Shown here: positions 1 to 64,000 of the stretch, piece by piece | How the letters are laid out: every line of letters starts with the position of its first letter | How positions within the stretch are numbered: the stretch's first letter is position 1 | From: Paracoccaceae bacterium | GTDB lineage: Bacteria; Pseudomonadota; Alphaproteobacteria; Rhodobacterales; Rhodobacteraceae | Direction: 5' to 3' | Length of the DNA: 64,000 bases | Assembly (NCBI GenBank): GCA_020425085.1 | Contig: JAGQRW010000007.1 | Location: 1 to 64,000, forward strand | The notes under the pieces: generated by a model | Told to the model about the DNA's origin: nothing | The model's database searches: none | What the model saw: the letters and a program-made list of their open reading frames with translations, nothing else | Program-made: the position numbers and the translations under genes

Positions 1-1
1 C

Positions 2-574
<573 letters not shown>

Positions 575-597
575 TCGGTTCAAGATCACAACGACAA

Positions 598-630
598 AAA
601 GCTCCCGTGGGAAACTGCGGGGGCTTTTCT
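598..630 (+). terminator. Rho-independent terminator after rpoC
   Basis: The arms AAAGCTCCCG (598-607) and CGGGGGCTTT (618-627) pair over 10 bp with one G-T wobble around a 10-nt loop, and the 3' arm runs into TTTTCT. It sits 24 bp after the rpoC stop codon and ends the rpoBC transcript. The convergent DUF3726 gene ends at 754. Confidence 0.8.
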
Positions 631-753
631 GTTGCCGGGTATGGGCGATGGTCGGGCAGGGCAACCGGTCGTCAATCCGAAAGCCGTTCGGCCTGACTGG
701 GTTTGTTAAGCAAACGCCCGCCAAAACCAGTCGGTTACATTACCGATTCAAGG

Positions 754-1368
754 TCAGTCATCATCGACCCTGCCGCCGCCGGCACCGGAAGCTTGGGATT
801 GTTCGGATTCAGGCAGGTGAGTACGCCGGACCAGCCGTTCAAGTTCAAGGCTATTCATGTCGGAAATGACGATCCTTGCAATCTTCTCGCCGGAAAGCTT
901 TGGCTGTTCCGGCGCAAAGGTGATCTCCACATCCTGTGGGGTCGCGGCATTCAGATATCCGGTCCCGGAAACGATTTCGACACCTTCGCCACCAACATGT
1001 ACCTGGACCTGACCCCAGCGGACCCGAAGTGGTCTTTGCAGGTCATTTGCCACCCAGACCAGAAACGGAACCAGCAGAATGGGGGAGCTTAGCGAACTGA
1101 TCTTTAACGGATCGCCAGACAGGTTAGTTCCGCGAAGATCGCTTAGATAAGCACCGGTCAGCACCGGACATGCCGCAGGCAGTCTTGTCACGTCACCGCC
1201 CTCATTGGCCAAAAGCAGATCGACAAACGGCTGGATTGCAGTGATCTGGTTTTGCTCCAGCCAGCAAACTGCGGCTGCTGCCTCTTCGGCAAGGCCCCAT
1301 GGCATATAGGCACCTTTGGCGGCGCGGCTGGCCAGTGTCTGCACTTCCTTGATGGAATAGTCGTTCAT
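754..1368 (-). CDS. DUF3726 family protein
   Basis: A 204-residue soluble protein. The N-terminus, with SIKEVQTLASRAAKGAYMPW followed by GLAEEAAAAVCWLE, is the signature I know from DUF3726 proteins of marine alpha- and gammaproteobacteria. The function of the family is unknown to me. There is no signal peptide or membrane segment. The C-terminus is short and low-complexity (GAGGGR then an acidic end). The ATG overlaps the stop codon of the upstream 568-residue gene by 4 nt (ATGA type), so the two are translationally coupled and probably act together. Confident of the family, not of any function. Confidence 0.75.
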   Translation of the reverse strand: MNDYSIKEVQTLASRAAKGAYMPWGLAEEAAAAVCWLEQNQITAIQPFVDLLLANEGGDVTRLPAACPVLTGAYLSDLRGTNLSGDPLKISSLSSPILLVPFLVWVANDLQRPLRVRWGQVQVHVGGEGVEIVSGTGYLNAATPQDVEITFAPEQPKLSGEKIARIVISDMNSLELERLVRRTHLPESEQSQASGAGGGRVDDD

Positions 1369-3071
1369 GACCCAGCCTCGGCCCGAGAATAGGCCCAGTT
1401 ATCATGGCTGTCCCTTGCAAGTTCGTTTGGAAACGGCGCATTCTTGTACATGGTGATACGAACCCAGCGGTCCGAACGCGGGTCGAAATCGGTGGCACCG
1501 AAAAACGACAGCTTGCAACGTAGCATGTCGATCGGGCGCATCTGTTCGGAAATCAGGTTGTCGCAGATCTCGCCATAGGGATGCTGGTCGACGATCTGAA
1601 TGCGGCGGATGAGCTTGCGAAACTGTGGTCGTGCCAGCAGGAATTCAGCAACCGTTTTCCCATCACCGCAACTTGCCATGGCTTTGGTCATGTTGGTAAT
1701 CCAACGCGCGATATCCAATGGCTCCTCATAAGTTTCGGTGTCAGGCTCGGTGGCCCGTTCGCCCAACCGGGGTTCGGCCTTGTTTGCGGATACATACCAG
1801 AAACGCGCACAGTTTTCGTGGCGACTGAAATCTATCTCCGGCACCCAGTCATAGCGGCGTTTCAGGATATCGCGCAACTGTCCCAAATTCATCAGTCCGT
1901 CGATCCTGAATTCGGCCTGTTCATCGGCACTCATGCTGTCCAGCAAATCATCCACCAGATCGCCAAATGGTTCGATCAGCAGTGAAACCAGCAATTCCTG
2001 TGCTTCCAGATGCAGATTTTCGGTGCCCCATTGGTAAACGGCGTTCCAGGGCTGGCTACCAGCAAGCCCCTGGTTGTCGACATGGGAATTTAGACGCTCC
2101 AGATCGGTACGGAGTTCGTCGATACGCAAGGCTTGCCGCTCGTCCATGGTTTTCCAGTTGCCGATGCTGGCCGTGGCCCGGTCCAGCGCCTCATGAAAGC
2201 TGGCGACCTGATCCGGGGTTGCTGTTTCAAGCACCCGCACCCGCGCCAGCGCGCATTCGCGGGCGTTGACCCAGTTGTGAACAAGCACCGGGTGGTTGAT
2301 CAGATACGGTGCGAGGCCAAGTCCGGTGGAATTGCCCACACCCAGCCTGCGGCGCAGTGCCGGGTTGATCGTGACGGCGGTATCCGGCGCCTTGGTTTTC
2401 GCCAGATGTTCGGCCAGATCAACGGTAAAGGTGCGCGTCAGATAGACCGACAGCATTTCGATATGAAAGGGACGCGATATCTCGGGCCGATCCTTGGTGC
2501 TGTCGCGTGAGGCGGCACCGAATTTGGCCGAGCCATAGACTGCCGTGGTTCGCATCAGATAGCCGACTGCCTCGATCTGGTTGGGGTCGGGCTGTTGTCC
2601 GGCTGCAAGCCGGTTGACCACATGGTTGAACAACCGCACCGATTTGTTTGCGCGCGACAGGCTGAGTTCGGTTTGCGTGACCCGACCGGCCTCCTGTTTC
2701 GGGACATTCTGCGACAGGCGCTTCAGATCGGCCTCGGTGGGCACACCGTCAAACAGTGCAAAAGTTGCATCCCAGGCTGTGGCGATCGAGCGGTCGGTTC
2801 GTTTGGCAGGGTCAAGGTCGTGGGCAAAGGCAATCAGGCTATAGGTCCGCAAAGGCCCTTTCGCCTGATAAACCGCAACCCCAACGCCACCTGCATCAAT
2901 TCGCCATACAGGGCGGGAAAAAGCCCATCGTTCCTGTTTCATCATCCTGAGCAGAGAGCGCATGAAACTCAGCCGGGATTGATGAAACGATCCCATCCGT
3001 TCCAGCCGCATGACCGATTCCGGCGGGCGCTTCATTGCCTCGATCCGATTGCCATTTGTGGTGGAATTCAT
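1365..3071 (-). CDS. Conserved protein of unknown function (568 aa), partner of DUF3726 gene
   Basis: I do not recognise a named domain here. The protein is 568 residues, soluble and rich in Arg and Trp, with no signal peptide or membrane helix. A short N-terminal tail leads to a block starting near FHQSRLSFMRSLLRMM (about residues 29-44) that looks like the true conserved start, so an internal start is possible. The C-terminal third contains aromatic-rich stretches (CARFWYVSANKAEPRLGE and DRWVRITMYKNAPFPNE). A weak AGGCAG ribosome site precedes the ATG at 3071. It forms a two-gene operon with the DUF3726 gene (4-nt overlap) and is divergent from an aldehyde dehydrogenase-dipeptidase pair, which hints at a shared catabolic role; that is inference only. 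Confidence 0.7.
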   Translation of the reverse strand: MNSTTNGNRIEAMKRPPESVMRLERMGSFHQSRLSFMRSLLRMMKQERWAFSRPVWRIDAGGVGVAVYQAKGPLRTYSLIAFAHDLDPAKRTDRSIATAWDATFALFDGVPTEADLKRLSQNVPKQEAGRVTQTELSLSRANKSVRLFNHVVNRLAAGQQPDPNQIEAVGYLMRTTAVYGSAKFGAASRDSTKDRPEISRPFHIEMLSVYLTRTFTVDLAEHLAKTKAPDTAVTINPALRRRLGVGNSTGLGLAPYLINHPVLVHNWVNARECALARVRVLETATPDQVASFHEALDRATASIGNWKTMDERQALRIDELRTDLERLNSHVDNQGLAGSQPWNAVYQWGTENLHLEAQELLVSLLIEPFGDLVDDLLDSMSADEQAEFRIDGLMNLGQLRDILKRRYDWVPEIDFSRHENCARFWYVSANKAEPRLGERATEPDTETYEEPLDIARWITNMTKAMASCGDGKTVAEFLLARPQFRKLIRRIQIVDQHPYGEICDNLISEQMRPIDMLRCKLSFFGATDFDPRSDRWVRITMYKNAPFPNELARDSHDNWAYSRAEAGS

Positions 3072-3301
3072 TTTCTGCCTTTCTTGGCGGGATATGGTAT
3101 GCGGTCATCGCCTCGACAAGCGTTTGTCTGTATGTCGTTCTATGTCAACACCAGCGATGATTGAAACGATTTCAGACCGTTTTGCCAAAAGAAAAGTCTG
3201 GCTAACCTGCCAAAGGCAACTGTTATCGACGTGGTGTCAGGATTTCTGCGGCCATCAATGGTTGCGATTTCTTGCGGTCGCATCGAAAATGCAATAGCAG
3301 G

Positions 3302-3354
3302 GCAACATGCGTAAAAGTAATTCATGAATTGTTATGTGGCTGTCGCAACATGCG
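3302..3354. promoter_or_regulatory. Candidate operator: palindrome flanked by direct repeats upstream of aldehyde dehydrogenase gene
   Basis: The 319-bp divergent gap 3072-3390 contains the direct repeat GCAACATGCG at 3302-3311 and again at 3345-3354, 43 bp apart (about four helical turns). Between them lies the perfect 12-bp palindrome AATTCATGAATT at 3319-3330. The array sits 37-89 bp upstream of the aldehyde dehydrogenase start at 3391. No regulator gene adjoins it. Regulatory function is inferred from symmetry and position. Confidence 0.4.
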
Positions 3355-3390
3355 GCATCCGTGAGAATTACCAGTCTCTTGTGGGGAAAA

Positions 3391-4842
3391 ATGACATCCA
3401 TACATCATAATTTCATCGCCGGTGAATGGCTTGCCGGCGAAGCCGAAATTGAAAACCGCAACCCATCCGATCTTGGTGATCTGATCGGCATGTTTGCCCA
3501 GGCAGACAGCGATCAGTTGACCCGGACACTGGATCAGGCCCACACTGCGCAAGCGGAATGGGCCGCTTATGGCCCTGAGCGCAAGCAGGCAGTTCTGATG
3601 GCGATCGGCAATGAGTTGATGGCGCGCGCCGATGAACTTGGCAGGCTATTGAGCCGTGAAGAAGGCAAACCTCTGGCCGAGGGCAGGGGCGAAGTGTATC
3701 GCGCCGGTCAATTCTTTACCTACTATGCGGCGGAATGTCTGCGGCAACTTGGCGAGAATGCGGACAGTGTGCGTGCAGGTGTCGAGATTGATATCCGGCG
3801 CGAACCGGTCGGCGTGGTGGCGGTCATTTCGCCTTGGAACTTTCCGACCGCTACCGCCTCGTGGAAAATAGCACCAGCGCTTTGTTATGGCAATGCGGTG
3901 GTCTGGAAGCCCGCCAACCTTACACCGGCGTCAGCAGTTGCGTTGACCGAGATCATCGCCCGTCAGGATATTCCCAGGGGCCTTTTCAGCCTGGTGATGG
4001 GGGCGGGTCGTTCGATTGGTCAGCGGCTGGTGGAAAGTCCGGCAGTCAACGCCATCACTTTCACGGGTTCCGTGCCGGTCGGCAAGGGGATCGCCGCCGC
4101 CGCCATTCAGAACCTGACCAGGGTGCAGCTGGAAATGGGCAGCAAGAACGCGCTGGCGGTGATGGACGACGCCGATCTCGATCTGGCGGTGTCGTTGGCG
4201 CTGAACGGAGCGTTTGGCAGCACGGGACAGAAATGTACCGCATCGTCACGACTGGTGGTGATGGATGGCGTGCATGACGCATTTGTGGAAAAGCTGGTGG
4301 CGGGCGCGCGGGCAATGAAGGTCGGCCATGCGCTTGAACCGGGAACCGAGATCGGCCCGGTGGTGAGTGAAACCCAGTTGCAGGAAAACCTGGCCTATGC
4401 CGATCTGGGCAAATCCGAGGGCGCCGAACTGGCTTGTGGCGGCGAACGTCTGGATATGCCGCATCAGGGCTATTACATGGCACCCGGAGTATTTCTGAAC
4501 ACGACCAATGACATGCGGATCAACCGCGAAGAGATGTTTGCGCCACTGACTTCGGTCATCAAGGTCGGCAGCTATGACGAGGCCCTGGCCACAGTGAACG
4601 ACACGAATTTCGGCCTGACCTCGGGGATCGTCACCCGTTCTCTGGCACGCGCCACGCATTTTCGCCGCAACGTGCACACCGGCGTGGTAACGGTGAACCT
4701 GCCTACCGCCGGCACCGACTATCATGTGCCGTTCGGCGGGCGTGGTGACAGTTCCTATGGGCCGCGCGAACAGGGACGGACGGCGGCGGAATTCTACACC
4801 ATCGTCAAGACCGCCTATATCAGCGCCGGAAACCCGGACTGA
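3391..4842 (+). CDS. Aldehyde dehydrogenase family protein (NAD(P)-dependent)
   Basis: A 483-residue ALDH-superfamily enzyme oxidising an aldehyde to a carboxylic acid. Visible signatures are SPWNFP (147-152, cofactor/oxyanion region), FTGS (224-227), the general base Glu248 in LEMGSKN and the nucleophile Cys282 in GQKCTASSR; length is normal for the family. The ATG at 3391 was chosen because GTGGGG precedes it; an in-frame ATG at 3334 lacks a site and adds unconserved residues. The stop overlaps the next start by one base (TGATG), so it is coupled to an M19 dipeptidase-like gene. I associate this pairing with clusters for N-methylated amino acids or betaines, but the substrate cannot be read from the sequence. 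Confidence 0.9.
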   Translation: MTSIHHNFIAGEWLAGEAEIENRNPSDLGDLIGMFAQADSDQLTRTLDQAHTAQAEWAAYGPERKQAVLMAIGNELMARADELGRLLSREEGKPLAEGRGEVYRAGQFFTYYAAECLRQLGENADSVRAGVEIDIRREPVGVVAVISPWNFPTATASWKIAPALCYGNAVVWKPANLTPASAVALTEIIARQDIPRGLFSLVMGAGRSIGQRLVESPAVNAITFTGSVPVGKGIAAAAIQNLTRVQLEMGSKNALAVMDDADLDLAVSLALNGAFGSTGQKCTASSRLVVMDGVHDAFVEKLVAGARAMKVGHALEPGTEIGPVVSETQLQENLAYADLGKSEGAELACGGERLDMPHQGYYMAPGVFLNTTNDMRINREEMFAPLTSVIKVGSYDEALATVNDTNFGLTSGIVTRSLARATHFRRNVHTGVVTVNLPTAGTDYHVPFGGRGDSSYGPREQGRTAAEFYTIVKTAYISAGNPD

Positions 4843-5819
4843 TGCGTATTGATTGCCTGCAATATGCCAACTGGTCCGAGAAAATATTTCGCCAGATGCG
4901 CGAGGGGGGGCTGGATGCAGTGCAGGTCACCATCGCCTATCACGAAAATTTTCGTGAAACCGTGCTCAATCTTGAAAAATGGAACCGCTGGTTCGAGAAG
5001 TACCCGGACCTGATCATGAAAGGGCTTTCTGCCGCAGACGTGGACAAGGCGCATGAATCCGGGCGTACGGCGGTCTTTTTCGGCTTTCAGAATCCGTCGC
5101 CGATCGAAGACGATATCGGTTTGGTGGAAATCCTGCATACCCTTGGTGCGCGGTTCATGCAGTTGAGTTACAACAACCAATCCTTGCTGGCGACTGGCTG
5201 CTATGAAGCCGAAGACCCCGGCATCACCCGCATGGGCAAACAGGTGATCCGGGAAATGAACCGTGTCGGGCTGGTGGCGGACATGAGCCATTCGGCCGAT
5301 CGCTCCACCATCGAGGCGGCGGAACTGTCAAGCCGTCCCGTCGTCATCACCCATGCCAATCCGTTTGAATGGGCGCCGGCCTTGCGAAACAAGAAGGATG
5401 CGGTGATCCGCGCCGTAACGGAAAATGGCGGCATGCTGGGGTTTTCAATCTATCCGCATCACCTGAAGGACAAATCCGGCTGCACCCTGGCAAGTTTTTG
5501 CGAAATGGTCGCGGAAACGGCGAAAAGGTACGGGGCGGAACACTTTGGCATCGGTTCCGACCTCTGCCAGGATCAGCCCGACAGCGTGGTGGAATGGATG
5601 CGCATGGGACGCTGGTCAAAGGAAGTTGACTATGGCGAAGGTTCTGCCGCCAAACCGGGGTTCCCGCCAATGCCGGAATGGTTCCGCGACAATCGGGATT
5701 TTGGCAATATCGAAACCGGATTGCGAAGGGCGGGCCTGAACGAGGCAGAAGTTGGCGGGATCATGGGCGGCAACTGGCATCGGTTCTTTGCCGAAAACTT
5801 TGGCCCCACTGGCGGTTGA
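4842..5819 (+). CDS. Peptidase M19 (membrane dipeptidase)-like protein with altered metal site
   Basis: A 325-residue TIM-barrel protein of the renal dipeptidase family. His150 (in DMSHSADR), His171 (VVITHANP) and the GIGSDL strand match family zinc ligands. However, the N-terminal His-x-Asp motif that normally binds the first zinc is absent: the sequence there is IDCLQYANW (residues 3-11). The position of the bridging Glu is occupied by Gln83 (FFGFQNPSP). The canonical dinuclear centre is therefore incomplete, and a reaction other than dipeptide hydrolysis is plausible. No signal peptide, so cytoplasmic. Co-translated with the upstream aldehyde dehydrogenase (TGATG). Confidence 0.85.
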   Translation: MRIDCLQYANWSEKIFRQMREGGLDAVQVTIAYHENFRETVLNLEKWNRWFEKYPDLIMKGLSAADVDKAHESGRTAVFFGFQNPSPIEDDIGLVEILHTLGARFMQLSYNNQSLLATGCYEAEDPGITRMGKQVIREMNRVGLVADMSHSADRSTIEAAELSSRPVVITHANPFEWAPALRNKKDAVIRAVTENGGMLGFSIYPHHLKDKSGCTLASFCEMVAETAKRYGAEHFGIGSDLCQDQPDSVVEWMRMGRWSKEVDYGEGSAAKPGFPPMPEWFRDNRDFGNIETGLRRAGLNEAEVGGIMGGNWHRFFAENFGPTGG

Positions 5820-5887
5820 GTCCAACGAAAATGGGCGCCCGCTCAGGGACGCCCATAGTCAATTCATTGGATGTGAACCGTTCTGGT

Positions 5888-6583
5888 TCAGGCCGACTTT
5901 TTCTTGCGGCGCCGCAGCGCCCCAAGGGCACCCAGACCGCCAATCAGCATCAGACCAGCCGCAGGCAGTGGTACAACCGCTGCCGTCACCAGATCCTGCC
6001 GTGCCTCATCTGCGGCATCGAGGAAGTAGGTGTTGTAATTGTCGGTGCCGTCCCAGGTGGTCATGCTGGCAAGAAAGACATTGGCCCGGGCAAGGATAGC
6101 AGCATTTGCTGTCCCAACTCTGGTGCCTGAAGTCAGTGAAAGCGCACCGGCATCGGTTTCATATCCGGCTTCCCACAGGGCGAGCTGGAATGCGGCCGCG
6201 TCGGTATTGTCGTAAACGTTTACCATGCCATATGCGGCATCAAATAGCATTTCGACATTGGTACGCTGCATCGCTGTCAGTTGCCGTGCCGTCTGGTACG
6301 GGTTGACGTTATTGATGACATATTCCTTGTTGGTCTGGATGGTACCCGTCAAATCTAGGCAGAAAGCGATAAAGCTGGTGCCAAGGCCCAGAACGTTGCC
6401 GGCATCACCCATCTTGAAGCTGCCGGCAGTGCCGGAAAAGTGATCGGTACCGCCGACCGGGTTACTGTCCACTGTCGCGCTACCATATCCCGCCAATCCG
6501 TTATAGGTCAGAGTAGCGGCTGTCGAACCGCTGGCGAGAACGGCCAGAGCGGCGGCCAGAATGCTTGAATGGATAATTTTCAT
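5888..6583 (-). CDS. VPLPA-CTERM surface protein with possible thioester-like domain
   Basis: A 231-residue secreted protein. Residues 1-22 form a Sec signal peptide (MKIIHSSILAAALAVLASGS and cleavage after AA). The C-terminus has the tripartite sorting signal VPLPA, a hydrophobic helix and a basic tail (RRRKKK), processed in related systems by an exosortase-type enzyme; none is in the window. The ATG at 6583 is preceded by GAGGG. A Cys75 in AFCLDL and a Gln133 in AAFQLALWE have the look of the Cys/Gln pair of thioester domains in surface adhesins; this is a suggestion only. Monocistronic; downstream is the convergent dipeptidase gene. Confidence 0.85.
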   Translation of the reverse strand: MKIIHSSILAAALAVLASGSTAATLTYNGLAGYGSATVDSNPVGGTDHFSGTAGSFKMGDAGNVLGLGTSFIAFCLDLTGTIQTNKEYVINNVNPYQTARQLTAMQRTNVEMLFDAAYGMVNVYDNTDAAAFQLALWEAGYETDAGALSLTSGTRVGTANAAILARANVFLASMTTWDGTDNYNTYFLDAADEARQDLVTAAVVPLPAAGLMLIGGLGALGALRRRKKKSA

Positions 6584-7287
6584 AGAACCCTCGTTAATCC
6601 ACAGGACGGCGAACAGTTGACGCTCGAACGTCACGATTTCTTCACAATTAAGACTCAATTTTTCCCACTTTGTTAAGAATTTATCAAGCTGATAAACAGA
6701 AGGGTGATTCTACCAGGGGTAGAACGACAATGAATCCCATGTTCATGACTTCAAACTTGCCAGAGCAGTTGTTGCGAAAAGGCCTTGTTCGGAAAACTCG
6801 ACCGGGATTGGGATGTCGCGGTTCTTAAGGTAGCCCAATGCCTCAAGGCACATCAAAATCAGGCGGAAATCGCCTGTCCCGGTTGGGAAAATCCGTGCAT
6901 TCACAGGCGTTTATATTGTAACCGGTCGCTACCATCGGCCTGTTGTCCTGCCAAATGAAGGCTGCGCCAAACGCATTTTTTAACATCAGAATTGATCGCA
7001 TGCTTCAATTTTTCTGGAATTTCTGCCGTCAACCAACATGAACTCGTTTCCCTATTGGAAACGGTATGTTGATTTGGCCGGCTGGTCACATTTTCGTCTC
7101 TTTTTGCATTTTCTTGATGCAATTATCCCGCTTCTTTCAGATTGGTTCGCGGCCAGTGATCAAATTGCGTGAACGGCAAGCTGCCGCGCAGATCAAATTT
7201 TCGGTTTTCAATGAGTGCCTGCTGGTTTTTTCAGACTGGTCTACCAGATTGCCGGTGACCCAAGGCTCTTGATCAATGGGCTTGCCT
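6584..7287. other. Non-coding stretch of about 700 bp
   Basis: Between the CTERM gene and the SulP gene there is no convincing gene on either strand; short frames here have no ribosome site or protein-like composition. It is visibly more AT-rich than its surroundings near 6655-6720 (the likely promoter of the CTERM gene). The only structure I see is an inverted repeat at 7045-7063, CGTTTCC-5 nt-GGAAACG. Confidence 0.5.
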
Positions 7288-8553
7288 CTAACGTTCTGGC
7301 GGTGTCCAGTCGGTCGTTGCGCGTCTGCGCGCGCTCAGCCTCAGCGCCAGGCCGAGCGCCACACCGACCCCGATGGCAACCGTCAGATCGACCAATACCG
7401 TCAGTAGCAGGGTAATCAGCAACAGTGCGCGGTTGGCTGCTGGCTGTTGCCAGTAGCCGCGCCATTTATGCACCTCGCTCATGTTCCAGGCAGTCACCAT
7501 CAAAAGTGCCGCCAGGGCAGGCATTGCCAGATATCCGACCAGCCCGGCGGCAAATGTCATCGCCAGCATGATCGTCAGCGCATGTACAATCCCCGCCACC
7601 GGGGTTTTGCCGCCGGCGTTGATATTGGTGGCGGTGCGGGCAATCGCACCGGTCACTGGCATGCCACCGAACAGTGACGAGGCGATATTGGCAAATCCCT
7701 GGGCGCTGACCTCGGCGTTTGGACGATGCTGGCCGGCGATCATCTTGTCGGCGACCATGGCCGAAAGCAGCGATTCAACCCCGGCCAGAAATGCGATGAC
7801 CATGGCCGAGGGGAACAGTTCAATCGCACGGCTGGGGGAAAAATCGGGCAGGCTCGGCCAGGGAAGGTGGTTCGGCAACGCACCGAACCGGGTATCAATC
7901 CGGTCGACCGGCAGATCAAACAGCAGTACCAAGGCCGAGCCGACCGCCACCGCAACCAGCAGCCCCGGCAACCGGGGGGCAAGTTTTCTGAACGAAATGA
8001 TCAGGACCAGCGTGATCAGGGCAATCGCCACGGCGGAAAGGCTGGCACTGGCGCGGGCGTGCCACAAAACCGGCAGCTTTTCAATGAAATCGGCAGGCAC
8101 TTCTGTCAGTTTGAGGCCGATGAAATCCGCGATCTGGCTGGTGGCGATGATTAGCGCGATACCGATGGTAAAGCCGTTGACAACCGCCTCTGGGACAAAG
8201 GCGATCAGGTTTCCGGCCCGGAAATACCCGGCAATCAGCAAGATCAGCCCTGCCATGAAGGTCGCCATGACCAGCCCGTCATAGCCATGTTGAGCAATCA
8301 CCGAATAGACCACAACGATGAATGCCCCGGTCGGTCCGCCGATCTGCACCCGGCTACCCCCCAGAAGCGAGACGAAAAAGCCGCCGATAATCGCCGTCAC
8401 CAAACCTTGTGCCGGACTTGCGCCCGAGGCGATGGCAATCGCCAGGCTTAGCGGCAATGCCACCATCGCTACCGTCACACCCGCCTGAAGGTCGGCCAGA
8501 AACAGGCGACCGGAATAGGTTTTCATGGTGGTCAGGATTTTGGGCTGTCGCAT
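7288..8553 (-). CDS. SulP family anion transporter lacking the STAS domain
   Basis: A 421-residue inner-membrane carrier of the SulP/SLC26 family (sulfate, bicarbonate or other anions). The start of the transport core is clear (DLQAGVTVAMVALPLSLAIA), followed by the motif QIGGPTGAFIVVV and about a dozen hydrophobic segments. The family normally has a cytoplasmic C-terminal STAS domain of over 100 residues. Here the protein ends about 20 residues after the last membrane helix, so that domain is missing with no sign of frameshift downstream. Two starts are possible (8553 or ATG at 8526); neither has a clear ribosome site. It diverges from the ureidoglycine aminohydrolase gene. Substrate unknown. 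Confidence 0.88.
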   Translation of the reverse strand: MRQPKILTTMKTYSGRLFLADLQAGVTVAMVALPLSLAIAIASGASPAQGLVTAIIGGFFVSLLGGSRVQIGGPTGAFIVVVYSVIAQHGYDGLVMATFMAGLILLIAGYFRAGNLIAFVPEAVVNGFTIGIALIIATSQIADFIGLKLTEVPADFIEKLPVLWHARASASLSAVAIALITLVLIISFRKLAPRLPGLLVAVAVGSALVLLFDLPVDRIDTRFGALPNHLPWPSLPDFSPSRAIELFPSAMVIAFLAGVESLLSAMVADKMIAGQHRPNAEVSAQGFANIASSLFGGMPVTGAIARTATNINAGGKTPVAGIVHALTIMLAMTFAAGLVGYLAMPALAALLMVTAWNMSEVHKWRGYWQQPAANRALLLITLLLTVLVDLTVAIGVGVALGLALRLSARRRATTDWTPPER

Positions 8554-8857
8554 GATACCAGATTGCTAAACCTGTGGAAATCCGGCTGCAACCGGATAAT
8601 CTGGCGGCGGATAATAATTCGTGGTGTTGTCTTGGATGGCCTGGCGGCCAGGTTCGATCCGGTCGGAAACTCCTGCTGCCAAAGCGAATGACGCCATCTT
8701 CTGCCCACCGGCAGCTTTCTCGTTTCAGGATCAAGTTCATTCGGCATTATCAATTTTTTCAATGCAGTCCTTATTGCTGTTTCGCGCCTGATTTAAGTTG
8801 GAAAACGGGTGGTGGCCCCTTCATATGTTGTCAATCCACTTTGCCCAAGGAGCCGCC
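8554..8857. other. Divergent intergenic region (304 bp)
   Basis: Separates the SulP gene (minus) from the ureidoglycine aminohydrolase gene (plus), so it should carry both promoters. I see no convincing terminator, palindrome or small gene in it. Confidence 0.4.
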
Positions 8858-9685
8858 ATGCCAAACGCCCCTTATTATGCACCCGCCGGTGGCCTGCCGC
8901 CGCAGTCTGACCTGTTGACCGGTCGCGCCGTCTTCACCGAGGCTTATGCGGTGATCCCCAAAGACACGATGCGCGACATCGTTACCAGCTATCTGCCGCA
9001 TTGGCAGAACACCCGGCTTTGGGTTCTGTCGCGTCCGTTGTCGGGTTTTGCCGAAACCTTTTCGCAATATATCATGGACGTGGCCCCCGGTGGCGGCAGC
9101 GACCATCCGGAAAACGACATGGCTGCCGAGGCAGTTCTGTTTGTGGTCGCAGGTGAGTGTGATCTGAACATCAACGGCGCGAAACACATGATGTCGCCCG
9201 GTGGCTATGCCTATCTGCCCCCGGCATGTGATTGGCAGCTTTGGAACAATGGCGATAAGAACCTGAAATTCCATTGGATCCGCAAGGCTTATGAGGTCGT
9301 GCCGGGTCTGGATGCACCAGCTGCCTTTGTCACCAATGAGCGCGAAATTCCACCCACAGCGATGCCGGATACCAACGGCGCATGGGCGACCACGCGTTTC
9401 GTAGACATGACCGATCTTCGCCATGACATGCATGTCACCATCGTCAGCCTGCAACCGGGTGCGGTTATTCCGTTTGCCGAAACGCATGTGATGGAACACG
9501 GGCTGTATGTGCTGGAAGGCAAGGCGGTTTACCGGCTCAATCAGGATTGGGTCGAGGTCGAGGCGGGCGATTACATGTGGCTTCGCGCCTTTTGTCCGCA
9601 AGCATGTTATGCGGGCGGGCCGGGTCCGTTTCGATATCTGCTTTACAAGGACGTGAACCGGCATATGAAACTGGGGATGCGCTAG
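8858..9685 (+). CDS. allE: (S)-ureidoglycine aminohydrolase
   Basis: A 275-residue bicupin protein. It releases ammonia from (S)-ureidoglycine to give (S)-ureidoglycolate, a late step of allantoin breakdown. The family start motif (PPQSDLLTGRAVFTEAYAVI) and two cupin barrels are visible: the first around GGSDHPENDMAAEAVLFVV, the second around VIPFAETHVMEHGLYVLEG, which carries the manganese-binding Glu/His residues. The ATG at 8858 follows a strong AAGGAG. It belongs functionally with PuuE-UraD, UraH and PuuD some 5-9 kb downstream, but gapdh and maeB lie between. The gene making its substrate (allantoate amidohydrolase) is not in the window. Confidence 0.92.
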   Translation: MPNAPYYAPAGGLPPQSDLLTGRAVFTEAYAVIPKDTMRDIVTSYLPHWQNTRLWVLSRPLSGFAETFSQYIMDVAPGGGSDHPENDMAAEAVLFVVAGECDLNINGAKHMMSPGGYAYLPPACDWQLWNNGDKNLKFHWIRKAYEVVPGLDAPAAFVTNEREIPPTAMPDTNGAWATTRFVDMTDLRHDMHVTIVSLQPGAVIPFAETHVMEHGLYVLEGKAVYRLNQDWVEVEAGDYMWLRAFCPQACYAGGPGPFRYLLYKDVNRHMKLGMR

Positions 9686-9768
9686 GCCCGGACATCATTC
9701 GCCTGTTGCACTTTGCCGGTTTGCGCCTGATCATTCAACCTTTCGCAACCCCGTTTCGGAGTTTCTAA

Positions 9769-9816
9769 ATGGGTTTCACCACCAACCCGCCATACGCAGC
9801 GGCAAATCATGGCTGA
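9769..9816 (+). CDS. Possible 15-codon leader ORF overlapping the gapdh start
   Basis: An ATG at 9769 preceded by CGGAG opens a 15-codon frame (MGFTTNPPYAAANHG) whose TGA at 9814-9816 lies within the first codons of gapdh (ATG at 9809). The gapdh start itself has no good ribosome site. The arrangement fits translational coupling or a leader peptide. Support is positional only; chance cannot be excluded. Confidence 0.35.
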   Translation: MGFTTNPPYAAANHG

Positions 9817-10828
9817 GCCGAAAATCAGGCTGGCGCTGAACGGTTTTGGCAGGATTGGCCGCGCCATCCTTCGCCTTGTCGCCACCGGGCGGGCGGGTGA
9901 GGGGTTTGAGATCGTGGCGATCAACGATATCGCCAATCTGGACATCTGTGCCTATCTGTTCAAATACGATAGCGTTTATGGTCCATTTCCTGGCAGTGTC
10001 GATGAAACCGCCGGAATGCTGATCATCAACGGCCAGTCAATCCCGTTTCATCAGCAGCGCGATATCTCGAACCTTGATCTTACCGGGGTCGATCTGGTGC
10101 TGGAATGCACCGGTGCGGTGATTGATGTGAAATCAGCCCGCGCCGGACTGGATGCGGGTGCTGGGGCGGTTCTGATTTCAGGGCCGTCCGGAATGGCCGA
10201 AGCGACGATTGTTCTGGGTGCCAATGAACACCTTCTGAACGGTCAGAAAATTGTTTCCAACGCCTCTTGCACCACCAACGCGCTTGGGCCGCTTTTGAAG
10301 GTTCTGGATGACGCGTTCGGAGTGGAAAGCGGCCACATGACCACGGTTCACTGTTATACCGGCAGCCAGCCCACCATCGACAAGCCGCGTGACAATTTCG
10401 CACGTTCGCGTGCCGCCGCCCTGTCCATGGTGCCGACCACCACCAGTGCCTCGCATCTGCTGGGTGAGGTTCTGCCAGCCCTAAAGGGGCGGATCGAAGG
10501 TCGCGCCATCCGGGTGCCGACCGCCAGCGTTTCGGCCATCGACCTGACGGTGCAGACGCGTGAAAAGGTCAGTGTTGCCCTGGTCAACGAATTGCTGGAG
10601 GCCAGCGCCGCCGCGTCGCCTTTGCTTGGCTGGATCACCGAACCGCTGGTTTCCACGGATCTTAGGGGCAGGCCGGAATCGCTGATCATATCGGCACGGG
10701 AAACCTCGGTTTCGGTGGGGGGATTGTTGCGGGTATTTGGCTGGTACGACAACGAATGGGGCTTTTCCAACCGGATGCTCGACATGGCACACCTGATGGC
10801 AACGCGAACAACAACAACAACAAAATAA
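9809..10828 (+). CDS. gap: Type I glyceraldehyde-3-phosphate dehydrogenase
   Basis: A 339-residue enzyme converting glyceraldehyde 3-phosphate, NAD(P)+ and phosphate to 1,3-bisphosphoglycerate. Seen: the Rossmann motif NGFGRIGR (11-18), Asp40 at the end of strand two (NAD preference), the active-site SNASCTTN with Cys154, and the C-terminal GWYDNEWGFSNRM. The protein ends in an unusual run of threonines (TRTTTTTK) encoded by AAC-type triplets. An erythrose-4-phosphate dehydrogenase role is possible. It lies 13 bp before maeB and probably shares its transcript. Roseobacters often have more than one gap; this copy next to malic enzyme may be the gluconeogenic or NADP-linked one (inference). Confidence 0.93.
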   Translation: MAEPKIRLALNGFGRIGRAILRLVATGRAGEGFEIVAINDIANLDICAYLFKYDSVYGPFPGSVDETAGMLIINGQSIPFHQQRDISNLDLTGVDLVLECTGAVIDVKSARAGLDAGAGAVLISGPSGMAEATIVLGANEHLLNGQKIVSNASCTTNALGPLLKVLDDAFGVESGHMTTVHCYTGSQPTIDKPRDNFARSRAAALSMVPTTTSASHLLGEVLPALKGRIEGRAIRVPTASVSAIDLTVQTREKVSVALVNELLEASAAASPLLGWITEPLVSTDLRGRPESLIISARETSVSVGGLLRVFGWYDNEWGFSNRMLDMAHLMATRTTTTTK

Positions 10829-10841
10829 CGGAGGGACAGGG

Positions 10842-13121
10842 ATGTCTTCAGACGAACAAGCAAAAGGTTCAGCCCGTCAGGAGGCGCTGAACTATCATGA
10901 ATTTCCCAAGCCCGGCAAACTGGAAATCCGCGCCACCAAACCAATGACCACCGGGCGCGATCTGTCGAACGCCTATTCACCCGGCGTGGCCGATGCCTGT
11001 CTTGAAATTGAAAAAAATCCGGCCGACGCGACGCGCTATACCGCCAAGGGTAATCTGGTGGCAGTGATTTCCAACGGCACGGCGGTACTGGGGCTTGGAA
11101 ATATCGGCGCACAGGCATCCAAGCCGGTGATGGAAGGCAAGGCGGTTTTGTTCAAGAAATTTGCCAATATCGACTGTTTCGATATCGAGGTGAACGAACC
11201 TGATCCGGTGAAACTGGCGGAACTGGTGATCCGGCTTGAGCCGACCTTTGGTGCCGTCAACCTGGAGGATATCAAGGCACCTGACTGTTTTCTGGTCGAA
11301 CGCCTCTGCCGTGAGCGGATGAACATTCCGGTGTTTCATGACGACCAGCATGGCACCGCTATCGTGGCGGCGGCGGCGGCGTTCAATGCCCTGATCGTTG
11401 CCAAGAAGAAGATTGAGGAAATTCAGGTGGTGGCACTTGGCGCCGGGGCGGCGGGGATTGCCTGCCTCAAGATGCTGAAGGTGATGGGGGTCAGGGATGA
11501 AAATATCCTGATGCTCGACAGCAAAGGCGTGGTCCACAAAAGCCGCAACGACCTGTCGCCGGAGAAGGCGGAATTTGCCAAGGATACCCCGAAACGCAGC
11601 ATCGAAGACGCGATGAAGGGGGCCGATCTGTTTCTTGGGGTTTCCGGCCCTGGCCTTTTGACCAGCGAAATGGTCGGGTTGATGGCCAAGGATCCGATCA
11701 TTTTTGCACTGGCCAACCCGACGCCTGAAATCATGCCGGATGAGGCACGAAAGGCGGCACCAGGGGCGTTGATCGCCACCGGACGCTCGGATTTCCCCAA
11801 TCAGGTCAACAATGTCCTGTGTTTTCCCTTCATCTTTCGCGGTGCCCTTGATGTCGGCGCGACTGAGATCAATGACGAGATGAAACTCGCTTGTGTCGAG
11901 GCGATTGCCGGTCTGGCCCGCGCCACCACTTCGGCCGAGGTAGGACAGGCCTATCGCGGCGAACGTCTGACCTTCGGGCCGGATTATCTGATCCCGAAAC
12001 CATTTGATCCGCGCCTGTTGCCGACCATTGCCTATGCCGTCGCCAAGGCAGCGATCGAAAGCGGTGTTGCCCGCAAGAAAATCGACCTTGCCGCCTATCG
12101 GGAAAGCCTCAAGGCACAGGTGTTTCGCTCGTCAATGATCATGCGCTCGGTGTTTGAGGCGGCAAAGACTTCCCAACGTCGCATCATCTTTGCCGAGGGT
12201 GAGGATGAGCGGATCCTCAGGACTGCACAGGCGATGTCCGAAGAAACCGAGGATACCCCGATCCTGATCGGCCGCCCCGAGGTGATCGAGCACCGGATCG
12301 AACGCGAAGGGCTTACCATCCGCGCCGGTCGGGATTTTGAACTGGTGAACCCGGAAAACGACCCCAGATACAAGGAATACTGGGAAAGCTATCACGCGAT
12401 CATGCGCCGGCGCGGTGTGTCGCCTGATCTGGCGCGTGCCATCATGCGCACCAATTCTACCGCTATTGCGGCGGTGGCGGTACATCGTGGTGATGCGCAT
12501 TCGATGATCTGTGGCACGTTTGGCGAATATCGCTGGCATCTGAACTATATCGAACAGGTGCTGGCGAATGATGAATTGCACCCGGTCGGTTCCATGTCGC
12601 TGATCATTCTCGATCAGGGTCCGTTGTTCGTTGCCGATACGCATATCCATATCGAACCCAGTGGCGAACAGCTTGCCGACACGATCGAGGCAGCGGCGCG
12701 GCATGTGCGCCGTTTTGGTGTGGTGCCAAAAGTCGGGCTTTGTTCTGGTTCACAATTCGGCAATCTTGACAGCCGCTCGGGCCGGGCAATGCGAGCGGCG
12801 CTGGCGATACTGGATCAGCGGCAGGTGGATTTTGAATATGAAGGCGAGATGCACACCGACGCCGCCCTTGACCCTGATCTGCGGGAACGTCTGATGCCGA
12901 ACGGTCGGCTGACAGGCAAGGCCAATGTGCTGGTTTATGCCAATACCGATGCGGCAGGTGCCACCCGAAACATCCTGAAATCGGTGGCTGGCGGACTTGA
13001 GGTCGGGCCGATCCTGATGGGTATGGGCAACCGCGCACATATCGTGACCCCCTCGATCACCGTGCGGGGCCTGTTGAATATTGCGGCGCTGGCCGGGTCC
13101 GAGGTGTCAAGCTACGGCTGA
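10842..13121 (+). CDS. maeB: NADP-dependent malic enzyme (MaeB type, with phosphotransacetylase-like domain)
   Basis: A 759-residue protein, the usual MaeB length. Residues 1 to about 430 are malic enzyme: the tyrosine loop ([12 protein letters not shown]), the metal/substrate region [11 protein letters not shown] and the nucleotide motif [13 protein letters not shown]. Residues from about 430 to the end form a phosphotransacetylase-like domain ([14 protein letters not shown] onward), which in this class binds acetyl-CoA and regulates rather than catalyses. It oxidatively decarboxylates malate to pyruvate with NADPH formation. A GGAGGG site precedes the ATG. With pckA it would draw C4 acids made by the ethylmalonyl-CoA pathway and TCA cycle back to C3. 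Confidence 0.95.
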
Positions 13122-13134
13122 GGAAACCGCTGAT

Positions 13135-13160
13135 GGCGGCGACCATGTTCGCCGCTTTTT
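13135..13160. terminator. Terminator after maeB
   Basis: GCGGCGA (13136-13142) pairs with TCGCCGC (13149-13155) across a 6-nt loop, followed by TTTTT. It lies 14 bp after the maeB stop and ends immediately before the convergent TSUP gene stop at 13163. The T-run supports the plus strand. Confidence 0.8.
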
Positions 13161-13162
13161 AC

Positions 13163-13909
13163 CTAAAACAGCCGCGCGAAAAAGATGCCGCTCATGGTGA
13201 AGCCGATGATGGCGATCAGCGTGCGCACGACCTTGGCCGGTACGGCGCGGGCGATCGGCGCGCCGGCATAACCGCCGATGGTTGCTGCCACCATCATGAT
13301 GATCGCCTGATACCATTCCACGAATCCGGCCAGTGAAAAGGTCAGGACTGAAATCGCCGACAGCGCAAAGGACAGGCCGTTTTTCAGCCCGTTCATGCTA
13401 TGGATATTGTCCATCCCCCAAAGTGCGAACAGCGCCAGCAGAACGATCCCGAGGCCGCCGTTGAAATAGCCGCCATAGATGCTGACCAGAAACAACCCCA
13501 GTGCGCCCTCGGGGGTTACTGCGCGTGCCTTGGTGGCGGCCCAGGCGCGGATCGGTGCGCCAAACAGAAATGCCAGTGTCGCCGCCAGCAGTAAAAACGG
13601 AACGATGACCGAGAATGCCTTGTTTGAGGAAACCAGCAACAGAAGCGAGCCTACCAGCCCACCTGCCAGCGTGATCAAGGCCAGCCTGACCAGGCTTTTA
13701 CGCTCAAACGCTGCCAGTTCGGCGCGAAACCCGACCGCGCCGCCAAGATAGCCGGGAAAGACCGCTACGGCACTGGTGGCGTTGGCCAGAACCGGCGGCA
13801 CACCGGTTGCCACCAACGCCGGAAAGGTCAGAAACGTACCTCCGCCCGCGATGGTGTTGATGATGCCGGCACCAAATGCCGCTGCCACCAATAGCAGAAT
13901 ATCCCACAC
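13163..13909 (-). CDS. TSUP family (TauE/SafE-like) membrane transporter
   Basis: A 248-residue inner-membrane protein of the sulfite exporter TauE/SafE family. The N-terminal repeat has the family pattern GIINTIAGGGTFLTFPAL and ANATSAVAVFPGYLGG, and the second repeat YGGYFNGGLGIVLLALF; about seven hydrophobic segments. It starts with GTG behind AAAGGA. It lies 23 bp downstream of the puuE-uraD gene on the same strand, so an operon is likely, and a role in moving a purine-degradation intermediate or product is conceivable; the family's usual substrates are sulfur oxyanions or organic acids. A second unrelated TSUP gene lies at 49628. Confidence 0.85.
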   Translation of the reverse strand: MWDILLLVAAAFGAGIINTIAGGGTFLTFPALVATGVPPVLANATSAVAVFPGYLGGAVGFRAELAAFERKSLVRLALITLAGGLVGSLLLLVSSNKAFSVIVPFLLLAATLAFLFGAPIRAWAATKARAVTPEGALGLFLVSIYGGYFNGGLGIVLLALFALWGMDNIHSMNGLKNGLSFALSAISVLTFSLAGFVEWYQAIIMMVAATIGGYAGAPIARAVPAKVVRTLIAIIGFTMSGIFFARLF

Positions 13910-13932
13910 ACCATTTTCCTTTCCCGGGTCTG

Positions 13933-15357
13933 TCAGGCGGGCAGTATTTCTGCCAGCCGCAACTCGGCAATGCGCTCGACCTGTTTGCAGGCTTCGGCGA
14001 ATTCGGTGCCCCGGTCGTTTTCCAGCCGCCGTTCAAACGCCGCCTTGATTGACGCCTTGGTGTTGTCGCGCACGGCAATAATGAACGGAAACCCGTGTTT
14101 TTCGGTGTAGCGATCGTTGAGCTTGCTGAAAAGCGCCCTTTCCTGATCGCTGAGGTGATCAAGGCCCGCCCCCGCCTGTTCGGCGGTTGATTCCGCTGTC
14201 AGTTGTTTGGCGGCAGCCAATTTCCCCGCGAGATCGGGGTGGGCGGTCAGAACCGCCAGGCGCTCGGCCTCGCTGGCGCTGCGAAACATGCGGCAAAGGG
14301 CGTTATGCAGGCCGGTGGCGCTGTCATGTGCCGGCCCGAGTTCCAGGTCAAAGGCACGTTCGGCGATCCATTGGGAATGTTCAAAGATGCCGCCATAGGT
14401 CTTGACGAAATCGTTCTTGTCCATTTCCGAGGGGCGTTTCATGTGAAGTGGCGGATGGGTGTTCTGCCAGTGTTCAGCGATGTCGATACGGCGAGGAAAC
14501 CAGACATCGGCGTGGGATTTGGCATATTCCATGAATCGCCTCAGCGCCATGATCCGACCGGGTCGGCCGATCAAGCGGCAATGCAGGCCAACCGACATCA
14601 TCTTTGCCTGCCCGGCCTTGCCTTCGGCATAAAGCGCATCAAAGCTGTCTTTCAGGTATTCAAAGAACTGGGTACCCGAGTTGAACCCCTGCGGTGTTGC
14701 AAAGCGCATGTCGTTGGCGTCAAGCGTATAGGGAATGATCAACTGATTTCGCCCGCTGATTTCCAGCCAGTAGGGCAGGTCGTCGGCATAAGTGTCCGAG
14801 ATATAATCAAACCCGCCCTCTTCAGCCGCCAGCCTTACGGTGTTGTTCGAACAACGCCCGGTATACCAGCCGCGCGGCCTGCTGCCGGTGACCTCGGTAT
14901 GCAGGCGAACCGCCTCTCTGAGGTCGCGCATTTCATCCGCCGCATTGGCATCCTTGTATTCAATCCATTTCAATCCGTGGCTGGCGATCTCCCACCCGGA
15001 TTTCTGCATTGCACGCATCTGTGCCGGGCTGCGGGCCAGTGCCGTGGCGACACCGTAAACCGTAGCTGGGATGCTGAGTTCGTCAAACAGCCGGTGCAAG
15101 CGCCAGAAACCAGCCCTTGCGCCATATTCATACATCGATTCCATGTTCCAGTGACGTTGACCGGGCCAGGGGGCGGCACCGACGATTTCCGACAGGAATG
15201 CCTCGGATGCCGCATCGCCATGCAGGATGCAGTTTTCGCCGCCCTCTTCATAGTTGATGACAAACTGCACGGCGATCTTTGCGCCGCCGGGCCATTTCGC
15301 ATCCGGCGCATTTTCACCATATCCTTGCATATCGCGTTGGTATCGGGTCAATTTCAC
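13933..15357 (-). CDS. puuE: Fused allantoinase (PuuE) / OHCU decarboxylase (UraD)
   Basis: A 474-residue two-domain enzyme of urate catabolism. Residues 1 to about 305 are a metal-independent allantoinase of the polysaccharide deacetylase fold (YGENAPDAKWPGGAKIAVQF, ALARSPAQMRAMQKSGWEIA, GWYTGRCSNNTVRL), hydrolysing allantoin to allantoate. From about 315 to the end is 2-oxo-4-hydroxy-4-carboxy-5-ureidoimidazoline decarboxylase: FVKTYGGIFEHSQWIAERAF with the catalytic His, then AHPDLAGKLA and the C-terminal GFPFIIAVRDNTKASI. One protein therefore carries two consecutive steps. AAAGGAG precedes the ATG. It is divergent from uraH across 145 bp. Confidence 0.95.
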   Translation of the reverse strand: MKLTRYQRDMQGYGENAPDAKWPGGAKIAVQFVINYEEGGENCILHGDAASEAFLSEIVGAAPWPGQRHWNMESMYEYGARAGFWRLHRLFDELSIPATVYGVATALARSPAQMRAMQKSGWEIASHGLKWIEYKDANAADEMRDLREAVRLHTEVTGSRPRGWYTGRCSNNTVRLAAEEGGFDYISDTYADDLPYWLEISGRNQLIIPYTLDANDMRFATPQGFNSGTQFFEYLKDSFDALYAEGKAGQAKMMSVGLHCRLIGRPGRIMALRRFMEYAKSHADVWFPRRIDIAEHWQNTHPPLHMKRPSEMDKNDFVKTYGGIFEHSQWIAERAFDLELGPAHDSATGLHNALCRMFRSASEAERLAVLTAHPDLAGKLAAAKQLTAESTAEQAGAGLDHLSDQERALFSKLNDRYTEKHGFPFIIAVRDNTKASIKAAFERRLENDRGTEFAEACKQVERIAELRLAEILPA

Positions 15358-15502
15358 ACTCCTTTTGGCGAATTCACGTCTAGTACAATGTAATCGAGGT
15401 GACTTTCACAAAATAGTTGAAAGACTTTCCGCTACAACAGTATGTCGCGCCGGCCCCGGCAGGTTTATGCCTTGAGCGAATGGAAAAAGGAAAGAGGTTT
15501 TC

Positions 15503-15856
15503 ATGTCCGGCTACCTGACCACCCATGTTCTTGATACTGCCAATGGCTGCCCGGCTGAGGGGCTGACGATCGACCTTTACCGGATCAAGGGCGAGTCGCG
15601 CCAGCATATCCGTACCGTTGTCACCAATAGCGACGGTCGCACCGATGAACATATCCTGCCAGCAGCCGAATTTGCCCATGGCGAATATGAACTGGTGTTT
15701 CACGCGGGTGATTATCTGGCGATACCCGGATCCGGGACAGCAGAGCCGATGTTCCTGTCCACCATCCCGATCCGATTCGGCATGTCCGAAGACAGCCATT
15801 ATCATGTGCCGCTGCTGTTATCGCCTTTCGGCTATTCCACCTATCGCGGCAGTTGA
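15503..15856 (+). CDS. uraH: 5-hydroxyisourate hydrolase (transthyretin-like)
   Basis: A 117-residue enzyme hydrolysing 5-hydroxyisourate, the product of urate oxidation, to OHCU. Signatures: the start YLTTHVLDTANGCPA with the catalytic His, the middle Arg in TVVTNSDGRTD, and the diagnostic C-terminus YSTYRGS. Length matches the family. It is divergent from puuE-uraD and ends 10 bp before the convergent LysR gene stop. It supplies the substrate of the UraD domain. Confidence 0.95.
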   Translation: MSGYLTTHVLDTANGCPAEGLTIDLYRIKGESRQHIRTVVTNSDGRTDEHILPAAEFAHGEYELVFHAGDYLAIPGSGTAEPMFLSTIPIRFGMSEDSHYHVPLLLSPFGYSTYRGS

Positions 15857-15866
15857 CGGCAAGTCA

Positions 15867-16787
15867 TCAAAGGCCTGTGATACTGGCCTGCAATGAGCGG
15901 GTGATGCGGTTTGACATGAATTCGATGAACAATCGGGTCTTTGGATCCTGATGCCGGCGATGGGTGTAAAGACAGGCCATCTGGATCGGCACCGGCGGCG
16001 CCTGTTCCAAAACCGGCACCAGCGCGCCGCTGCGAATGTGATCGGCCACCTCAAACAACGGTTTAAGGATGATGCCATGACCCGCCAGCGCCCAACCGGT
16101 CAGAACATCACCATCGTCTGATTCAAACGGCCCGCTTACGGCGATCCGCTTGACCCCTTCGGGCGTGCTGAGCGGCCACTGAAATTCAGGCGCACCCGGA
16201 TAGCGCAGGTTCAGGCAGTCATGCCCGCCCTTTGTCAGGTCGGACACATCTTTGGGAACCCCACGCGCCGCCAGATAGACCGGCGCAGCACAAAGCACCC
16301 GGCGGCAATCAGCGATCTTGCGAATTCTGAGGTTGGAATCCTCAGGCACACCAAGGAAAAACGCAATGTCCAGCCCTTCGGCTGTAAGGTCAACGCCGCG
16401 ATCCGACAGGCGCATACGCACGTCAATCTGCGGATATTCAACCTTGAAGGCGGGTACTTCGGGCGCGATCAGCCGCCGCCCCACCCCCAGTGGCGCCGCC
16501 ACATAGATCGAGCCGCGCGGCGTCTGCGTGACGCTGTTGACCTCGGCCTCGGCCGCTTCCACCACCTCCAGGATGCGAAGTGCACCGGTGTAGAATAGCT
16601 GCCCCTGCTCTGTCGGCTTCAGCATTCTCGTGGTGCGCTGGAACAGCCTGACCTTCAGGTAATCTTCAAGCTGAGAAATCCGGGCCGAGGCGACAGCGGG
16701 TGAAATGCGCATATCCCGCGCCGCTGCCGACATGTTGCTTAGTTCATAGACACGCACAAAGGTGCGGATATTGTCAAAATATGACAT
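15867..16787 (-). CDS. LysR family transcriptional regulator
   Basis: A 306-residue LysR-type regulator: winged helix-turn-helix at residues 1-60 (NMSAAARDMRISPAVASARI then QLEDYLKVRLFQRTTRM), followed by a periplasmic-binding-fold effector domain. It is divergent from puuD (109-bp gap) and stands between uraH and puuD, so it is the likely regulator of urate degradation, with urate or an intermediate as inducer (inference from position). I did not find an unambiguous LysR box in the gap. Confidence 0.92.
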   Translation of the reverse strand: MSYFDNIRTFVRVYELSNMSAAARDMRISPAVASARISQLEDYLKVRLFQRTTRMLKPTEQGQLFYTGALRILEVVEAAEAEVNSVTQTPRGSIYVAAPLGVGRRLIAPEVPAFKVEYPQIDVRMRLSDRGVDLTAEGLDIAFFLGVPEDSNLRIRKIADCRRVLCAAPVYLAARGVPKDVSDLTKGGHDCLNLRYPGAPEFQWPLSTPEGVKRIAVSGPFESDDGDVLTGWALAGHGIILKPLFEVADHIRSGALVPVLEQAPPVPIQMACLYTHRRHQDPKTRLFIEFMSNRITRSLQASITGL

Positions 16788-16896
16788 GACCCATTCTTCG
16801 TATTTTTTTGAAGCTGCTAAGCTAATTTGTCTGATACAGGATAATTGGCGGTTCCGCTAGGTTGGGTTCAGGGAATCCAACGGGAGAAGTTTCATC

Positions 16897-18126
16897 ATGT
16901 TTGAAATGGCAATCATGTGGGATTGGCTGGCCTTCGCAACGCGCTGGCTGCATGTCATCACGGCAATCGCCTGGATCGGCTCATCCTTCTATTTCATTGC
17001 GCTCGACCTTGGGCTGAGGCAGGCGGCAAACCTGCCCAAGGGCGCATATGGTGAGGAATGGCAAGTGCATGGCGGCGGATTTTATCATATCCGCAAGTTC
17101 CTGGTGGCCCCGGAAACCATGCCCGAACACCTGACCTGGTTCAAATGGGAAAGCTATACCACCTGGCTGAGTGGTGCGGCGATGCTGATGATCATCTATT
17201 GGGTCGGGGGCGAACTATATCTGATCGACGCCGAAAAGGCCGATCTGGCGCTGTGGCAGGGTATTCTGATCTCGGCGGTATCGCTGACGATCGGCTGGCT
17301 GGTCTATGATTTTTTGTGCAAATCCGGGCTTGGTGAAAAGCCGACCCTGTTGATGTTGCTGCTGTTCGTGCTGCTGGTCGCCATGGGCTATGGTTATAAC
17401 CAGATCTTCACGGGCCGGGCGATGATGTTGCATCTCGGGGCTTTTACCGCCACCATCATGACCGCGAACGTTTTCTTTATCATCATGCCGAACCAGCGCA
17501 TCGTGGTGAAGGACCTTCAGGAAGGGCGCACGCCCGATCCGAAATACGGCAAGATCGCCAAGCTCAGATCGACCCATAACAACTATCTGACGCTGCCGGT
17601 GATTTTCCTGATGCTGTCAACCCATTATCCGCTTGCATTCGGCACCGAATACAACTGGCTGATTGCGGCGCTGGTGTTTCTGATGGGGGTCACCATTCGG
17701 CACTTCTTCAACACCATGCATACCAGAAAGGGCACACCCTATTGGACCTGGATTCTGACGGCCATCTTGTTCTTTGTCATCATCTGGCTGTCCACCTTCA
17801 CGACCGAGCACGATCTTGATGCAGCCCAGGCGCGGACATTGACGGTAACGGAACAGAAATTCGCCAGCGCACCGGGTTATGAGGATGTTGAAAACATCGT
17901 GCTTGGTCGCTGTTCCATGTGCCACTCGCGCGAGCCATATTATGATGGAATCCATCGCGCCCCAAAGGGTGTCTATCTGGAAACCACCGGCGACATCACC
18001 TCGCATGCGCGTGAGGTGTTTCTTCAGGCCGGGATAAGCCATGCCATGCCGCCCGCCAACGTAACCTTTATAGAGCCTGAGGAACGCATGATGTTGGCCA
18101 CATGGTACCGCAGCGCAACAGACTAA
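16897..18126 (+). CDS. puuD: Membrane urate hydroxylase PuuD with C-terminal cytochrome c domain
   Basis: A 409-residue protein oxidising urate to 5-hydroxyisourate in the membrane and passing electrons to the respiratory chain, in place of a soluble uricase. The N-terminal ~300 residues hold about eight membrane helices (first WLAFATRWLHVITAIAWIGS). The last ~90 residues are a cytochrome c-like domain with the haem motif CSMCH and a likely axial Met in HAMPPANVTF. GGGAGA precedes the ATG. It completes, with UraH, UraD and PuuE, the route from urate to allantoate. Confidence 0.93.
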   Translation: MFEMAIMWDWLAFATRWLHVITAIAWIGSSFYFIALDLGLRQAANLPKGAYGEEWQVHGGGFYHIRKFLVAPETMPEHLTWFKWESYTTWLSGAAMLMIIYWVGGELYLIDAEKADLALWQGILISAVSLTIGWLVYDFLCKSGLGEKPTLLMLLLFVLLVAMGYGYNQIFTGRAMMLHLGAFTATIMTANVFFIIMPNQRIVVKDLQEGRTPDPKYGKIAKLRSTHNNYLTLPVIFLMLSTHYPLAFGTEYNWLIAALVFLMGVTIRHFFNTMHTRKGTPYWTWILTAILFFVIIWLSTFTTEHDLDAAQARTLTVTEQKFASAPGYEDVENIVLGRCSMCHSREPYYDGIHRAPKGVYLETTGDITSHAREVFLQAGISHAMPPANVTFIEPEERMMLATWYRSATD

Positions 18127-18135
18127 ACCGCCAGA

Positions 18136-19386
18136 TCAGAAGAAATGTACCAGTTGCAATTTGGCGCTGCGGTTCGGGCCGGCATAAATACCGGATGCTG
18201 GCGCAGTCTCGCGTCCGCCAAACTCGGTTCCGACACTGCCACTTGGGGCGGAAAAGTTCAGAACCAGATTGGTGTTGTCGCCCAGCACATAGCTGACTGT
18301 CAGCCCCCATAATGTGCTGTGGTCATTCAGGCTGATGATGGCGTTCGGTGAAAGTGACAGATCAGCCGTCAGTTCCAGCGTGGCCCCCAGTGCCAGAAAA
18401 TCCCGGCCCGGAAAAAATACCTGTCCGGTTGCCATGCGTTTGGTCAGTGACGCGGGCAAAGAGGCGTAATCGACCGAGGCATCAACCCCGAAACCGTTGT
18501 GATAAACCTCGGCAAAATATGAAATGTTCTTGCCGCCAAGGGTGCCGTAATTGGAAATATTGAACAACCAGCTTGGCAGGGTCTGACCGCCGGCCAACTG
18601 CCATTGCAACAGTTCCAGGTTCCAGGACGCACCGCCAAGCGGGCCGCCAAGGCCAAGCGCTGCTACACTGTCCCCACGATCCCGCGCCAGCAACAGGCTG
18701 GCATCCATGCTGCCAAGTTTGCTCTGACCGCGGATCGCATAGGTCGAAGCAGCAAACGCCACCGGCGCGCCATATGCAAGACTGCGTGGCACGGCGATAG
18801 CCTGAATGTCGGCACCACTGTCAAACAATACCTGTCCATAAACCATATCGACACCTGGCTTATAGGCTGTGTCGATGGCATTCGGGGCAAAAGGCGCCAC
18901 AATATCACCGGGGTGAAACACCATGCCACTGCCCCAGGTGATTGCCTGCCTGCCGACCTTCAGCACGAAATTGCCCTTGGAATATCCAAGTGAAAACCGA
19001 TCAATGGTGTTGGTGATGATACGATGGCCATCAAGCTGCCAGATGCGCGTCAAATCGAAATAGCTGGCCGGGGGCGGGGTGGGAAAGAACGGTGCCGCCG
19101 CCACGCCATAGGGAAGGTTGTCGCCTTGTGAAATCATCAGATTTGAATGGATTTCCAGATGAAAATCACCAAGGCTCTTGTCCCACATCAGCCGCAAGGA
19201 TGCATCGCGGTTGGATCGGTCGGGATAGCCGAGGCTGGTATCAAGGCTGCCCGGCTCGGCCCAATCGGACCCAAGGCCAAAGCTGGTGCGAACGCGAAAC
19301 CCATCCGCCAAGGCGCTGGTAGCGCCAAGGCAGAATGTAGCGGCCAAGAGTATCGAAAAACCGACCTTGTCAGATTTTGGTGTCAC
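18136..19386 (-). CDS. Putative outer-membrane beta-barrel protein of the export operon
   Basis: A 416-residue exported protein with a Sec signal peptide (VGFSILLAATFCLGATSALA at residues 8-27). The rest shows alternating-residue strands, many Gly/Ser/Asn turns and a C-terminal phenylalanine (LQLVHFF), all typical of outer-membrane beta-barrels. No named domain recognised. I chose the GTG at 19386 because AAGGA stands 7 bp before it; the start overlaps the end of the ABC ATPase gene by 17 nt. As last gene of a LolA-like/FtsX/FtsX/ATPase operon it is the probable outer-membrane partner (inference). Confidence 0.75.
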   Translation of the reverse strand: MTPKSDKVGFSILLAATFCLGATSALADGFRVRTSFGLGSDWAEPGSLDTSLGYPDRSNRDASLRLMWDKSLGDFHLEIHSNLMISQGDNLPYGVAAAPFFPTPPPASYFDLTRIWQLDGHRIITNTIDRFSLGYSKGNFVLKVGRQAITWGSGMVFHPGDIVAPFAPNAIDTAYKPGVDMVYGQVLFDSGADIQAIAVPRSLAYGAPVAFAASTYAIRGQSKLGSMDASLLLARDRGDSVAALGLGGPLGGASWNLELLQWQLAGGQTLPSWLFNISNYGTLGGKNISYFAEVYHNGFGVDASVDYASLPASLTKRMATGQVFFPGRDFLALGATLELTADLSLSPNAIISLNDHSTLWGLTVSYVLGDNTNLVLNFSAPSGSVGTEFGGRETAPASGIYAGPNRSAKLQLVHFF

Positions 19387-20059
19387 TGGCGATCCTTCCA
19401 TCAAGCAATTCGATATGGCGCCGGGAATGTTCCATTACCCGTGGATCATGGGTGCCGATCAGAAAGGTAATGCCCAATTCCTGGTTGAGGCGATACATCA
19501 GCGCCACCAGTTCGCTGGTGGTCTTGCTGTCAAGGTTGGCGGTCGGTTCGTCCGCCAGAACGATGCTGGGCCTGGACACCAATGCGCGTGCGATTGCGAC
19601 CCGCTGTTGCTGACCGCCCGACAATTCCGAGGGGCGGCGATTGTCCAGCCCCTTCAGCCCCACCTCGGCCAGAACCTGCTGGGCGCGGGTCTTGCGCTCA
19701 TTGGCGGGGATGCCCTGAAGCTCCATCACGAATTCGATATTTTCACGCGCCGAAAGGACCGGGATCAGGTTATAGGCCTGAAACACGAAACCGATCCTGT
19801 TCAGGCGTAAATCCGACAGTTCCGATTTGTTCAGCTTGCCAAGCGGCTGACCCTCGATCGTGACCTCGCCGCTGGTCGGGGTATCGAGGGCGCCGACCAT
19901 GTTCAACAGCGTGGTCTTGCCCGAACCCGAAGGCCCGGCCAGCGTGGCGAAATCGCCCGGCATAATGTCAAGATCGACATCGACCAGCGCCTTGACGGCG
20001 AGTTCGCCCTTGCCGAACACCTTGCCGACACCGCGACATGTCACATTAGGGGTTTTCAT
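19370..20059 (-). CDS. ABC transporter ATP-binding protein (LolD/MacB type)
   Basis: A 229-residue cytoplasmic ATPase: Walker A GPSGSGKT (42-49), Q-loop in FVFQAYNLIPVLSARENIEF, signature LSGGQQQR, Walker B IVLADEPTANLD, and the H-loop His in GTHDP. The N-L-I-P-x-L-S-A pattern is that of LolD/MacB/FtsE-like ATPases working with FtsX-fold permeases. GAGGAGG precedes the ATG at 20059. The two permease genes lie directly upstream in the same operon, so this ATPase powers them. Confidence 0.93.
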   Translation of the reverse strand: MKTPNVTCRGVGKVFGKGELAVKALVDVDLDIMPGDFATLAGPSGSGKTTLLNMVGALDTPTSGEVTIEGQPLGKLNKSELSDLRLNRIGFVFQAYNLIPVLSARENIEFVMELQGIPANERKTRAQQVLAEVGLKGLDNRRPSELSGGQQQRVAIARALVSRPSIVLADEPTANLDSKTTSELVALMYRLNQELGITFLIGTHDPRVMEHSRRHIELLDGRIASDTKI

Positions 20060-20069
20060 GAATTCCTCC

Positions 20070-21299
20070 TCAGGACGCATATCGCATGGCTTCGACCGGG
20101 CTTAGTCTTGATGCCCTGCGGGCAGGCCACAGTGCCACCAGAATGCCCAACAGCCATACCAACAGCGAGAATACCAAAAATGCTACCGGATCGAGTTTCG
20201 GAAACAAAACCTGCCCGCCCTGTGCCATTTCCAGCCCGGCGGCAAAGCCGCTGAGGTCAATGCCACCTGAAAGGGCATAGATCGACAGGCCCGACAGAAG
20301 CATTCCCAAAAGCACGCCAAAGCCGATCAGAAACGTCGATTCCAGTGTCACCAGCAACAACACCCGCCGGGATTTCATGCCAAGGGCGCGCAGCAGTCCG
20401 AATTCATGGGTGCGCTCGAAAACAGCCATCAGTTGCGTGTTGACGATGCCGATGGCCATCAGCGAAAACACCACCGCCAGCCAGACATAGATGAAACCCT
20501 TCATGAAACTGTCCGAAGTGGCCAGGTAAACCGACAGTTCCTTCCAGCTTCGGATGTCAAGATCGGGGGCCGCCTGTTTCAGCTTGCTCAACACCGGGTC
20601 GAGGTTTTCTTCGACCGGGATGGCAAAGGCGATCTGGGCGATCTGGTTCTTCAGGCCGACATATTGCTGCGCCGCCTTGATGCCGGTAAAGGCATAGTAA
20701 TCCTCGGTTGCCTGATCGGCGTCAAACAGGCCAATGACGTCAAAGCTTTGTTCGCTCAACTTGCCTTCGGTGTTTTGCGACATCAGGATCACCCGCCGCC
20801 CCAGACCGGTCTTCAGCCGCTCGGCCAGATGTAGGCCAATGACCACGCCCGCATCGCTGGTTGAGGTCAGATAATGCCCCTCGACCACCTTGCCGGGGAT
20901 CGAACTGATGTGTTTTTCGGCCTCGGGATCGACACCCATGATGTTGATCGGCAGGGTTTTATATTCCGACTCTACCACGCCTGGCAGTTGCAGGCGCGCG
21001 ACCCAGTTGCTGATCCTCGGATCGTTCAGCGCCGCCAGAAGCTTGCCCGAGGGCGGCGGCATCAGCGCCTCGATACTGGGATCATCCAGATAGCCAGGTG
21101 CATGGATCTGCCCCTGACCGATCAGCAAACTTAGGGTGGCGTCCTTGCTGGCCTGCATCCAGGCATTCAGAAACGAGTTGAAGAACAAGACCGACCAAAG
21201 CCCGATCGAGACCACGATCAGGGTGATCACCGTTCGACGCGGATTGCGCCATAGGTTGCGCCAGGCCAGCGGCGTAAAGGTTTTCAGTGTATTGGTCAT
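20070..21299 (-). CDS. FtsX-family ABC transporter permease (second)
   Basis: A 409-residue inner-membrane protein of the FtsX/MacB/LolC type: the N-terminal helix after AWRNLWRNPRRTVITLIVVS, a large periplasmic domain (about residues 45-265) and three C-terminal helices including the FERTHEFGLLRALGMKSRRV coupling motif. The ATG at 21299 follows GAGGGA and lies 7 bp after the upstream permease gene. Together with its paralogue it forms a heterodimeric mechanotransmission-type ABC system. Confidence 0.9.
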   Translation of the reverse strand: MTNTLKTFTPLAWRNLWRNPRRTVITLIVVSIGLWSVLFFNSFLNAWMQASKDATLSLLIGQGQIHAPGYLDDPSIEALMPPPSGKLLAALNDPRISNWVARLQLPGVVESEYKTLPINIMGVDPEAEKHISSIPGKVVEGHYLTSTSDAGVVIGLHLAERLKTGLGRRVILMSQNTEGKLSEQSFDVIGLFDADQATEDYYAFTGIKAAQQYVGLKNQIAQIAFAIPVEENLDPVLSKLKQAAPDLDIRSWKELSVYLATSDSFMKGFIYVWLAVVFSLMAIGIVNTQLMAVFERTHEFGLLRALGMKSRRVLLLVTLESTFLIGFGVLLGMLLSGLSIYALSGGIDLSGFAAGLEMAQGGQVLFPKLDPVAFLVFSLLVWLLGILVALWPARRASRLSPVEAMRYAS

Positions 21300-21306
21300 G
21301 TGTCCC

Positions 21307-22524
21307 TCATCCGGCCATGGCGGGAACAGGCTCAAGGCCCATGACCCGGCGATAGGGAATAATGCCCAGCAATGCGATGGCAGCGACGATGGCAACCGGC
21401 CCTGCCAGAACCCGAAACGGCGTCATGTTGGGATACATCCGCGATGGAAGCCCCCATTGGGCGGTCACCGCGTCCATCCCTGAAAAGGTGATGCCGACCT
21501 GTTGCACCCAGGCAGTGACGGCAATTCCCAAAAGACATCCGGCACCACAGCCGACCAGTGACAGGAAAATCAGCTCCATCCAGACCATGCGCCCGATCTG
21601 CCCCGGTTTCATGCCAAGCGCCAGCAGCACGCCGAATTCGCGCGTGCGTTCCAGCACCGACATGTAAAGTGTATTGAGGATGATAAAGACCACCACCACA
21701 ACCAGCGTCACATACATCAGCATGGCGGTGCTCATATCAAGCTCGATCGCCTGTTTCACCGCCGGCTGAATTTGGCCCCAGTTTAGATAGACCACCTGAT
21801 TTTTGGCGGCAATGCCGCGAAGGCGGGTCTCATCCGCTTCGATCTGGTGGATGTTGTCGCCGGTAATGGCCACGATATGCACAGCCCCATTCATCATGAA
21901 AGTATCATTGAACCTTGCCAGTGGCATCTGGGCGATCTGGCGGTCAACCTCGGCAACGCCGGTCTTGAAGATGCCGACCAGGGTCAGGACATCCGCCGCA
22001 ACGGATCCATCCATCGCACTTCCCAGCAATGTCACCTTGTCGCCAAGCGACAGCTTGAGGTTGCGCGCCAGACCATCGCCAAGGATAATGGCCGCCTGAT
22101 CGCTCGCCTTTAGGGCGCGGCCTTGTTTTACCTGGGTGAACAGGGTTGAAACCTTTGGTTCGTTCACCGGATCAACCCCGACCACGGCGGCGGCGAAACT
22201 GCGTTCGCCATTGGCCAGCAGCACGAATGCATTGCTGCGCTCGGTGGCGGCGGTGACGGTTTTCACGGCTGCCAGATCAGCGATCAGCGCCTTGGGATCG
22301 GCAATCACCTTGTCAATCTCGGGATCGTCCTTGTAGGTGGCGGCCTGGAACTGGCCAAAACCGTCGCTGATCCGCAGCATGCCGGATTTCATCGTGTCAT
22401 AGGCACCGAACTGGAACGACATCATGAACACCAGCAGCATCGAGGTCGCTGCCATCCCCAGCAGCGACAGAACCGTGCGGATCGGTTGCCGCCAGATATT
22501 GCGCCATGCAAGTGAGACGATCAC
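21307..22524 (-). CDS. FtsX-family ABC transporter permease (first)
   Basis: A 405-residue paralogue of the neighbouring permease: SLAWRNIWRQPIRTVLSLLG at the N-terminus, a periplasmic domain to about residue 265, and the C-terminal membrane bundle with LERTREFGVLLALGMKPGQI. Two different FtsX permeases with one ATPase resembles LolCDE. The canonical lolCDE operon is normally separate and lacks a beta-barrel partner, so a distinct lipid or lipoprotein export system is more likely. Starts 4 bp after the stop of the LolA-like gene. Confidence 0.9.
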   Translation of the reverse strand: MIVSLAWRNIWRQPIRTVLSLLGMAATSMLLVFMMSFQFGAYDTMKSGMLRISDGFGQFQAATYKDDPEIDKVIADPKALIADLAAVKTVTAATERSNAFVLLANGERSFAAAVVGVDPVNEPKVSTLFTQVKQGRALKASDQAAIILGDGLARNLKLSLGDKVTLLGSAMDGSVAADVLTLVGIFKTGVAEVDRQIAQMPLARFNDTFMMNGAVHIVAITGDNIHQIEADETRLRGIAAKNQVVYLNWGQIQPAVKQAIELDMSTAMLMYVTLVVVVVFIILNTLYMSVLERTREFGVLLALGMKPGQIGRMVWMELIFLSLVGCGAGCLLGIAVTAWVQQVGITFSGMDAVTAQWGLPSRMYPNMTPFRVLAGPVAIVAAIALLGIIPYRRVMGLEPVPAMAG

Positions 22525-22528
22525 CGAT

Positions 22529-23320
22529 TTACCTCGGATTCTGTAGGTTGGATTTGGTGAAGGTGTAGGATGGCACCTTGATGTCGAACTGGGCGGCGGT
22601 TGTGGTAACGCGGGTGAATTGCCCCGGCTTGGCGTCGGTTCGCATGGTCATCACGATCGGATAGGGCCGCCCGCCTAGTGTGCCGATCTTGTCGGCGGTC
22701 ATTGCCCTTACACGTTTGCCCAACTGGTCAAAATATTCAATTTCGGTCAAGACTCCATCGCTGCGGACCGAGATCACCTGTTTGCCCCAGACAATCGGTT
22801 TGCCGGGTTTCGGGATGCTTTCGATCACATGCACCGTTTTGCCGTCGTTGGTCTTGGTGCCGATCAGCTTGTGGGTGTAATCATCCACCACCTTTTGCGA
22901 GCGAGACAGGTCGTCATAGGAAAAATCCGATCCCATCCAGCTTTGCGACATGGCGCTGGCGGGCAGTTTGATCACCTGGTTGAGCTTGGGGTTGAAGACA
23001 TAGGTTGCCGATCCAAGCTGCAAGGTGGCATTTCCGGCATCGCGCGCCGGAGCGGTGAAACGCACCAGTGCCTTGTCGTCCCCTTCGGTCCAGCTTTCCA
23101 TGGTCATGCTGCGGTTGCCGCTGGCGCGTTTCACCAGCATTTCCACCACCGCATGCGATGAATGCGCCCGCCAGTTGTCAAATGCCGATTGCAGGATTGC
23201 GCGGGCATCCTGGGCCGAGGCAGCGGGCGCGATTGCTGTGACAAGCAACAATACCAACGCCCCAAGCCATCTTCCCGGTTTTACGGCGTTGTGGTTGACG
23301 GTGCGGGATAAGCGGATCAT
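22529..23320 (-). CDS. LolA-like outer membrane lipoprotein-sorting protein
   Basis: A 263-residue periplasmic protein with an N-terminal signal peptide (hydrophobic core WLGALVLLLVTAIAPAASA). The mature part has the curved-sheet pattern of the LolA/LppX-like 'outer membrane lipoprotein-sorting' family (VEMLVKRASGNRSMTMESW, ATYVFNPKLNQVIKLPASAM, MGSDFSYDDL). Such proteins carry hydrophobic ligands across the periplasm. ATG at 23320 with AGAGAGG. First gene of an operon with two FtsX permeases, an ATPase and a beta-barrel, repressed presumably by the divergent TetR protein. Confidence 0.87.
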   Translation of the reverse strand: MIRLSRTVNHNAVKPGRWLGALVLLLVTAIAPAASAQDARAILQSAFDNWRAHSSHAVVEMLVKRASGNRSMTMESWTEGDDKALVRFTAPARDAGNATLQLGSATYVFNPKLNQVIKLPASAMSQSWMGSDFSYDDLSRSQKVVDDYTHKLIGTKTNDGKTVHVIESIPKPGKPIVWGKQVISVRSDGVLTEIEYFDQLGKRVRAMTADKIGTLGGRPYPIVMTMRTDAKPGQFTRVTTTAAQFDIKVPSYTFTKSNLQNPR

Positions 23321-23372
23321 TTGCGGCCTCTCTCTGAGCTTGTATAACGGCGACAAAGCCTCTAGTCTTTTT

Positions 23373-23388
23373 TGGACCACTCGGTCCA
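23373..23388. promoter_or_regulatory. Probable TetR operator
   Basis: A perfect inverted repeat, TGGACC-ACTC-GGTCCA, lies in the 106-bp gap between the divergent tetR-like gene (ATG 23427) and the LolA-like gene (ATG 23320). GGACC/GGTCC half-sites with this spacing are typical of TetR-family operators, and the location suits control of both genes. Confidence 0.7.
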
Positions 23389-23426
23389 GTATTGTCGTAC
23401 ACCCCGAAAAAGACACTGTCAACACC

Positions 23427-24047
23427 ATGACCAATCACAAACCCGCCACCCTGCCTGATCTGAAGCGCACAGAACTTTTTCGCGTTGCCAGCCGTGAATT
23501 CGCGGCCTACGGATTTGCCCAGGCATCACTGAACCGTATCATTGCCGGCGTCAGTATGAGCAAGTCGTCGTTCTATCACTATTTCAACGACAAGGCCGAC
23601 CTCTATCGCCAGATCCTGAAACAGGCTCTTTTGCCATTGGAAAAGATGGACGATACCCTTGATCTCGATCACATCGAGGCGGCTGATTTCTGGCCGAAAC
23701 TTGCGGCAATCAGCGGCGATATGGTGGCTGAACTTGGCAATTCATCCGACATGATCGACATTGCAAGAATGTTCTACCGCAGCCTTGAAACGCCCGAGGA
23801 TCGCGCGCTGACACAGGATCTGATGAAAGGGTTCACCGTCTGGATCGCCAAAGTTCTGGATCGCGGCCAGACCCTGAAACAGGTGCGTGGTGATCTGCCG
23901 CAAAGCCTGTTGATCGAACTTTCGATGTCGCTTGGCGTCTCGGTCGACCGCTGGATGCTGGCACATTGGGAAGACCTTGACGAGGAAACCCGCCAATACC
24001 TGAATGCAGAAATACTCGGAATCTTCCGCCGCATCCTCAGCCCCTGA
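23427..24047 (+). CDS. TetR/AcrR family transcriptional regulator
   Basis: A 206-residue repressor-type protein. The N-terminal helix-turn-helix is evident (ELFRVASREFAAYGFAQASL, then SMSKSSFYHYFNDKADLY); the remaining ~140 residues are the helical ligand domain. The ATG at 23427 was chosen since the protein then begins just before the DNA-binding domain. It is transcribed divergently from the LolA-like/ABC/beta-barrel operon, with a perfect palindrome in the gap, and is very probably its regulator. The ligand is unknown. Confidence 0.92.
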   Translation: MTNHKPATLPDLKRTELFRVASREFAAYGFAQASLNRIIAGVSMSKSSFYHYFNDKADLYRQILKQALLPLEKMDDTLDLDHIEAADFWPKLAAISGDMVAELGNSSDMIDIARMFYRSLETPEDRALTQDLMKGFTVWIAKVLDRGQTLKQVRGDLPQSLLIELSMSLGVSVDRWMLAHWEDLDEETRQYLNAEILGIFRRILSP

Positions 24048-24225
24048 GCCGTCCATTTCCTTGTTCTGAAAAGTTCGATGCGACAGCATCGGCTTTGCCC
24101 GCCAGTCGGAACCGGTTGATACATCAAAATTGAAAAAGCGACTCCCGTACACGGGAAAAGGTTGAATTTGCCGCAGTTTCGCACGAATATGACGAAAAAT
24201 AACAAAAAAAGAATGAGGCGGCGGC

Positions 24226-24798
24226 ATGACATACCTTCTGGTCGGGATTTTTCTGTGGTGGGCGGCGCATCTGCTGAAACGGCTGGTACCGGCTGTTCGG
24301 CTGGGAATGAACCGGGCGCTAGGAGATGGCCCTGCCAAGGGCGTGATTGCGCTGGTTTTGCTGCTGTCGGTGGTGTTGATGATAATCGGCTATCGAATGA
24401 TGGGCGCGCAACCGCTTTATCAGCCGATGCCGGGGATGGGACATGCCAACAACCTATTGATGCTGGTGTCGATATTCCTTTTGGGTGCGGGCTCAAACGG
24501 CGGGCGTATCGGCAGTTATCTGCGCCATCCGATGCTGATTGGTATCATCATCTGGTCGGTGGCGCATCTTCTGGTTAACGGCGACATGGCCCCGGTGCTG
24601 TTGTTTGGTGGCCTTGGCTCCTGGGCGGTGGTGGAAATTCTGGTGATCAACCGAATCGAAGGTACCTGGCAGCGACAGCAACCCGGAAGCTGGCGCAAGG
24701 ATGCGGTGCTTCTTGGTATGGCGCTGCTGCTTTATGCGCTAATCGCCTGGATACATTCGCTGTTCGGGTTTGATGTGTTTCAGGGGAGCTACGCATGA
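24226..24798 (+). CDS. NnrU family membrane protein
   Basis: A 190-residue inner-membrane protein with five or so hydrophobic helices. The start (LLVGIFLWWAAHLLKRLVPA) and the middle (SYLRHPMLIGIIIWSVAHLL) are the NnrU-family pattern, related to isoprenylcysteine methyltransferase-like and DoxX-like folds. NnrU was named in denitrification clusters, but many copies, like this one, sit away from denitrification genes. It overlaps the DUF1737 gene by 4 nt (ATGA) and leads a small operon ending in mesaconyl-CoA hydratase. Confidence 0.88.
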   Translation: MTYLLVGIFLWWAAHLLKRLVPAVRLGMNRALGDGPAKGVIALVLLLSVVLMIIGYRMMGAQPLYQPMPGMGHANNLLMLVSIFLLGAGSNGGRIGSYLRHPMLIGIIIWSVAHLLVNGDMAPVLLFGGLGSWAVVEILVINRIEGTWQRQQPGSWRKDAVLLGMALLLYALIAWIHSLFGFDVFQGSYA

Positions 24799-24998
24799 AA
24801 GCATACCGTCTGCTGACCGAGGATGATACCTCGGCCTTTTGTCACAAGGTGACCGAAGCCTTGTCAAAAGGCTGGGAGCTATATGGTGATCCCAGCTATG
24901 CCTTTGATGCCGGGCGCGGCAAGATGCGCTGTGGTCAGGCGGTTGTCAAAGAGGTGGAGGCAGCCTATCACCCGGATCTGAAACTGGGACAGCTCTAG
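24795..24998 (+). CDS. DUF1737 domain-containing small protein
   Basis: A 67-residue protein. The pattern YRLLTEDDTSAFCHKVTEAL followed by GWELYGDP and a conserved GQAV is DUF1737. Cytoplasmic, no motif suggesting catalysis. Its ATG overlaps the nnrU stop (ATGA) and it ends 12 bp before mch. In Rhodobacterales I associate this small gene with mch, which makes the three-gene order worth noting; the function is unknown. Confidence 0.85.
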   Translation: MKAYRLLTEDDTSAFCHKVTEALSKGWELYGDPSYAFDAGRGKMRCGQAVVKEVEAAYHPDLKLGQL

Positions 24999-25010
24999 AC
25001 GGGGAAGATC

Positions 25011-26048
25011 ATGGCAGGCAAGACCAATCCGGGCCGCTTTTTTGAGGATTACAAACTTGGCCAGGAACTGGTTCACGCCATTCCCAGAACCGTTTCTGGT
25101 GGTGAGCGCGCCCTTTATCACGCGCTCTATCCGGCACGGCATGCGATCTATTCCTCGGACGAATTTGCCCGTGCCTCGGGGCTGGCGGCGGCACCGCTGG
25201 ACGATCTGGCGGGGTTTCACATCGTGTTCGGCAAGACGGTGCCCGATATATCCCTGAACGCAGTGGCCAATCTTGGCTATGCCGAGGGGCGGTTCCTGAA
25301 ACCTGTGCATATGGGTGATACTCTTCGGTCGGTATCCGAAGTGATCGGGCTGAAACAGAATTCCAACGGCAGGACCGGGGTGGTGTGGGTGCATTCGCGA
25401 GGCCTTAACCAGCGTGACGAAGTGGTGATCGACTATAAACGCTGGGTTATGGTGAAGAAAAAGAACCTTGATGCACCTGCCCCCGAAACCGTGATACCGG
25501 AACTGGCGACATCGCTTGATGCCGATCAACTGGTGCTGCCTGAGGGGCTTGATTTCAGCAACTACGATTTCGCACTGGCGGGCGAGCCGCATCGCTGGGG
25601 CGATTATGCGATTGGCGAAAAAATCGACCATGTGGACGGTTCCACCATCGAAGAGGCGGAACACATGATCGCCACGCGCCTGTGGCAAAATACATCGAAA
25701 GTGCATTTCGACGTATTGGCGCGCGAGGAATGGCAGCGGCTGATCTATGGCGGACATGTCATCTCGATGGCGCGAACGCTGTCGTTCAACGGGCTGGCCA
25801 ATGCACAGATGATTGCCGGCATCAATGCCGGGGCGCATGTCAATCCCTGTGTTGCCGGTGATACCGTCCGCGCCTGGTCCGAGGTGTTGGACAAGTCGGA
25901 AACCAATGCGCCCGGCGTTGGCGCGATTCGCCTCAGGCTGGTGGCGACCAAGGGCAGTTCGGCGGAAACGGAACTTCGTGATGATGGCGGAAAATACCGA
26001 TCTGACATCCTGCTTGACCTGGATTACTGGGCATTGATGCCGATCTGA
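25011..26048 (+). CDS. mch: Mesaconyl-CoA hydratase (MaoC-type), ethylmalonyl-CoA pathway
   Basis: A 345-residue protein with two hotdog/MaoC-like halves. It hydrates mesaconyl-C1-CoA to beta-methylmalyl-CoA in the ethylmalonyl-CoA pathway. The start (GRFFEDYKLGQELVHAIPRT) and the second half (YGGHVISMARTLSFNGLANA, GAHVNPCVAGDTV) match the Rhodobacter Mch family rather than general MaoC enoyl hydratases, and the length agrees. Its substrate comes from methylsuccinyl-CoA dehydrogenase (47792-49468). Third gene of an nnrU-DUF1737-mch unit. Confidence 0.88.
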   Translation: MAGKTNPGRFFEDYKLGQELVHAIPRTVSGGERALYHALYPARHAIYSSDEFARASGLAAAPLDDLAGFHIVFGKTVPDISLNAVANLGYAEGRFLKPVHMGDTLRSVSEVIGLKQNSNGRTGVVWVHSRGLNQRDEVVIDYKRWVMVKKKNLDAPAPETVIPELATSLDADQLVLPEGLDFSNYDFALAGEPHRWGDYAIGEKIDHVDGSTIEEAEHMIATRLWQNTSKVHFDVLAREEWQRLIYGGHVISMARTLSFNGLANAQMIAGINAGAHVNPCVAGDTVRAWSEVLDKSETNAPGVGAIRLRLVATKGSSAETELRDDGGKYRSDILLDLDYWALMPI

Positions 26049-26215
26049 TGCGGCGAAAAACCAGATGAATCGCCCATTTGTAACTTGGTGAAATAAGTGA
26101 ATAATGGCCCCAAGCTGATCGCAGGCCAGCATTTTTCGGTTTATCTTGGTATACAATAGACCCATAAAAGGCTGGCAGCGACACGCCAAGGCGATTCTAA
26201 CGACAGGAGGTTCCG

Positions 26216-26602
26216 ATGGCTGACACCGGACAGATCAACCGACCGCTTTCACCACATCTAAGCATTTTCCGCCACTGGATGAACATGATGATGTCGATTG
26301 TTCATCGCATCACCGGGGTTGGCCTTGGGCTGACCGGAATATTGCTGGTCTGGTGGTTTCTGGCGGCAGCGGTCTCGGCTGAGTATTTTGCCTTTGTCGA
26401 TGACATTCTCACCTCTTGGATCGGTCTGCTGGTACTGACGGTATCGCTATGGGCGTTCTGGTATCACATGCTGAACGGTATCCGGCATCTGCGCTGGGAT
26501 ATGGTCAAGGGCATGGGTATCGGCGAATATGCCCGTGCCGGCTGGATTACCATTATCGGCTCGGTCGTGTTGACGCTGATCACCATCTTCGTAGCAATCT
26601 AG
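26216..26602 (+). CDS. sdhC: Succinate dehydrogenase cytochrome b556 subunit
   Basis: A 128-residue membrane anchor of complex II. Signature NRPLSPHLSIFRHWMNMMMS, with SIVHRITG at the first helix, and the haem-ligand region WYHMLNGIRHLRWD (His84 as the likely axial ligand). Three membrane helices. Strong AGGAGG site 7 bp before the ATG. A plausible promoter -10 element (TACAAT at 26152-26157) lies about 60 bp upstream. First gene of sdhCDAB. Confidence 0.96.
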   Translation: MADTGQINRPLSPHLSIFRHWMNMMMSIVHRITGVGLGLTGILLVWWFLAAAVSAEYFAFVDDILTSWIGLLVLTVSLWAFWYHMLNGIRHLRWDMVKGMGIGEYARAGWITIIGSVVLTLITIFVAI

Positions 26603-26612
26603 GGGCGGCGAA

Positions 26613-26993
26613 ATGAACTATAAAACCGAATACAAGGCAGTCGCGGGGTTGGGATCGGCCAAGGATGGTACCGGGCATTTCATCTCGCAGCGTCTTTCCG
26701 CGATTGCGCTGATTGCGCTTGGCCCACTGTTTCTGTTTCCGTTTGTCAACGCCCTTGGCGAGGGGCACCAGGCGGTGCTGGAAACCTATAGGCACCCGTT
26801 CAACGCACTGATTGCCGCCGGTCTGATGATTGTCGGGTTCCGGCATCTGCGCCTGGGCGTGCAGGTGGTGATCGAGGATTATGTACATGGTGAGCGGCGC
26901 AAGCTGGTCCTCATGGTTTTGAACGCGCTCATCTGGCGCGGTTTCGCCGTGGCCGGGGTTTTTGCCGTCGCCAAAATTGCGCTTGGCGCCTGA
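26613..26993 (+). CDS. sdhD: Succinate dehydrogenase hydrophobic membrane anchor subunit
   Basis: A 126-residue membrane protein with three helices. The conserved start (LGSAKDGTGHFISQRLSAIA) and the second histidine region (FRHLRLGVQVVIEDYVHGE) match alphaproteobacterial SdhD, which contributes haem and ubiquinone binding. 10 bp after sdhC and 17 bp before sdhA. Confidence 0.95.
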   Translation: MNYKTEYKAVAGLGSAKDGTGHFISQRLSAIALIALGPLFLFPFVNALGEGHQAVLETYRHPFNALIAAGLMIVGFRHLRLGVQVVIEDYVHGERRKLVLMVLNALIWRGFAVAGVFAVAKIALGA

Positions 26994-27010
26994 AGGATCG
27001 GAGTTGAACG

Positions 27011-28816
27011 ATGTCCGCATATGAATATGTAGATCACACCTATGATGTCGTGGTTGTCGGTGCGGGTGGCTCGGGCCTGCGTGCAACGCTGGGCATGGCA
27101 GAACAGGGGTTGAAAACCGCCTGCGTCACCAAGGTTTTCCCCACCCGAAGCCACACGGTCGCCGCCCAGGGCGGCATCGCCGCCAGCCTTAGCAACATGG
27201 GGCCGGACCACTGGCACTGGCACATGTATGACACCGTGAAAGGTGGCGACTGGCTGGGTGATACCGATGCGATGGAATACCTTACAAAGGAAGCGCCCAA
27301 AGCGGTTTATGAGCTGGAACATTACGGCGTGCCGTTTTCGCGCACTGAAGAGGGCAAGATTTACCAGCGCCCGTTCGGCGGCCATACCACCGAATTCGGC
27401 GAAGGCCCGCCGGTACAGCGCACCTGTGCCGCCGCCGATCGTACCGGCCACGCCATTCTGCACACGCTTTACGGCCAAAGCCTGAAACAGAAGGCGGAAT
27501 TCTTCATCGAGTATTTCGCGCTAGATCTGATCATGACCGAGGATGGCCAGTGTCAGGGCATCACCGCCTGGAAACTGGACGATGGCACGATCCACCGCTT
27601 CAACGCCAAGATGGTGGTGTTGGCAACCGGCGGCTATGGCCGCGCCTTTTTCTCCTGTACCTCGGCCCATACCTGCACCGGCGATGGTGGCGGCATGGTG
27701 GCGCGGGCGGGTCTTGCATTGCAGGATATGGAGTTTGTCCAGTTCCACCCGACCGGCATTTATGGTGCGGGCTGTCTGATCACCGAAGGGGCGCGCGGCG
27801 AAGGCGGTTATCTGACCAATGCCGAAGGCGAGCGGTTCATGGAACGTTATGCCCCGACCTACAAGGACCTTGCTCCGCGCGATTACGTATCCCGTTCAAT
27901 GACCATGGAAATCCGCGAAGGCCGCGGCGTCGGGGCGCATAAAGACCACATTTTCCTGCATCTCGATCACCTTCCGGCCTCGGCCCTGCACGAACGCCTG
28001 CCTGGCATTTCGGAAAGCGCCAGAATTTTTGCCGGGGTTGACGTGACCAAGGAACCGATCCCGGTTCTGCCGACGGTGCATTACAACATGGGCGGCATTC
28101 CCACCAACTATTGGGGCGAAGTGCTGAACCCCACCAAGGACGACCCGAACGCTGTGGTTCCCGGCCTGATGGCGGTAGGTGAAGCAGGTTGTGCCAGTGT
28201 TCATGGGGCGAACCGGCTTGGATCAAACTCATTGATCGACCTAGTGGTATTTGGCCGCGCCGCTGCCATTCGCGCCGGCGAAGTGGTGGATGCCAAGGCG
28301 TCGAACCGGGCGCTGAACACAGCCTCGGTCGAGGCGTCGATTGCACGGTTTGATGGCCTCAGACATGCGGACGGGCCGATACCCACTGCCGAACTGCGCC
28401 TTGAGATGCAAAAGACCATGCAGGCCGACGCCGCCGTTTTCCGCACCGCCAAGACAATGAAAGAAGGTGTGAAGAACATGGATGTGATCGCCGGCAAGCT
28501 TTCTGATCTCAGGGTTACGGACCGGTCGATGATCTGGAACAGCGATCTGATGGAAACCCTGGAACTGACCAACCTGATGCCGAACGCGCTGGCCACCATC
28601 AACGGTGCTGCGGTGCGTGAAGAAAGCCGCGGCGCCCACGCGCATGAGGATTTCCCCGAGCGCGACGACAAGAAATGGCGCAAGCACACGATTGCAAGGG
28701 TGGATGGCAAAAAGGTCGCCCTCAGCTATCGCCCGGTGGTGACCGATCCGTTGATCAAGCCCGAGGATGGCGGCATTGATCTGGATCACATCGCGCCCAA
28801 AGCGCGGACTTTTTAA
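27011..28816 (+). CDS. sdhA: Succinate dehydrogenase flavoprotein subunit
   Basis: A 601-residue cytoplasmic-face subunit oxidising succinate to fumarate. Seen: dinucleotide motif [11 protein letters not shown], the covalent-FAD histidine in [18 protein letters not shown], the active-site [20 protein letters not shown], and [20 protein letters not shown]. Length is normal. In the ethylmalonyl-CoA route the succinyl-CoA formed from propionyl-CoA feeds through this enzyme. Third gene of the operon. Confidence 0.98.
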
Positions 28817-28827
28817 GGAGAGGCAAA

Positions 28828-29607
28828 ATGGTTGAACTGACGCTTCCGAAAAACAGCCGCATGACCGTGGGCAAGACCTGGCCGAAACCGGTCGGGGCTA
28901 AGAATGTCCGCACCTTCAATATTTATCGCTATGATCCCGATAGTTCGGCCAACCCGCGCGTGGATACCTATTTTGTCGATATCGACAGCTGCGGACCAAT
29001 GGTCCTGGATGCGCTGATCAAGATCAAGAACGAGATCGACCCGACGCTGACCTTTCGCCGCTCCTGCCGCGAGGGGATTTGCGGCTCTTGTGCCATGAAC
29101 ATCGACGGCAAGAATACGCTGGCCTGCATCTATGGCATGGACGAGATCAAGGGCGACGTGAAGATCTATCCGTTGCCACATATGCCAGTGGTCAAGGATC
29201 TGATCCCGGACCTGACGCATTTTTATGCCCAGCACGCCAGTATCATGCCGTGGCTGGAAACCAAGACCAACCGACCTGCCGCAGAATGGCGTCAGTCGAT
29301 CGAGGATCGCAGGAAGCTTGACGGGCTTTATGAATGCGTGATGTGTGCCTGTTGTTCAACGGCGTGCCCATCCTATTGGTGGAACTCGGATCGATATCTT
29401 GGCCCGGCGGCGCTGCTGCATGCCTATCGCTGGATCATTGATTCACGCGATGAGGCGACCGGTGAGCGGCTGGATGAACTAGAGGATCCATTCAAGCTGT
29501 ATCGTTGTCACACGATTTTCAACTGCACCCGTACCTGTCCAAAGGGGCTGAACCCGGCCAAGGCGATTGCCGAGATCAAGAAACTGATGGTTGAGCGTAC
29601 CATGTGA
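28828..29607 (+). CDS. sdhB: Succinate dehydrogenase iron-sulfur subunit
   Basis: A 259-residue electron-transfer subunit. The [2Fe-2S] ligands are Cys80, Cys85, Cys88 and Cys100 (CREGICGSC and TLAC); the [4Fe-4S]/[3Fe-4S] ligands lie in [21 protein letters not shown] and [18 protein letters not shown] precedes the ATG, 11 bp after sdhA. The operon ends here, followed at once by a G/C-rich hairpin repeat. Confidence 0.98.
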
Positions 29608-29612
29608 AGGGT

Positions 29613-29675
29613 AAAGGGGGCAGGCTGCCCCCTCGCTGCGCTCACCCCCGCGAGTATTTCCGCAACAAAGAAGCG
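29613..29675. repeat. Intergenic GC-hairpin repeat, copy A (after sdhB)
   Basis: GGGGGCAG-GCTGCCCCC forms a tight hairpin, followed by a second arm TCACCCCCGCGAGTATTT and an AT-richer tail ending near AAGCGAT. A related copy with the same order of blocks is at 32291-32367. It lies between the ends of sdhB and the convergent DUF3108 gene and probably acts as a terminator. It resembles dispersed repeats I recall from Rhodobacteraceae intergenic regions (blocks of C5 followed by GAG-TATTT). Confidence 0.6.
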
Positions 29676-29679
29676 ATAT

Positions 29680-30390
29680 TCATTCGCGGGTCAGGATCAT
29701 GCTGTTGTGGCTGGTGGTGATGGTCGCGCCGATCAGGTCTGCAGTTGTTCCGGCCAGGCTGTAATCCAGCGTCAGGGCAAAGGTTTTCTGGCCCGGCAGC
29801 AACGTGTGATCGGGACCATCGACGATGCGATAGCTGCCCTGGCAACGCAGCAGGCCCGGTGAAAATGTGGCGGCAGGTGCAAGTCTGATCAGCACGATAC
29901 GGCGGCCGTCATAGATGCGGATTTCAGGCGGGCAGTCGGGTGGTGTCGTGGTTGCGATCAGGGCAAGTGCTGTCAGGCTGTCGGTATAGCTGCCGGTAAG
30001 TTTGTTTGGGTCGGAAAGCCTGGTTCGGGCGCTTTGCGGTTTGATTCTGGTTGTGACCGGAATGCCCGAGCGGAAGCTGAGATCGGTGGTTCGGGACTTG
30101 AACAGGCTTTCCGAGAGGGCGTGGAAGGTTTCCGGTTGCATGCGCCCGGAATTGTCCAGCTTGCCAACCGTCCGGGCGTCAAATTGTGCCTGGGTGATAA
30201 ATCCAAGGATGCCGCGTGAAATGACGCTGACCCTGAGATAATAGTCGTTGCTGTTGCTGACCCTGTCAAAGGTAAGTTCGCCCAGGCCAAGGCCGCTGGT
30301 GGTCATGGAGAAACTGATGGTTTCTCGATTTCCGGCATGGGCCGCGGGAACCGAGACCAGCATCAGCAGCAGAAGCAAAAAATGGTACAT
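29680..30390 (-). CDS. DUF3108-like exported protein
   Basis: A 236-residue periplasmic protein. Signal peptide from Met at 30390 (hydrophobic MYHFLLLLLMLVSVPAAHA). The mature part begins with strand-like FSMTTSGLGLGELTF and contains a typical DUF3108 progression (GFITQAQFDARTVG; LTGSYTDSLTALALI; IYDGRRIVLIRL), a beta-rich fold related to lipid-carrier-like periplasmic proteins. A longer frame begins at 30528, but its first 46 residues show no signal peptide and overlap the end of the neighbouring gene. Function unknown. Confidence 0.75.
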   Translation of the reverse strand: MYHFLLLLLMLVSVPAAHAGNRETISFSMTTSGLGLGELTFDRVSNSNDYYLRVSVISRGILGFITQAQFDARTVGKLDNSGRMQPETFHALSESLFKSRTTDLSFRSGIPVTTRIKPQSARTRLSDPNKLTGSYTDSLTALALIATTTPPDCPPEIRIYDGRRIVLIRLAPAATFSPGLLRCQGSYRIVDGPDHTLLPGQKTFALTLDYSLAGTTADLIGATITTSHNSMILTRE

Positions 30391-30528
30391 GAAATTCCGG
30401 CCACCTGATTTTTCAGCCAGCCTGTCGCTTGCGGCAAGGGCGGTCAAGCAGAATGCCATGAACCTGGGGTTGCCGCTAGATGTTTGTGTCGCAATCGCGC
30501 GTTGATTGGCCGAACCGGCTGGACTCAA

Positions 30529-31515
30529 TCAGCAGTATCGCTCGATGCCGACGATCTGGGCATCGGAATACCGGTCGCCATGGGCAAAACCCGCAGGCAG
30601 CAAGCGGTCGATTTCCGCCCGGTCCTGGTCGGTAAAGCTGATATCCGAGGCGCTGGCCCATTCCGCCAGATGCCGGGAACTCCGGGTGCCGGGGATTGGA
30701 ATCAGGTGGTCGCCCTTGTCCAGTATCCAGGCCAGTGCAGCGGCGGCACTTGTCCAGCCGCGCGAATGGGCAAATTCGCGAAAACCGGCGATTTGCCGGA
30801 TGTTGGCGGTAAAATTTGGTTCGATAAACCGCGGCGTGCCATGTCGGAAATCAGACTCGCTGAAATTCGAGGGGTTCGGGGAAGACTCGGCAAACATGCC
30901 ACGCCCGAGTGGCGAGAACGGCACGAAGGAAGCGCCGGTCTCATGGCAGGCGCGGATCAGGCCGAGTTCGGGATAGCGGGTCCAGAGCGAATATTCATTC
31001 TGGACTGCACCAACCGGTGCCACCTTGGCGGCGCGTCTGAGCGAGGAGGGGGCGATCTCGGAAAATCCGAACTGGCCGATCATGCCTTCTTGTTGAAATT
31101 TTACCAGGGTTTCGGTGACCTGTTCTATCTCGATCGACCAGTCGCGGCGGTGGATATAGTAGAGTTCGATGCGCCCGACTTCTAACCGTTTCAGTGAACC
31201 TTCGAGGGCGCGGCGCAGCCAGGATTCGGAATTGTCGTTCTCGCCGCGTTTGCCGCCGATCACGATGCCGCCTTTGGTGGCGAGGTTGAAGCTGTGGCCG
31301 GTTTGGCGCTGATAGGCACCGATCACGCTTTCGGCCAAACCATTGCCGTATATTTCGGCGGTATCGAGAAAGTTGATACCGTGTTCACGGGCGGCATCAA
31401 GACAGGCAAAGCTTTCGTCGATATCGGTCGGTCCGTAAAAGCCCGCGAAGGACATGGTACCAAGGGCGATGCGGGAGACCTTAGGGCCGGAGGTGCCGAG
31501 TTTGGTGGTTTTCAT
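30529..31515 (-). CDS. Aldo/keto reductase family protein
   Basis: A 328-residue NADPH-dependent oxidoreductase of the aldo/keto reductase fold. The catalytic tetrad is visible: Asp51 and Tyr56 (NFLDTAEIYGNG), Lys81 (LATKGG) and His122 (YYIHRRD). It most resembles the YajO/Tas-like or AKR13-type bacterial reductases; the substrate is unknown. AAGGAGG precedes the ATG, which is 12 bp after deoD, so the two form an operon. Confidence 0.92.
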   Translation of the reverse strand: MKTTKLGTSGPKVSRIALGTMSFAGFYGPTDIDESFACLDAAREHGINFLDTAEIYGNGLAESVIGAYQRQTGHSFNLATKGGIVIGGKRGENDNSESWLRRALEGSLKRLEVGRIELYYIHRRDWSIEIEQVTETLVKFQQEGMIGQFGFSEIAPSSLRRAAKVAPVGAVQNEYSLWTRYPELGLIRACHETGASFVPFSPLGRGMFAESSPNPSNFSESDFRHGTPRFIEPNFTANIRQIAGFREFAHSRGWTSAAAALAWILDKGDHLIPIPGTRSSRHLAEWASASDISFTDQDRAEIDRLLPAGFAHGDRYSDAQIVGIERYC

Positions 31516-31527
31516 CCTGGTTCCTCC

Positions 31528-32232
31528 TTAGGCAAAAACTGCTTCGAGTGCGATTTCAACCATTTCGCCAAAGCTTTGTTCGCGATCCTTGGATGGCAGG
31601 GACTGGCCGGTGATGAGGTGGTCCGAAATGGTCAGAACCGCCAGGGCGCGGACGCGGTGGCGGGCGGCAAGGGTGTATAGCTCGGCTGCCTCCATCTCGA
31701 CGGCAAGGATGCCATGGCGGACCATTTGTTCGTTGAGATCAGGGCGTTCGTCATAAAAGGTATCCGAGGAATAGATACCGCCGATATGGGTTGTTGCGCC
31801 TTTGCCTTCGGCGGCGCGGGCGGCGGCTGCCAGCAGGTTCCAGTCGGCTGAGGGGGCAAAGTTGAATTCGCGAAAGATGCTGCGGCTGGGATTGCCGATG
31901 GTCGAGGCGGTCATTGCCAGCACCACGTCGCGGATGGCGACCTGTTCGGCCATGCCGCCGGCGCTGCCGATGCGGATCAGGGTTTTGGCGCCGTAATCGC
32001 GGATCAGCTCATTCACATAGATCGACAGGGACGGCATGCCCATGCCGGAACCCTGAATGGTGACGCGGTTGCCCTGCCAGGTGCCGGTGAAACCCAGCAT
32101 GCCACGCACTTGATTGATGCAGACGGGGTTTTCGAGAAATGTTTCAGCGGCCCACTTGGCGCGGTAAGGGTCGCCCGGTAGTAGCACGGTTTCGGCAATT
32201 TCGCCGGGTTTGGCACCGATATGAATGGTCAT
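31528..32232 (-). CDS. deoD: Purine-nucleoside phosphorylase
   Basis: A 234-residue trimeric/hexameric-type phosphorylase cleaving purine (deoxy)nucleosides to base and (deoxy)ribose 1-phosphate. Signatures: [19 protein letters not shown] at the start, the IRIGSAGGM phosphate loop, and [10 protein letters not shown] near the active site. The ATG at 32232 follows AGGAG; a longer frame to 32334 is not supported. It links loosely to the purine-degradation genes at 8.9-18 kb, since released bases would feed that pathway. Confidence 0.95.
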
Positions 32233-32290
32233 TGATGGCTCCTGTCCTGTCGGCACGACTATAGGGATGTTTGGCGGCGTGAAAACCTTG

Positions 32291-32367
32291 AAAAAGGGGG
32301 CTGTCTGCCCCCTCTGGCCTGATGGGCCATTCACCCCCGAGAGTGTATCAGGAACAATGAGGGGCGA
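32291..32367. repeat. Intergenic GC-hairpin repeat, copy B (between ecm and deoD)
   Basis: Same block order as copy A: GGGGGC-TG-TCTGCCCCCTC hairpin, a variable middle that is itself an inverted repeat (TGGCC-TGAT-GGGCCA), then TCACCCCCGAGAGTGTAT and a tail ending GGGGCGATT. It ends exactly at the ecm stop codon (minus strand) and is 59 bp upstream of deoD. Probably a terminator for ecm. Confidence 0.6.
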
Positions 32368-34335
32368 TTATTGTGCCGCCATTGATGCAGGGTCGACCAG
32401 AGCGACGATGTCGAACATGATGCGGTTCAGCTCAAAATCCTTGGGCGTATAGACGCGGGTGACGCCGAGGCCGCGAAGGGTTTTGGCATCGTCTTCGGGG
32501 ATGATGCCGCCGACCACTACCGGGATAAGGCCGAGGCCCGCGGCCTGCATGCGTTCCATCACCTCAGTGATCAGAGGCAAGTGGGAGCCTGAGAGGATAG
32601 ACAGGCCGACCACATGCGCCTGTTCTTCAAGGGCGGCAGCGACGATCTGTTCGGGGGTCAGGCGGATGCCGTCATATGTGATGTCCATGCCGCAATCACG
32701 GGCGCGAACGGCGATTTGTTCGGCACCGTTGGAGTGGCCGTCAAGGCCGGGTTTGCCGACCAGGAACTTCAGGCGGCGTCCGAGTTTGGCAGATACCACG
32801 TCAACCGCATCGCGGATTTCTTCAAGTCCTTCGGTCTGGTTGGAGACAGATTTGCCCACACCGGTCGGGGCGCGGTATTCGCCGTAAACGCTGCGCATGA
32901 CTTCGGCCCATTCGCCGGTGGTGACGCCTGCCTTGGCGGCGGCGATGGACGGAGGCATGATGTTGGCGCCGCTTTTTGCGGTTTCATGAAGGGCGGCAAG
33001 GGCGGTTTTTACCGCGCCTGCGTCGCGTTCGCGCCGCCAGTTTTCCAGTCTGGCGATCTGGTCGGCCTCGGCGGCGGGGTCGACCACCATGATACTGCCG
33101 TCGCCGCTGGTCAGCGGACTTTCGGCACCTTCGGTGAAGCGGTTGACGCCGATCACGGTGGTTTCGCCGGTTTCAATGCGGCCAAGGCGGGCGGCGTTAC
33201 TGTCGACCAGGCGGCCTTTCATGTATTCGATTGCCTGAATGGCACCGCCCATGGCGTCGATCTGCGCCAGTTCTTCGCGGGCACCGGATTTCAACGATTC
33301 AACCTTGCGATCAACCGCCGGATTGCCGTCAAACAGGTCGTCATATTCCAGCAAATCAGTTTCATAGGCGAGGATCTGTTGCATCCTTAGTGACCATTGC
33401 TGGTCCCATGGGCGCGGCAGGCCAAGGGCTTCGTTCCAGGCGGGCAGTTGCACGGCGCGGGCGCGGGCATTTTTGGATAGGGTTACCGCCAGCATTTCCA
33501 ACAGGATGCGGTAGACGTTGTTTTCCGGCTGCTGTTCGGTCAGGCCAAGTGAGTTCACCTGCACACCGTAACGGAACCGCCGCATTTTGGCATCGCTTAC
33601 GCCATAGCGATGTTCGCAAATCTCATCCCACAGATCAACAAAGGCCCGCATTTTGCACATTTCAGTGACGAAACGGATGCCTGCGTTGACAAAGAATGAT
33701 ATGCGGCCGACCACTTGCGGGAAATCCTCGGGCGAAACCTTGCCTTTTACATCGTCCAGCACGGCGGTGGCGGTGGCCAGGGCAAAGGCGAGTTCCTGTT
33801 CGGGGGTCGCGCCTGCCTCTTGCAGATGATAGGAACAGACGTTCATCGGGTTCCATTTCGGCACGCTTTGATAGCAATAGGCGGCCACGTCGGTGATCAT
33901 CCGCAAGCTGGGTTTCGGCGGGCAGATATAGGTGCCGCGCGACAGGTATTCCTTGATAATATCGTTTTGTACCGTGCCTTGCAGCTTGGTGATATCGGCA
34001 CCCTGTTCCTCGGCCAGCGCGATGTATAGCGCCAGCATCCAGGGGGCGGTGGCGTTGATGGTCATCGAGGTGTTCATTTGTTCCAGCGGGATATCCGCGA
34101 ACAGAGCGCGCATATCGCCCAGATGGCCGACCGGCACGCCGACCTTGCCGACCTCGCCCCGCGCCAGCAAGTGATCGCTGTCGTATCCCGTCTGGGTCGG
34201 CAGATCAAAAGCGACGGAAAGGCCGGTTTGCCCCTTGGCCAGATTGCCGCGATAAAGCTCGTTCGAGGCGCTGGCGGTGGAATGGCCGGCATAGGTGCGA
34301 AACAGCCAGGGGCGGGGATTCGAGGTCGGGGTCAT
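32368..34335 (-). CDS. ecm: (2R)-ethylmalonyl-CoA mutase, B12-dependent
   Basis: A 655-residue adenosylcobalamin mutase converting ethylmalonyl-CoA to methylsuccinyl-CoA. The N-terminal barrel begins WLFRTYAGHSTASASNELYR and contains GLSVAFDLPTQTGYDSDH and MNTSMTINATAPWMLALY. The C-terminal B12 domain has the base-off motif in GKPGLDGHSNGAEQIAVRA, with HVVGLSILSGSHL. The start motif and length (about 655, shorter than methylmalonyl-CoA mutase) match Ecm of Rhodobacter rather than Mcm. ATG at 34335 behind AAGGA. A near-match of the TGC-rich operator lies 84-95 bp upstream. Confidence 0.93.
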   Translation of the reverse strand: MTPTSNPRPWLFRTYAGHSTASASNELYRGNLAKGQTGLSVAFDLPTQTGYDSDHLLARGEVGKVGVPVGHLGDMRALFADIPLEQMNTSMTINATAPWMLALYIALAEEQGADITKLQGTVQNDIIKEYLSRGTYICPPKPSLRMITDVAAYCYQSVPKWNPMNVCSYHLQEAGATPEQELAFALATATAVLDDVKGKVSPEDFPQVVGRISFFVNAGIRFVTEMCKMRAFVDLWDEICEHRYGVSDAKMRRFRYGVQVNSLGLTEQQPENNVYRILLEMLAVTLSKNARARAVQLPAWNEALGLPRPWDQQWSLRMQQILAYETDLLEYDDLFDGNPAVDRKVESLKSGAREELAQIDAMGGAIQAIEYMKGRLVDSNAARLGRIETGETTVIGVNRFTEGAESPLTSGDGSIMVVDPAAEADQIARLENWRRERDAGAVKTALAALHETAKSGANIMPPSIAAAKAGVTTGEWAEVMRSVYGEYRAPTGVGKSVSNQTEGLEEIRDAVDVVSAKLGRRLKFLVGKPGLDGHSNGAEQIAVRARDCGMDITYDGIRLTPEQIVAAALEEQAHVVGLSILSGSHLPLITEVMERMQAAGLGLIPVVVGGIIPEDDAKTLRGLGVTRVYTPKDFELNRIMFDIVALVDPASMAAQ

Positions 34336-34418
34336 GCCTGATCCTTTGTCAGCAGAATCGTATCGCAAGATAATTACCCGCCTCAAACGCGGTGTGCAAT
34401 TTCCTTTCGCAACCTTTT

Positions 34419-34430
34419 TGCCGCAATGCA
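34419..34430 (-). promoter_or_regulatory. Near-match TGC-rich (PhaR-like) operator upstream of ecm
   Basis: On the minus strand the sequence reads TGCATTGCGGCA, 11 of 12 positions of the consensus TGCRNYGCASMA (A to G at position 9). It lies 84-95 bp upstream of the ecm start, a position close to the perfect site before mcd (71-82 bp). Weaker than the other sites. Confidence 0.4.
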
Positions 34431-34518
34431 GCGACAAAATGCCGGATCAGACGGCTGCGCGGCCCGGCCCTGGGACTTGAGGTGATTAGCGCGATAACGG
34501 AGCGTTGGTGAAATAAAT

Positions 34519-34548
34519 AGGCCGCAGTGTGGGGCTGCGGCCTTTTCT
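34519..34548. terminator. Terminator between ecm and CTERM genes (duplicated copy 1)
   Basis: AGGCCGCAG (34519-34527) pairs perfectly with CTGCGGCCT (34535-34543) over a 7-nt loop and runs into TTTTCT on the plus strand, with a run of A's reading as T's on the minus strand. It serves the CTERM gene ending at 34571 (minus). The same hairpin recurs at 35422-35453. Confidence 0.8.
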
Positions 34549-34658
34549 GGTAAGTGATGATTGCCGAGCTTCAGGATTTGCGGCGTTTCGCAGCCCCAAG
34601 GCCAAGCAATGCTGTCAGCAGCAGAACGCCACCGGCCGGCAGCGGAACCTGTGCCGTA
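34519..34658. repeat. Duplicated CTERM-plus-terminator module, copy 1
   Basis: About 140 bp covering the terminator and the last ~28 codons of the 34571-35128 gene. By eye it differs from copy 2 (35424-35559) by three or four substitutions and one 3-nt indel, including identity at most third codon positions; upstream of it the two genes are unrelated. This indicates recent duplication or gene conversion. Confidence 0.85.
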
Positions 34659-35128
34659 TCAAACTGGAAGGTCGAATAGCCATAGCCAGCCCCGGATGAA
34701 TTATCGTCAAAGAACAGGCGCGTGATCTGACCGTAGGCGCTGAGATCGATATGCTGATCCGGCGTGGTGAAAATCAACGAACCCAACAGCGCATTGGCGA
34801 TGCCGTAGATCGAGATCGTCACCATATCACCTGGATTTGATCCGTCGAGGTCGAAGGAAAGGTTGCTTACGACACTGGCAAAGGTGATGTCGGTATCTGC
34901 TTCACAGGAATATACATTGGGAGTCAACGAGCAGAATCCGTCAATCTCACCAGCTGCCCCCGCGCCTACCAAAATCTGGCCGCCGCTGGTATTGGTGATG
35001 GTGTGACCGTCGATCACGATCTGGCTTCCGTAGGTACCCGCGCCGAAACCGACGAAATCGATTGTTGCGGCGGATACGGCACTTCCTGCGACGGTCAGGG
35101 CAAGTGCTGCAACTAATTTCTTGTACAT
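34571..35128 (-). CDS. VPLPA-CTERM sorting domain protein
   Basis: A 185-residue exported protein: signal peptide (KKLVAALALTVAGSAVSA), a beta-rich middle with GFCSLTPNVYSCEADTD (two cysteines that may pair) and DNSSGAGYGYSTFQFD, then the sorting signal VPLPAGG, a Leu-rich helix and KRRKS. GGAGGA stands before the ATG. The last ~28 codons and the downstream terminator are almost identical to those of the next gene (35473-36048), while the rest differs. No adhesin domain recognised. Confidence 0.85.
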   Translation of the reverse strand: MYKKLVAALALTVAGSAVSAATIDFVGFGAGTYGSQIVIDGHTITNTSGGQILVGAGAAGEIDGFCSLTPNVYSCEADTDITFASVVSNLSFDLDGSNPGDMVTISIYGIANALLGSLIFTTPDQHIDLSAYGQITRLFFDDNSSGAGYGYSTFQFDTAQVPLPAGGVLLLTALLGLGAAKRRKS

Positions 35129-35421
35129 TTGAAAGGTCCTCCTTTGCTGTAATAGTTAATTTGGGACAAACACCATTTTACCACAAATTCGTGATTGGAG
35201 CAGAGAATTAATTGTTCGTTACCTTGAACTATTACAAAGTGTTAAGGTTGAAATTCGCCGCAAAGTTATGATTTGCACCAAATTTTTTACCAGTTGACGG
35301 CTACAGTTTTCGCACATGCGCCCGCCGATTCGCAGCAATTTGCCGTTTCCGTTGGGCGAGTCGCTTGGTTGAAGTGGAAACAATGTAATCAGAGCGATGT
35401 TTCGGAAATTGAAGAAAAAGA

Positions 35422-35453
35422 AAAGGCCGCAGTGTGGGGCTGCGGCCTTTTCT
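35422..35453. terminator. Terminator of second tandem CTERM gene (duplicated copy 2)
   Basis: AAAGGCCGCAG (35422-35432) and CTGCGGCCTTT (35440-35450) form a perfect 11-bp stem with a 7-nt loop, and the flanking A and T runs make it bidirectional. The 293 bp between 35129 and this hairpin is AT-rich, contains no gene, and must hold the promoter of the CTERM gene starting at 35128. Confidence 0.8.
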
Positions 35454-35559
35454 AGTAAATGATTGCCGAGCTTCAGGATTTGCGGCGTTTCGCAGCCCCA
35501 AGGCCAAGCAATGCTGTCAGCAGCAGAATGCCACCGGCCGGCAGCGGAACCTGTGCTGT
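35424..35559. repeat. Duplicated CTERM-plus-terminator module, copy 2
   Basis: Partner of the module at 34519-34658; covers the terminator and the 3' end of the 35473-36048 gene. Same orientation, about 905 bp apart, so recombination between the copies would delete the intervening surface-protein gene. Confidence 0.85.
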
Positions 35560-36048
35560 TTCATACGAGAAGTTATCGGCGTAAAGGTTGTTGTTGCCGT
35601 CAAGCCCTGTACCACCAAACAGCACATAGGAAATGTTGGCGGCGGAAACCGTCAGGGTCTTGAAGCCTATATAGGTATCAAGTATCGAGACGGAGTCAAA
35701 CGCCAACGGGTTGTCCGCCGCATCGAAGGCGAATAGATACAGATCATCCGCATCACCGTTATTGTCACCAATATCAACCGACACCATCGAGACCCCGGCA
35801 ACCGAGAAATCGGCCCGGTACGGGTTCAGGTTGTCAAACGGGACGGTCTGGATGAAATTGCCGGTGCCAAAGTAGTTTCCGCCATTCGCAACCATTATGT
35901 CATCACCACCCGCAGAAAGGGAAAATCCGCCGATTTCCAGGCCGGTGATCACGTCAAGTTCGGAAAAGCTCTCGAAATCCTGGGTGACGGCGGATGCTAT
36001 GCTGCCTGCGGCGCAGAAAAGCGCGGCGGCAATCGCTGTCTTGATCAT
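35473..36048 (-). CDS. VPLPA-CTERM sorting domain protein
   Basis: A 191-residue exported protein. Signal peptide from Met at 36048 (IKTAIAAALFCAAGSIASA) with GGAGGGG just before the ATG. The middle is a jelly-roll-like beta domain (DFESFSELDVITGLEIGGFS, SMVSVDIGDNNGDADDLYLF, DSVSILDTYIGFKTLTVSAA) of the kind seen in many PEP-CTERM proteins. C-terminus VPLPAGG, hydrophobic helix, KRRKS. A 36102 start is possible but would put 18 charged residues before the signal peptide. Confidence 0.87.
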   Translation of the reverse strand: MIKTAIAAALFCAAGSIASAVTQDFESFSELDVITGLEIGGFSLSAGGDDIMVANGGNYFGTGNFIQTVPFDNLNPYRADFSVAGVSMVSVDIGDNNGDADDLYLFAFDAADNPLAFDSVSILDTYIGFKTLTVSAANISYVLFGGTGLDGNNNLYADNFSYETAQVPLPAGGILLLTALLGLGAAKRRKS

Positions 36049-36364
36049 GTTCCCCTCCACTATTGATCCAGGCGAAAATCGCCTCTTGTCAGAATAGCAC
36101 ATTGCAGACCGGTTTTCAAATTCATCAACGAATAGTTATTGTATAAAATCAGATACTTGCATACTTTTTAGGTAACTACTGTCCCTACGTCGCCCTGATT
36201 ACGCCTGATTCCAGTCATGTTCTCGCCGGGCCTGGGGCGATTCGTTGCACCGGTTCTGTTTCCTTTTCAGAATTAGATGTTTCCACAACGAAAGCAGTCG
36301 CCGCCGACTGCGGAAGGCTCGCGAATTCTGTTTACCGGCTCGGGCATTGTTGTAACCTCGGTGC
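36049..36364. other. Divergent intergenic region (316 bp)
   Basis: Lies between the CTERM gene (minus) and the PlsB-like acyltransferase gene (plus). AT-rich near 36110-36180, presumably promoter DNA. An inverted repeat GCAGTCGCCGCCGACTGC lies at 36293-36310. No gene seen. Confidence 0.4.
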
Positions 36365-37768
36365 ATGTTTGAAACGGTCGAGTTCCCTCTCTGGTTTGTG
36401 TGGATTGCCGGTCTTCTGGCATTTGCCGGGCTGATGGACCGGATCCTGATGCCTTCGGTGCGCTGGTATCTCAGGCGGCGGCTGAACCGGGCGATCGAGC
36501 GGTTGAACGATCATTTGCAGCTGCGCATCCAGCCGTTCAAGCTGACCCGGCGCCGGGTAATGATCGACCGGTTGCTGCACGACCCCAAGGTGATGGAGGC
36601 GTTGACCGCTCATGCTGAAACCGAAGGTATGCCGCGCGAGGTGGTTGCGGAACGTGCGGCAGTCTATGCGCGTGAGATCGTACCGTCGTTTTCGGCATTC
36701 GCCTATTTCGGCTTTGCCATCCGTCTGTCGCGGTTTCTGTCCGAGGCATTGTATCGTGTGCGGCTGGGTTTCGTTGATGAAAAGGCGCTGGCCGCGGTCG
36801 ATCCTGATGCGACGGTGGTGTTTGTGATGAACCACCGCAGCAACATGGATTATGTGCTGGTCACCTATCTGGCGGCGCAGCATTCGGCGCTGTCCTATGC
36901 GGTGGGGGAATGGGCGCGGGTCTGGCCGTTGCAACAGTTGATCCGCTCACTTGGTGCCTATTTCATTCGCCGCAAATCGCGCGACATCCTTTATCGCCGG
37001 ATTTTGGCGCGCTATGTCCAGATGGCGACCGAAGGCGGCGTCACCCAGGCGATTTTTCCCGAAGGCGGGCTAAGTCTGGATGGGCGGCCGCGTCAGGCAA
37101 GGTTGGGCTTGCTCAGCTATATTCTGGACGGGTTTGACCCCAAGGGATTGCGCGACGTGGTGTTTGTGCCGGTCGGTCTGAACTATGACCGGGTGCTGGA
37201 AGATCGGGTGCTGACCAGGGTTGACCCGGATGGCGAGCGGCATTTTGAATTCAGGGTGCGGGTATTTCTGGGCTTTGTCTGGCGGCAACTATGGCTGAGG
37301 CTTACCCGGCGGTTTTATCGCCACGGCTATGCCTGTGTCAGTTTTGGGCGCCCGGTTTCGCTGAAACAATTTATCGCGGCAAATGATCAGTCGGCCGATG
37401 GCGGGTTTGCCGAAGGTCTTGGCGCCAGCTTGATGCAGCAGGTGGAACTGGTGATACCGGTCCTGCCGGTGCCGCTGGTGGCGACGGCGCTGCTGGATGA
37501 GGGGGCACCCCTGTCCATGCTGAAACTGAAAGCCAGATGCCACCATCTGTTGCAGGGGTTTCATGCGAAAGGTGCTTATGTGCATTTGCCGCACGAGGAT
37601 GAGGATTATGCTGTCGAGGTCGGATTGCGCATCCTGACCTCCAGGCACATGGTGACCGAGTCCGGAGGAGTTTATGCTGTCAATGCGGATGATCGTGCGC
37701 TGGTGCAATACTACGCCAACTCCATTGCCCATTTGCGCGGCGAAGAGAACAGCGATAACGCAACTTAA
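36365..37768 (+). CDS. Glycerol-3-phosphate / lysophosphatidate acyltransferase-like protein (PlsB/PlsC fold)
   Basis: A 467-residue acyltransferase with an N-terminal membrane segment (LWFVWIAGLLAFAGLMDRIL). The catalytic HX4D box is NHRSNMD (about residues 156-162), followed by YFIRRKSRDILYRRI, the substrate motif FPEGGLSLDG and VFVPVGLNYDRV. It is longer than PlsC and shorter than PlsB, in the class of PlsB-like acyltransferases common in marine alphaproteobacteria. It acylates a glycerol-phosphate backbone for membrane lipids. No clear ribosome site before the ATG; the start is uncertain by some residues. Confidence 0.85.
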   Translation: MFETVEFPLWFVWIAGLLAFAGLMDRILMPSVRWYLRRRLNRAIERLNDHLQLRIQPFKLTRRRVMIDRLLHDPKVMEALTAHAETEGMPREVVAERAAVYAREIVPSFSAFAYFGFAIRLSRFLSEALYRVRLGFVDEKALAAVDPDATVVFVMNHRSNMDYVLVTYLAAQHSALSYAVGEWARVWPLQQLIRSLGAYFIRRKSRDILYRRILARYVQMATEGGVTQAIFPEGGLSLDGRPRQARLGLLSYILDGFDPKGLRDVVFVPVGLNYDRVLEDRVLTRVDPDGERHFEFRVRVFLGFVWRQLWLRLTRRFYRHGYACVSFGRPVSLKQFIAANDQSADGGFAEGLGASLMQQVELVIPVLPVPLVATALLDEGAPLSMLKLKARCHHLLQGFHAKGAYVHLPHEDEDYAVEVGLRILTSRHMVTESGGVYAVNADDRALVQYYANSIAHLRGEENSDNAT

Positions 37769-37883
37769 TTGCTGGAAATACCTGTTAGACATGCTGATTC
37801 TTACGTCATGCCGGGCATTTTTTATGCTATATTGCTATTGCCCTTTGCGGCGATAAATGACAAACACCCCTTGACGATGATTC

Positions 37884-37907
37884 TGCAACGCAGCATGCTG
37901 CGTTGCG
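37884..37907. promoter_or_regulatory. Palindromic TGC-rich (PhaR-like) operator upstream of ccr
   Basis: A perfect 22-bp palindrome at 37885-37906: GCAACGCAGCA followed directly by its reverse complement TGCTGCGTTGC. The top strand from 37884 reads TGCAACGCAGCA, a full match to TGCRNYGCASMA, and the bottom strand gives 11 of 12. It also contains CTGC-N3-GCAG. It ends 21 bp before the ccr ATG. Confidence 0.7.
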
Positions 37908-37927
37908 GCAAAGAGATGGAGAATGCC

Positions 37928-39226
37928 ATGGCCCCCTTGGACGAAATGACCGCAATCACCCCCTATGAGGCTCTGGAAAAAGACCTGTATGAAGTCGGTG
38001 AAATCCCGCCTTTGGGCTATGTGCCAAAGCAGATGTACGCTTGGGCGATCCGGCGCGACCGGCATGGCGAACCCGACAAGAGCTTTCAGGTTGAGGTGGT
38101 GGATACCCCCGCCATCGACAGCCACGAAGTACTGATTTTCGTGATGGCGGCAGGCGTCAACTATAACGGCGTCTGGGCCGGGCTTGGCATTCCGATCAGT
38201 CCGTTTGATGTACATAAGGCGGATTATCACATCGCAGGTTCCGATGCCTCGGGCATCATCTGGGCGGTCGGCGACAAGGTGAAACGCTGGAAGGTTGGCG
38301 ACGAGGTTGTGGTGCATTGCAACCAGGACGACGGCGACGATGAGGAATGCAACGGGGGTGACCCGATGTTTTCCGACAGTCAGCGGATCTGGGGCTATGA
38401 GACACCGGACGGATCATTCGCCCAGTTCACTCGCGTTCAGGCGCAGCAACTGATGCGCCGCCCGCGCCACCTGACCTGGGAGGAAAGCGCCTGCTTTACC
38501 CTGACGCTGGCCACCGCCTATCGCATGCTGTTTGGCCATCGCCCGCATACCCTGAAACCGGGGCAGAACGTGCTGGTATGGGGTGCCTCGGGTGGTCTTG
38601 GCTCATTCGCCATTCAGTTGATCAACACCGCAGGGGCCAACGCGATCGGCGTGATCAGCGACGAAAGCAAACGTGATTTCGTCATGAGCCTGGGTGCAAA
38701 GGGCGTGATCAACCGCAAGGATTTCAACTGTTGGGGCCAGATGCCAACAGTGAACACGCCGGAATACAAGACGTGGTTTGGCGAAACACGAAAGTTCGGC
38801 AAGGCGATCTGGGACATCACCGGCAAGGGCAACAATGTCGACATGGTGTTTGAACATCCGGGCGAGGCGACCTTTCCGGTTTCGGTTTTCGTGGTCAAGC
38901 GCGGCGGTATGGTGGTGATCTGTGCCGGTACCACCGGCTATAACCTTACCATGGATGCGCGTTACCTGTGGATGCACCAGAAACGGGTGCAGGGCAGCCA
39001 CTTTGCCAACCTGAAACAGGCGAGTTCCGCCAACCAGCTGATGTTGGAACGCCGGCTTGATCCCTGCATGTCCGAGGTTTTTCCGTGGGAACAGATCCCC
39101 GACGCGCATGTGAAGATGCGCAAGAATGAGCACAAGCCGGGGAACATGGCGGTTCTGGTCAGTGCGCCGGTGACTGGCCTGGTAACCTTTGAAGACACGC
39201 TTGAGGCGAGTAGAGAGCTTCGCTAA
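37928..39226 (+). CDS. ccr: Crotonyl-CoA carboxylase/reductase
   Basis: A 432-residue enzyme reductively carboxylating crotonyl-CoA with NADPH and CO2 to ethylmalonyl-CoA, the key step of the ethylmalonyl-CoA pathway. Recognised from GVNYNGVWAGLGIPISPFD, the Ccr-specific CNQDDGDDEECNGGDPMFS insertion, the NADPH loop WGASGGLGSFAIQL and RRLDPCMSEVFPW. I chose ATG 37928 with GGAG 6 bp before it; longer frames are unsupported and would run through the palindromic operator. Monocistronic. Partners Ecm, Mcd and Mch are all in the window. Confidence 0.97.
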   Translation: MAPLDEMTAITPYEALEKDLYEVGEIPPLGYVPKQMYAWAIRRDRHGEPDKSFQVEVVDTPAIDSHEVLIFVMAAGVNYNGVWAGLGIPISPFDVHKADYHIAGSDASGIIWAVGDKVKRWKVGDEVVVHCNQDDGDDEECNGGDPMFSDSQRIWGYETPDGSFAQFTRVQAQQLMRRPRHLTWEESACFTLTLATAYRMLFGHRPHTLKPGQNVLVWGASGGLGSFAIQLINTAGANAIGVISDESKRDFVMSLGAKGVINRKDFNCWGQMPTVNTPEYKTWFGETRKFGKAIWDITGKGNNVDMVFEHPGEATFPVSVFVVKRGGMVVICAGTTGYNLTMDARYLWMHQKRVQGSHFANLKQASSANQLMLERRLDPCMSEVFPWEQIPDAHVKMRKNEHKPGNMAVLVSAPVTGLVTFEDTLEASRELR

Positions 39227-39365
39227 GCACCAAAAGCAAGGCATTTCCGCCTGAAAATCTGGCGGAAATTGCCATCCATTCTGCAACCTTTTGCCAACAC
39301 TACTGGCGTTATTACGCAATATCAATAGTTTAAAAAAATTACCCTCCCCATTTTCGGGGAATTAT

Positions 39366-39404
39366 AATTCGTGAATTTTCTGCAAAAATAGTTCGTGCTA
39401 TGAT
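39366..39404 (+). promoter_or_regulatory. Candidate promoter/operator of the luxR locus
   Basis: The AT-rich gap after ccr holds the palindrome AATTC-GT-GAATT (39366-39377) and a good -10 element TATGAT (39399-39404). No strong -35 was found. The first gene of the quorum-sensing locus starts at 39445. Role in autoinducer control is conjecture. Confidence 0.35.
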
Positions 39405-39444
39405 TGTGTTAATGTTTTGTTAACCAATCGGAACGAGGTTTGAT

Positions 39445-39657
39445 ATGTCGCAGGAATGGATGATTGATGTCCTTACGGATCTGAAGAAATTCGCGCAGGC
39501 CAATGGCCTCATGGGGCTGGCGGAGCAGTTGGACGATTCAATCCTTGTCGCTGCGGCGGAATTGAAGCTGAACGAACCTGAACCGGTTCGGGGCCGCGGG
39601 CATGCAAACCAAAATAGTGGCGTTCATCGAACGCTTGCAGCAGGTGACAACATTTGA
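39445..39657 (+). CDS. Small conserved protein preceding luxR
   Basis: A 70-residue protein; residues 1-45 (EWMIDVLTDLKKFAQANGLM then GLAEQLDD) form a helical, well-behaved sequence resembling short proteins I recall upstream of luxR genes in roseobacters, while the tail after about residue 45 looks unconstrained. GAGG lies 6 bp before the ATG. It overlaps the luxR gene by 56 nt in another frame, so its translation would pass through the luxR start. Function unknown; coupling or post-transcriptional control of luxR is possible. Confidence 0.65.
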   Translation: MSQEWMIDVLTDLKKFAQANGLMGLAEQLDDSILVAAAELKLNEPEPVRGRGHANQNSGVHRTLAAGDNI

Positions 39658-40315
39658 CGGCATCCAGCGCCTGATCGAGCAGTTGCGCGATCTTTATCAG
39701 GTGGAACATCTGATATATCATTCAGTCAATTCGGCGGGCGAGCCTTATGCGGCACTGACTTATAGTCTGGACTGGGTCGATCACTATCTGGAACAGGATT
39801 ACGGGCGCATCGACCCGGTGGTTCTGGGTTGTTACCAGCGGTTTCATCCGGTCGACTGGAAACGTCTGGACTGGTCGAGCAAACGTGTTCGCAATTTCCT
39901 GCTGGAGGCGTCGGATGCCGGGATTGGCAATCAGGGCTTTTCCATACCGATCCGCGGTCCGAACGGCCAGTTTGCGCTGTTTACCGTCAATCACCGCTGT
40001 TCAGACGAAGAATGGCTCAGGTTCACCGATGCACATGTGCGCGATCTGTTGCTGATTGCGCATTATGTGAACCAGAAGGCGCTGGAAGTGGAACGCGGCA
40101 CCGACCGTTTGCCGGATCAATCGCTGTCACCGCGCGAGCTTGACGCGCTGACCATGCTGGGTATGGGCAAAAGCCGCGGTCACGCCGCCGAGATCCTTTC
40201 GATTTCCGAACATACGCTAAGGGTTTATATTGAAAGCGCACGTTTCAAGCTGGGCGCGGCCAATACCACCCACGCAGTGGCGCTGGCGATGGCAAGGGGC
40301 AAGATCATCGTCTGA
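39602..40315 (+). CDS. luxR: LuxR family autoinducer-binding transcriptional regulator
   Basis: A 237-residue quorum-sensing regulator. Autoinducer-binding domain (about 1-165) with the conserved set Trp58, Tyr62, Asp71, Pro72 and Trp86. C-terminal LuxR helix-turn-helix from LSPRELDALTMLGMGKSRGH to IESARFKLGAANTTHAVALA. No strong ribosome site; the start lies inside the upstream small gene. The synthase gene follows after 98 bp. The locus probably senses an acyl-homoserine lactone made by its neighbour. Confidence 0.95.
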   Translation: MQTKIVAFIERLQQVTTFDGIQRLIEQLRDLYQVEHLIYHSVNSAGEPYAALTYSLDWVDHYLEQDYGRIDPVVLGCYQRFHPVDWKRLDWSSKRVRNFLLEASDAGIGNQGFSIPIRGPNGQFALFTVNHRCSDEEWLRFTDAHVRDLLLIAHYVNQKALEVERGTDRLPDQSLSPRELDALTMLGMGKSRGHAAEILSISEHTLRVYIESARFKLGAANTTHAVALAMARGKIIV

Positions 40316-40413
40316 GAAACCCCATTTGCCGGATTTTTTTGTTACCGAACGTTCAAAAACCCTTAACCGGCCTGTCGCTATCCCCTTGCTATTGCAGCGA
40401 TGGGGTAAAATTC

Positions 40414-41052
40414 ATGATCCGTTATCTTTATGCCGACCAGCTTGATGAAACACCGAAACTTCGTGACAGCATGTTCCGTGACCGCGCCTGGCAATTCCGC
40501 CAGCGTTTGAACTGGCAGGTCAATGTGGATGCGCGGGGTTTTGAACGTGATCAGTATGACGACGAAAATCCGCTTTATGTAATTCACCAACTGGCTGATG
40601 GCAGTCATGGCGGCTCGATGCGGTTTCTGCCGACCACCGGGCCGACCATGGTGAATGATCACTTTCTCGACCTGACCAATGGGGTTGCGTTCAAAAGCCC
40701 GCTGATCTGGGAATGTACCCGGTTTTGCCAGTCGCCGCGCAGCGATGCCGCTGCCAGAGTGTCGGCGCGTCTGATGCTGGCAGCGGCCGAACTTGGACGA
40801 CAGTTCAGTCTGGATCATGCGGTCGGGGTGTTTGATGCGCGGATGGTTCGGGTTTATCGCGCCATGGGCTGGGCACCCGAACTTCTGGGGCAACAAGGTG
40901 AAGGTGCGGATGCAATCGGTGTCGGCCTGTGGGAGTTTTCCCGCGCGCCGTTCCATCGACTAAATGCCCGCGCCGGGGTCAGGGATGGCACGGCCGGGCG
41001 CTGGCTTCGGCAGGCATTTCAGTCGGCGGGGCAGGTAGAACTGATCGCCTGA
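40414..41052 (+). CDS. luxI: Acyl-homoserine-lactone synthase
   Basis: A 212-residue LuxI-family enzyme making an acyl-homoserine lactone from S-adenosylmethionine and an acyl carrier. The conserved set is visible: MFRDRAWQFRQRLNW (Arg, Phe, Trp), FERDQYDDENPLYV (Asp), GSMRFLPTTGPTM (Arg) and IWECTRFC (Glu, Arg). The ATG at 40414 was chosen since the protein then starts like the family (MIRYLYADQL). The 98-bp gap after luxR has the 8-bp palindrome GAACGTTC at 40347, a possible part of an autoinducer-responsive site. Acyl chain unknown. Confidence 0.95.
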   Translation: MIRYLYADQLDETPKLRDSMFRDRAWQFRQRLNWQVNVDARGFERDQYDDENPLYVIHQLADGSHGGSMRFLPTTGPTMVNDHFLDLTNGVAFKSPLIWECTRFCQSPRSDAAARVSARLMLAAAELGRQFSLDHAVGVFDARMVRVYRAMGWAPELLGQQGEGADAIGVGLWEFSRAPFHRLNARAGVRDGTAGRWLRQAFQSAGQVELIA

Positions 41053-41109
41053 TCGCACTGGCAACGCGGGCAAAGGGTCGGTAAGGTCGGCGGAAAATAA
41101 GGGCAACCG

Positions 41110-42636
41110 ATGCAGTTTTCCGAAGACCAGGCCGAGGCCTATGACCGGATCAGTCAGGCGCTGGCAACCGCCGGGGTCGATCTGGTCAATGGCGTCGTCT
41201 CAGCCCTTGCTGCGCGCAACGACGCCCAACTGCTGGCGGTTCTTGGCAAGGCAGGTTCGGGCAAGACGATGCTGCTGGCGCGGCTGGTGGCCGATCTTGC
41301 CGAGGCCAGGGTCGAACTGGTTTCCGGCGATTACGAAGGCAAGCGCAACAAGGAAACCCGCACGCTTGCGGTGCTGGCACCGACCAACAAGGCGGCAAGT
41401 GTGCTGCGCGGTCATGGCGTGCCGGCCACCACCATTCACCGCATACTGTACACGCCGATGTATGATCCTGAATACGAGAAGATCGCCGAGTGGCTGCTTG
41501 GAAAAGGAGACCGCCCCGAGATAGACGGGCTGGCCGAGGTGGCGATGGATCGGGCGCAGGCATCCTATCTGATACATAAATCCATTCCCGGCGCTTTGGC
41601 GGCGGCAGGATTGAAGGGATCGGATTTCATCATCGGCTGGACCCGGCGCGAAGACCCGCTGGATATCGGCTTTGTCGATGAAAGCTCGATGCTGGATGAT
41701 CGGCAATTCAAGGATCTTGGCGAAATATTCTCTACCCTTGTGCTGTTTGGTGATCCGGCACAACTGGCACCGGTAGGGCAGTCCGGTGCCATGGCCTTTG
41801 ATGCGATTGACGAAGGCCAAAAGACCTATCTCAAGCGGATACACCGTCAGGTCAGGGGCAGTCCGATCCTTGATCTCGCGCATGCGCTGGGCGATGCTTC
41901 GCTGGAATTCGAGACATTTGAAAGAATGGTGAATGACGCCGCCCGCGCCGATGACCGGGTGGTGATTGCGCCACGGGTAGATGCAACGATGATGGCGCGC
42001 TCGCCAGTGCTGGTCTGGCGCAATGCAACGCGGATCCGGCTGATCCATGCATTTCGCAACGCTTATGACGCACCTGCGGACCGGTTGTTACCGGGTGAGC
42101 CATTGATCTGCGACGGTATCGAACTGCCGCTGAAACACCGCAAGAAACGCGTCGATCTTGAGGCACGCGGCCTGATCAAGGGGGCGCAGGTGGTCTATCT
42201 TGGCCCCGGCAAGAAACCGGGATTTTCCCGTCTGCACGTATTCGGCACCGATGATCCCGACGTGAATGCCGCAAGCATCATCAAGATCGAGGCCCCCGGT
42301 GAGGATGAACCGTTCATCCCCTCGGCGGCGCGGATGGGAGCGGCGTTTCTGCATGGGGCAGCAGTAACGATCCACAAGGCGCAGGGCTCGCAATGGCCCG
42401 CGGTGCAGGTATTCGCGCCCGACATCTATGCCGCTGCCAGATCAGGATTGACCGAGGCGGGAATTCCATTGTGGAAACGTCTGGCCTATGTGGCAATCAC
42501 CCGCGCCCAGGAGCGGCTGTTCTGGGTGACCCGCTACATGCTGGCCAAGCCGGAAACCGAGTTGGGGATCGAAGATTTGCGCCAGGGAACCCCGCCGGTT
42601 CTGGTACTGTCGCCAGGTGAAGCGGACCAATTTTGA
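41110..42636 (+). CDS. RecD-like superfamily 1 DNA helicase
   Basis: A 508-residue ATPase. Walker A GKAGSGKT (46-53), motif Ia APTNKAASVLRG, Walker B GFVDESSMLDD, motif III LFGDPAQLAPVGQSG, and the C-terminal UvrD_C_2-type motifs TIHKAQGSQWPAVQV and YVAITRAQERLFWV. It lacks the long N-terminal region of RecD/RecD2 and has no RecBC partner nearby, so it is the short stand-alone helicase annotated in Rhodobacteraceae as RecD-like. Role in DNA repair or replication is inferred. Confidence 0.88.
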   Translation: MQFSEDQAEAYDRISQALATAGVDLVNGVVSALAARNDAQLLAVLGKAGSGKTMLLARLVADLAEARVELVSGDYEGKRNKETRTLAVLAPTNKAASVLRGHGVPATTIHRILYTPMYDPEYEKIAEWLLGKGDRPEIDGLAEVAMDRAQASYLIHKSIPGALAAAGLKGSDFIIGWTRREDPLDIGFVDESSMLDDRQFKDLGEIFSTLVLFGDPAQLAPVGQSGAMAFDAIDEGQKTYLKRIHRQVRGSPILDLAHALGDASLEFETFERMVNDAARADDRVVIAPRVDATMMARSPVLVWRNATRIRLIHAFRNAYDAPADRLLPGEPLICDGIELPLKHRKKRVDLEARGLIKGAQVVYLGPGKKPGFSRLHVFGTDDPDVNAASIIKIEAPGEDEPFIPSAARMGAAFLHGAAVTIHKAQGSQWPAVQVFAPDIYAAARSGLTEAGIPLWKRLAYVAITRAQERLFWVTRYMLAKPETELGIEDLRQGTPPVLVLSPGEADQF

Positions 42637-42708
42637 CTGGCCCTTGGCGGCGGGTTCGGATTAACATCGCCGCCAGATCGGCCCCGGTTTTTCTAGAGGA
42701 TCCCAAGA

Positions 42709-42945
42709 ATGAGATGCGTTTTCGTGCAAATCCGCTGCAAGCCCGGCAAGACCTATGAGGTAGCCGATGCAATCTACAACCGCGAGATTGTGTCCGAGCT
42801 ATATTCCACCAGCGGTGATTATGACCTGATCGCCAAGGTTTATATCCAGCCCGATGATGATGTCGGCAAGTTCATCAACGACAATATCCTGGATATTCCG
42901 GGCATCAGCCGCTCGCTTACCACGCTGACCTTTCAGGCGTTCTGA
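42709..42945 (+). CDS. Stand-alone Lrp/AsnC ligand-binding (RAM) domain protein
   Basis: A 78-residue protein comprising only the effector/oligomerisation domain of Lrp/AsnC regulators: VFVQIRCKPGKTYEVADAIY, SEVLY-like 'SELYSTSGDYDLIAKVYI', and TLTFQAF at the end. There is no helix-turn-helix, so it cannot bind DNA by itself; such proteins may sense amino acids or modulate full-length Lrp paralogues. Ends 4 bp before an SDR gene. Confidence 0.88.
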   Translation: MRCVFVQIRCKPGKTYEVADAIYNREIVSELYSTSGDYDLIAKVYIQPDDDVGKFINDNILDIPGISRSLTTLTFQAF

Positions 42946-42949
42946 CGCT

Positions 42950-43675
42950 TTGGGCGGCAATATCATCATCACCGGCGCCAGTTCGGGCATCGGCCAGGCG
43001 ACGGCGGAACGTTTTCTTGCCGAGGGCTGGAATGTCGGCCTTCTGGCACGACGCGAAGATCGGTTGCGCGATCTGGCGGCCTCATCCGACCGGGCACAGG
43101 TTCTGGTTGCCGATGTCACCAATGAGGCCGAAGTTGCCGCTGCCTTTGTCAGGTTTCAGAAACGGTTCGCACGGCTGGATGTGTTGTTCAACAATGCGGG
43201 CGTTTTCACCCAAGGCGGGGTGATTGACGAGGTCGGGCTGGATGACTGGCGCAAAAGCGTTGATGTGAACCTGACCGGCGCGTTCATCTGTGCCCAGGCG
43301 GCGTTTGGCATGATGCGCAGGCAGACGCCACAGGGCGGGCGGATCATCAACAACGGTTCGATCTCGGCCCAGTCGCCAAGGGCGAATTCTGCACCCTATA
43401 CGGCGACCAAGCATGCGATCAGTGGCCTGACCAAGTCGATCTCACTGGACGGACGGGCATTTGACATTGCCGCCGGGCAGATCGACATCGGCAATGCGGC
43501 AACGGAAATGGTGTCGGCGCTGGCCGAGCGTGCCAAGGCAGGAGATGCCGAGCCGGTAATGGATGTGGTACATGTGGCGCAGGCGGTATTTCAGATGGCC
43601 AAATTGCCGCTGGATACCAATATCCTGTCGATGACCATCATGGCGACCAAAATGGCGTTTGTCGGTCGCGGTTGA
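42950..43675 (+). CDS. Short-chain dehydrogenase/reductase
   Basis: A 241-residue Rossmann-fold oxidoreductase: TGASSGIG cofactor motif near residue 8, NNAG, catalytic Ser in NNGSISAQS and YxxxK in PYTATKHAI. The only plausible start is TTG at 42950; no in-frame ATG exists before the cofactor motif. It is 4 bp after the RAM-domain gene and probably co-transcribed. Substrate unknown. Confidence 0.9.
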   Translation: MGGNIIITGASSGIGQATAERFLAEGWNVGLLARREDRLRDLAASSDRAQVLVADVTNEAEVAAAFVRFQKRFARLDVLFNNAGVFTQGGVIDEVGLDDWRKSVDVNLTGAFICAQAAFGMMRRQTPQGGRIINNGSISAQSPRANSAPYTATKHAISGLTKSISLDGRAFDIAAGQIDIGNAATEMVSALAERAKAGDAEPVMDVVHVAQAVFQMAKLPLDTNILSMTIMATKMAFVGRG

Positions 43676-43882
43676 GTCGACTTCCAGGTCTGAACCGGAC
43701 TTTTGACATTGCCTGCATATGCTGTTGGCCGGAACGTTTGTGGCGTGCGGATCGGCAGGAAATCCACAGCTTTGAAAATGGCTGAAGTTGTTGGAATACG
43801 ACCGATTCACGCGGCCCTGTCGCATTGGGGCAAGACGCAATGGCGATTCCGGGCGGATGCTGCGCCCAAAAGGGTCTGAAAG

Positions 43883-43899
43883 ATGTTGCAGCGCAGAAT
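43883..43899 (+). promoter_or_regulatory. TGC-rich (PhaR-like) site overlapping the MFS gene start
   Basis: ATGTTGCAGCGCAGAAT differs at one position from the site ATGTTGCAGCGCAGCAT upstream of the 3-hydroxybutyryl-CoA dehydrogenase gene, and bases 43887-43898 match TGCRNYGCASMA fully. It begins exactly at the ATG of the MFS gene, so either it is an operator overlapping the start or a coincidence in coding sequence. Confidence 0.35.
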
Positions 43900-45115
43900 T
43901 CCGGAATGGCTTCGGCATGCGCCGGTTCCGAGTGTACGCAAGTTTGCGCTGCTATCCGGGCTGGAAGCAACCATGCGTGGCATCCTGATCTCGGTCTTTC
44001 CGCTGTCGATGTATGCCGCATTCGGCGATGCGTCGGTGGTGTCGGCGCTGTATTTTCTGGTTGGGGTGATATCGCTTTTGTCCGGGTTGGCGGTGCCGTC
44101 GCTCAGCCGCTGGATCGCACGTCGTTGGATGTATTCACTGGGCGTCAGCCTGTTTCTGATTGGCAACATGCTGGCGATACATGGCGGCAAGCTGGCGATG
44201 TTTTCGGCCCTTGTGCTGAATACCGTGGCGGTGGTGACGATCTTTGTCTGTATCAACGCCTATGTGCTTGACCATATCGGTAAACGCCAGCTTGGTCGGG
44301 CTGAATCCCTTAGGTTGTTCTATTCCGCGCTTGGCTGGACAGTTGGCCCGGCCGGTGGTGTCTGGTTGATGCAGATTTGGGCGCCGGCACCGTTTATCGT
44401 GGCAGCGGTTGCAGCCACAGCCATGCTTGGCGTGTTCTGGTGGATGCGTCTGGGCAACGGGCGGGTGATCATGCGCGCCAAGGCTCCACCGCCCAATCCA
44501 CTGGCTTACCTTTCGCGGTTTATAAGGCAGCCAAGGCTGGTGGCGGGCTGGTTGTTTGCGGTCATTCGGTCCTGTGGCTGGTGGGTCTATGTGGTCTATG
44601 TGCCGATTTTCGCGGTTGAAAGCGGGCTTGGCCAGCAGGCGGGGGGGCTGACGCTTTCACTGACCAACGGCATGTTGTTCGTGGCGCCCCTGATGCTGAA
44701 TTTCGTGCAGCGAACCTCGATCCGGTTTGCGGTCCGGTCGGGTTTTCTGGCGGCGGGCGTGTTCTTTGCGCTGGCGGGGGTGTTGGCAGGGATGCCGCTG
44801 GCCGCGATCGGTTCGCTGATGCTGGGATCGGTGTTTCTGATCCTTCTTGATGTTTGCGGTGGTCTGCCGTTTCTGATGGCGGTGCGCGCCTCGGAACGTA
44901 CCGAGATGTCGGCGGTCTATGCCAGCTACCGAGATGTTTCCGGAATCGTGACGCCGGGGGTCGCCTGGCTGGTGCTGCTGGTGGCGCCGTTGTCCGCGGT
45001 TTTTGTGGCGGGTGGCGGCGGGCTGATTCTGGCCTGGCTTTTGGCAGCAAGGGTGCATCCGCGTTTGGGCATGTCTCGGGGTGGGGTGGTGTTGCGGCAG
45101 GAGGGTGCCGTCTGA
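43883..45115 (+). CDS. MFS transporter
   Basis: A 410-residue membrane carrier with twelve predicted helices in two halves. The N-terminal half begins VRKFALLSGLEATMRGILIS, with a charged loop SRWIARRWMYSLG between helices 2 and 3 in the usual MFS position; a cytoplasmic loop near residue 195-215 separates the halves. I do not recognise a substrate-specific subfamily. The ATG at 43883 has AGGG 9 bp upstream and carries a TGC-rich motif. It ends 3 bp before the convergent gamma-glutamyltransferase gene. Confidence 0.88.
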   Translation: MLQRRIPEWLRHAPVPSVRKFALLSGLEATMRGILISVFPLSMYAAFGDASVVSALYFLVGVISLLSGLAVPSLSRWIARRWMYSLGVSLFLIGNMLAIHGGKLAMFSALVLNTVAVVTIFVCINAYVLDHIGKRQLGRAESLRLFYSALGWTVGPAGGVWLMQIWAPAPFIVAAVAATAMLGVFWWMRLGNGRVIMRAKAPPPNPLAYLSRFIRQPRLVAGWLFAVIRSCGWWVYVVYVPIFAVESGLGQQAGGLTLSLTNGMLFVAPLMLNFVQRTSIRFAVRSGFLAAGVFFALAGVLAGMPLAAIGSLMLGSVFLILLDVCGGLPFLMAVRASERTEMSAVYASYRDVSGIVTPGVAWLVLLVAPLSAVFVAGGGGLILAWLLAARVHPRLGMSRGGVVLRQEGAV

Positions 45116-45118
45116 ACG

Positions 45119-46891
45119 TCAGTCGCCCAGAACTTGCCCCTCGCGGCGTTTGTCAGCGGCGCCGGTTAGACCATCGGCATTGATGCGGATCACATGCAGG
45201 CCGGAATTGAGATTGCGGATTGTCACCTCGTGACCCATTACGGTCAGCGCATCTGCCAGATCTGCGGCATTGCTGCCTTCTTCCAGTTCGGTTGTCGCGC
45301 CACGATTGACCACATGGCCAAGGTCAATAGCCGCCTGCGGGTCCATCCGCCAATCAAGCATTGCGATCAGCGATTGCGCCACATAAGCGATGATGCGGGA
45401 TCCGCCGGGTGAACCGGTCAGCAGTATCGGTTTACCGTCTTTCAGTACGATGGTCGGAGCCATGGATGAGCGCGGCCGTTTGCCGCCCTCGACCCGGTTG
45501 GCGATTGGTTTGCCGTCGTGCATCGGCGCAAAGGAAAAATCCGTCAGTTCGTTATTCAAAAGGAATCCTCCCACCATCAGGCGTGAGCCAAAGCCGGTTT
45601 CGATGGTGGTGGTGATCGAGATCATGTTGCCATAGCTGTCAACGATCACGAAATGTGAGGTGCCGGGGCGTTCCGGTTGTAAATCCGGTGCCCACAACCG
45701 CGCCTCATCCCATGGCGGCTGTCCGGGGCTGGCGGATTGCATGGCGGTTTCGGGGTCGATCAGGTGGCTGCGCTTATCCATGTATTGCCGGTTCAGCAGG
45801 CCCTTGGGCATGGGGATAAAATCGCTGTCGGCCATGTAAAGGGCGCGGTCGGCAAAGGCCAGCCGGGTGGCCTCGGCGAACAGGTGATAGGCCTTGGCAC
45901 CGGGGCCGAGTGCGGCAAGATCGAACGGTTCCATCAACATCATGATCTGCCCCACCGTCAGCCCCCCGGATGAAGGTGGGCCCATGCCGCAGACGGCATA
46001 GATGCGATAGGGGGCGCAGACGGGCGTGCGTTGGATCACCCGATAGCGGCGGAAATCTTCAAGACTTAATAGGCCGGGGTTTTCGGCGTTTGTGGTTGCT
46101 GCGACGATCTCGGCTGCCAGTTCGCCCTGATAAAACGGGGTTGAACCTTGGCTGGCGATCAGGCGCAGGGTTTTAGCGAATTCCGGGTTTCGCAACCTGT
46201 GGCCAGCGGGCAGAGGCAGCCCATCGGCATCAAAGAAATAACGCCGCGCGGTGGCGAAATCGGCCAAACGAAAATCGGCAGCCCCGGCAATGGATGCGGC
46301 CATACGCGGCGAGACGGTGAAACCCTGGTCTGCCAGAGTGATGGCGGGTGCCAGCAGGTCGGCCCACGGTTGATTGCCATAGGTTTGGTGCAGGGTTTCG
46401 ATCAGTTTCAGCGTTCCCGGCACCCCGACCGACCGACCGCCCGCCACCGCATCGGGCCAGCGAATGGGAATGCTGTCTTTGCCAAGCCAATAATCTGGCG
46501 TGGCGGCCAAAGGTGCGGTTTCGCGGCCATCCCAACTGCTGAGTTGCTGTTTGGCGGCATCCCAATAAAGCGCAAAAGCACCTCCGCCAAGGCCCGAGCT
46601 TTGCGGTTCCACCAGATTCAGGACCATCTGCACCGCCACGGCAGCATCGGCGGCGGTTCCGCCTGCGGCAAGAACCTTTCGCCCGGCTTCCGCCGCAAGC
46701 GGGTGAGCGGCGGCGATCATGTAGGTCGTACTGTGAACCGAACGGTTGCTGGCGATGGCCGAGGTTTCTTCGGGTTGGCGGACTTCGTCAGCGCGGGAAG
46801 GAATGACTGGGATGCCCCAAAAGACACTGACCGCGAGCAGGCCAAAAAACCGGCACCAATGACGGGCGCGCGCTATATTCATATGAAACAT
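45119..46891 (-). CDS. ggt: Gamma-glutamyltransferase
   Basis: A 590-residue periplasmic Ntn-hydrolase cleaving gamma-glutamyl bonds of glutathione and related peptides. N-terminal signal peptide (WCRFFGLLAVSVFWGIPVIP). Recognised by AAAHPLAAEAGRKVLAAGGT, QSSGLGGGAFALYW, PPSSGGLTVGQIMMLME, and the autoprocessing/catalytic Thr in PGTSHFVIVD, with GSRLMVGGFLLNNELTDFS and LLTGSPGGSRII after it. Start choice between 46891 and 46882 is uncertain; neither has a good ribosome site. Confidence 0.95.
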   Translation of the reverse strand: MFHMNIARARHWCRFFGLLAVSVFWGIPVIPSRADEVRQPEETSAIASNRSVHSTTYMIAAAHPLAAEAGRKVLAAGGTAADAAVAVQMVLNLVEPQSSGLGGGAFALYWDAAKQQLSSWDGRETAPLAATPDYWLGKDSIPIRWPDAVAGGRSVGVPGTLKLIETLHQTYGNQPWADLLAPAITLADQGFTVSPRMAASIAGAADFRLADFATARRYFFDADGLPLPAGHRLRNPEFAKTLRLIASQGSTPFYQGELAAEIVAATTNAENPGLLSLEDFRRYRVIQRTPVCAPYRIYAVCGMGPPSSGGLTVGQIMMLMEPFDLAALGPGAKAYHLFAEATRLAFADRALYMADSDFIPMPKGLLNRQYMDKRSHLIDPETAMQSASPGQPPWDEARLWAPDLQPERPGTSHFVIVDSYGNMISITTTIETGFGSRLMVGGFLLNNELTDFSFAPMHDGKPIANRVEGGKRPRSSMAPTIVLKDGKPILLTGSPGGSRIIAYVAQSLIAMLDWRMDPQAAIDLGHVVNRGATTELEEGSNAADLADALTVMGHEVTIRNLNSGLHVIRINADGLTGAADKRREGQVLGD

Positions 46892-47018
46892 GCGCGGATA
46901 CTGCCAGAAACCCGGGCGCAAGGACAGGTCAAACCGTGCCGACCCGTCACGAACCGACTGGCCGCGGCGGGTCGGGCGTCAAGTTGCAGATGGGCCAAAG
47001 GTTAACGGTTTGACCAAT

Positions 47019-47585
47019 TCAGGACTTGCGGCGCAGCCGAAGCCCACCCAGAAGCGCGATACCGCCCGCCAGAAGCGGCAGCCCGGCCGGTAGCGGAATT
47101 GGTGGCGGTGCCACCTGTACGCTGACCGAACCGGTGTGATTGAGCGTATAGAACAGGTTGTTGCTGCTGACCGCCGTTTGCGTATAGCCAAGTTGATCAA
47201 ATGCCGCGACGCCGGTAAAATTGTCGATGAACAGCCAGAAATCATTGGTCGACGGGTTAAACTGGATAACGTCCGAGCCAAAATGGATGCCACCGACCGA
47301 CAGCCGGTCCAGCGTGTGGTTGTAGTTGAACGACAAGGTCGAGCCAAGCGCGATGTTGAGCGAACCAAGCGTGATGCCCGCAGTTTGGCCGGTATAATCG
47401 AGCGCAGTATCGAGTGTGATGGTGAAGTCACCCGTCACCGGGTCAACCGGCGCTGGATCCGGCCCTGAACCGGTAGCAAAGGTGTTGGCGGAAAAGCTGA
47501 CGTCATAGGACACGACTGCAGCGGTCGCCGTGTTCAACGGGGCCAGCAGGCCGACACCAATAGCTAAGATTAGTTGTTTGTACAT
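47019..47585 (-). CDS. CTERM (IPLPA-type) sorting domain protein
   Basis: A 188-residue exported protein: signal peptide (KQLILAIGVGLLAPLNTATA), a beta-rich middle (VSYDVSFSANTFATGSGPDP, FTITLDTALDYTGQTAGITL, LSFNYNHTLDRL), a Pro-rich linker APPPIPLPAG and a hydrophobic segment ending LRLRRKS. The sorting motif is IPLPA rather than VPLPA, and the C-terminus is not part of the duplicated module seen at 34.5-35.6 kb. GGGAGG precedes the ATG. Confidence 0.83.
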   Translation of the reverse strand: MYKQLILAIGVGLLAPLNTATAAVVSYDVSFSANTFATGSGPDPAPVDPVTGDFTITLDTALDYTGQTAGITLGSLNIALGSTLSFNYNHTLDRLSVGGIHFGSDVIQFNPSTNDFWLFIDNFTGVAAFDQLGYTQTAVSSNNLFYTLNHTGSVSVQVAPPPIPLPAGLPLLAGGIALLGGLRLRRKS

Positions 47586-47791
47586 TCCCCCCTCCCATTG
47601 ATGGTTACATGAAGTTTACGTTAGGTAATCTAACAAATTAGGTCCGATTCGGATATAAATTGTTGCGAGTGCCGAAATGGCAAAACAGTCTGTTTCGAAT
47701 TTGGCGACAATCACAATTCCGATCCACGTGCCTTGTTGTCAAGGCCGCGTTTGGAAGGCTGGAGCGATAGGATATATCGGTGTTCTGAGGT

Positions 47792-49468
47792 TCAGTTCCG
47801 GCCGGTTTCCAGCAACCGTCTTGCAATCACCTGTGCCTGAATTTCGGCGGCACCTTCAAAGATGTTGAGGATGCGGGCATCGCACAACACCCGACTGATC
47901 GGGTATTCCAGCGCGAAACCGTTGCCACCGTGGATTTGCAGCCCGTTATCGGCTGCCGCCCAGGCAACACGGGCGCCCAGCAATTTGGCCATCCCTGCTT
48001 CAAGATCACAGCGCCGCCCTTCATCTTTTTCGCGGGCTGCGTGATAGGTCAGTTGCCGCGTCACCATGATTTCCACCGCCATCATCGCCAGTTTGGAACT
48101 GACGCGGGGGAAATGGATGATGCTTTGGCCGAACTGCTTGCGCTCGGTTGCGTATTTCAAGGCGATTTCCATCGCGGATTGCGCCACGCCGATTGCCCTT
48201 GCGGCGGTCTGGATGCGGGCTGATTCAAAGGTCTGCATCAGTTGTTTGAAACCTTGGCCCTCAACCCCGCCCAACAGGTTTTCCGCCTTGACCCTGAAGC
48301 CGTCAAAACCCAGTTCGTATTCCTTCATGCCGCGATAGCCCAAAACCTCGATCTCGCCGCCGCTCATGCCTTTAGTGGGGAACGGGTCGGCATCGTCGCC
48401 AGGGGTCTTTTCGGCCAGAAACATCGACAGACCGGCGTAATTGTCGGTGGCGGGATCGGTGCGCGCCAACAGGGTCATCACATGTGTTCGCGCGGCATGG
48501 GTGATCCAGGTTTTGTTGCCGGTCACGACATAGTCATCGCCGTCGCGTACCGCGCGGGTGCGCAGGCTGCCGAGATCCGAGCCGGTATTGGGTTCGGTAA
48601 AAACCGCTGTCGGCAACTTTTCCGCAGATGAGATCAGCGGCAGCCATTTTTGTTTCTGTTCCTCGGTACCACCGCCAAGGATCAGCTCGGCGGCGATTTC
48701 CGAACGTGTGCCAAGCGAACCAACGCCAATATAGCCACGGCTGAGTTCTTCGGACACGACGCACATTGCCGATTTCGGAAAGCCGAATCCGCCGTATTCC
48801 TCGGGTATGGTCAGACCGAAAACGCCAAGTTCGGCCATCTCGTGAATCAATTCCATCGGGATGAATTCATCCTTGAGGTGCCATTCATGAGCAAAGGGAA
48901 CCACCTTGTCGTCGGCAAAGCGGCGGAACTGATCGCGGATCATTTCCAGTTCATCGTCCAGCCCGGTAGTGCCGTAGGATGCAACGCCCGCGCGTTCCTG
49001 CATCAGGGTGCAAAGGCGGGCGCGGGCGGGTTCGGTATTGCCCTTTTGCATCAGGGTCTTGACCGCCGGGTTCAGCATCACCTGCTGTGCTTCGTGATCC
49101 AGCCCCAGGTCCTGAAGACGGGCGATTTCGCCCTGGCTCATCGGGATGCCACCGACCAGTTGTGACAGGTATTCTCCAAAGGCGATTTGCAGGATCAGAT
49201 GCTCTATCTCGCCAAATTTTCCGTCAGCCTCCAGCGCCATTGCCCAGCGGTTCATCTGTCTTAGCGCCTCGATATAGGTGGCGGTCCATGACAGGCTGTG
49301 GGCGGCGAATTGTTCGGCATCGACCGCTTTGGCCGAGACGCGACCATCCTTTTCGACCCGCGCGCGCATAGAGGATCGCGCCGCATCCAGCAGTGCATCG
49401 AGAGCAGGCATTGCCGCCGTGCCAAGGGCCAGCAGATCGTCAAGAAGAATGGTGTCGGGTTTGGTCAT
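47792..49468 (-). CDS. mcd: Acyl-CoA dehydrogenase, probable (2S)-methylsuccinyl-CoA dehydrogenase
   Basis: A 558-residue flavoprotein. The first ~160 residues are a helical extension (EQFAAHSLSWTATYIEALRQ, ILQIAFGEYLSQLVGGIPMS) absent from ordinary acyl-CoA dehydrogenases (~380 residues); the remaining ~400 residues are a standard dehydrogenase core (FTEPNTGSDLGSLRTRA, QIHGGNGFALEYPISRVLCD). Such an extension and length are known from methylsuccinyl-CoA dehydrogenase of the ethylmalonyl-CoA pathway, which fits Ccr, Ecm and Mch in this window. It makes mesaconyl-C1-CoA and passes electrons to Etf (59772-61459). ATG 49468 behind AGGA. Confidence 0.87.
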   Translation of the reverse strand: MTKPDTILLDDLLALGTAAMPALDALLDAARSSMRARVEKDGRVSAKAVDAEQFAAHSLSWTATYIEALRQMNRWAMALEADGKFGEIEHLILQIAFGEYLSQLVGGIPMSQGEIARLQDLGLDHEAQQVMLNPAVKTLMQKGNTEPARARLCTLMQERAGVASYGTTGLDDELEMIRDQFRRFADDKVVPFAHEWHLKDEFIPMELIHEMAELGVFGLTIPEEYGGFGFPKSAMCVVSEELSRGYIGVGSLGTRSEIAAELILGGGTEEQKQKWLPLISSAEKLPTAVFTEPNTGSDLGSLRTRAVRDGDDYVVTGNKTWITHAARTHVMTLLARTDPATDNYAGLSMFLAEKTPGDDADPFPTKGMSGGEIEVLGYRGMKEYELGFDGFRVKAENLLGGVEGQGFKQLMQTFESARIQTAARAIGVAQSAMEIALKYATERKQFGQSIIHFPRVSSKLAMMAVEIMVTRQLTYHAAREKDEGRRCDLEAGMAKLLGARVAWAAADNGLQIHGGNGFALEYPISRVLCDARILNIFEGAAEIQAQVIARRLLETGRN

Positions 49469-49538
49469 GTCGTGGTCCTGTCTTTGCTGGTCAGCGGGCG
49501 GAATCGGCGCTAAGTATTCGTCACCGCCTCCTAGCGAA

Positions 49539-49550
49539 TGCTGCGATGCA
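49539..49550 (-). promoter_or_regulatory. TGC-rich (PhaR-like) operator upstream of mcd
   Basis: The minus strand reads TGCATCGCAGCA, a full match to TGCRNYGCASMA; the plus strand offers CTGC-GAT-GCAG (49541-49551). It lies 71-82 bp upstream of the mcd ATG, in the divergent gap with the TSUP gene. Confidence 0.6.
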
Positions 49551-49627
49551 GCGCAACATAAACACCAAAAAGAACCGGTGCGCGAACGATTATGACGCAT
49601 CTGATGGCATGAAAGAGGATAAGTCAG

Positions 49628-50398
49628 ATGGCCGGGATGTTGTCGGATATGCCGGTTTTGATCCTGATCCTGTCCTTAGTGGTGGTTTCGGTCGCGGGCT
49701 TTGTCAAAGGCGCAGTCGGGTTCGCCATGCCGATGATCATGATTTCCGGACTCGGTTCATTCATGCCGGCCGAGACGGCCATCGCCGCCCTGATCCTGCC
49801 AACGGTGGTCACCAACCTCAATCAGGCATTTCGTCATGGATTTGGTCATGCCTGGGCATCGTTCCGGCGGCTTTGGCGGTTCAATCTGATCTTGTTCGCA
49901 ATGATCCTTGTGTCGGCGCAACTGGTCAGGGTGTTGCCGCAATGGGTGTTGTTCGTGCTGTTGGGCGGAATGGTGGTGTTTTTCGCCAGTCTGCAACTGG
50001 CCGGCTGGAAGCCCGTGATCCGCAAAGGTTTTGAACGGGTCAGCGAGGCGGTGATCGCCCTGTTTGCCGGGTTCTTTGGCGGGCTGACCGGCGTTTGGGG
50101 GCCGCCTCTTATCCTTTATCTGACGGCGATGGATGTACCCAAGGTGGAAAGCGTGCGCATTCAGGGGGTCAGCTATCTTCTGGGCAGTATTCTGCTGTTG
50201 GGCGCACATTTGAAATCAGGGGTGTTGAATGCGGAAACCCTGCCGTATTCGGCGCTGATGGTGGTGCCCGCAATTCTCGGTCAACTGATCGGCAGGCGCA
50301 CGCATGACGGGATGGATCAGATGTTGTTCAGGCGGGTAACGCTGGTGGTTCTGGTAATTGCCGGGCTGAACCTGCTGAGGCGCGGGATGTTTGGCTGA
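49628..50398 (+). CDS. TSUP family (TauE/SafE) membrane protein
   Basis: A 256-residue inner-membrane exporter-type protein. Repeat motifs SVAGFVKGAVGFAMPMIMIS and FAGFFGGLTGVWGPPLILYL are those of the family, with seven or eight hydrophobic segments. Substrates in the family include sulfite, sulfoacetate and organic anions. Divergent from mcd; it is a different branch from the TSUP gene at 13163. Confidence 0.88.
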   Translation: MAGMLSDMPVLILILSLVVVSVAGFVKGAVGFAMPMIMISGLGSFMPAETAIAALILPTVVTNLNQAFRHGFGHAWASFRRLWRFNLILFAMILVSAQLVRVLPQWVLFVLLGGMVVFFASLQLAGWKPVIRKGFERVSEAVIALFAGFFGGLTGVWGPPLILYLTAMDVPKVESVRIQGVSYLLGSILLLGAHLKSGVLNAETLPYSALMVVPAILGQLIGRRTHDGMDQMLFRRVTLVVLVIAGLNLLRRGMFG

Positions 50399-50421
50399 TC
50401 CGGGCGCAGGATAGTCCACAA

Positions 50422-50461
50422 GAACGCCCGGCCATTACTGACCAGGGCGTTCCGGGTTTTT
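50422..50461 (+). terminator. Terminator between TSUP gene and pckA
   Basis: GAACGCCC (50422-50429) pairs with GGGCGTTC (50445-50452) around a 15-nt loop, followed by CGGGTTTTT. It separates the convergent ends of the TSUP gene (50398) and pckA (50475). Confidence 0.65.
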
Positions 50462-50474
50462 GTGGCAACAATTC

Positions 50475-52073
50475 TTAACCCAGTGCTACGGCCTTTACGT
50501 CATCGTCGATATGGCTGAGATATTGCGCAAAGTTGTCTGCGAACATCTTGACCAGCCTTTTGGCGTCACGGTCGTAGGTTTCCGGGTTGTCCCAGGTTCG
50601 GCGCGGATCCAGCAGCACATTGGCAACCCCGTCCACATCCACCGGCACATCAAAGCCGAAATTCGGATCAACACGGAATTCAACATCGTTTAGGGTGCCA
50701 TTCAGTGCCGCTGTCAACAACGCACGGGTGGCCTTGATCGGCATCCTGGAGCCGGTGCCATAGGCACCGCCGGTCCAGCCGGTATTGACCAGCCAGCAGG
50801 TGGCGCCGGAATTGGCGATCTTTTGCCTGAGCAGGTTGCCATAAACTTCAGGGCGGCGCGGCATGAAGGGGGCGCCGAAACAGGTGGAAAAGGTCGGCTC
50901 GGGTTCGGTTACGCCGCGTTCCGTTCCTGCAACCTTCGAGGTAAAGCCGGACAGAAAATGATACATTGCCTGTGCCGGTGTCAGGCGGGCAATCGGCGGC
51001 AAAACACCAAAGGCATCACAGGTCAGCATAATAATGTTTTTCGGCTGCCCGCCCATCGAAGTTTTGGAGGCGTTCGAAATATAGTGCAGCGGATAGGCAC
51101 AGCGCATGTTGGCGGTCAGGCTGTCGTCTTCGAAATCCACCTGGCGGGTTTCCGGATCGAACACCATATTTTCGACGACGGATGCGAATTTTTCCGTGGT
51201 GGCGTAGATTTCCGGTTCCGCTTCGCGTGACAGGCTGATGGTCTTGGCGTAACAGCCGCCTTCGAAGTTGAAGGTGCCTTCGTCCGACCAGCCATGTTCG
51301 TCGTCACCGATAAGGGTGCGCGAAGGATCGGCCGAAAGGGTGGTCTTGCCGGTGCCGGAAAGGCCAAAGAAGATCGCTGCGTCTTCGGGATCATTCAGCG
51401 CATGGTTGGCGGAACAATGCATCGGCATGATGCCGTTTTCTGGCAACAGATAGTTCAACAGCGTGAATACCGCCTTCTTGTTTTCGCCGCCATATTCGGT
51501 GCCGCCGATCAGGATCAGCTTTTTGTCGAAGTTCAGCGCGATCACCGTGCTGCTTCGGCAACCGTGGCGTTTCGGATCAGCGGCGAAGCTTGGGCAGTTG
51601 ATGATGGTGAAGTCCGGCAGGTATTCATCAAGTTCGTCGCGTTCGGGACGGCGCAGCATGTGACGGATGAACAGGCTGTGCCAGGCGAGTTCGGTAACCA
51701 TCCGCACGTCAAGGCGGTGTCTGGGATCGGCGCCGCCGTAAAGATCCTGCACGAAATATTCGCGCCCCTTCATGTGTTCCCGCATGTCGTCGTAAAGGCG
51801 ATCGAACGCTGCCGGTTCCATCGGCGGGTTGTTTTCCCACCAGATCTTGTTTTCAACCGAAGGAGTCCTGACCACGAATTTGTCCAGTGGCGAACGCCCG
51901 GTATGGGTGCCGGTATTTACCAAGAGCGCGCCACCACGACCAAGGCTGCCTTCGCCGCGCAACAGCGCCTTTTCAACCAGGGTTGGTTCGATATCGTTAT
52001 AGTGCACCGCGCCAAGGCCTTTGATCCCGTTGGTCGCTAGGGTCTGGGACGGGTTTACCCTTCCTTGGGTCAT
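50475..52073 (-). CDS. pckA: Phosphoenolpyruvate carboxykinase (ATP)
   Basis: A 532-residue enzyme forming PEP from oxaloacetate with ATP, the entry to gluconeogenesis. Signatures: [20 protein letters not shown] at the start, the kinase loop [30 protein letters not shown] and [14 protein letters not shown]. Normal length. It is divergent from chvI, the conserved arrangement in Rhizobiales and Rhodobacterales, and ChvI is known in relatives to affect pckA expression. Confidence 0.98.
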
Positions 52074-52411
52074 ATAGTAGCTCCGAAAACTGGCTCGGCC
52101 CGGTTTGGACCGTTTGCCGTTAATCCATCATGCGTGCGGGTGCGAGGCTGTGAATAATACCTGACGCAACGTTCGCCTCGGGCGGGAACGGCGCCTGTAT
52201 AGCATCTGGTTCAGCGAGGAAAAGGGGGGTCCAGAACCTAACTTGAGAAAGAATCGCACCGAAATGCGCGACATATTAGTCATATATTATCCAAATGCAC
52301 ATTTGTTTCCATTTGTGAACCAGTCCAAATCACAGTTAGCAGTTGATTCTGCGGACCGGAATGCGGAAAATGCATGAAAAAGAAAAACCGAGCAGTAAAG
52401 GGGCAAGCGAC
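52074..52411. promoter_or_regulatory. pckA-chvI divergent control region
   Basis: This 338-bp gap holds both promoters. A cluster of symmetric elements lies at 52292-52316: the inverted repeat CAAATG-CA-CATTTG (52292-52305) and the direct repeat CATTTGT at 52300 and 52310, ten bases apart, i.e. on one DNA face. Immediately upstream is AT-rich DNA (CATATATTAT, 52281-52290). A good candidate binding site for ChvI or another regulator. Confidence 0.45.
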
Positions 52412-53113
52412 ATGTCTACGATCGCTTTGGTCGACGATGACCGGAATATTCTGACATCCGTATCCATGACACTTGAGGCTGAAGGATACAACGTAATCAC
52501 CTACAATGACGGGCAGTCCGCACTGGATGGTTTCGCACAAAAATATCCCGACATCGCGGTGCTCGACATCAAGATGCCGCGGATGGACGGCATGGATCTG
52601 TTGCATCGCATCCGACAGAAATCGGATATGCCGGTGATCTTCCTTACCTCCAAGGATGACGAGATCGACGAAGTGCTGGGCCTTAGAATGGGGGCGGACG
52701 ACTATGTGCGCAAACCATTCTCACAACGCCTTCTGGTTGAACGCATCCGCGCCATCCTGCGCCGTCAGGAAGCGATTGCATCGGATGCGGGCGATGATCC
52801 GGCGGAAAGCAAGCTGATCGAACGCGGCTCGCTTACCATGGATCCGTTGCGCCATTCGGTGACCTGGAAAGGCGAAAGCGTCAGCCTGACGGTGACCGAG
52901 TTTCTGTTGTTGCAGGCGCTGGCCACCCGTCCCGGATTTGTCAAAAGCCGCGATCAACTGATGGATGTCGCATATGACGATCAGGTCTATGTGGATGATC
53001 GCACCATCGACAGTCACATCAAACGCCTGCGCAAGAAAATGCGCGCGGTCGATCAGGAATTCTCGTCAATCGAAACACTTTATGGGATCGGATACAGGTA
53101 CACCGAAGCATGA
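52412..53113 (+). CDS. chvI: Response regulator ChvI
   Basis: A 233-residue OmpR-type response regulator. Receiver domain with acidic pocket VDDD and phosphoacceptor Asp52 ([12 protein letters not shown]), Lys in RKPF; C-terminal winged helix ending [13 protein letters not shown] and [12 protein letters not shown] at 52412 behind AGGGG. It overlaps chvG by 4 nt. In alphaproteobacteria ChvI/ChvG control envelope stress, acid response and central carbon metabolism. Confidence 0.96.
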
Positions 53114-54837
53114 ACATAGTGTCGAAGATCGACGCAAAAAAGGCCGAAAGAGCCGAACAACCTGACATTATCCTGGGCGAGGACTGGGATGAACGGGTGC
53201 GCAACGCCGATGGTGAGGACGAGGTTCTGAACCTGCCGCGTGCAGGCAAGTGGATGTCGCTGACCAGCTCGCCGTTGGCGCGCAAGATCATCACCTTCAA
53301 TCTGATGGCGCTGGTGGTGCTGCTGGGAGGTATTCTTTACCTAAACCAGAACCGCGAAAGCCTGGTCGACCAGCGAATGCAAAGTCTGGCGACCGAAACC
53401 CACCTGGTGGCGCGGGTGTTCGAGGCCGAGATGGCCGGCGCGATGTTGTCGGGTTCGGAAATCGGCATTGCCGAACTAAGCCGCAGCCTGCTTGCCGATC
53501 TGAACCTTTCCAGCGGGGTCGAGGTGTTTGTGTTTGACGCTGATGGCAATCAGATCGCCAGTCAGGTCGGCACCGGCATGGATGAACTCGAACTGCCGGA
53601 AAATGCTGCGGATGACACGGAAAGCGCCATCACCTTTTACCTCAACCGGATATGGGACAAGATTTCGCGCCTGTTCAATACCAGTGCGCCGAAGGTCATG
53701 GGCTCTGAGGATCTGGCGCACAAACTGGCGCTTGACGCCCTTGGCGGCGATACCCGCAGCGAAAATGTAAGCGACGCGCGCGGCAGTTCGATGATCGCGG
53801 TCGCCACGCCGATCAGGCTGGATAGCATGGTGGCCGGGGCGCTGGTGATCACCACACTTTCCGGTGAGATCGACCAGATCGTGCGCAACGATCGCGAACA
53901 GATCCTGCAAATGTTCGTAGTTGCCATTCTGGTGTCGATCGGCCTTTCCATGGTGTTGGCCAGCACCATCGCCAACCCGCTGCGTGACCTTTCGGCAGCG
54001 GCGGAGCTGGGCAAGGACAGAAACGCCGGCTCGATCAGCCCGAGCCGGATCAGGATTCCCGACATGACCGGCCGCCCGGATGAGATCGGTCGCCTCTCGG
54101 GCGCGCTGAGGGGGATGATCGCGGCGCTATACGACCGGATTGAAAGCAACGAACAGTTTGCCGCAGATGTCGCGCATGAGATCAAGAACCCTTTGTCTTC
54201 GCTGCGTTCTGCCGTAGACACCATGCGTATCGCCAAGACCGACGTGCAGCGTGGCCGTCTGCTGGACGTGATCGAGCATGACGTGCGGCGGCTGGACCGG
54301 CTGGTTTCGGATATTTCCAACGCATCACGGCTGGACAGTGAACTGGTAAAGGAAGACATGCAGGCCTTTGATCTGATCGCGCTGTTGAAGAACCTCGCCG
54401 CTCATCACCGCAAGGAGGCGGATGAAAAAGGGGTCGAATTCATCGCCGACCTGCCGCAGGGCAGGATCGTCGTGCGCGGACTCGAGGGCCGGCTGGCGCA
54501 GGTGGTGGTCAACCTTCTGACCAATGCCATTTCATTCTGCGAATCCGGCGATGCGGTACGCATCTGGGCAAGGCAACGCCAGAACCGGGTACTGATCGTG
54601 ATTGAAGACACTGGCCCCGGCATTCCCGAGGAATCGCTCACCAAGATTTTCAAGCGGTTCTATTCGGAACGCCCGCAGAACGATTTCGGCAATCACTCGG
54701 GGCTTGGTTTGGCGATTTCGCGCCAGATCGTCGAAGCGCATGGCGGCGTGATCTGGGCCGAGAACATTCGCCCAACCGAGATTGACGCGACTTCGGAACC
54801 TCTCGGCGCGCGGTTTGTGGTCGGCCTGCCGGTGTGA
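53110..54837 (+). CDS. chvG: Sensor histidine kinase ChvG
   Basis: A 575-residue membrane kinase. A cytoplasmic N-terminal tail (1-58), first membrane helix (about 60-78), periplasmic sensing domain to about 265, second helix (about 267-287), HAMP region, then the phosphorylated His356 in [14 protein letters not shown] and the ATPase motifs ([43 protein letters not shown]). ATG overlaps the chvI stop (ATGA) and its own stop overlaps the hprK GTG, so chvI-chvG-hprK are coupled. Confidence 0.96.
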
Positions 54838-55268
54838 CTACCAGTGTTGAAGCCGGCGAAATCCTGCACGCCAGCAGCGTGGCGGTGGGCGATGCGGCGG
54901 TACTGATACTTGGGCCTGCCGGTTCCGGAAAGTCGGCGCTGGCGCTTCAGCTACTGGCACTGGGTGGCCGGCTTGTGGCGGATGACCGTACCATGGTATC
55001 AAGGCGCCAAAACCACCTGTTGGCTGCCTGCCCGCCAGCTTTGGCCGGGATGATAGAAGCGCGCGGTGTCGGCATTCTGTCTGCGGAAATGGCCGGCTCT
55101 ACGCCCTTGAAACTGGCGGTGGATCTGTCGCGCGAAAGCCCGTCCCGCCTTCCACCGCGTGAGGTGTTCACGCTTTGCGACCTGGAAATTGATTTGATCT
55201 GCGCCGGTGGTGTACCAAACCTTGCAGCGGTGATTCTGCAAGTCATGAAAGGCGGTTTTGCAATCTGA
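54834..55268 (+). CDS. hprK: HPr kinase/phosphorylase, short alphaproteobacterial form
   Basis: A 144-residue protein holding only the catalytic domain; the N-terminal domain of Gram-positive HprK is absent, as usual in alphaproteobacteria. Walker A GPAGSGKS (27-34), then VADDRTMVSRR and the EARGVGIL motif. It phosphorylates HPr on serine. It starts with GTG overlapping the chvG stop, and rapZ begins on the base after its own stop codon. Links the Chv system to the regulatory PTS. Confidence 0.94.
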   Translation: MTTSVEAGEILHASSVAVGDAAVLILGPAGSGKSALALQLLALGGRLVADDRTMVSRRQNHLLAACPPALAGMIEARGVGILSAEMAGSTPLKLAVDLSRESPSRLPPREVFTLCDLEIDLICAGGVPNLAAVILQVMKGGFAI

Positions 55269-56192
55269 ATGACTGAACCGACGACAAAATCCCTTACCGG
55301 GCCGTTGAAGGCGGTGCTGGTGACCGGCCCCTCGGGGGCGGGTCGATCGACCGCGATCCACGCGCTGGAGGATCTGGGATTCGAGGCTATTGACAACTTG
55401 CCTCTCAGCCTGGTGCCTCGGCTGTTGTCCGGCCCGGAAATGACCCGGCATCTGGCGCTTGGCATGGATGTGCGCAACCGCGATTTTTCCGCTCAAGGCC
55501 TGATCGACACGGTAGATGCGATCAATCTGAAGACCGCACTGGAATGCTCGCTGATCTATCTGGACTGCGATCCCGAGATTCTGCTTCGGCGCTATTCCGA
55601 GACCCGCCGCCGTCACCCGCTTGCCCCCGATGATACCCCGCAGCAAGGCATCAGCCGCGAAAACAACCTGCTGACGGCGCTGAAGGACCGGGCCGATGTG
55701 CTGATAGATACCACGGAAATGTCCCCGCATGACCTTCGGGCGGAACTGGCTGCCTGGTTCGGGGCCGAGGCCGGGCAGGGGATGGCGGTATCGGTGCAAA
55801 GTTTTTCCTACAAGCGCGGCATTCCACGCGGGGTCGATATGGTACTGGATTGTCGGTTCCTGAGGAATCCGCATTGGCAAGAGGAACTGCGTGTAATGGA
55901 CGGGCGGAATGCAAAAGTCGCCGAATACATTTCCGCCGACCCCCGCTTTGCCGATTTCATCGCCCGAAGCAGTGAACTGGTTGAATCATTGCTGCCCGCC
56001 TATCGGGATGAGGGCAAGTCCTATTTCACTTTGGCGCTTGGGTGTACCGGCGGGCAACACCGCTCGGTTTTCGTGGCGGAAACTATGGCAAATACCCTTG
56101 CGAAGAAGGGCTGGCAGGTGTCTAGTCGCCACCGTGAACTGGAAAGGCGTGCAGAGGCAGCGCAACTTTCGCAACAGGATAAAGACACTTGA
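55269..56192 (+). CDS. rapZ: RapZ-family nucleotide-binding protein
   Basis: A 307-residue protein with an N-terminal P-loop (GPSGAGRS, 20-27) and the conserved C-terminal domain (SFSYKRGIPRGVDMVLDCRF; FTLALGCTGGQHRSVF). In E. coli RapZ is an RNA-binding adaptor controlling GlmS; here it sits in the hprK-PTS operon as in most proteobacteria. Its stop overlaps the TTG start of the EIIA gene. Confidence 0.95.
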   Translation: MTEPTTKSLTGPLKAVLVTGPSGAGRSTAIHALEDLGFEAIDNLPLSLVPRLLSGPEMTRHLALGMDVRNRDFSAQGLIDTVDAINLKTALECSLIYLDCDPEILLRRYSETRRRHPLAPDDTPQQGISRENNLLTALKDRADVLIDTTEMSPHDLRAELAAWFGAEAGQGMAVSVQSFSYKRGIPRGVDMVLDCRFLRNPHWQEELRVMDGRNAKVAEYISADPRFADFIARSSELVESLLPAYRDEGKSYFTLALGCTGGQHRSVFVAETMANTLAKKGWQVSSRHRELERRAEAAQLSQQDKDT

Positions 56193-56578
56193 TCGGGATT
56201 GTGATTGTCGCCCATGGTGGACTGGCCGCAGAATACTTGCGGGCGGTTGAACATGTGGTGGGCAAGATGCAGGGAATCCGCGCCGTAGCCATCGAGGCCG
56301 ATCATGACCGCAATGCCAAACAGGCGGAAATCGCTGCCGCTGCCGATGCAGTGGATCAGGGTGACGGTGTGGTGGTGGTGACGGATATGTTCGGCGGATC
56401 ACCTTCCAATCTTTCGTTGCCCGCGTGCCGTGCGGCAGATCGCAAGATCATCTATGGCGCCAATCTGCCGATGCTGATCAAATTGGCAAAAAGCCGCAAC
56501 AAATCGGTCGCCGATGCGGTCGCATGCGCGCTTGAGGCCGGGCGGAAATACATAGATTATTGTGACGGCAGCTACTGA
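56189..56578 (+). CDS. PTS EIIA component, mannose family (regulatory PTS)
   Basis: A 129-residue EIIA-Man domain. The phosphorylated His lies in VIVAHGGLAAEYL; VVVVTDMFGGSPSNLSL is the second conserved block. It starts with TTG, overlapping the rapZ stop. No sugar permease (EIIB/EIIC) is nearby, so this belongs to a regulatory PTS with HPr and HprK; EI is outside the window. Confidence 0.94.
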   Translation: MIGIVIVAHGGLAAEYLRAVEHVVGKMQGIRAVAIEADHDRNAKQAEIAAAADAVDQGDGVVVVTDMFGGSPSNLSLPACRAADRKIIYGANLPMLIKLAKSRNKSVADAVACALEAGRKYIDYCDGSY

Positions 56579-56583
56579 GCGGA

Positions 56584-56865
56584 ATGGATTTCATGACCAC
56601 CGAGATTATCCTGCCGATTATCAATGAAAAGGGGTTGCACGCCCGCGCTTCGGCGAAGTTCGTTGAAATCGTTGAAAAATTCGATGCGCGCGCGCAAGTA
56701 AGCCGCGACGGGATGAGCGTTTCCGGGGATTCGATCATGGGTCTTCTGATGCTTGCTGCCTCCAAAGGCACCAGCGTGGCGGTGAAAACCTCAGGCACCG
56801 AGGCAGAGGCACTTGCAGAGGCCCTTGAAGACTTGGTAAAGAATCGCTTCGGTGAAGAGGCCTGA
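56584..56865 (+). CDS. ptsH: Phosphocarrier protein HPr
   Basis: A 93-residue HPr. Phosphoacceptor His in KGLHARASAKF (His19 with this start) and the HprK-target Ser in SGDSIMGLLML. An alternative start at 56593 would give the more usual N-terminus MTTEIILPI. Five bp after the EIIA gene. Last gene of the chvI-chvG-hprK-rapZ-EIIA-HPr run. Confidence 0.95.
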   Translation: MDFMTTEIILPIINEKGLHARASAKFVEIVEKFDARAQVSRDGMSVSGDSIMGLLMLAASKGTSVAVKTSGTEAEALAEALEDLVKNRFGEEA

Positions 56866-56906
56866 ATTGCCGCGCCTTCGTCACCGCTGACACAAGGAAC
56901 CTTCGG

Positions 56907-57755
56907 TTGGCTGATGAACACGCTCCTCTGGACGACCAGCCCTATGATGGCCGGAACCTGTCCTATGCCGGGACTTTCACCAATCCGTACAAGGCTTTTG
57001 CCATCCGGGTGATCGAATGGGTGACCGGCAAGCTTTACCTGCTGAAACTGGTACGCAAGTTCGAGGCGGCGGGGCATGTGGAAAACACCGATTTCTGGCG
57101 GCGCGCCATTGATCTTTTGGGGATTGATCTACAAACCCCGGACAGCGAGATCGCCAATATCCCCAAGACTGGGCCGGTGGTGATTGTCGCCAACCACCCA
57201 CATGGGCTGGTCGATGGCATGATCCTGGCGGAACTGGTGGGACGGGTGCGGCAGGATTTCAAGATCCTGACGCGCTCGCTGCTGACCAACGTACCGCTGG
57301 TGCAATATCACATGCTTCCGGTCGCCTTTCCGCATGAACCGGATGCGATCCGGATGAATCTGGCAATGCGCAAGCTGGCAATGGAGCATCTGAAGGATGG
57401 CGGCGTGATCATCTTGTTTCCCGCCGGGCAGGTGGCGACATCGCCGGGCTGGTTCGATACCGCGGTCGAGGCAGAATGGCTGCCATTCACCGCCAAGATG
57501 ATCCTGAAAAGCGACGCAAAGGTGGTGCCGGTCTATTTTCCCGGCCAGAACAGTCGCTGGTTCCAACTGGCCAACAAGGTGTCGATCACCATCCGTCAGG
57601 GCCTGTTATTGCATGAAATCGCATTTGCCCGGAACAAACCGCAGAAACCAGTGATCGGTAAGGCGATCGAACGCGATGAGATTGCCGCCTGGGACAAGGA
57701 CCCACGCGGTTTCATGGCGCATCTTCGCAAGGTAACGCTGGCGCTACGGCACTGA
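56907..57755 (+). CDS. Lysophospholipid acyltransferase family protein
   Basis: A 282-residue PlsC-fold protein. The catalytic box is NHPHGLVDG (HX4D), with LFPAGQVATSPGWFD as the phosphate-binding FPEG-like motif. Resembles ornithine-lipid or hemolysin-type acyltransferases of alphaproteobacteria; substrate uncertain. TTG start at 56907 (TTG GCT GAT GAA); no in-frame ATG precedes the conserved region. Convergent with the 3-hydroxybutyryl-CoA dehydrogenase gene. Confidence 0.87.
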   Translation: MADEHAPLDDQPYDGRNLSYAGTFTNPYKAFAIRVIEWVTGKLYLLKLVRKFEAAGHVENTDFWRRAIDLLGIDLQTPDSEIANIPKTGPVVIVANHPHGLVDGMILAELVGRVRQDFKILTRSLLTNVPLVQYHMLPVAFPHEPDAIRMNLAMRKLAMEHLKDGGVIILFPAGQVATSPGWFDTAVEAEWLPFTAKMILKSDAKVVPVYFPGQNSRWFQLANKVSITIRQGLLLHEIAFARNKPQKPVIGKAIERDEIAAWDKDPRGFMAHLRKVTLALRH

Positions 57756-57779
57756 GGTTGCGGTTCAGACTGGCTGAAC

Positions 57780-58655
57780 CTATCGGGTCGGTACCGGTTT
57801 TTCACCACGGTAATCATAAAACCCGCGACCGGATTTGCGTCCGTACCAGCCTGCCTCCACATATTTGGTCAATAGCGGGCAGGGGCGGTATTTGGTATCG
57901 GCCAGCCCTTCGTGCAACACGTTCATGATGGCAAGGCAGGTATCAAGCCCGATGAAATCTGCCAGCTCAAGCGGCCCCATCGGATGGTGCGCGCCAAGCT
58001 TCATCGAAGTATCAATGCCTTCGACCGAGCCGACGCCCTCATAAAGGGTATAGATTGCCTCGTTGATCATCGGCATCAGGATGCGGTTGACGATGAAGGC
58101 GGGGAAATCTTCGGCGGCCGTTGAAACCTTGCCAAGCCGTTTTACCACATCTTTCAATGCGTTAAAGGTAGGCTCATCGGTGGCAATACCACGGATCAGT
58201 TCCACCAGTTCCATCAACGGCACCGGGTTCATGAAATGCACACCCATGAATTTTTCCGGCCGGTCGGTACGCGAGGCAAGTCGGGTGATCGAGATTGACG
58301 AGGTGTTCGATGTCAAAATGGTGTCGGGGCGAAGATGCGGCAGCAGGTCTTCAAAGATCACCTGCTTGATGGTTTCGCGTTCTGTTGCCGCCTCGATGAT
58401 CAGGTCAAGTTTGCCAAGATCGGCTAGCGTGGTGGTGGTTTTTATTCGCTTCAGCGCCGCATCCATGTCGTCCTGGGTTATGCGGTCACGAGCGACCTGA
58501 CGCGTCATGTTGGCGGTAATGGTTTCGATCGCTGCGATCAGTGCATCGGAGGAAATGTCGTTCAACATCACATCGAAACCGGCCAGCGCAAAGACATGCG
58601 CGATGCCGTTGCCCATTTGGCCTGCGCCAACGATGCCCACATTGGAAATATTCAT
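57780..58655 (-). CDS. 3-hydroxybutyryl-CoA dehydrogenase
   Basis: A 291-residue NAD(P)-dependent enzyme interconverting acetoacetyl-CoA and 3-hydroxybutyryl-CoA. Rossmann motif GIVGAGQMGNGIAHVFALAG, active-site GVHFMNPVPLMELVELI with the catalytic His, and GPLELADFIGLDT. ATG at 58655 behind AGGAGA. Two tandem copies of a TGC-rich motif lie 29-66 bp upstream, matching the sites before ccr and mcd, so it is probably regulated with the ethylmalonyl-CoA pathway and PHB turnover. Confidence 0.95.
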   Translation of the reverse strand: MNISNVGIVGAGQMGNGIAHVFALAGFDVMLNDISSDALIAAIETITANMTRQVARDRITQDDMDAALKRIKTTTTLADLGKLDLIIEAATERETIKQVIFEDLLPHLRPDTILTSNTSSISITRLASRTDRPEKFMGVHFMNPVPLMELVELIRGIATDEPTFNALKDVVKRLGKVSTAAEDFPAFIVNRILMPMINEAIYTLYEGVGSVEGIDTSMKLGAHHPMGPLELADFIGLDTCLAIMNVLHEGLADTKYRPCPLLTKYVEAGWYGRKSGRGFYDYRGEKPVPTR

Positions 58656-58683
58656 CCGCTCTCCTTTGGTCGTTCTGTCGATT

Positions 58684-58721
58684 ATGTTGCAGCGCAGCAT
58701 AGTCATGTTGCATTGCAGCAT
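58684..58721. promoter_or_regulatory. Tandem TGC-rich (PhaR-like) operators upstream of 3-hydroxybutyryl-CoA dehydrogenase gene
   Basis: ATGTTGCAGCGCAGCAT (58684-58700) and ATGTTGCATTGCAGCAT (58705-58721) are identical at 15 of 17 positions and spaced 21 bp, two helical turns. Both contain full matches to TGCRNYGCASMA (58688-58699 and 58709-58720). They start 29 bp upstream of the gene's ATG (minus strand). The most persuasive copy of this motif in the window. Confidence 0.7.
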
Positions 58722-58876
58722 GCAAGTCCATTTGCGGCACGCGCATTCTGACGCGCCTTTGTGCCTGCATCTTCATTTTAGTGCAAATGATATCTGATCC
58801 ATTTTTTCGGATTAGTGGTTTGGCAAGACTTCAGATGCCAGTCTGATCACGGGTGAATTTATTAGGGTGGTGTCCC

Positions 58877-59722
58877 ATGAACTATGACCGTATCAACCGC
58901 GGTGCGCTGGATTATTGTCTCTACCATTTTGGCGATGGTAAACACCGGTTTCGCGGACCGAGGCCGGATTTGAGCAAGCCATATTGTGCGTTTTTCGGCT
59001 CGACCGAGACTTATGGAAAATTTATCGAGCGGCCTTTTACCCAGCTTCTGCAACAGCGGCTGGGTATGACCTGTGCCAATTTCGCGGCGGTGAATGCCGG
59101 GGTTGACATGTATCTCAAGGATCCGGCGCTGGCGCTGGTGGGGGACCGGTCACGACTGACGGTGGTGGCGGTGACCGGGGCGCATAACCTGTCGAACCGC
59201 TATTACTCCGTGCATCCACGACGCAACGATCGCTTCCTCGGTGCATCGCGCATGCTGGAATCGCTGTATCGCGAGGTGGATTTTTCCGAGATCCACTTCA
59301 CGCGGCACCTGCTTGCCACGCTGGCGGATGCCAATATCGTCAAATTTGGCCTGATCGTTGAAGAACTGAAGCTGGCCTGGACGGCGCGGATGAAAACCCT
59401 GCTGACCGGCATCAAGGGACCGAAGGTGCTGTTATGGATGGCCGGGCATGCACCGGGCGAACCGGGTCTTGACCACGGCAAGGAGGTGCTGAACATGAAC
59501 CCGCTATTCGTCGATCAGGCAATGCTGGATGAGCTTTGCCCGCTGGTCGACCGGGTGGTCGAGGTGATCTGGTCGGATCAAGCGGATGCCGATGGCAGCG
59601 ATGGTATGGTGTTCGATGCCGAAGATGCGCTGGCTGCGGCGATGATGCCCGGTCCCCGCGCCCATCGCGAAGCGGCGGAACTGCTGGAACAAAAGCTTGG
59701 TGAAATGCTGAACGCCAAATGA
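58877..59722 (+). CDS. DUF6473 family protein
   Basis: A 281-residue protein that I assign to DUF6473 by its pattern: LDYCLYHFGDGKHRFRGP at the start, YCAFFGSTETYGKFIERPF, NFAAVNAGVDMYLKDPALAL and VLLWMAGHAP. The GSTE-type loop and order of strands recall SGNH-hydrolase-like folds, and related genes occur near polysaccharide or sulfotransferase genes; no such context here. No signal peptide. ATG at 58877 with a GGGTGG site. Function unknown. Confidence 0.8.
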   Translation: MNYDRINRGALDYCLYHFGDGKHRFRGPRPDLSKPYCAFFGSTETYGKFIERPFTQLLQQRLGMTCANFAAVNAGVDMYLKDPALALVGDRSRLTVVAVTGAHNLSNRYYSVHPRRNDRFLGASRMLESLYREVDFSEIHFTRHLLATLADANIVKFGLIVEELKLAWTARMKTLLTGIKGPKVLLWMAGHAPGEPGLDHGKEVLNMNPLFVDQAMLDELCPLVDRVVEVIWSDQADADGSDGMVFDAEDALAAAMMPGPRAHREAAELLEQKLGEMLNAK

Positions 59723-59723
59723 A

Positions 59724-59750
59724 AAAGCCCGCCTTGCGGGGCGGGCTTTG
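59724..59750. terminator. Bidirectional terminator between DUF6473 gene and etfA
   Basis: AAAGCCCGCC (59724-59733) and GGCGGGCTTT (59740-59749) form a perfect 10-bp stem with a 6-nt loop, with A and T runs at the ends. It separates the convergent DUF6473 gene and etfA. Confidence 0.85.
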
Positions 59751-59771
59751 GTGATCCGGTCGAAACCCTGA

Positions 59772-60698
59772 TTACAGGGCTTCGGTCAGTTCCGGCACGG
59801 CGGTGAAAAGGTCAGCGACCAGACCGTAATCGGCAACCTGAAAGATCGGTGCCTCTTCATCCTTGTTGATGGCAACGATCACTTTGCTGTCTTTCATACC
59901 GGCGAGATGCTGGATTGCACCGGAAATGCCGCAAGCGATGTAAAGATCCGGGGCGACCACTTTGCCGGTTTGCCCGACCTGCCAGTCATTCGGGGCAAAG
60001 CCACTGTCAACCGCAGCGCGCGATGCACCGACGGCGGCACCGAGTTTGTCGGCCAGGGCCTCAATAATCTTGAATGCCTCTTCTGAACCAACGCCTCGGC
60101 CACCCGATACGACGATCTTGGCGCTGGTCAGTTCCGGGCGGTCGCTGGCGGCAACCTTGTCTTCGACCCAGGACGAAAGCGCAGGATCGGCCGCAGCTGC
60201 AACCGTCTCGATCGAAGCCGAACCACCGGCACCCGCAGCATCAAAGGTCGAGGTCCGCACCGAAACGACCTTGATCTTGTCGCCCGACTTTACCGTTTGT
60301 ATGGCGTTACCGGCATATATCGGGCGTTCAAAGGTATTAGCGTCAACCACACCCGAGATATCCGAAATCACCATCACGTCCAAAAGTGCGGCAATGCGAG
60401 GCAGCACGTTCTTGGCATCAGTGGTTGCAGGCGCAACGATATGTTCATAATCCCCTGCCAGCGACACAACCAGTGCGGCGGTCGGTTCGGCCAGACGATG
60501 CCCAAGCGAGGCGTCTTCGGCGCATAGCACCTTGGCAACGCCGTCAATGGTGGCGGCGGTCTTGGCGGCGTCTGCCGCCTTGGCACCGGCACAAAGAATG
60601 GTCACATCGCCCATCTGTTTTGCCGCAGTCATCGCCTTGGCGGTTGCGTCCATCGCCAGTACGCCATCGGTGATTTCAGCCAAAAGAAGAACAGCCAT
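59772..60698 (-). CDS. etfA: Electron transfer flavoprotein subunit alpha
   Basis: A 308-residue FAD-binding subunit. The C-terminal FAD domain is clear: [59 protein letters not shown] and [15 protein letters not shown]. Accepts electrons from acyl-CoA dehydrogenases such as Mcd and delivers them to Etf-ubiquinone oxidoreductase. Its ATG overlaps the etfB stop by one base. Confidence 0.97.
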
Positions 60699-61459
60699 CA
60701 GATTACCCCCGCTTCGTCTTTGAGTTTCGCCACCAGTTCGGCAACATTGGCAACCTTGACACCAGCGGCGCGGGCGGCCGGTTCTGCCGTTTTGGTGATT
60801 TCCAGCCGTGGGCTGACATCGACGCCGTAATCGGCGGGTGTCTTGGTATCAAGCGGCTTTTTCTTGGCCTTCATGATATTCGGCAGGCTGGCATACCGTG
60901 GCTCGTTCAGGCGCAGATCGACGGTGACGATGGTTGGCATCTTGACCTTGATGGTCTGAAGGCCGCCGTCAACCTCGCGGGTGACAACGGCGCTGTCGCC
61001 GTCGATCGTCAGTTCCGATGCAAAAGTCGCCTGCGACCAGCCCAGAAGCGCCGCCAGCATCTGTCCGGTGGCATTCATGTCATTGTCGATCGACTGCTTG
61101 CCGCAAAGGACAAGGCCGGGTGCCTCTTCATCGACCACTGCCTTCAGCAGTTTGGCAACCGCAAGGGGTTCGATGTCGGTATGCACATCTTCAGTCGCCT
61201 CGATCAGGATGGCGCGGTCGGCCCCCATGGCCAACGCGGTGCGAAGGGTTTCCTGCGCCTGTTTCACGCCGATGGAAACCACCACGATTTCTTCCGCCTT
61301 GCCGGCTTCGCGCAGGCGGATCGCCTCTTCTACAGCGATTTCATCAAACGGGTTCATCGACATTTTCACATTGGCGAGATCGACACCGCTTCCGTCCGCT
61401 TTCACGCGCACCTTCACGTTATAGTCGATCACGCGCTTGACCGGCACCAGCACCTTCAT
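60698..61459 (-). CDS. etfB: Electron transfer flavoprotein subunit beta
   Basis: A 253-residue AMP-binding partner of EtfA. Signatures: [20 protein letters not shown] at the start, [20 protein letters not shown], and the EtfB signature [23 protein letters not shown] at 61459 behind AGGAGA. First gene of etfBA, coupled by TGATG. Confidence 0.97.
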
Positions 61460-61727
61460 TTCGCGTCTCTCCTTTGTGTGGGGTTCCGGGATTTGGAACC
61501 TTCTTACGAATCGTTGCGCCCGATTTACGGGAATGAGGCAAGAACTGGTAGAGATAAATCGACATTGACGGTTGCTATAACGTCGCGTTTTACCGCTTGG
61601 ACACTGGTATTGACCGGAATGCGGGCAGAAATTTGTGGTTGCCCTGTCAGTGTCAGACGCGCAAATCGTGGGTTTGGTCGTGGCTTTAACCTTGTTCTTG
61701 GCTGGCCGAAGACCTACATCCACTCAG

Positions 61728-62531
61728 ATGATAAACTGGCTTCCCTTCGTTAAGAAATCGCCCCGCGTTTCTGTGTTGCGCCTGTCTGGCACCATTGCCA
61801 GCGGTGGACGTTTTAGCTCGGGCAACCTGAATGATGCGATGATCGGCAATCTGGTCGAGCGGGCATTTTCGCGTGGCAAACCGGATGCGGTGGCGCTGTT
61901 GGTGAATTCTCCCGGCGGTTCGCCGGTGCAGTCATCGCTGATCGCGGCGCGGATCAGGCGGCTGGCAGATGAGAAATCTTTGCCGGTCTATGCCTTTGTC
62001 GAAGATGTCGCCGCTTCGGGTGGTTACTGGCTGGCCACGGCGGCGGACGAGATTTTTGTCGATGCAAGTTCCATCGTCGGCTCGATCGGGGTGATTTCTG
62101 CCTCGTTCGGGTTTACCGGCTTCATGGAGCAGCACGGAATCGAACGCCGCGTGCATACCGCCGGCAAGGACAAGTCGATGTTGGATCCCTTCCGCCCGGA
62201 ACGCGCCGGTGATGTGAAACGGGTTAAGGCGCTGCAACAACAGATCCATGACAGTTTCATCAATCAGGTAAAGATACGGCGCGGCAAGCGCCTGAACGGC
62301 GATGACCTGTTCACCGGCGAAATCTGGGTCGGTGAAAAGGCGGTCGAGGTCGGTCTGGCAGATGGGATCGGCCATCTGGTGCCGAAGATGAAAGAGGTGT
62401 TTGGCGACAAGACAAGGTTCAATGTCTTTGGCCCCAGAAAATCCATCCTGCGCCGATTTGGTGCCGAAATCGTCAGTGATGCCCTTGGCAGCGTCGAAGA
62501 CCGCGCGCTCTGGGCGCAGTTCGGGTTGTAG
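61728..62531 (+). CDS. S49 family peptidase (SppA-like)
   Basis: A 267-residue serine protease of the signal-peptide-peptidase A class, half-length form. Catalytic Ser97 in EDVAASGGYWLA and the Lys around residues 147-149 (HTAGKDKSMLDPF); LLVNSPGGSPVQSSLIA supplies the oxyanion loop. Starting at ATG 61728 gives the usual short N-terminus; the upstream GTG at 61635 would add a hydrophobic stretch that could be a membrane anchor, so the start is uncertain. Probably degrades remnant signal peptides. Confidence 0.9.
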   Translation: MINWLPFVKKSPRVSVLRLSGTIASGGRFSSGNLNDAMIGNLVERAFSRGKPDAVALLVNSPGGSPVQSSLIAARIRRLADEKSLPVYAFVEDVAASGGYWLATAADEIFVDASSIVGSIGVISASFGFTGFMEQHGIERRVHTAGKDKSMLDPFRPERAGDVKRVKALQQQIHDSFINQVKIRRGKRLNGDDLFTGEIWVGEKAVEVGLADGIGHLVPKMKEVFGDKTRFNVFGPRKSILRRFGAEIVSDALGSVEDRALWAQFGL

Positions 62532-62534
62532 GGC

Positions 62535-62717
62535 ATGGCAATCAAGGTCGTCTTTCTGTTTCTGATCGCCATTCTGGTGCTGGCGATGTTCGGGCGGCTG
62601 AAGGCCCCGAAAATTACCGACAAGTCAAACAAAAAACCGCTGGATGCGCGCAAGTGCAAGAAATGCGGCAGCTATGTTCTGGGCAACGGGCCTTGCGCCT
62701 GCGAAAAGCGCGGATAG
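62535..62717 (+). CDS. Small membrane protein with cysteine (zinc-ribbon-like) tail
   Basis: A 60-residue protein with one N-terminal membrane helix (VVFLFLIAILVLAMFGRL) and a C-terminal Cys motif CKKCGSYV then CAC (Cys-x2-Cys ... Cys-x-Cys), suitable for binding zinc. It lies 3 bp after the SppA-like gene and before a Ca/Na antiporter gene. Small and basic. I regard it as a real conserved Rhodobacterales gene; function unknown. Confidence 0.72.
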   Translation: MAIKVVFLFLIAILVLAMFGRLKAPKITDKSNKKPLDARKCKKCGSYVLGNGPCACEKRG

Positions 62718-62745
62718 GTTCGGGCAGTGCAGGAAACCGTATAAT

Positions 62746-63699
62746 ATGGATATCCTTTTTGCGGTAACTGGTCTGGTTGTTCTGCTGTTGGCTGGGGATG
62801 CGCTGGTTCGGGGGGCTGTCAATCTTGGCCTGCGGCTGGGTATTCCCGCTTTGCTGGTCAGCCTGACAGTAGTTGCCTTTGGCACATCGGCCCCTGAACT
62901 TCTGGTTGCGATAAAGGCCATGCTGGATAATGCGCCAGGGATTGCTGTTGGTAATGTTGTCGGCTCAAACATCGCCAATGTGTTGTTGGTGCTTGGCGTT
63001 CCGGCCTTGATGGCGGGTATCGACAGCGCCCGTTGCGATAGTCGCAAGACCTATTCCTTCATGCTGGCGACGACGGTCATTTTCATCGCGCTCTGCTTTT
63101 CCGGGCCGCTTTATTATTGGCAAGGGGTCATTCTGTTGGCGCTGCTGGCGGCGATGCTTGCGGAAACCGTTCTGACTGCCCAAAAGCACCGGAAAAACGG
63201 CGAAAAACTACCTGAGGAACATGCCGAAGTGCTGGAGGGGGCGGATCCTTCGATGCCCTACTGGAAGGTCGTGATGTTCCTGGTTCTGGGATTGGTCGGG
63301 CTGTCGCTGGGTGCGGATTTGCTGGTTGATGGTGCCGTAGGTATTGCGCGCGAATTTGGACTCAGCGAAGCGGTGATTGGCTTGACGCTTGTGGCGATTG
63401 GCACGTCACTGCCGGAACTGGCGACGACGGTGATGGCCGCGCTCAGGCGACATGCCGATGTGGCACTGGGTAACGTCATTGGCTCGAACATTTTCAACAT
63501 TCTTGCGATCATGGGGGTTACCAGTTTTTTCGGCCCGGTAGAAATCGACCAGGACTTTCTCTCATTCGATCTATGGGTGATGCTGGCGGCTGCACTGGTG
63601 ATTGCGCCGTTTGTTTTTGGTAAATACAATATCACCAGGCTTTGGGGTGGAATTCTCAGCGCGCTCTACTTGCTGTACATCTTGATGCTGTTGGGCTGA
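62746..63699 (+). CDS. Calcium/sodium antiporter (CaCA family, YrbG-like)
   Basis: A 317-residue membrane exchanger with two inverted alpha-repeats: VVAFGTSAPELLVAIKAML followed by GNVVGSNIANVLLVLG, and VAIGTSLPELATTVMAALRR followed by GNVIGSNIFNILAIMG. About ten helices. ATG at 62746 behind AGGA. Possibly in one transcript with the SppA-like and small zinc-ribbon genes; the SDR gene starts 19 bp after its stop codon. Confidence 0.93.
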   Translation: MDILFAVTGLVVLLLAGDALVRGAVNLGLRLGIPALLVSLTVVAFGTSAPELLVAIKAMLDNAPGIAVGNVVGSNIANVLLVLGVPALMAGIDSARCDSRKTYSFMLATTVIFIALCFSGPLYYWQGVILLALLAAMLAETVLTAQKHRKNGEKLPEEHAEVLEGADPSMPYWKVVMFLVLGLVGLSLGADLLVDGAVGIAREFGLSEAVIGLTLVAIGTSLPELATTVMAALRRHADVALGNVIGSNIFNILAIMGVTSFFGPVEIDQDFLSFDLWVMLAAALVIAPFVFGKYNITRLWGGILSALYLLYILMLLG

Positions 63700-63718
63700 A
63701 CGGGAAAGGCAGGCGATA

Positions 63719-64000
63719 ATGGCAGGTCAGGCGGCACTTGTTACCGGTGGTGCGCTAAGGCTTGGCCGGGCAATGGTGCTGAAGCTGGCAAGCCGTGGGT
63801 GCGATATCGCGCTGCACTATGCCAATTCGGCGCAAGCTGCCGAACAGACTGCAAGTGAAGTTCGCACCTTTGGTGTCAATGCGGTGACCTTGCAGGCCGA
63901 CCTTCTGGTCGAGGCTGAGGTTGCAGGGCTGATCAGTCGTGCCACATCGGCACTGGGCAAACCCTTGACGATCCTTGTCAACAATGCCTCGATTTTTGAA
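63719..64000 (+). CDS. SDR family oxidoreductase, possible pteridine reductase (3' truncated by window end)
   Basis: The first 94 codons of a short-chain dehydrogenase: cofactor motif TGGALRLGRAM and LVNNASIFE, the latter typical of pteridine/dihydromonapterin reductases (FolM, PTR1). Catalytic residues are beyond the window, so the subfamily is tentative. Confidence 0.8.
   Translation, partial: MAGQAALVTGGALRLGRAMVLKLASRGCDIALHYANSAQAAEQTASEVRTFGVNAVTLQADLLVEAEVAGLISRATSALGKPLTILVNNASIFE

Follow-up and report, generated by a model that had tools for sequence, protein, structure and literature searches.

Predicted PhaR-type operators upstream of ethylmalonyl-CoA pathway genes in a Paracoccaceae bacterium and its alphaproteobacterial relatives

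Results

Genes and predicted operators of the window

The window, by which we mean the whole 64-kb stretch of Paracoccaceae DNA analysed, carries four genes preceded by PhaR-type sites. Sites were scored with a matrix built from 67 published PhaR sites of Sinorhizobium (S. meliloti). The features are as follows.

32368-34335, minus strand: ecm, ethylmalonyl-CoA mutase (methylmalonyl-CoA mutase family), near ccr; NCBIfam mutase domains, with no model naming ecm
34416-34436, minus strand: predicted ecm operator, centre about -91, 15.2 bits
37878-37898, plus strand: predicted ccr operator 1, a PhaR-type 21-mer, centre about -40, 18.5 bits (E 0.05 per 64 kb), kept in relatives
37893-37913, plus strand: predicted ccr operator 2, in mirrored orientation to operator 1 and centred at about -25, 16.5 bits
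37928-39226, plus strand: ccr, crotonyl-CoA carboxylase/reductase; NCBIfam TIGR01751, 618 bits; start ATG at 37928
43881-43901, plus strand: candidate operator, at the start codon of an ORF for an MFS transporter (43883-45115; MFS_1), 18.7 bits
47792-49468, minus strand: mcd, methylsuccinyl-CoA dehydrogenase; models match only at the level of the acyl-CoA dehydrogenase family
49536-49561, minus strand: predicted mcd operator, a pair of overlapping 21-mers of lower score (10.5 and 9.0 bits), centred at about -78 and -83
57780-58655, minus strand: hbd, 3-hydroxybutyryl-CoA dehydrogenase; NCBIfam NF005715, 541.7 bits
58682-58702, no strand assigned: predicted hbd operator 1, centre about -37, 21.4 bits, the best of the window
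58703-58723, no strand assigned: predicted hbd operator 2, spaced 21 bp from operator 1 and centred at about -58, 20.6 bits, second best of the window

Because no model names mcd, that name follows the sequence-only reading of this DNA. Ruegeria TM1040 has an ecm ortholog (78%) under the annotation meaA, one gene away from ccrA. For ccr, translation could alternatively begin at an in-frame ATG at 37916.

That earlier reading had listed the 12-mer TGCRNYGCASMA at ccr (37884-37895, plus), mcd (49539-49550, minus) and hbd (58688 and 58709, plus), with a one-mismatch copy at ecm (34419-34430, minus). All are present, and the observation of PhaR-type sites before these genes is confirmed. Its proposal that the motif matches the PhaR consensus also held, since TGCRNYGCASMA is identical letter for letter to the consensus derived from DNase I footprints and promoter alignment (PMC6201568); the species is Bradyrhizobium diazoefficiens rather than the Paracoccus/Rhodobacter relatives it had named, whose reported motif is described as 'TGC-rich' (PMC10888616). 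At ccr, hbd and mcd both the 12-mer and the core YGCRNYGCR are exact, and at ecm, with its single mismatch to the 12-mer, the core is full. The exact ccr site has an overlapping reverse reading at 37881, and a mirrored second site at 37899-37910, absent from the earlier text, carries one mismatch to the 12-mer; this second copy also occurs in the same-genus genome G149 (13.8 bits). Sites begin about 32 to 83 bp before the likely starts (ccr ATG 37928, ecm 34335, mcd 49468, hbd 58655), with centres at -25 to -91, in promoter regions.

Counts of the motif in the window and the genome

Exact matches to TGCRNYGCASMA number nine in the window against 1.33 expected, a count reached by none of 100 shuffles. 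Five of the nine readings belong to the promoters of ccr, mcd and hbd. Of the remaining four, those at 15002, 36007 and 38310 lie within long reading frames and the one at 43887 lies at the 5' end of the MFS ORF, whose membership in a PhaR regulon is uncertain. With one mismatch allowed there are 43 matches against 30.1 expected (one shuffle in 100 reaches 43), and the published 21-base IUPAC form at no more than one mismatch gives nine against 9.04, four of them being the ecm and ccr sites and the two hbd sites. In the genome-wide scan that the sequence-only reading had proposed, the 12-mer alone is not enriched: its 75 matches are close to the rate of 1.33 per 64 kb by scaling, and the pattern read backwards, as a control, gives 18. 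Because the genome-wide 12-mer count and the window's 21-mer count are near chance, the case rests on position, score and conservation. By score, the two hbd sites, the two ccr sites and the ecm site are among the seven best places of the 64 kb under the Sinorhizobium matrix, and mcd is weak. The ccr, ecm and hbd sites fit the S. meliloti 21-mer with its AT-rich arms only at one mismatch, scoring 15-21 bits, and mcd scores 10.5.

The same genome encodes a cognate phaR (G000:C12:110842; PF07879, 99.2 bits), and outside the window two sites (22.1 and 11.0 bits) lie in its phaP promoter and one (20.5 bits) in its phaR promoter. Among relatives, 16 of 19 scored phaR upstream stretches, some reaching the phaP promoter, hold a site of at least 12 bits; G411, left out of that count, has sites of 22.1, 14.3 and 13.6 bits on its phaC-phaP-phaR contig. 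Of the 66 exact 12-mer matches outside the window, 24 fall in 20 regions picked by eye, where the strong intergenic ones besides the phaR promoter are at phaA (about C18:414850, a 19.6-bit site 42 bp upstream) and a DUF1127-like gene; two further matches above 15 bits in these regions sit in long reading frames. Within the window, a 17.4-bit match at 51997 was considered as an operator of pckA, a suggested PhaR target in Bradyrhizobium (PMC6201568). It was rejected, since the pckA ATG is at 52073 and the match, lying inside the coding sequence, is taken as chance.

Conservation in relatives

Conservation, which the sequence-only reading had named as a check, is strong for ccr, next for ecm, weaker for mcd and largely wanting for hbd. 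We scored 79 of 80 named ccr loci, one being dropped because its start lies too near a contig end. Of these loci, 77 have the 9-base core upstream of ccr, compared with 24% of control windows, and 63 have a site scoring 12 bits or higher; in most relatives the site is centred some 25-45 bp ahead of the start codon. Among the 74 loci of at least 8 kb, the ccr site outscores all other places in 54, where about 1.3 would be expected and the best of 200 core-permuted matrices reached 20. Across the class, 63 of 87 alphaproteobacterial genomes have a ccr site of at least 12 bits against a shuffled mean of 0.8; core-permuted matrices averaged 1.8 of 87, yet one reached 28. These sites extend to 35 of the 43 families beyond the window's own, and ccr is without a site in eight families of the 87-genome set. 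A TTGAC -35 box before the ccr site was found in the upstream stretch of only three of 63 anchorable promoters.

The ecm site, scored in 73 of the 80 named ccr loci, reaches 12 bits or more in 39. Of 69 loci with a length of at least 8 kb, 12 have their highest score at this site (binomial 3e-9), although one of 200 core-permuted matrices reached 16; in Paracoccus denitrificans it scores only 6.9 bits. Taken alone, ecm is less sharp than ccr. Orthologs of mcd occur in 39 of 42 relatives, and in the best 30 of these 39 loci, less G003 and G349, 14 of 28 have a site scoring at least 12 bits (a set that includes G106, with no detected phaR); in relatives the centre of this block hardly varies, and part of it may be a -35 element. 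For hbd, found in 41 of 42 genomes, sites are present in only three of 28 relatives (best 30 of 41 loci, less G003 and G349) and are missing even from one of two same-genus genomes. Strong here yet absent from most relatives, the hbd sites suggest a lineage-specific regulon member. Gain of the hbd promoter through insertion of DUF6473 between etfA and hbd was considered and set aside, as many relatives have DUF6473 there without a PhaR site.

Relatives without phaR

In G003 and G349, which together represent one lineage, neither PF07879 (phaR) nor PhaC_N (PHB synthase) was detected, and ccr, ecm and mcd are retained. Their operators are broken: the ccr operator scores 5.9 bits with no core, the ecm operators 7.8 and 3.6, and the mcd operators 3.6 and 6.2. 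At -66 of ccr, G349 has in addition another place of 13.0 bits. The stop within the Ccr match of G003 is simply where the gene ends. In the sister species G697 the ccr (19.5 bits) and ecm (15.8 bits) operators are intact. Of the other five sister species of G003, G702 likewise has an intact ccr operator, and in G698-G701 it is broken. Divergent Ccr homologs (51-53% identity) in phaR-less G083, G123 and G248, with upstream regions of at best 8.8, 6.1 and 14.7 bits, were not counted as orthologs. In the 590-contig assembly of G106 (92% complete), phaR was not found, and the ccr operator (17.5 bits) and two sites after phaC (24.2 and 22.4 bits) are intact.

Discussion

The earlier proposal that these genes form a PhaR regulon is supported, with PhaR binding and the sign of regulation being predictions. 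Membership is well supported for ccr and ecm, whose operators are conserved and have decayed in relatives lacking phaR; for mcd it is supported more weakly, and the fourth proposed member, hbd, would belong to the regulon in this lineage. In B. diazoefficiens, PhaR targets phasin and depolymerase genes and PHB abolishes its DNA binding in vitro (PMC6201568), and a PHB titration model has been put forward for AniA/PhaR of S. meliloti (PMC12542648). By analogy with this published PhaR biology, the sites would be operators for PhaR as a PHB-granule-binding repressor. When PHB is absent, free PhaR would occupy the promoters of ccr, ecm and mcd, and in this lineage also that of hbd, keeping the EMC pathway low. 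Under acetyl-CoA excess, acetoacetyl-CoA and 3-hydroxybutyryl-CoA would be made into PHB, whose granules would titrate PhaR away and derepress the pathway along with phasin, PHB thus serving as the cell's readout of C2 overflow. We consider it probable that entry to the EMC pathway is under the direct control of PhaR and that PHB titrates this regulator. With less assurance, we lean towards the view that PhaR control of ccr is old and class-wide in Alphaproteobacteria, with PHB granules as the sensor that switches on the EMC pathway and the circuit dismantled when PHB synthesis is lost.

PhaR might instead bind and mainly activate, so that free PhaR would turn the pathway on and PHB storage would turn it off. 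Positive regulation by PhaR has been suggested for pckA and pdhA in B. diazoefficiens (PMC6201568), and R. eutropha PhaR is reported to activate phaP3 (PMC12849132); in S. meliloti, however, the motif is overrepresented among genes repressed by PhaR, and only seven activated genes have it (PMC12542648). In relatives the ecm site often adjoins a likely -35 box, a place that would also suit an activator, but the ccr site is probably downstream of the promoter in most of them and therefore suits a repressor. PHB is expected to form on acetate. Ccr rises on that substrate (PMC10370305), which argues against PHB storage switching the pathway off, and we regard activation as unlikely.

That a different factor recognizes the same TGC-N3-GCA palindrome, the match to PhaR being coincidental, seems improbable to us. 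Other regulators are known, CcrR in Methylobacterium and RamB/PccR (PMC10370305), and G106 keeps intact sites where phaR was not found. Against this stand an identical PhaR consensus derived from footprints, the occurrence of such sites on this genome's own phaP and phaR, and the broken operators where phaR and phaC are gone. The motif TTTGCAAA, which we take to be the half-site of ScfR regulators (RamB/PccR), is moreover absent from the window and lies upstream of only one of 79 ccr and one of 73 ecm relatives. Chance matching in a moderately GC-rich genome is hardly credible as a general account: the near-chance genome-wide 12-mer count and window 21-mer count would fit it, but for ccr the conservation of position and score, in the family and in the class, greatly exceeds that in shuffled, permuted and sliding-window controls. 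A chance origin is already refuted for ccr and unlikely for ecm, and is possible for the matches at 15002, 36007, 38310 and 51997, all in reading frames.

If PhaR control is correct, PHB granules would be the missing inducer of the EMC pathway, coupling storage and C2 assimilation in one circuit, and PHB would be recast from a passive store to a signal gating acetate assimilation in a large bacterial class. It could also bear on the engineering of PHB and dicarboxylic acid production. With a named regulator whose sites are mapped across dozens of genomes and whose gene is easy to delete, the question of EMC induction becomes directly testable, and a ccr-mCherry Paracoccus strain has been published (PMC10370305).

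Comparison with known systems

The mechanism of EMC pathway upregulation has been said to remain 'enigmatic' (PMC10370305), and among the papers searched we found no report linking PhaR or PHB to EMC pathway genes. In Paracoccus denitrificans, RamB regulates acetyl-CoA assimilation beside the EMC pathway (PMC10370305), but it is an ScfR protein acting on the glyoxylate cycle, and PhaR and PHB are absent from the main text of that report. CcrR of Methylobacterium extorquens does regulate an EMC pathway gene, but is a TetR-family activator (reference in PMC10370305), and the passages on an M. extorquens phaR mutant do not name ccr. Within Methylobacterium, ccr of M. bullatum lacks a PhaR site (7.8 bits) and that of M. 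aquaticum has one of 14.4 bits. The PhaR regulon of B. diazoefficiens has a consensus identical to the 12-mer described here (PMC6201568); the main text of that study does not contain crotonyl, ethylmalonyl or methylmalonyl. In S. meliloti, AniA/PhaR targets comprise EPS, phasin, depolymerase and central carbon genes, with crotonyl and ethylmalonyl likewise absent from the main text (PMC12542648). The core of its palindrome, WNWD2NYGCRNYGCRNH2WNW, is shared by the sites found here, and its phaP promoters carry two sites (PMC12542648), like phaP, hbd and ccr in the present genome.

Results

PhaR-type sites in the window

The sequence-only reading had placed TGCRNYGCASMA before ccr, mcd and hbd and a copy with one mismatch before ecm, and all of these sites are present in the window. 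The motif equals, in every letter, the Bradyrhizobium diazoefficiens PhaR consensus, which rests on promoter alignment and DNase I footprinting (PMC6201568). The window holds nine matches against 1.33 expected, a count reached in none of 100 shuffles; the ccr, mcd and hbd promoters account for five, and the others lie in long reading frames (15002, 36007 and 38310) and where an MFS ORF begins (43887). The 3.34-Mb genome has 75 matches, near the expectation from 1.33 per 64 kb, and the 12-mer thus shows no enrichment across the genome. With one mismatch allowed, the excess in the window is weaker (43 versus 30.1); the 21-base IUPAC form from the literature, at up to one mismatch, occurs there as often as chance predicts (9 versus 9.04). 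The argument therefore does not rest on motif count alone.

For Sinorhizobium meliloti PhaR, PMC12542648 gives the palindrome WNWD2NYGCRNYGCRNH2WNW, and its Table 3 marks many tested promoters as bound, efficiently or weakly. A symmetric matrix from 67 S. meliloti sites, which come from another bacterial group and were not fitted to the window, was run over the window.

Genes and sites in the window and the phaR gene of the same genome
37769-39226: ccr ORF, likely ATG 37928, crotonyl-CoA carboxylase/reductase (NCBIfam); sites of 18.5 and 16.5 bits, both among the window's best seven places
32368-34335: taken as ecm, methylmalonyl-CoA-mutase-type protein (NCBIfam); site of 15.2 bits, seventh of the best seven
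47792-49468: mcd, named after the sequence-only reading, acyl-CoA dehydrogenase match (no NCBIfam model names mcd); site of 10.5 bits, below the best seven
57780-58655: hbd, 3-hydroxybutyryl-CoA dehydrogenase (NCBIfam); sites of 21.4 and 20.6 bits, among the best seven
43881: site of 18.7 bits, among the best seven
51997: site of 17.4 bits inside pckA, among the best seven
G000:C12:110842: phaR (PF07879), with a phasin gene just upstream

About 3.6 kb separates the start of ecm from that of ccr; in Ruegeria TM1040, one gene lies between ecm (annotated meaA) and ccr. Two VPLPA-CTERM sorting-domain proteins are encoded at 34571-36102, between ecm and the acyltransferase-ccr pair. Genes for a LuxR-type regulator and an autoinducer synthase (39602-41052) follow ccr directly, and a LuxR-family gene is likewise near ccr in Ruegeria TM1040 (L312).

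PhaR and PHB genes of the same genome

In the window's own genome, PhaR-type sites stand in the promoters of both phaP (22.1 and 11.0 bits) and phaR (20.5 bits). As a positive control, 16 of 19 relatives score at least 12 bits in the stretch upstream of phaR, which in some of them reaches the phaP promoter. Examination of 24 of the 66 exact TGCRNYGCASMA matches outside the window, in 20 regions, yielded two strong intergenic places. One is a 19.6-bit site 42 bp upstream of phaA (about G000:C18:414850; L119 882-902), a beta-ketothiolase gene assigned by eye from the N-terminus of its product, which is the first enzyme of both the PHB and the ethylmalonyl-CoA (EMC) route. The other comprises sites of 20.1 and 22.5 bits (G000:C12:80486-80517; L112 887-918) before a small gene at L112:944. 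Both are among the highest-scoring PhaR-type sites observed here; the product looks DUF1127-like by eye, and a second similar small ORF is next. In a Methylorubrum phaR mutant, expression of phaA, phaB and phaC rose after methanol induction according to earlier work cited in PMC6520949, although that paper's own transcriptome differed.

Conservation in the family and the class

Upstream of ccr, the best place reaches at least 12 bits in 63 and at least 15 bits in 43 of 79 named loci of the family. In 54 of the 74 loci of at least 8 kb, no other place in the locus outscores this site; the upstream region makes up only 1.8% of the sequence, and the maximum among 200 core-permuted matrices was 20/74. 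The core YGCRNYGCR precedes ccr in 77/79 loci versus 24% of 4,069 control windows, and the extended core in 72/79 versus 6.2%. Across relatives, the flanking GC pairs are constant and the three central bases variable, as would be expected of a binding site.

Upstream of ecm, a place of at least 12 bits is present in 39 of 73 relatives. The site is usually second to ccr, being the top place of the locus in 12/69 and within the best three in 52/69; one of 200 permuted matrices reached 16/69 as best place. In 52 ecm promoters chosen by the motif itself, the consensus runs straight into TTGACA, with at least 70% agreement at each base. The 12-bit level is reached upstream of mcd in 14 of 28 relatives and upstream of hbd in only 3 of 28, the hbd site occurring in one (G411) of two same-genus genomes. 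The mcd upstream regions (L126-L155) also carry a near-fixed block, TTG[CT]GCTGC, in 25 of 30 relatives, mostly with TGCRAA three or four bases on; a lone PhaR site would not call for such rigidity.

Ccr at E 1e-180 or better was found in 88 of 289 alphaproteobacterial genomes. Leaving out the window's own, 87 remained for scoring, four of them from its family; ccr sites reach at least 12 bits in 63 and at least 15 bits in 54, against means of 0.8 and 0.12 for shuffled regions and, at 12 bits, a mean of 1.8 and a maximum of 28 for core-permuted matrices. Outside the window's own family, 35 of 43 families have at least one ccr site, and eight have ccr without a PhaR-type site. Eight of 34 records of named plasmid-borne ccr loci were scored: sites are present in Paracoccus denitrificans (12.1 bits), Ruegeria TM1040 (15.7) and Methylobacterium aquaticum (14.4), and were not found in Methylobacterium bullatum, Methylocystis rosea, Rhizobium sp. 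007, Bradyrhizobium guangzhouense or Burkholderia arboris. Upstream of ecm, Ruegeria TM1040 has 15.2 and 12.5 bits and P. denitrificans only 6.9.

Genomes without phaR

phaR was detected in 386 of 395 family genomes at least 95% complete, and in 241 of the 246 in the set at 90% completeness or more. In the nine phaR-less genomes of the 395, PhaC_N was not found either, and in four (G134, G275, G317 and G407) Ccr at 1e-100 or better was also not found, which hints at joint loss of the two systems. Three others (G083, G123 and G248) have Ccr homologs of 51-53% only, and an 86% Ccr persists in G003 and G349, which belong to one genus. The ccr operator in these two is TGCGCCACGGC (5.9 bits), in which the second GC pair of the core is broken; no good site was found upstream of ecm (7.8 and 3.6 bits) or mcd (3.6 and 6.2 bits), and G349 has a separate 13.0-bit place at -66 of ccr, without the full core. 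Six sister species were scored for operators, the phaR search in this lineage covering G003 and G349. The ccr site is intact in G697 (19.5 bits) and G702 (20.9 bits) and broken in G698, G699, G700 and G701; the ecm site, scored in four of the six, is kept in G697 (15.8 bits) and reaches 6.3, 6.1 and 7.1 bits in G698, G700 and G701. As this is one lineage, operator loss with phaR loss counts as one main event. In G106, where no phaR was found, the ccr operator is intact (17.5 bits) and two sites (24.2 and 22.4 bits) lie between phaC and the next ORF. This assembly is fragmented (590 contigs) and 92% complete, with phaC at the edge of a contig without a phaR match.

Discussion

Free PhaR binds DNA, and PHB abolishes binding in vitro in Bradyrhizobium, in agreement with Paracoccus (PMC6201568). 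PhaR on the ccr, ecm and mcd sites would probably repress, and PHB would lift the repression. This suits the data: in most relatives the ccr site centers about 25 to 45 bp 5' of the start codon, and the ecm and mcd sites touch or overlap the likely -35 region of promoters predicted from sequence. Activation of these promoters by PhaR, which has activated targets in other systems, is a less probable alternative to PHB-relieved repression.

Among the titles and abstract openings listed by a literature search with few subscription journals in its coverage, no report of PhaR control of the EMC pathway appeared. The Methylorubrum phaR-mutant paper describes broad changes, and its main text does not contain ccr or crotonyl, and both PhaR and crotonyl are absent from the main text of a Rhodobacter sphaeroides network paper. 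The regulator and its operator are of a known kind, and the PhaR regulon appears to include the EMC genes as new members that are widely conserved.
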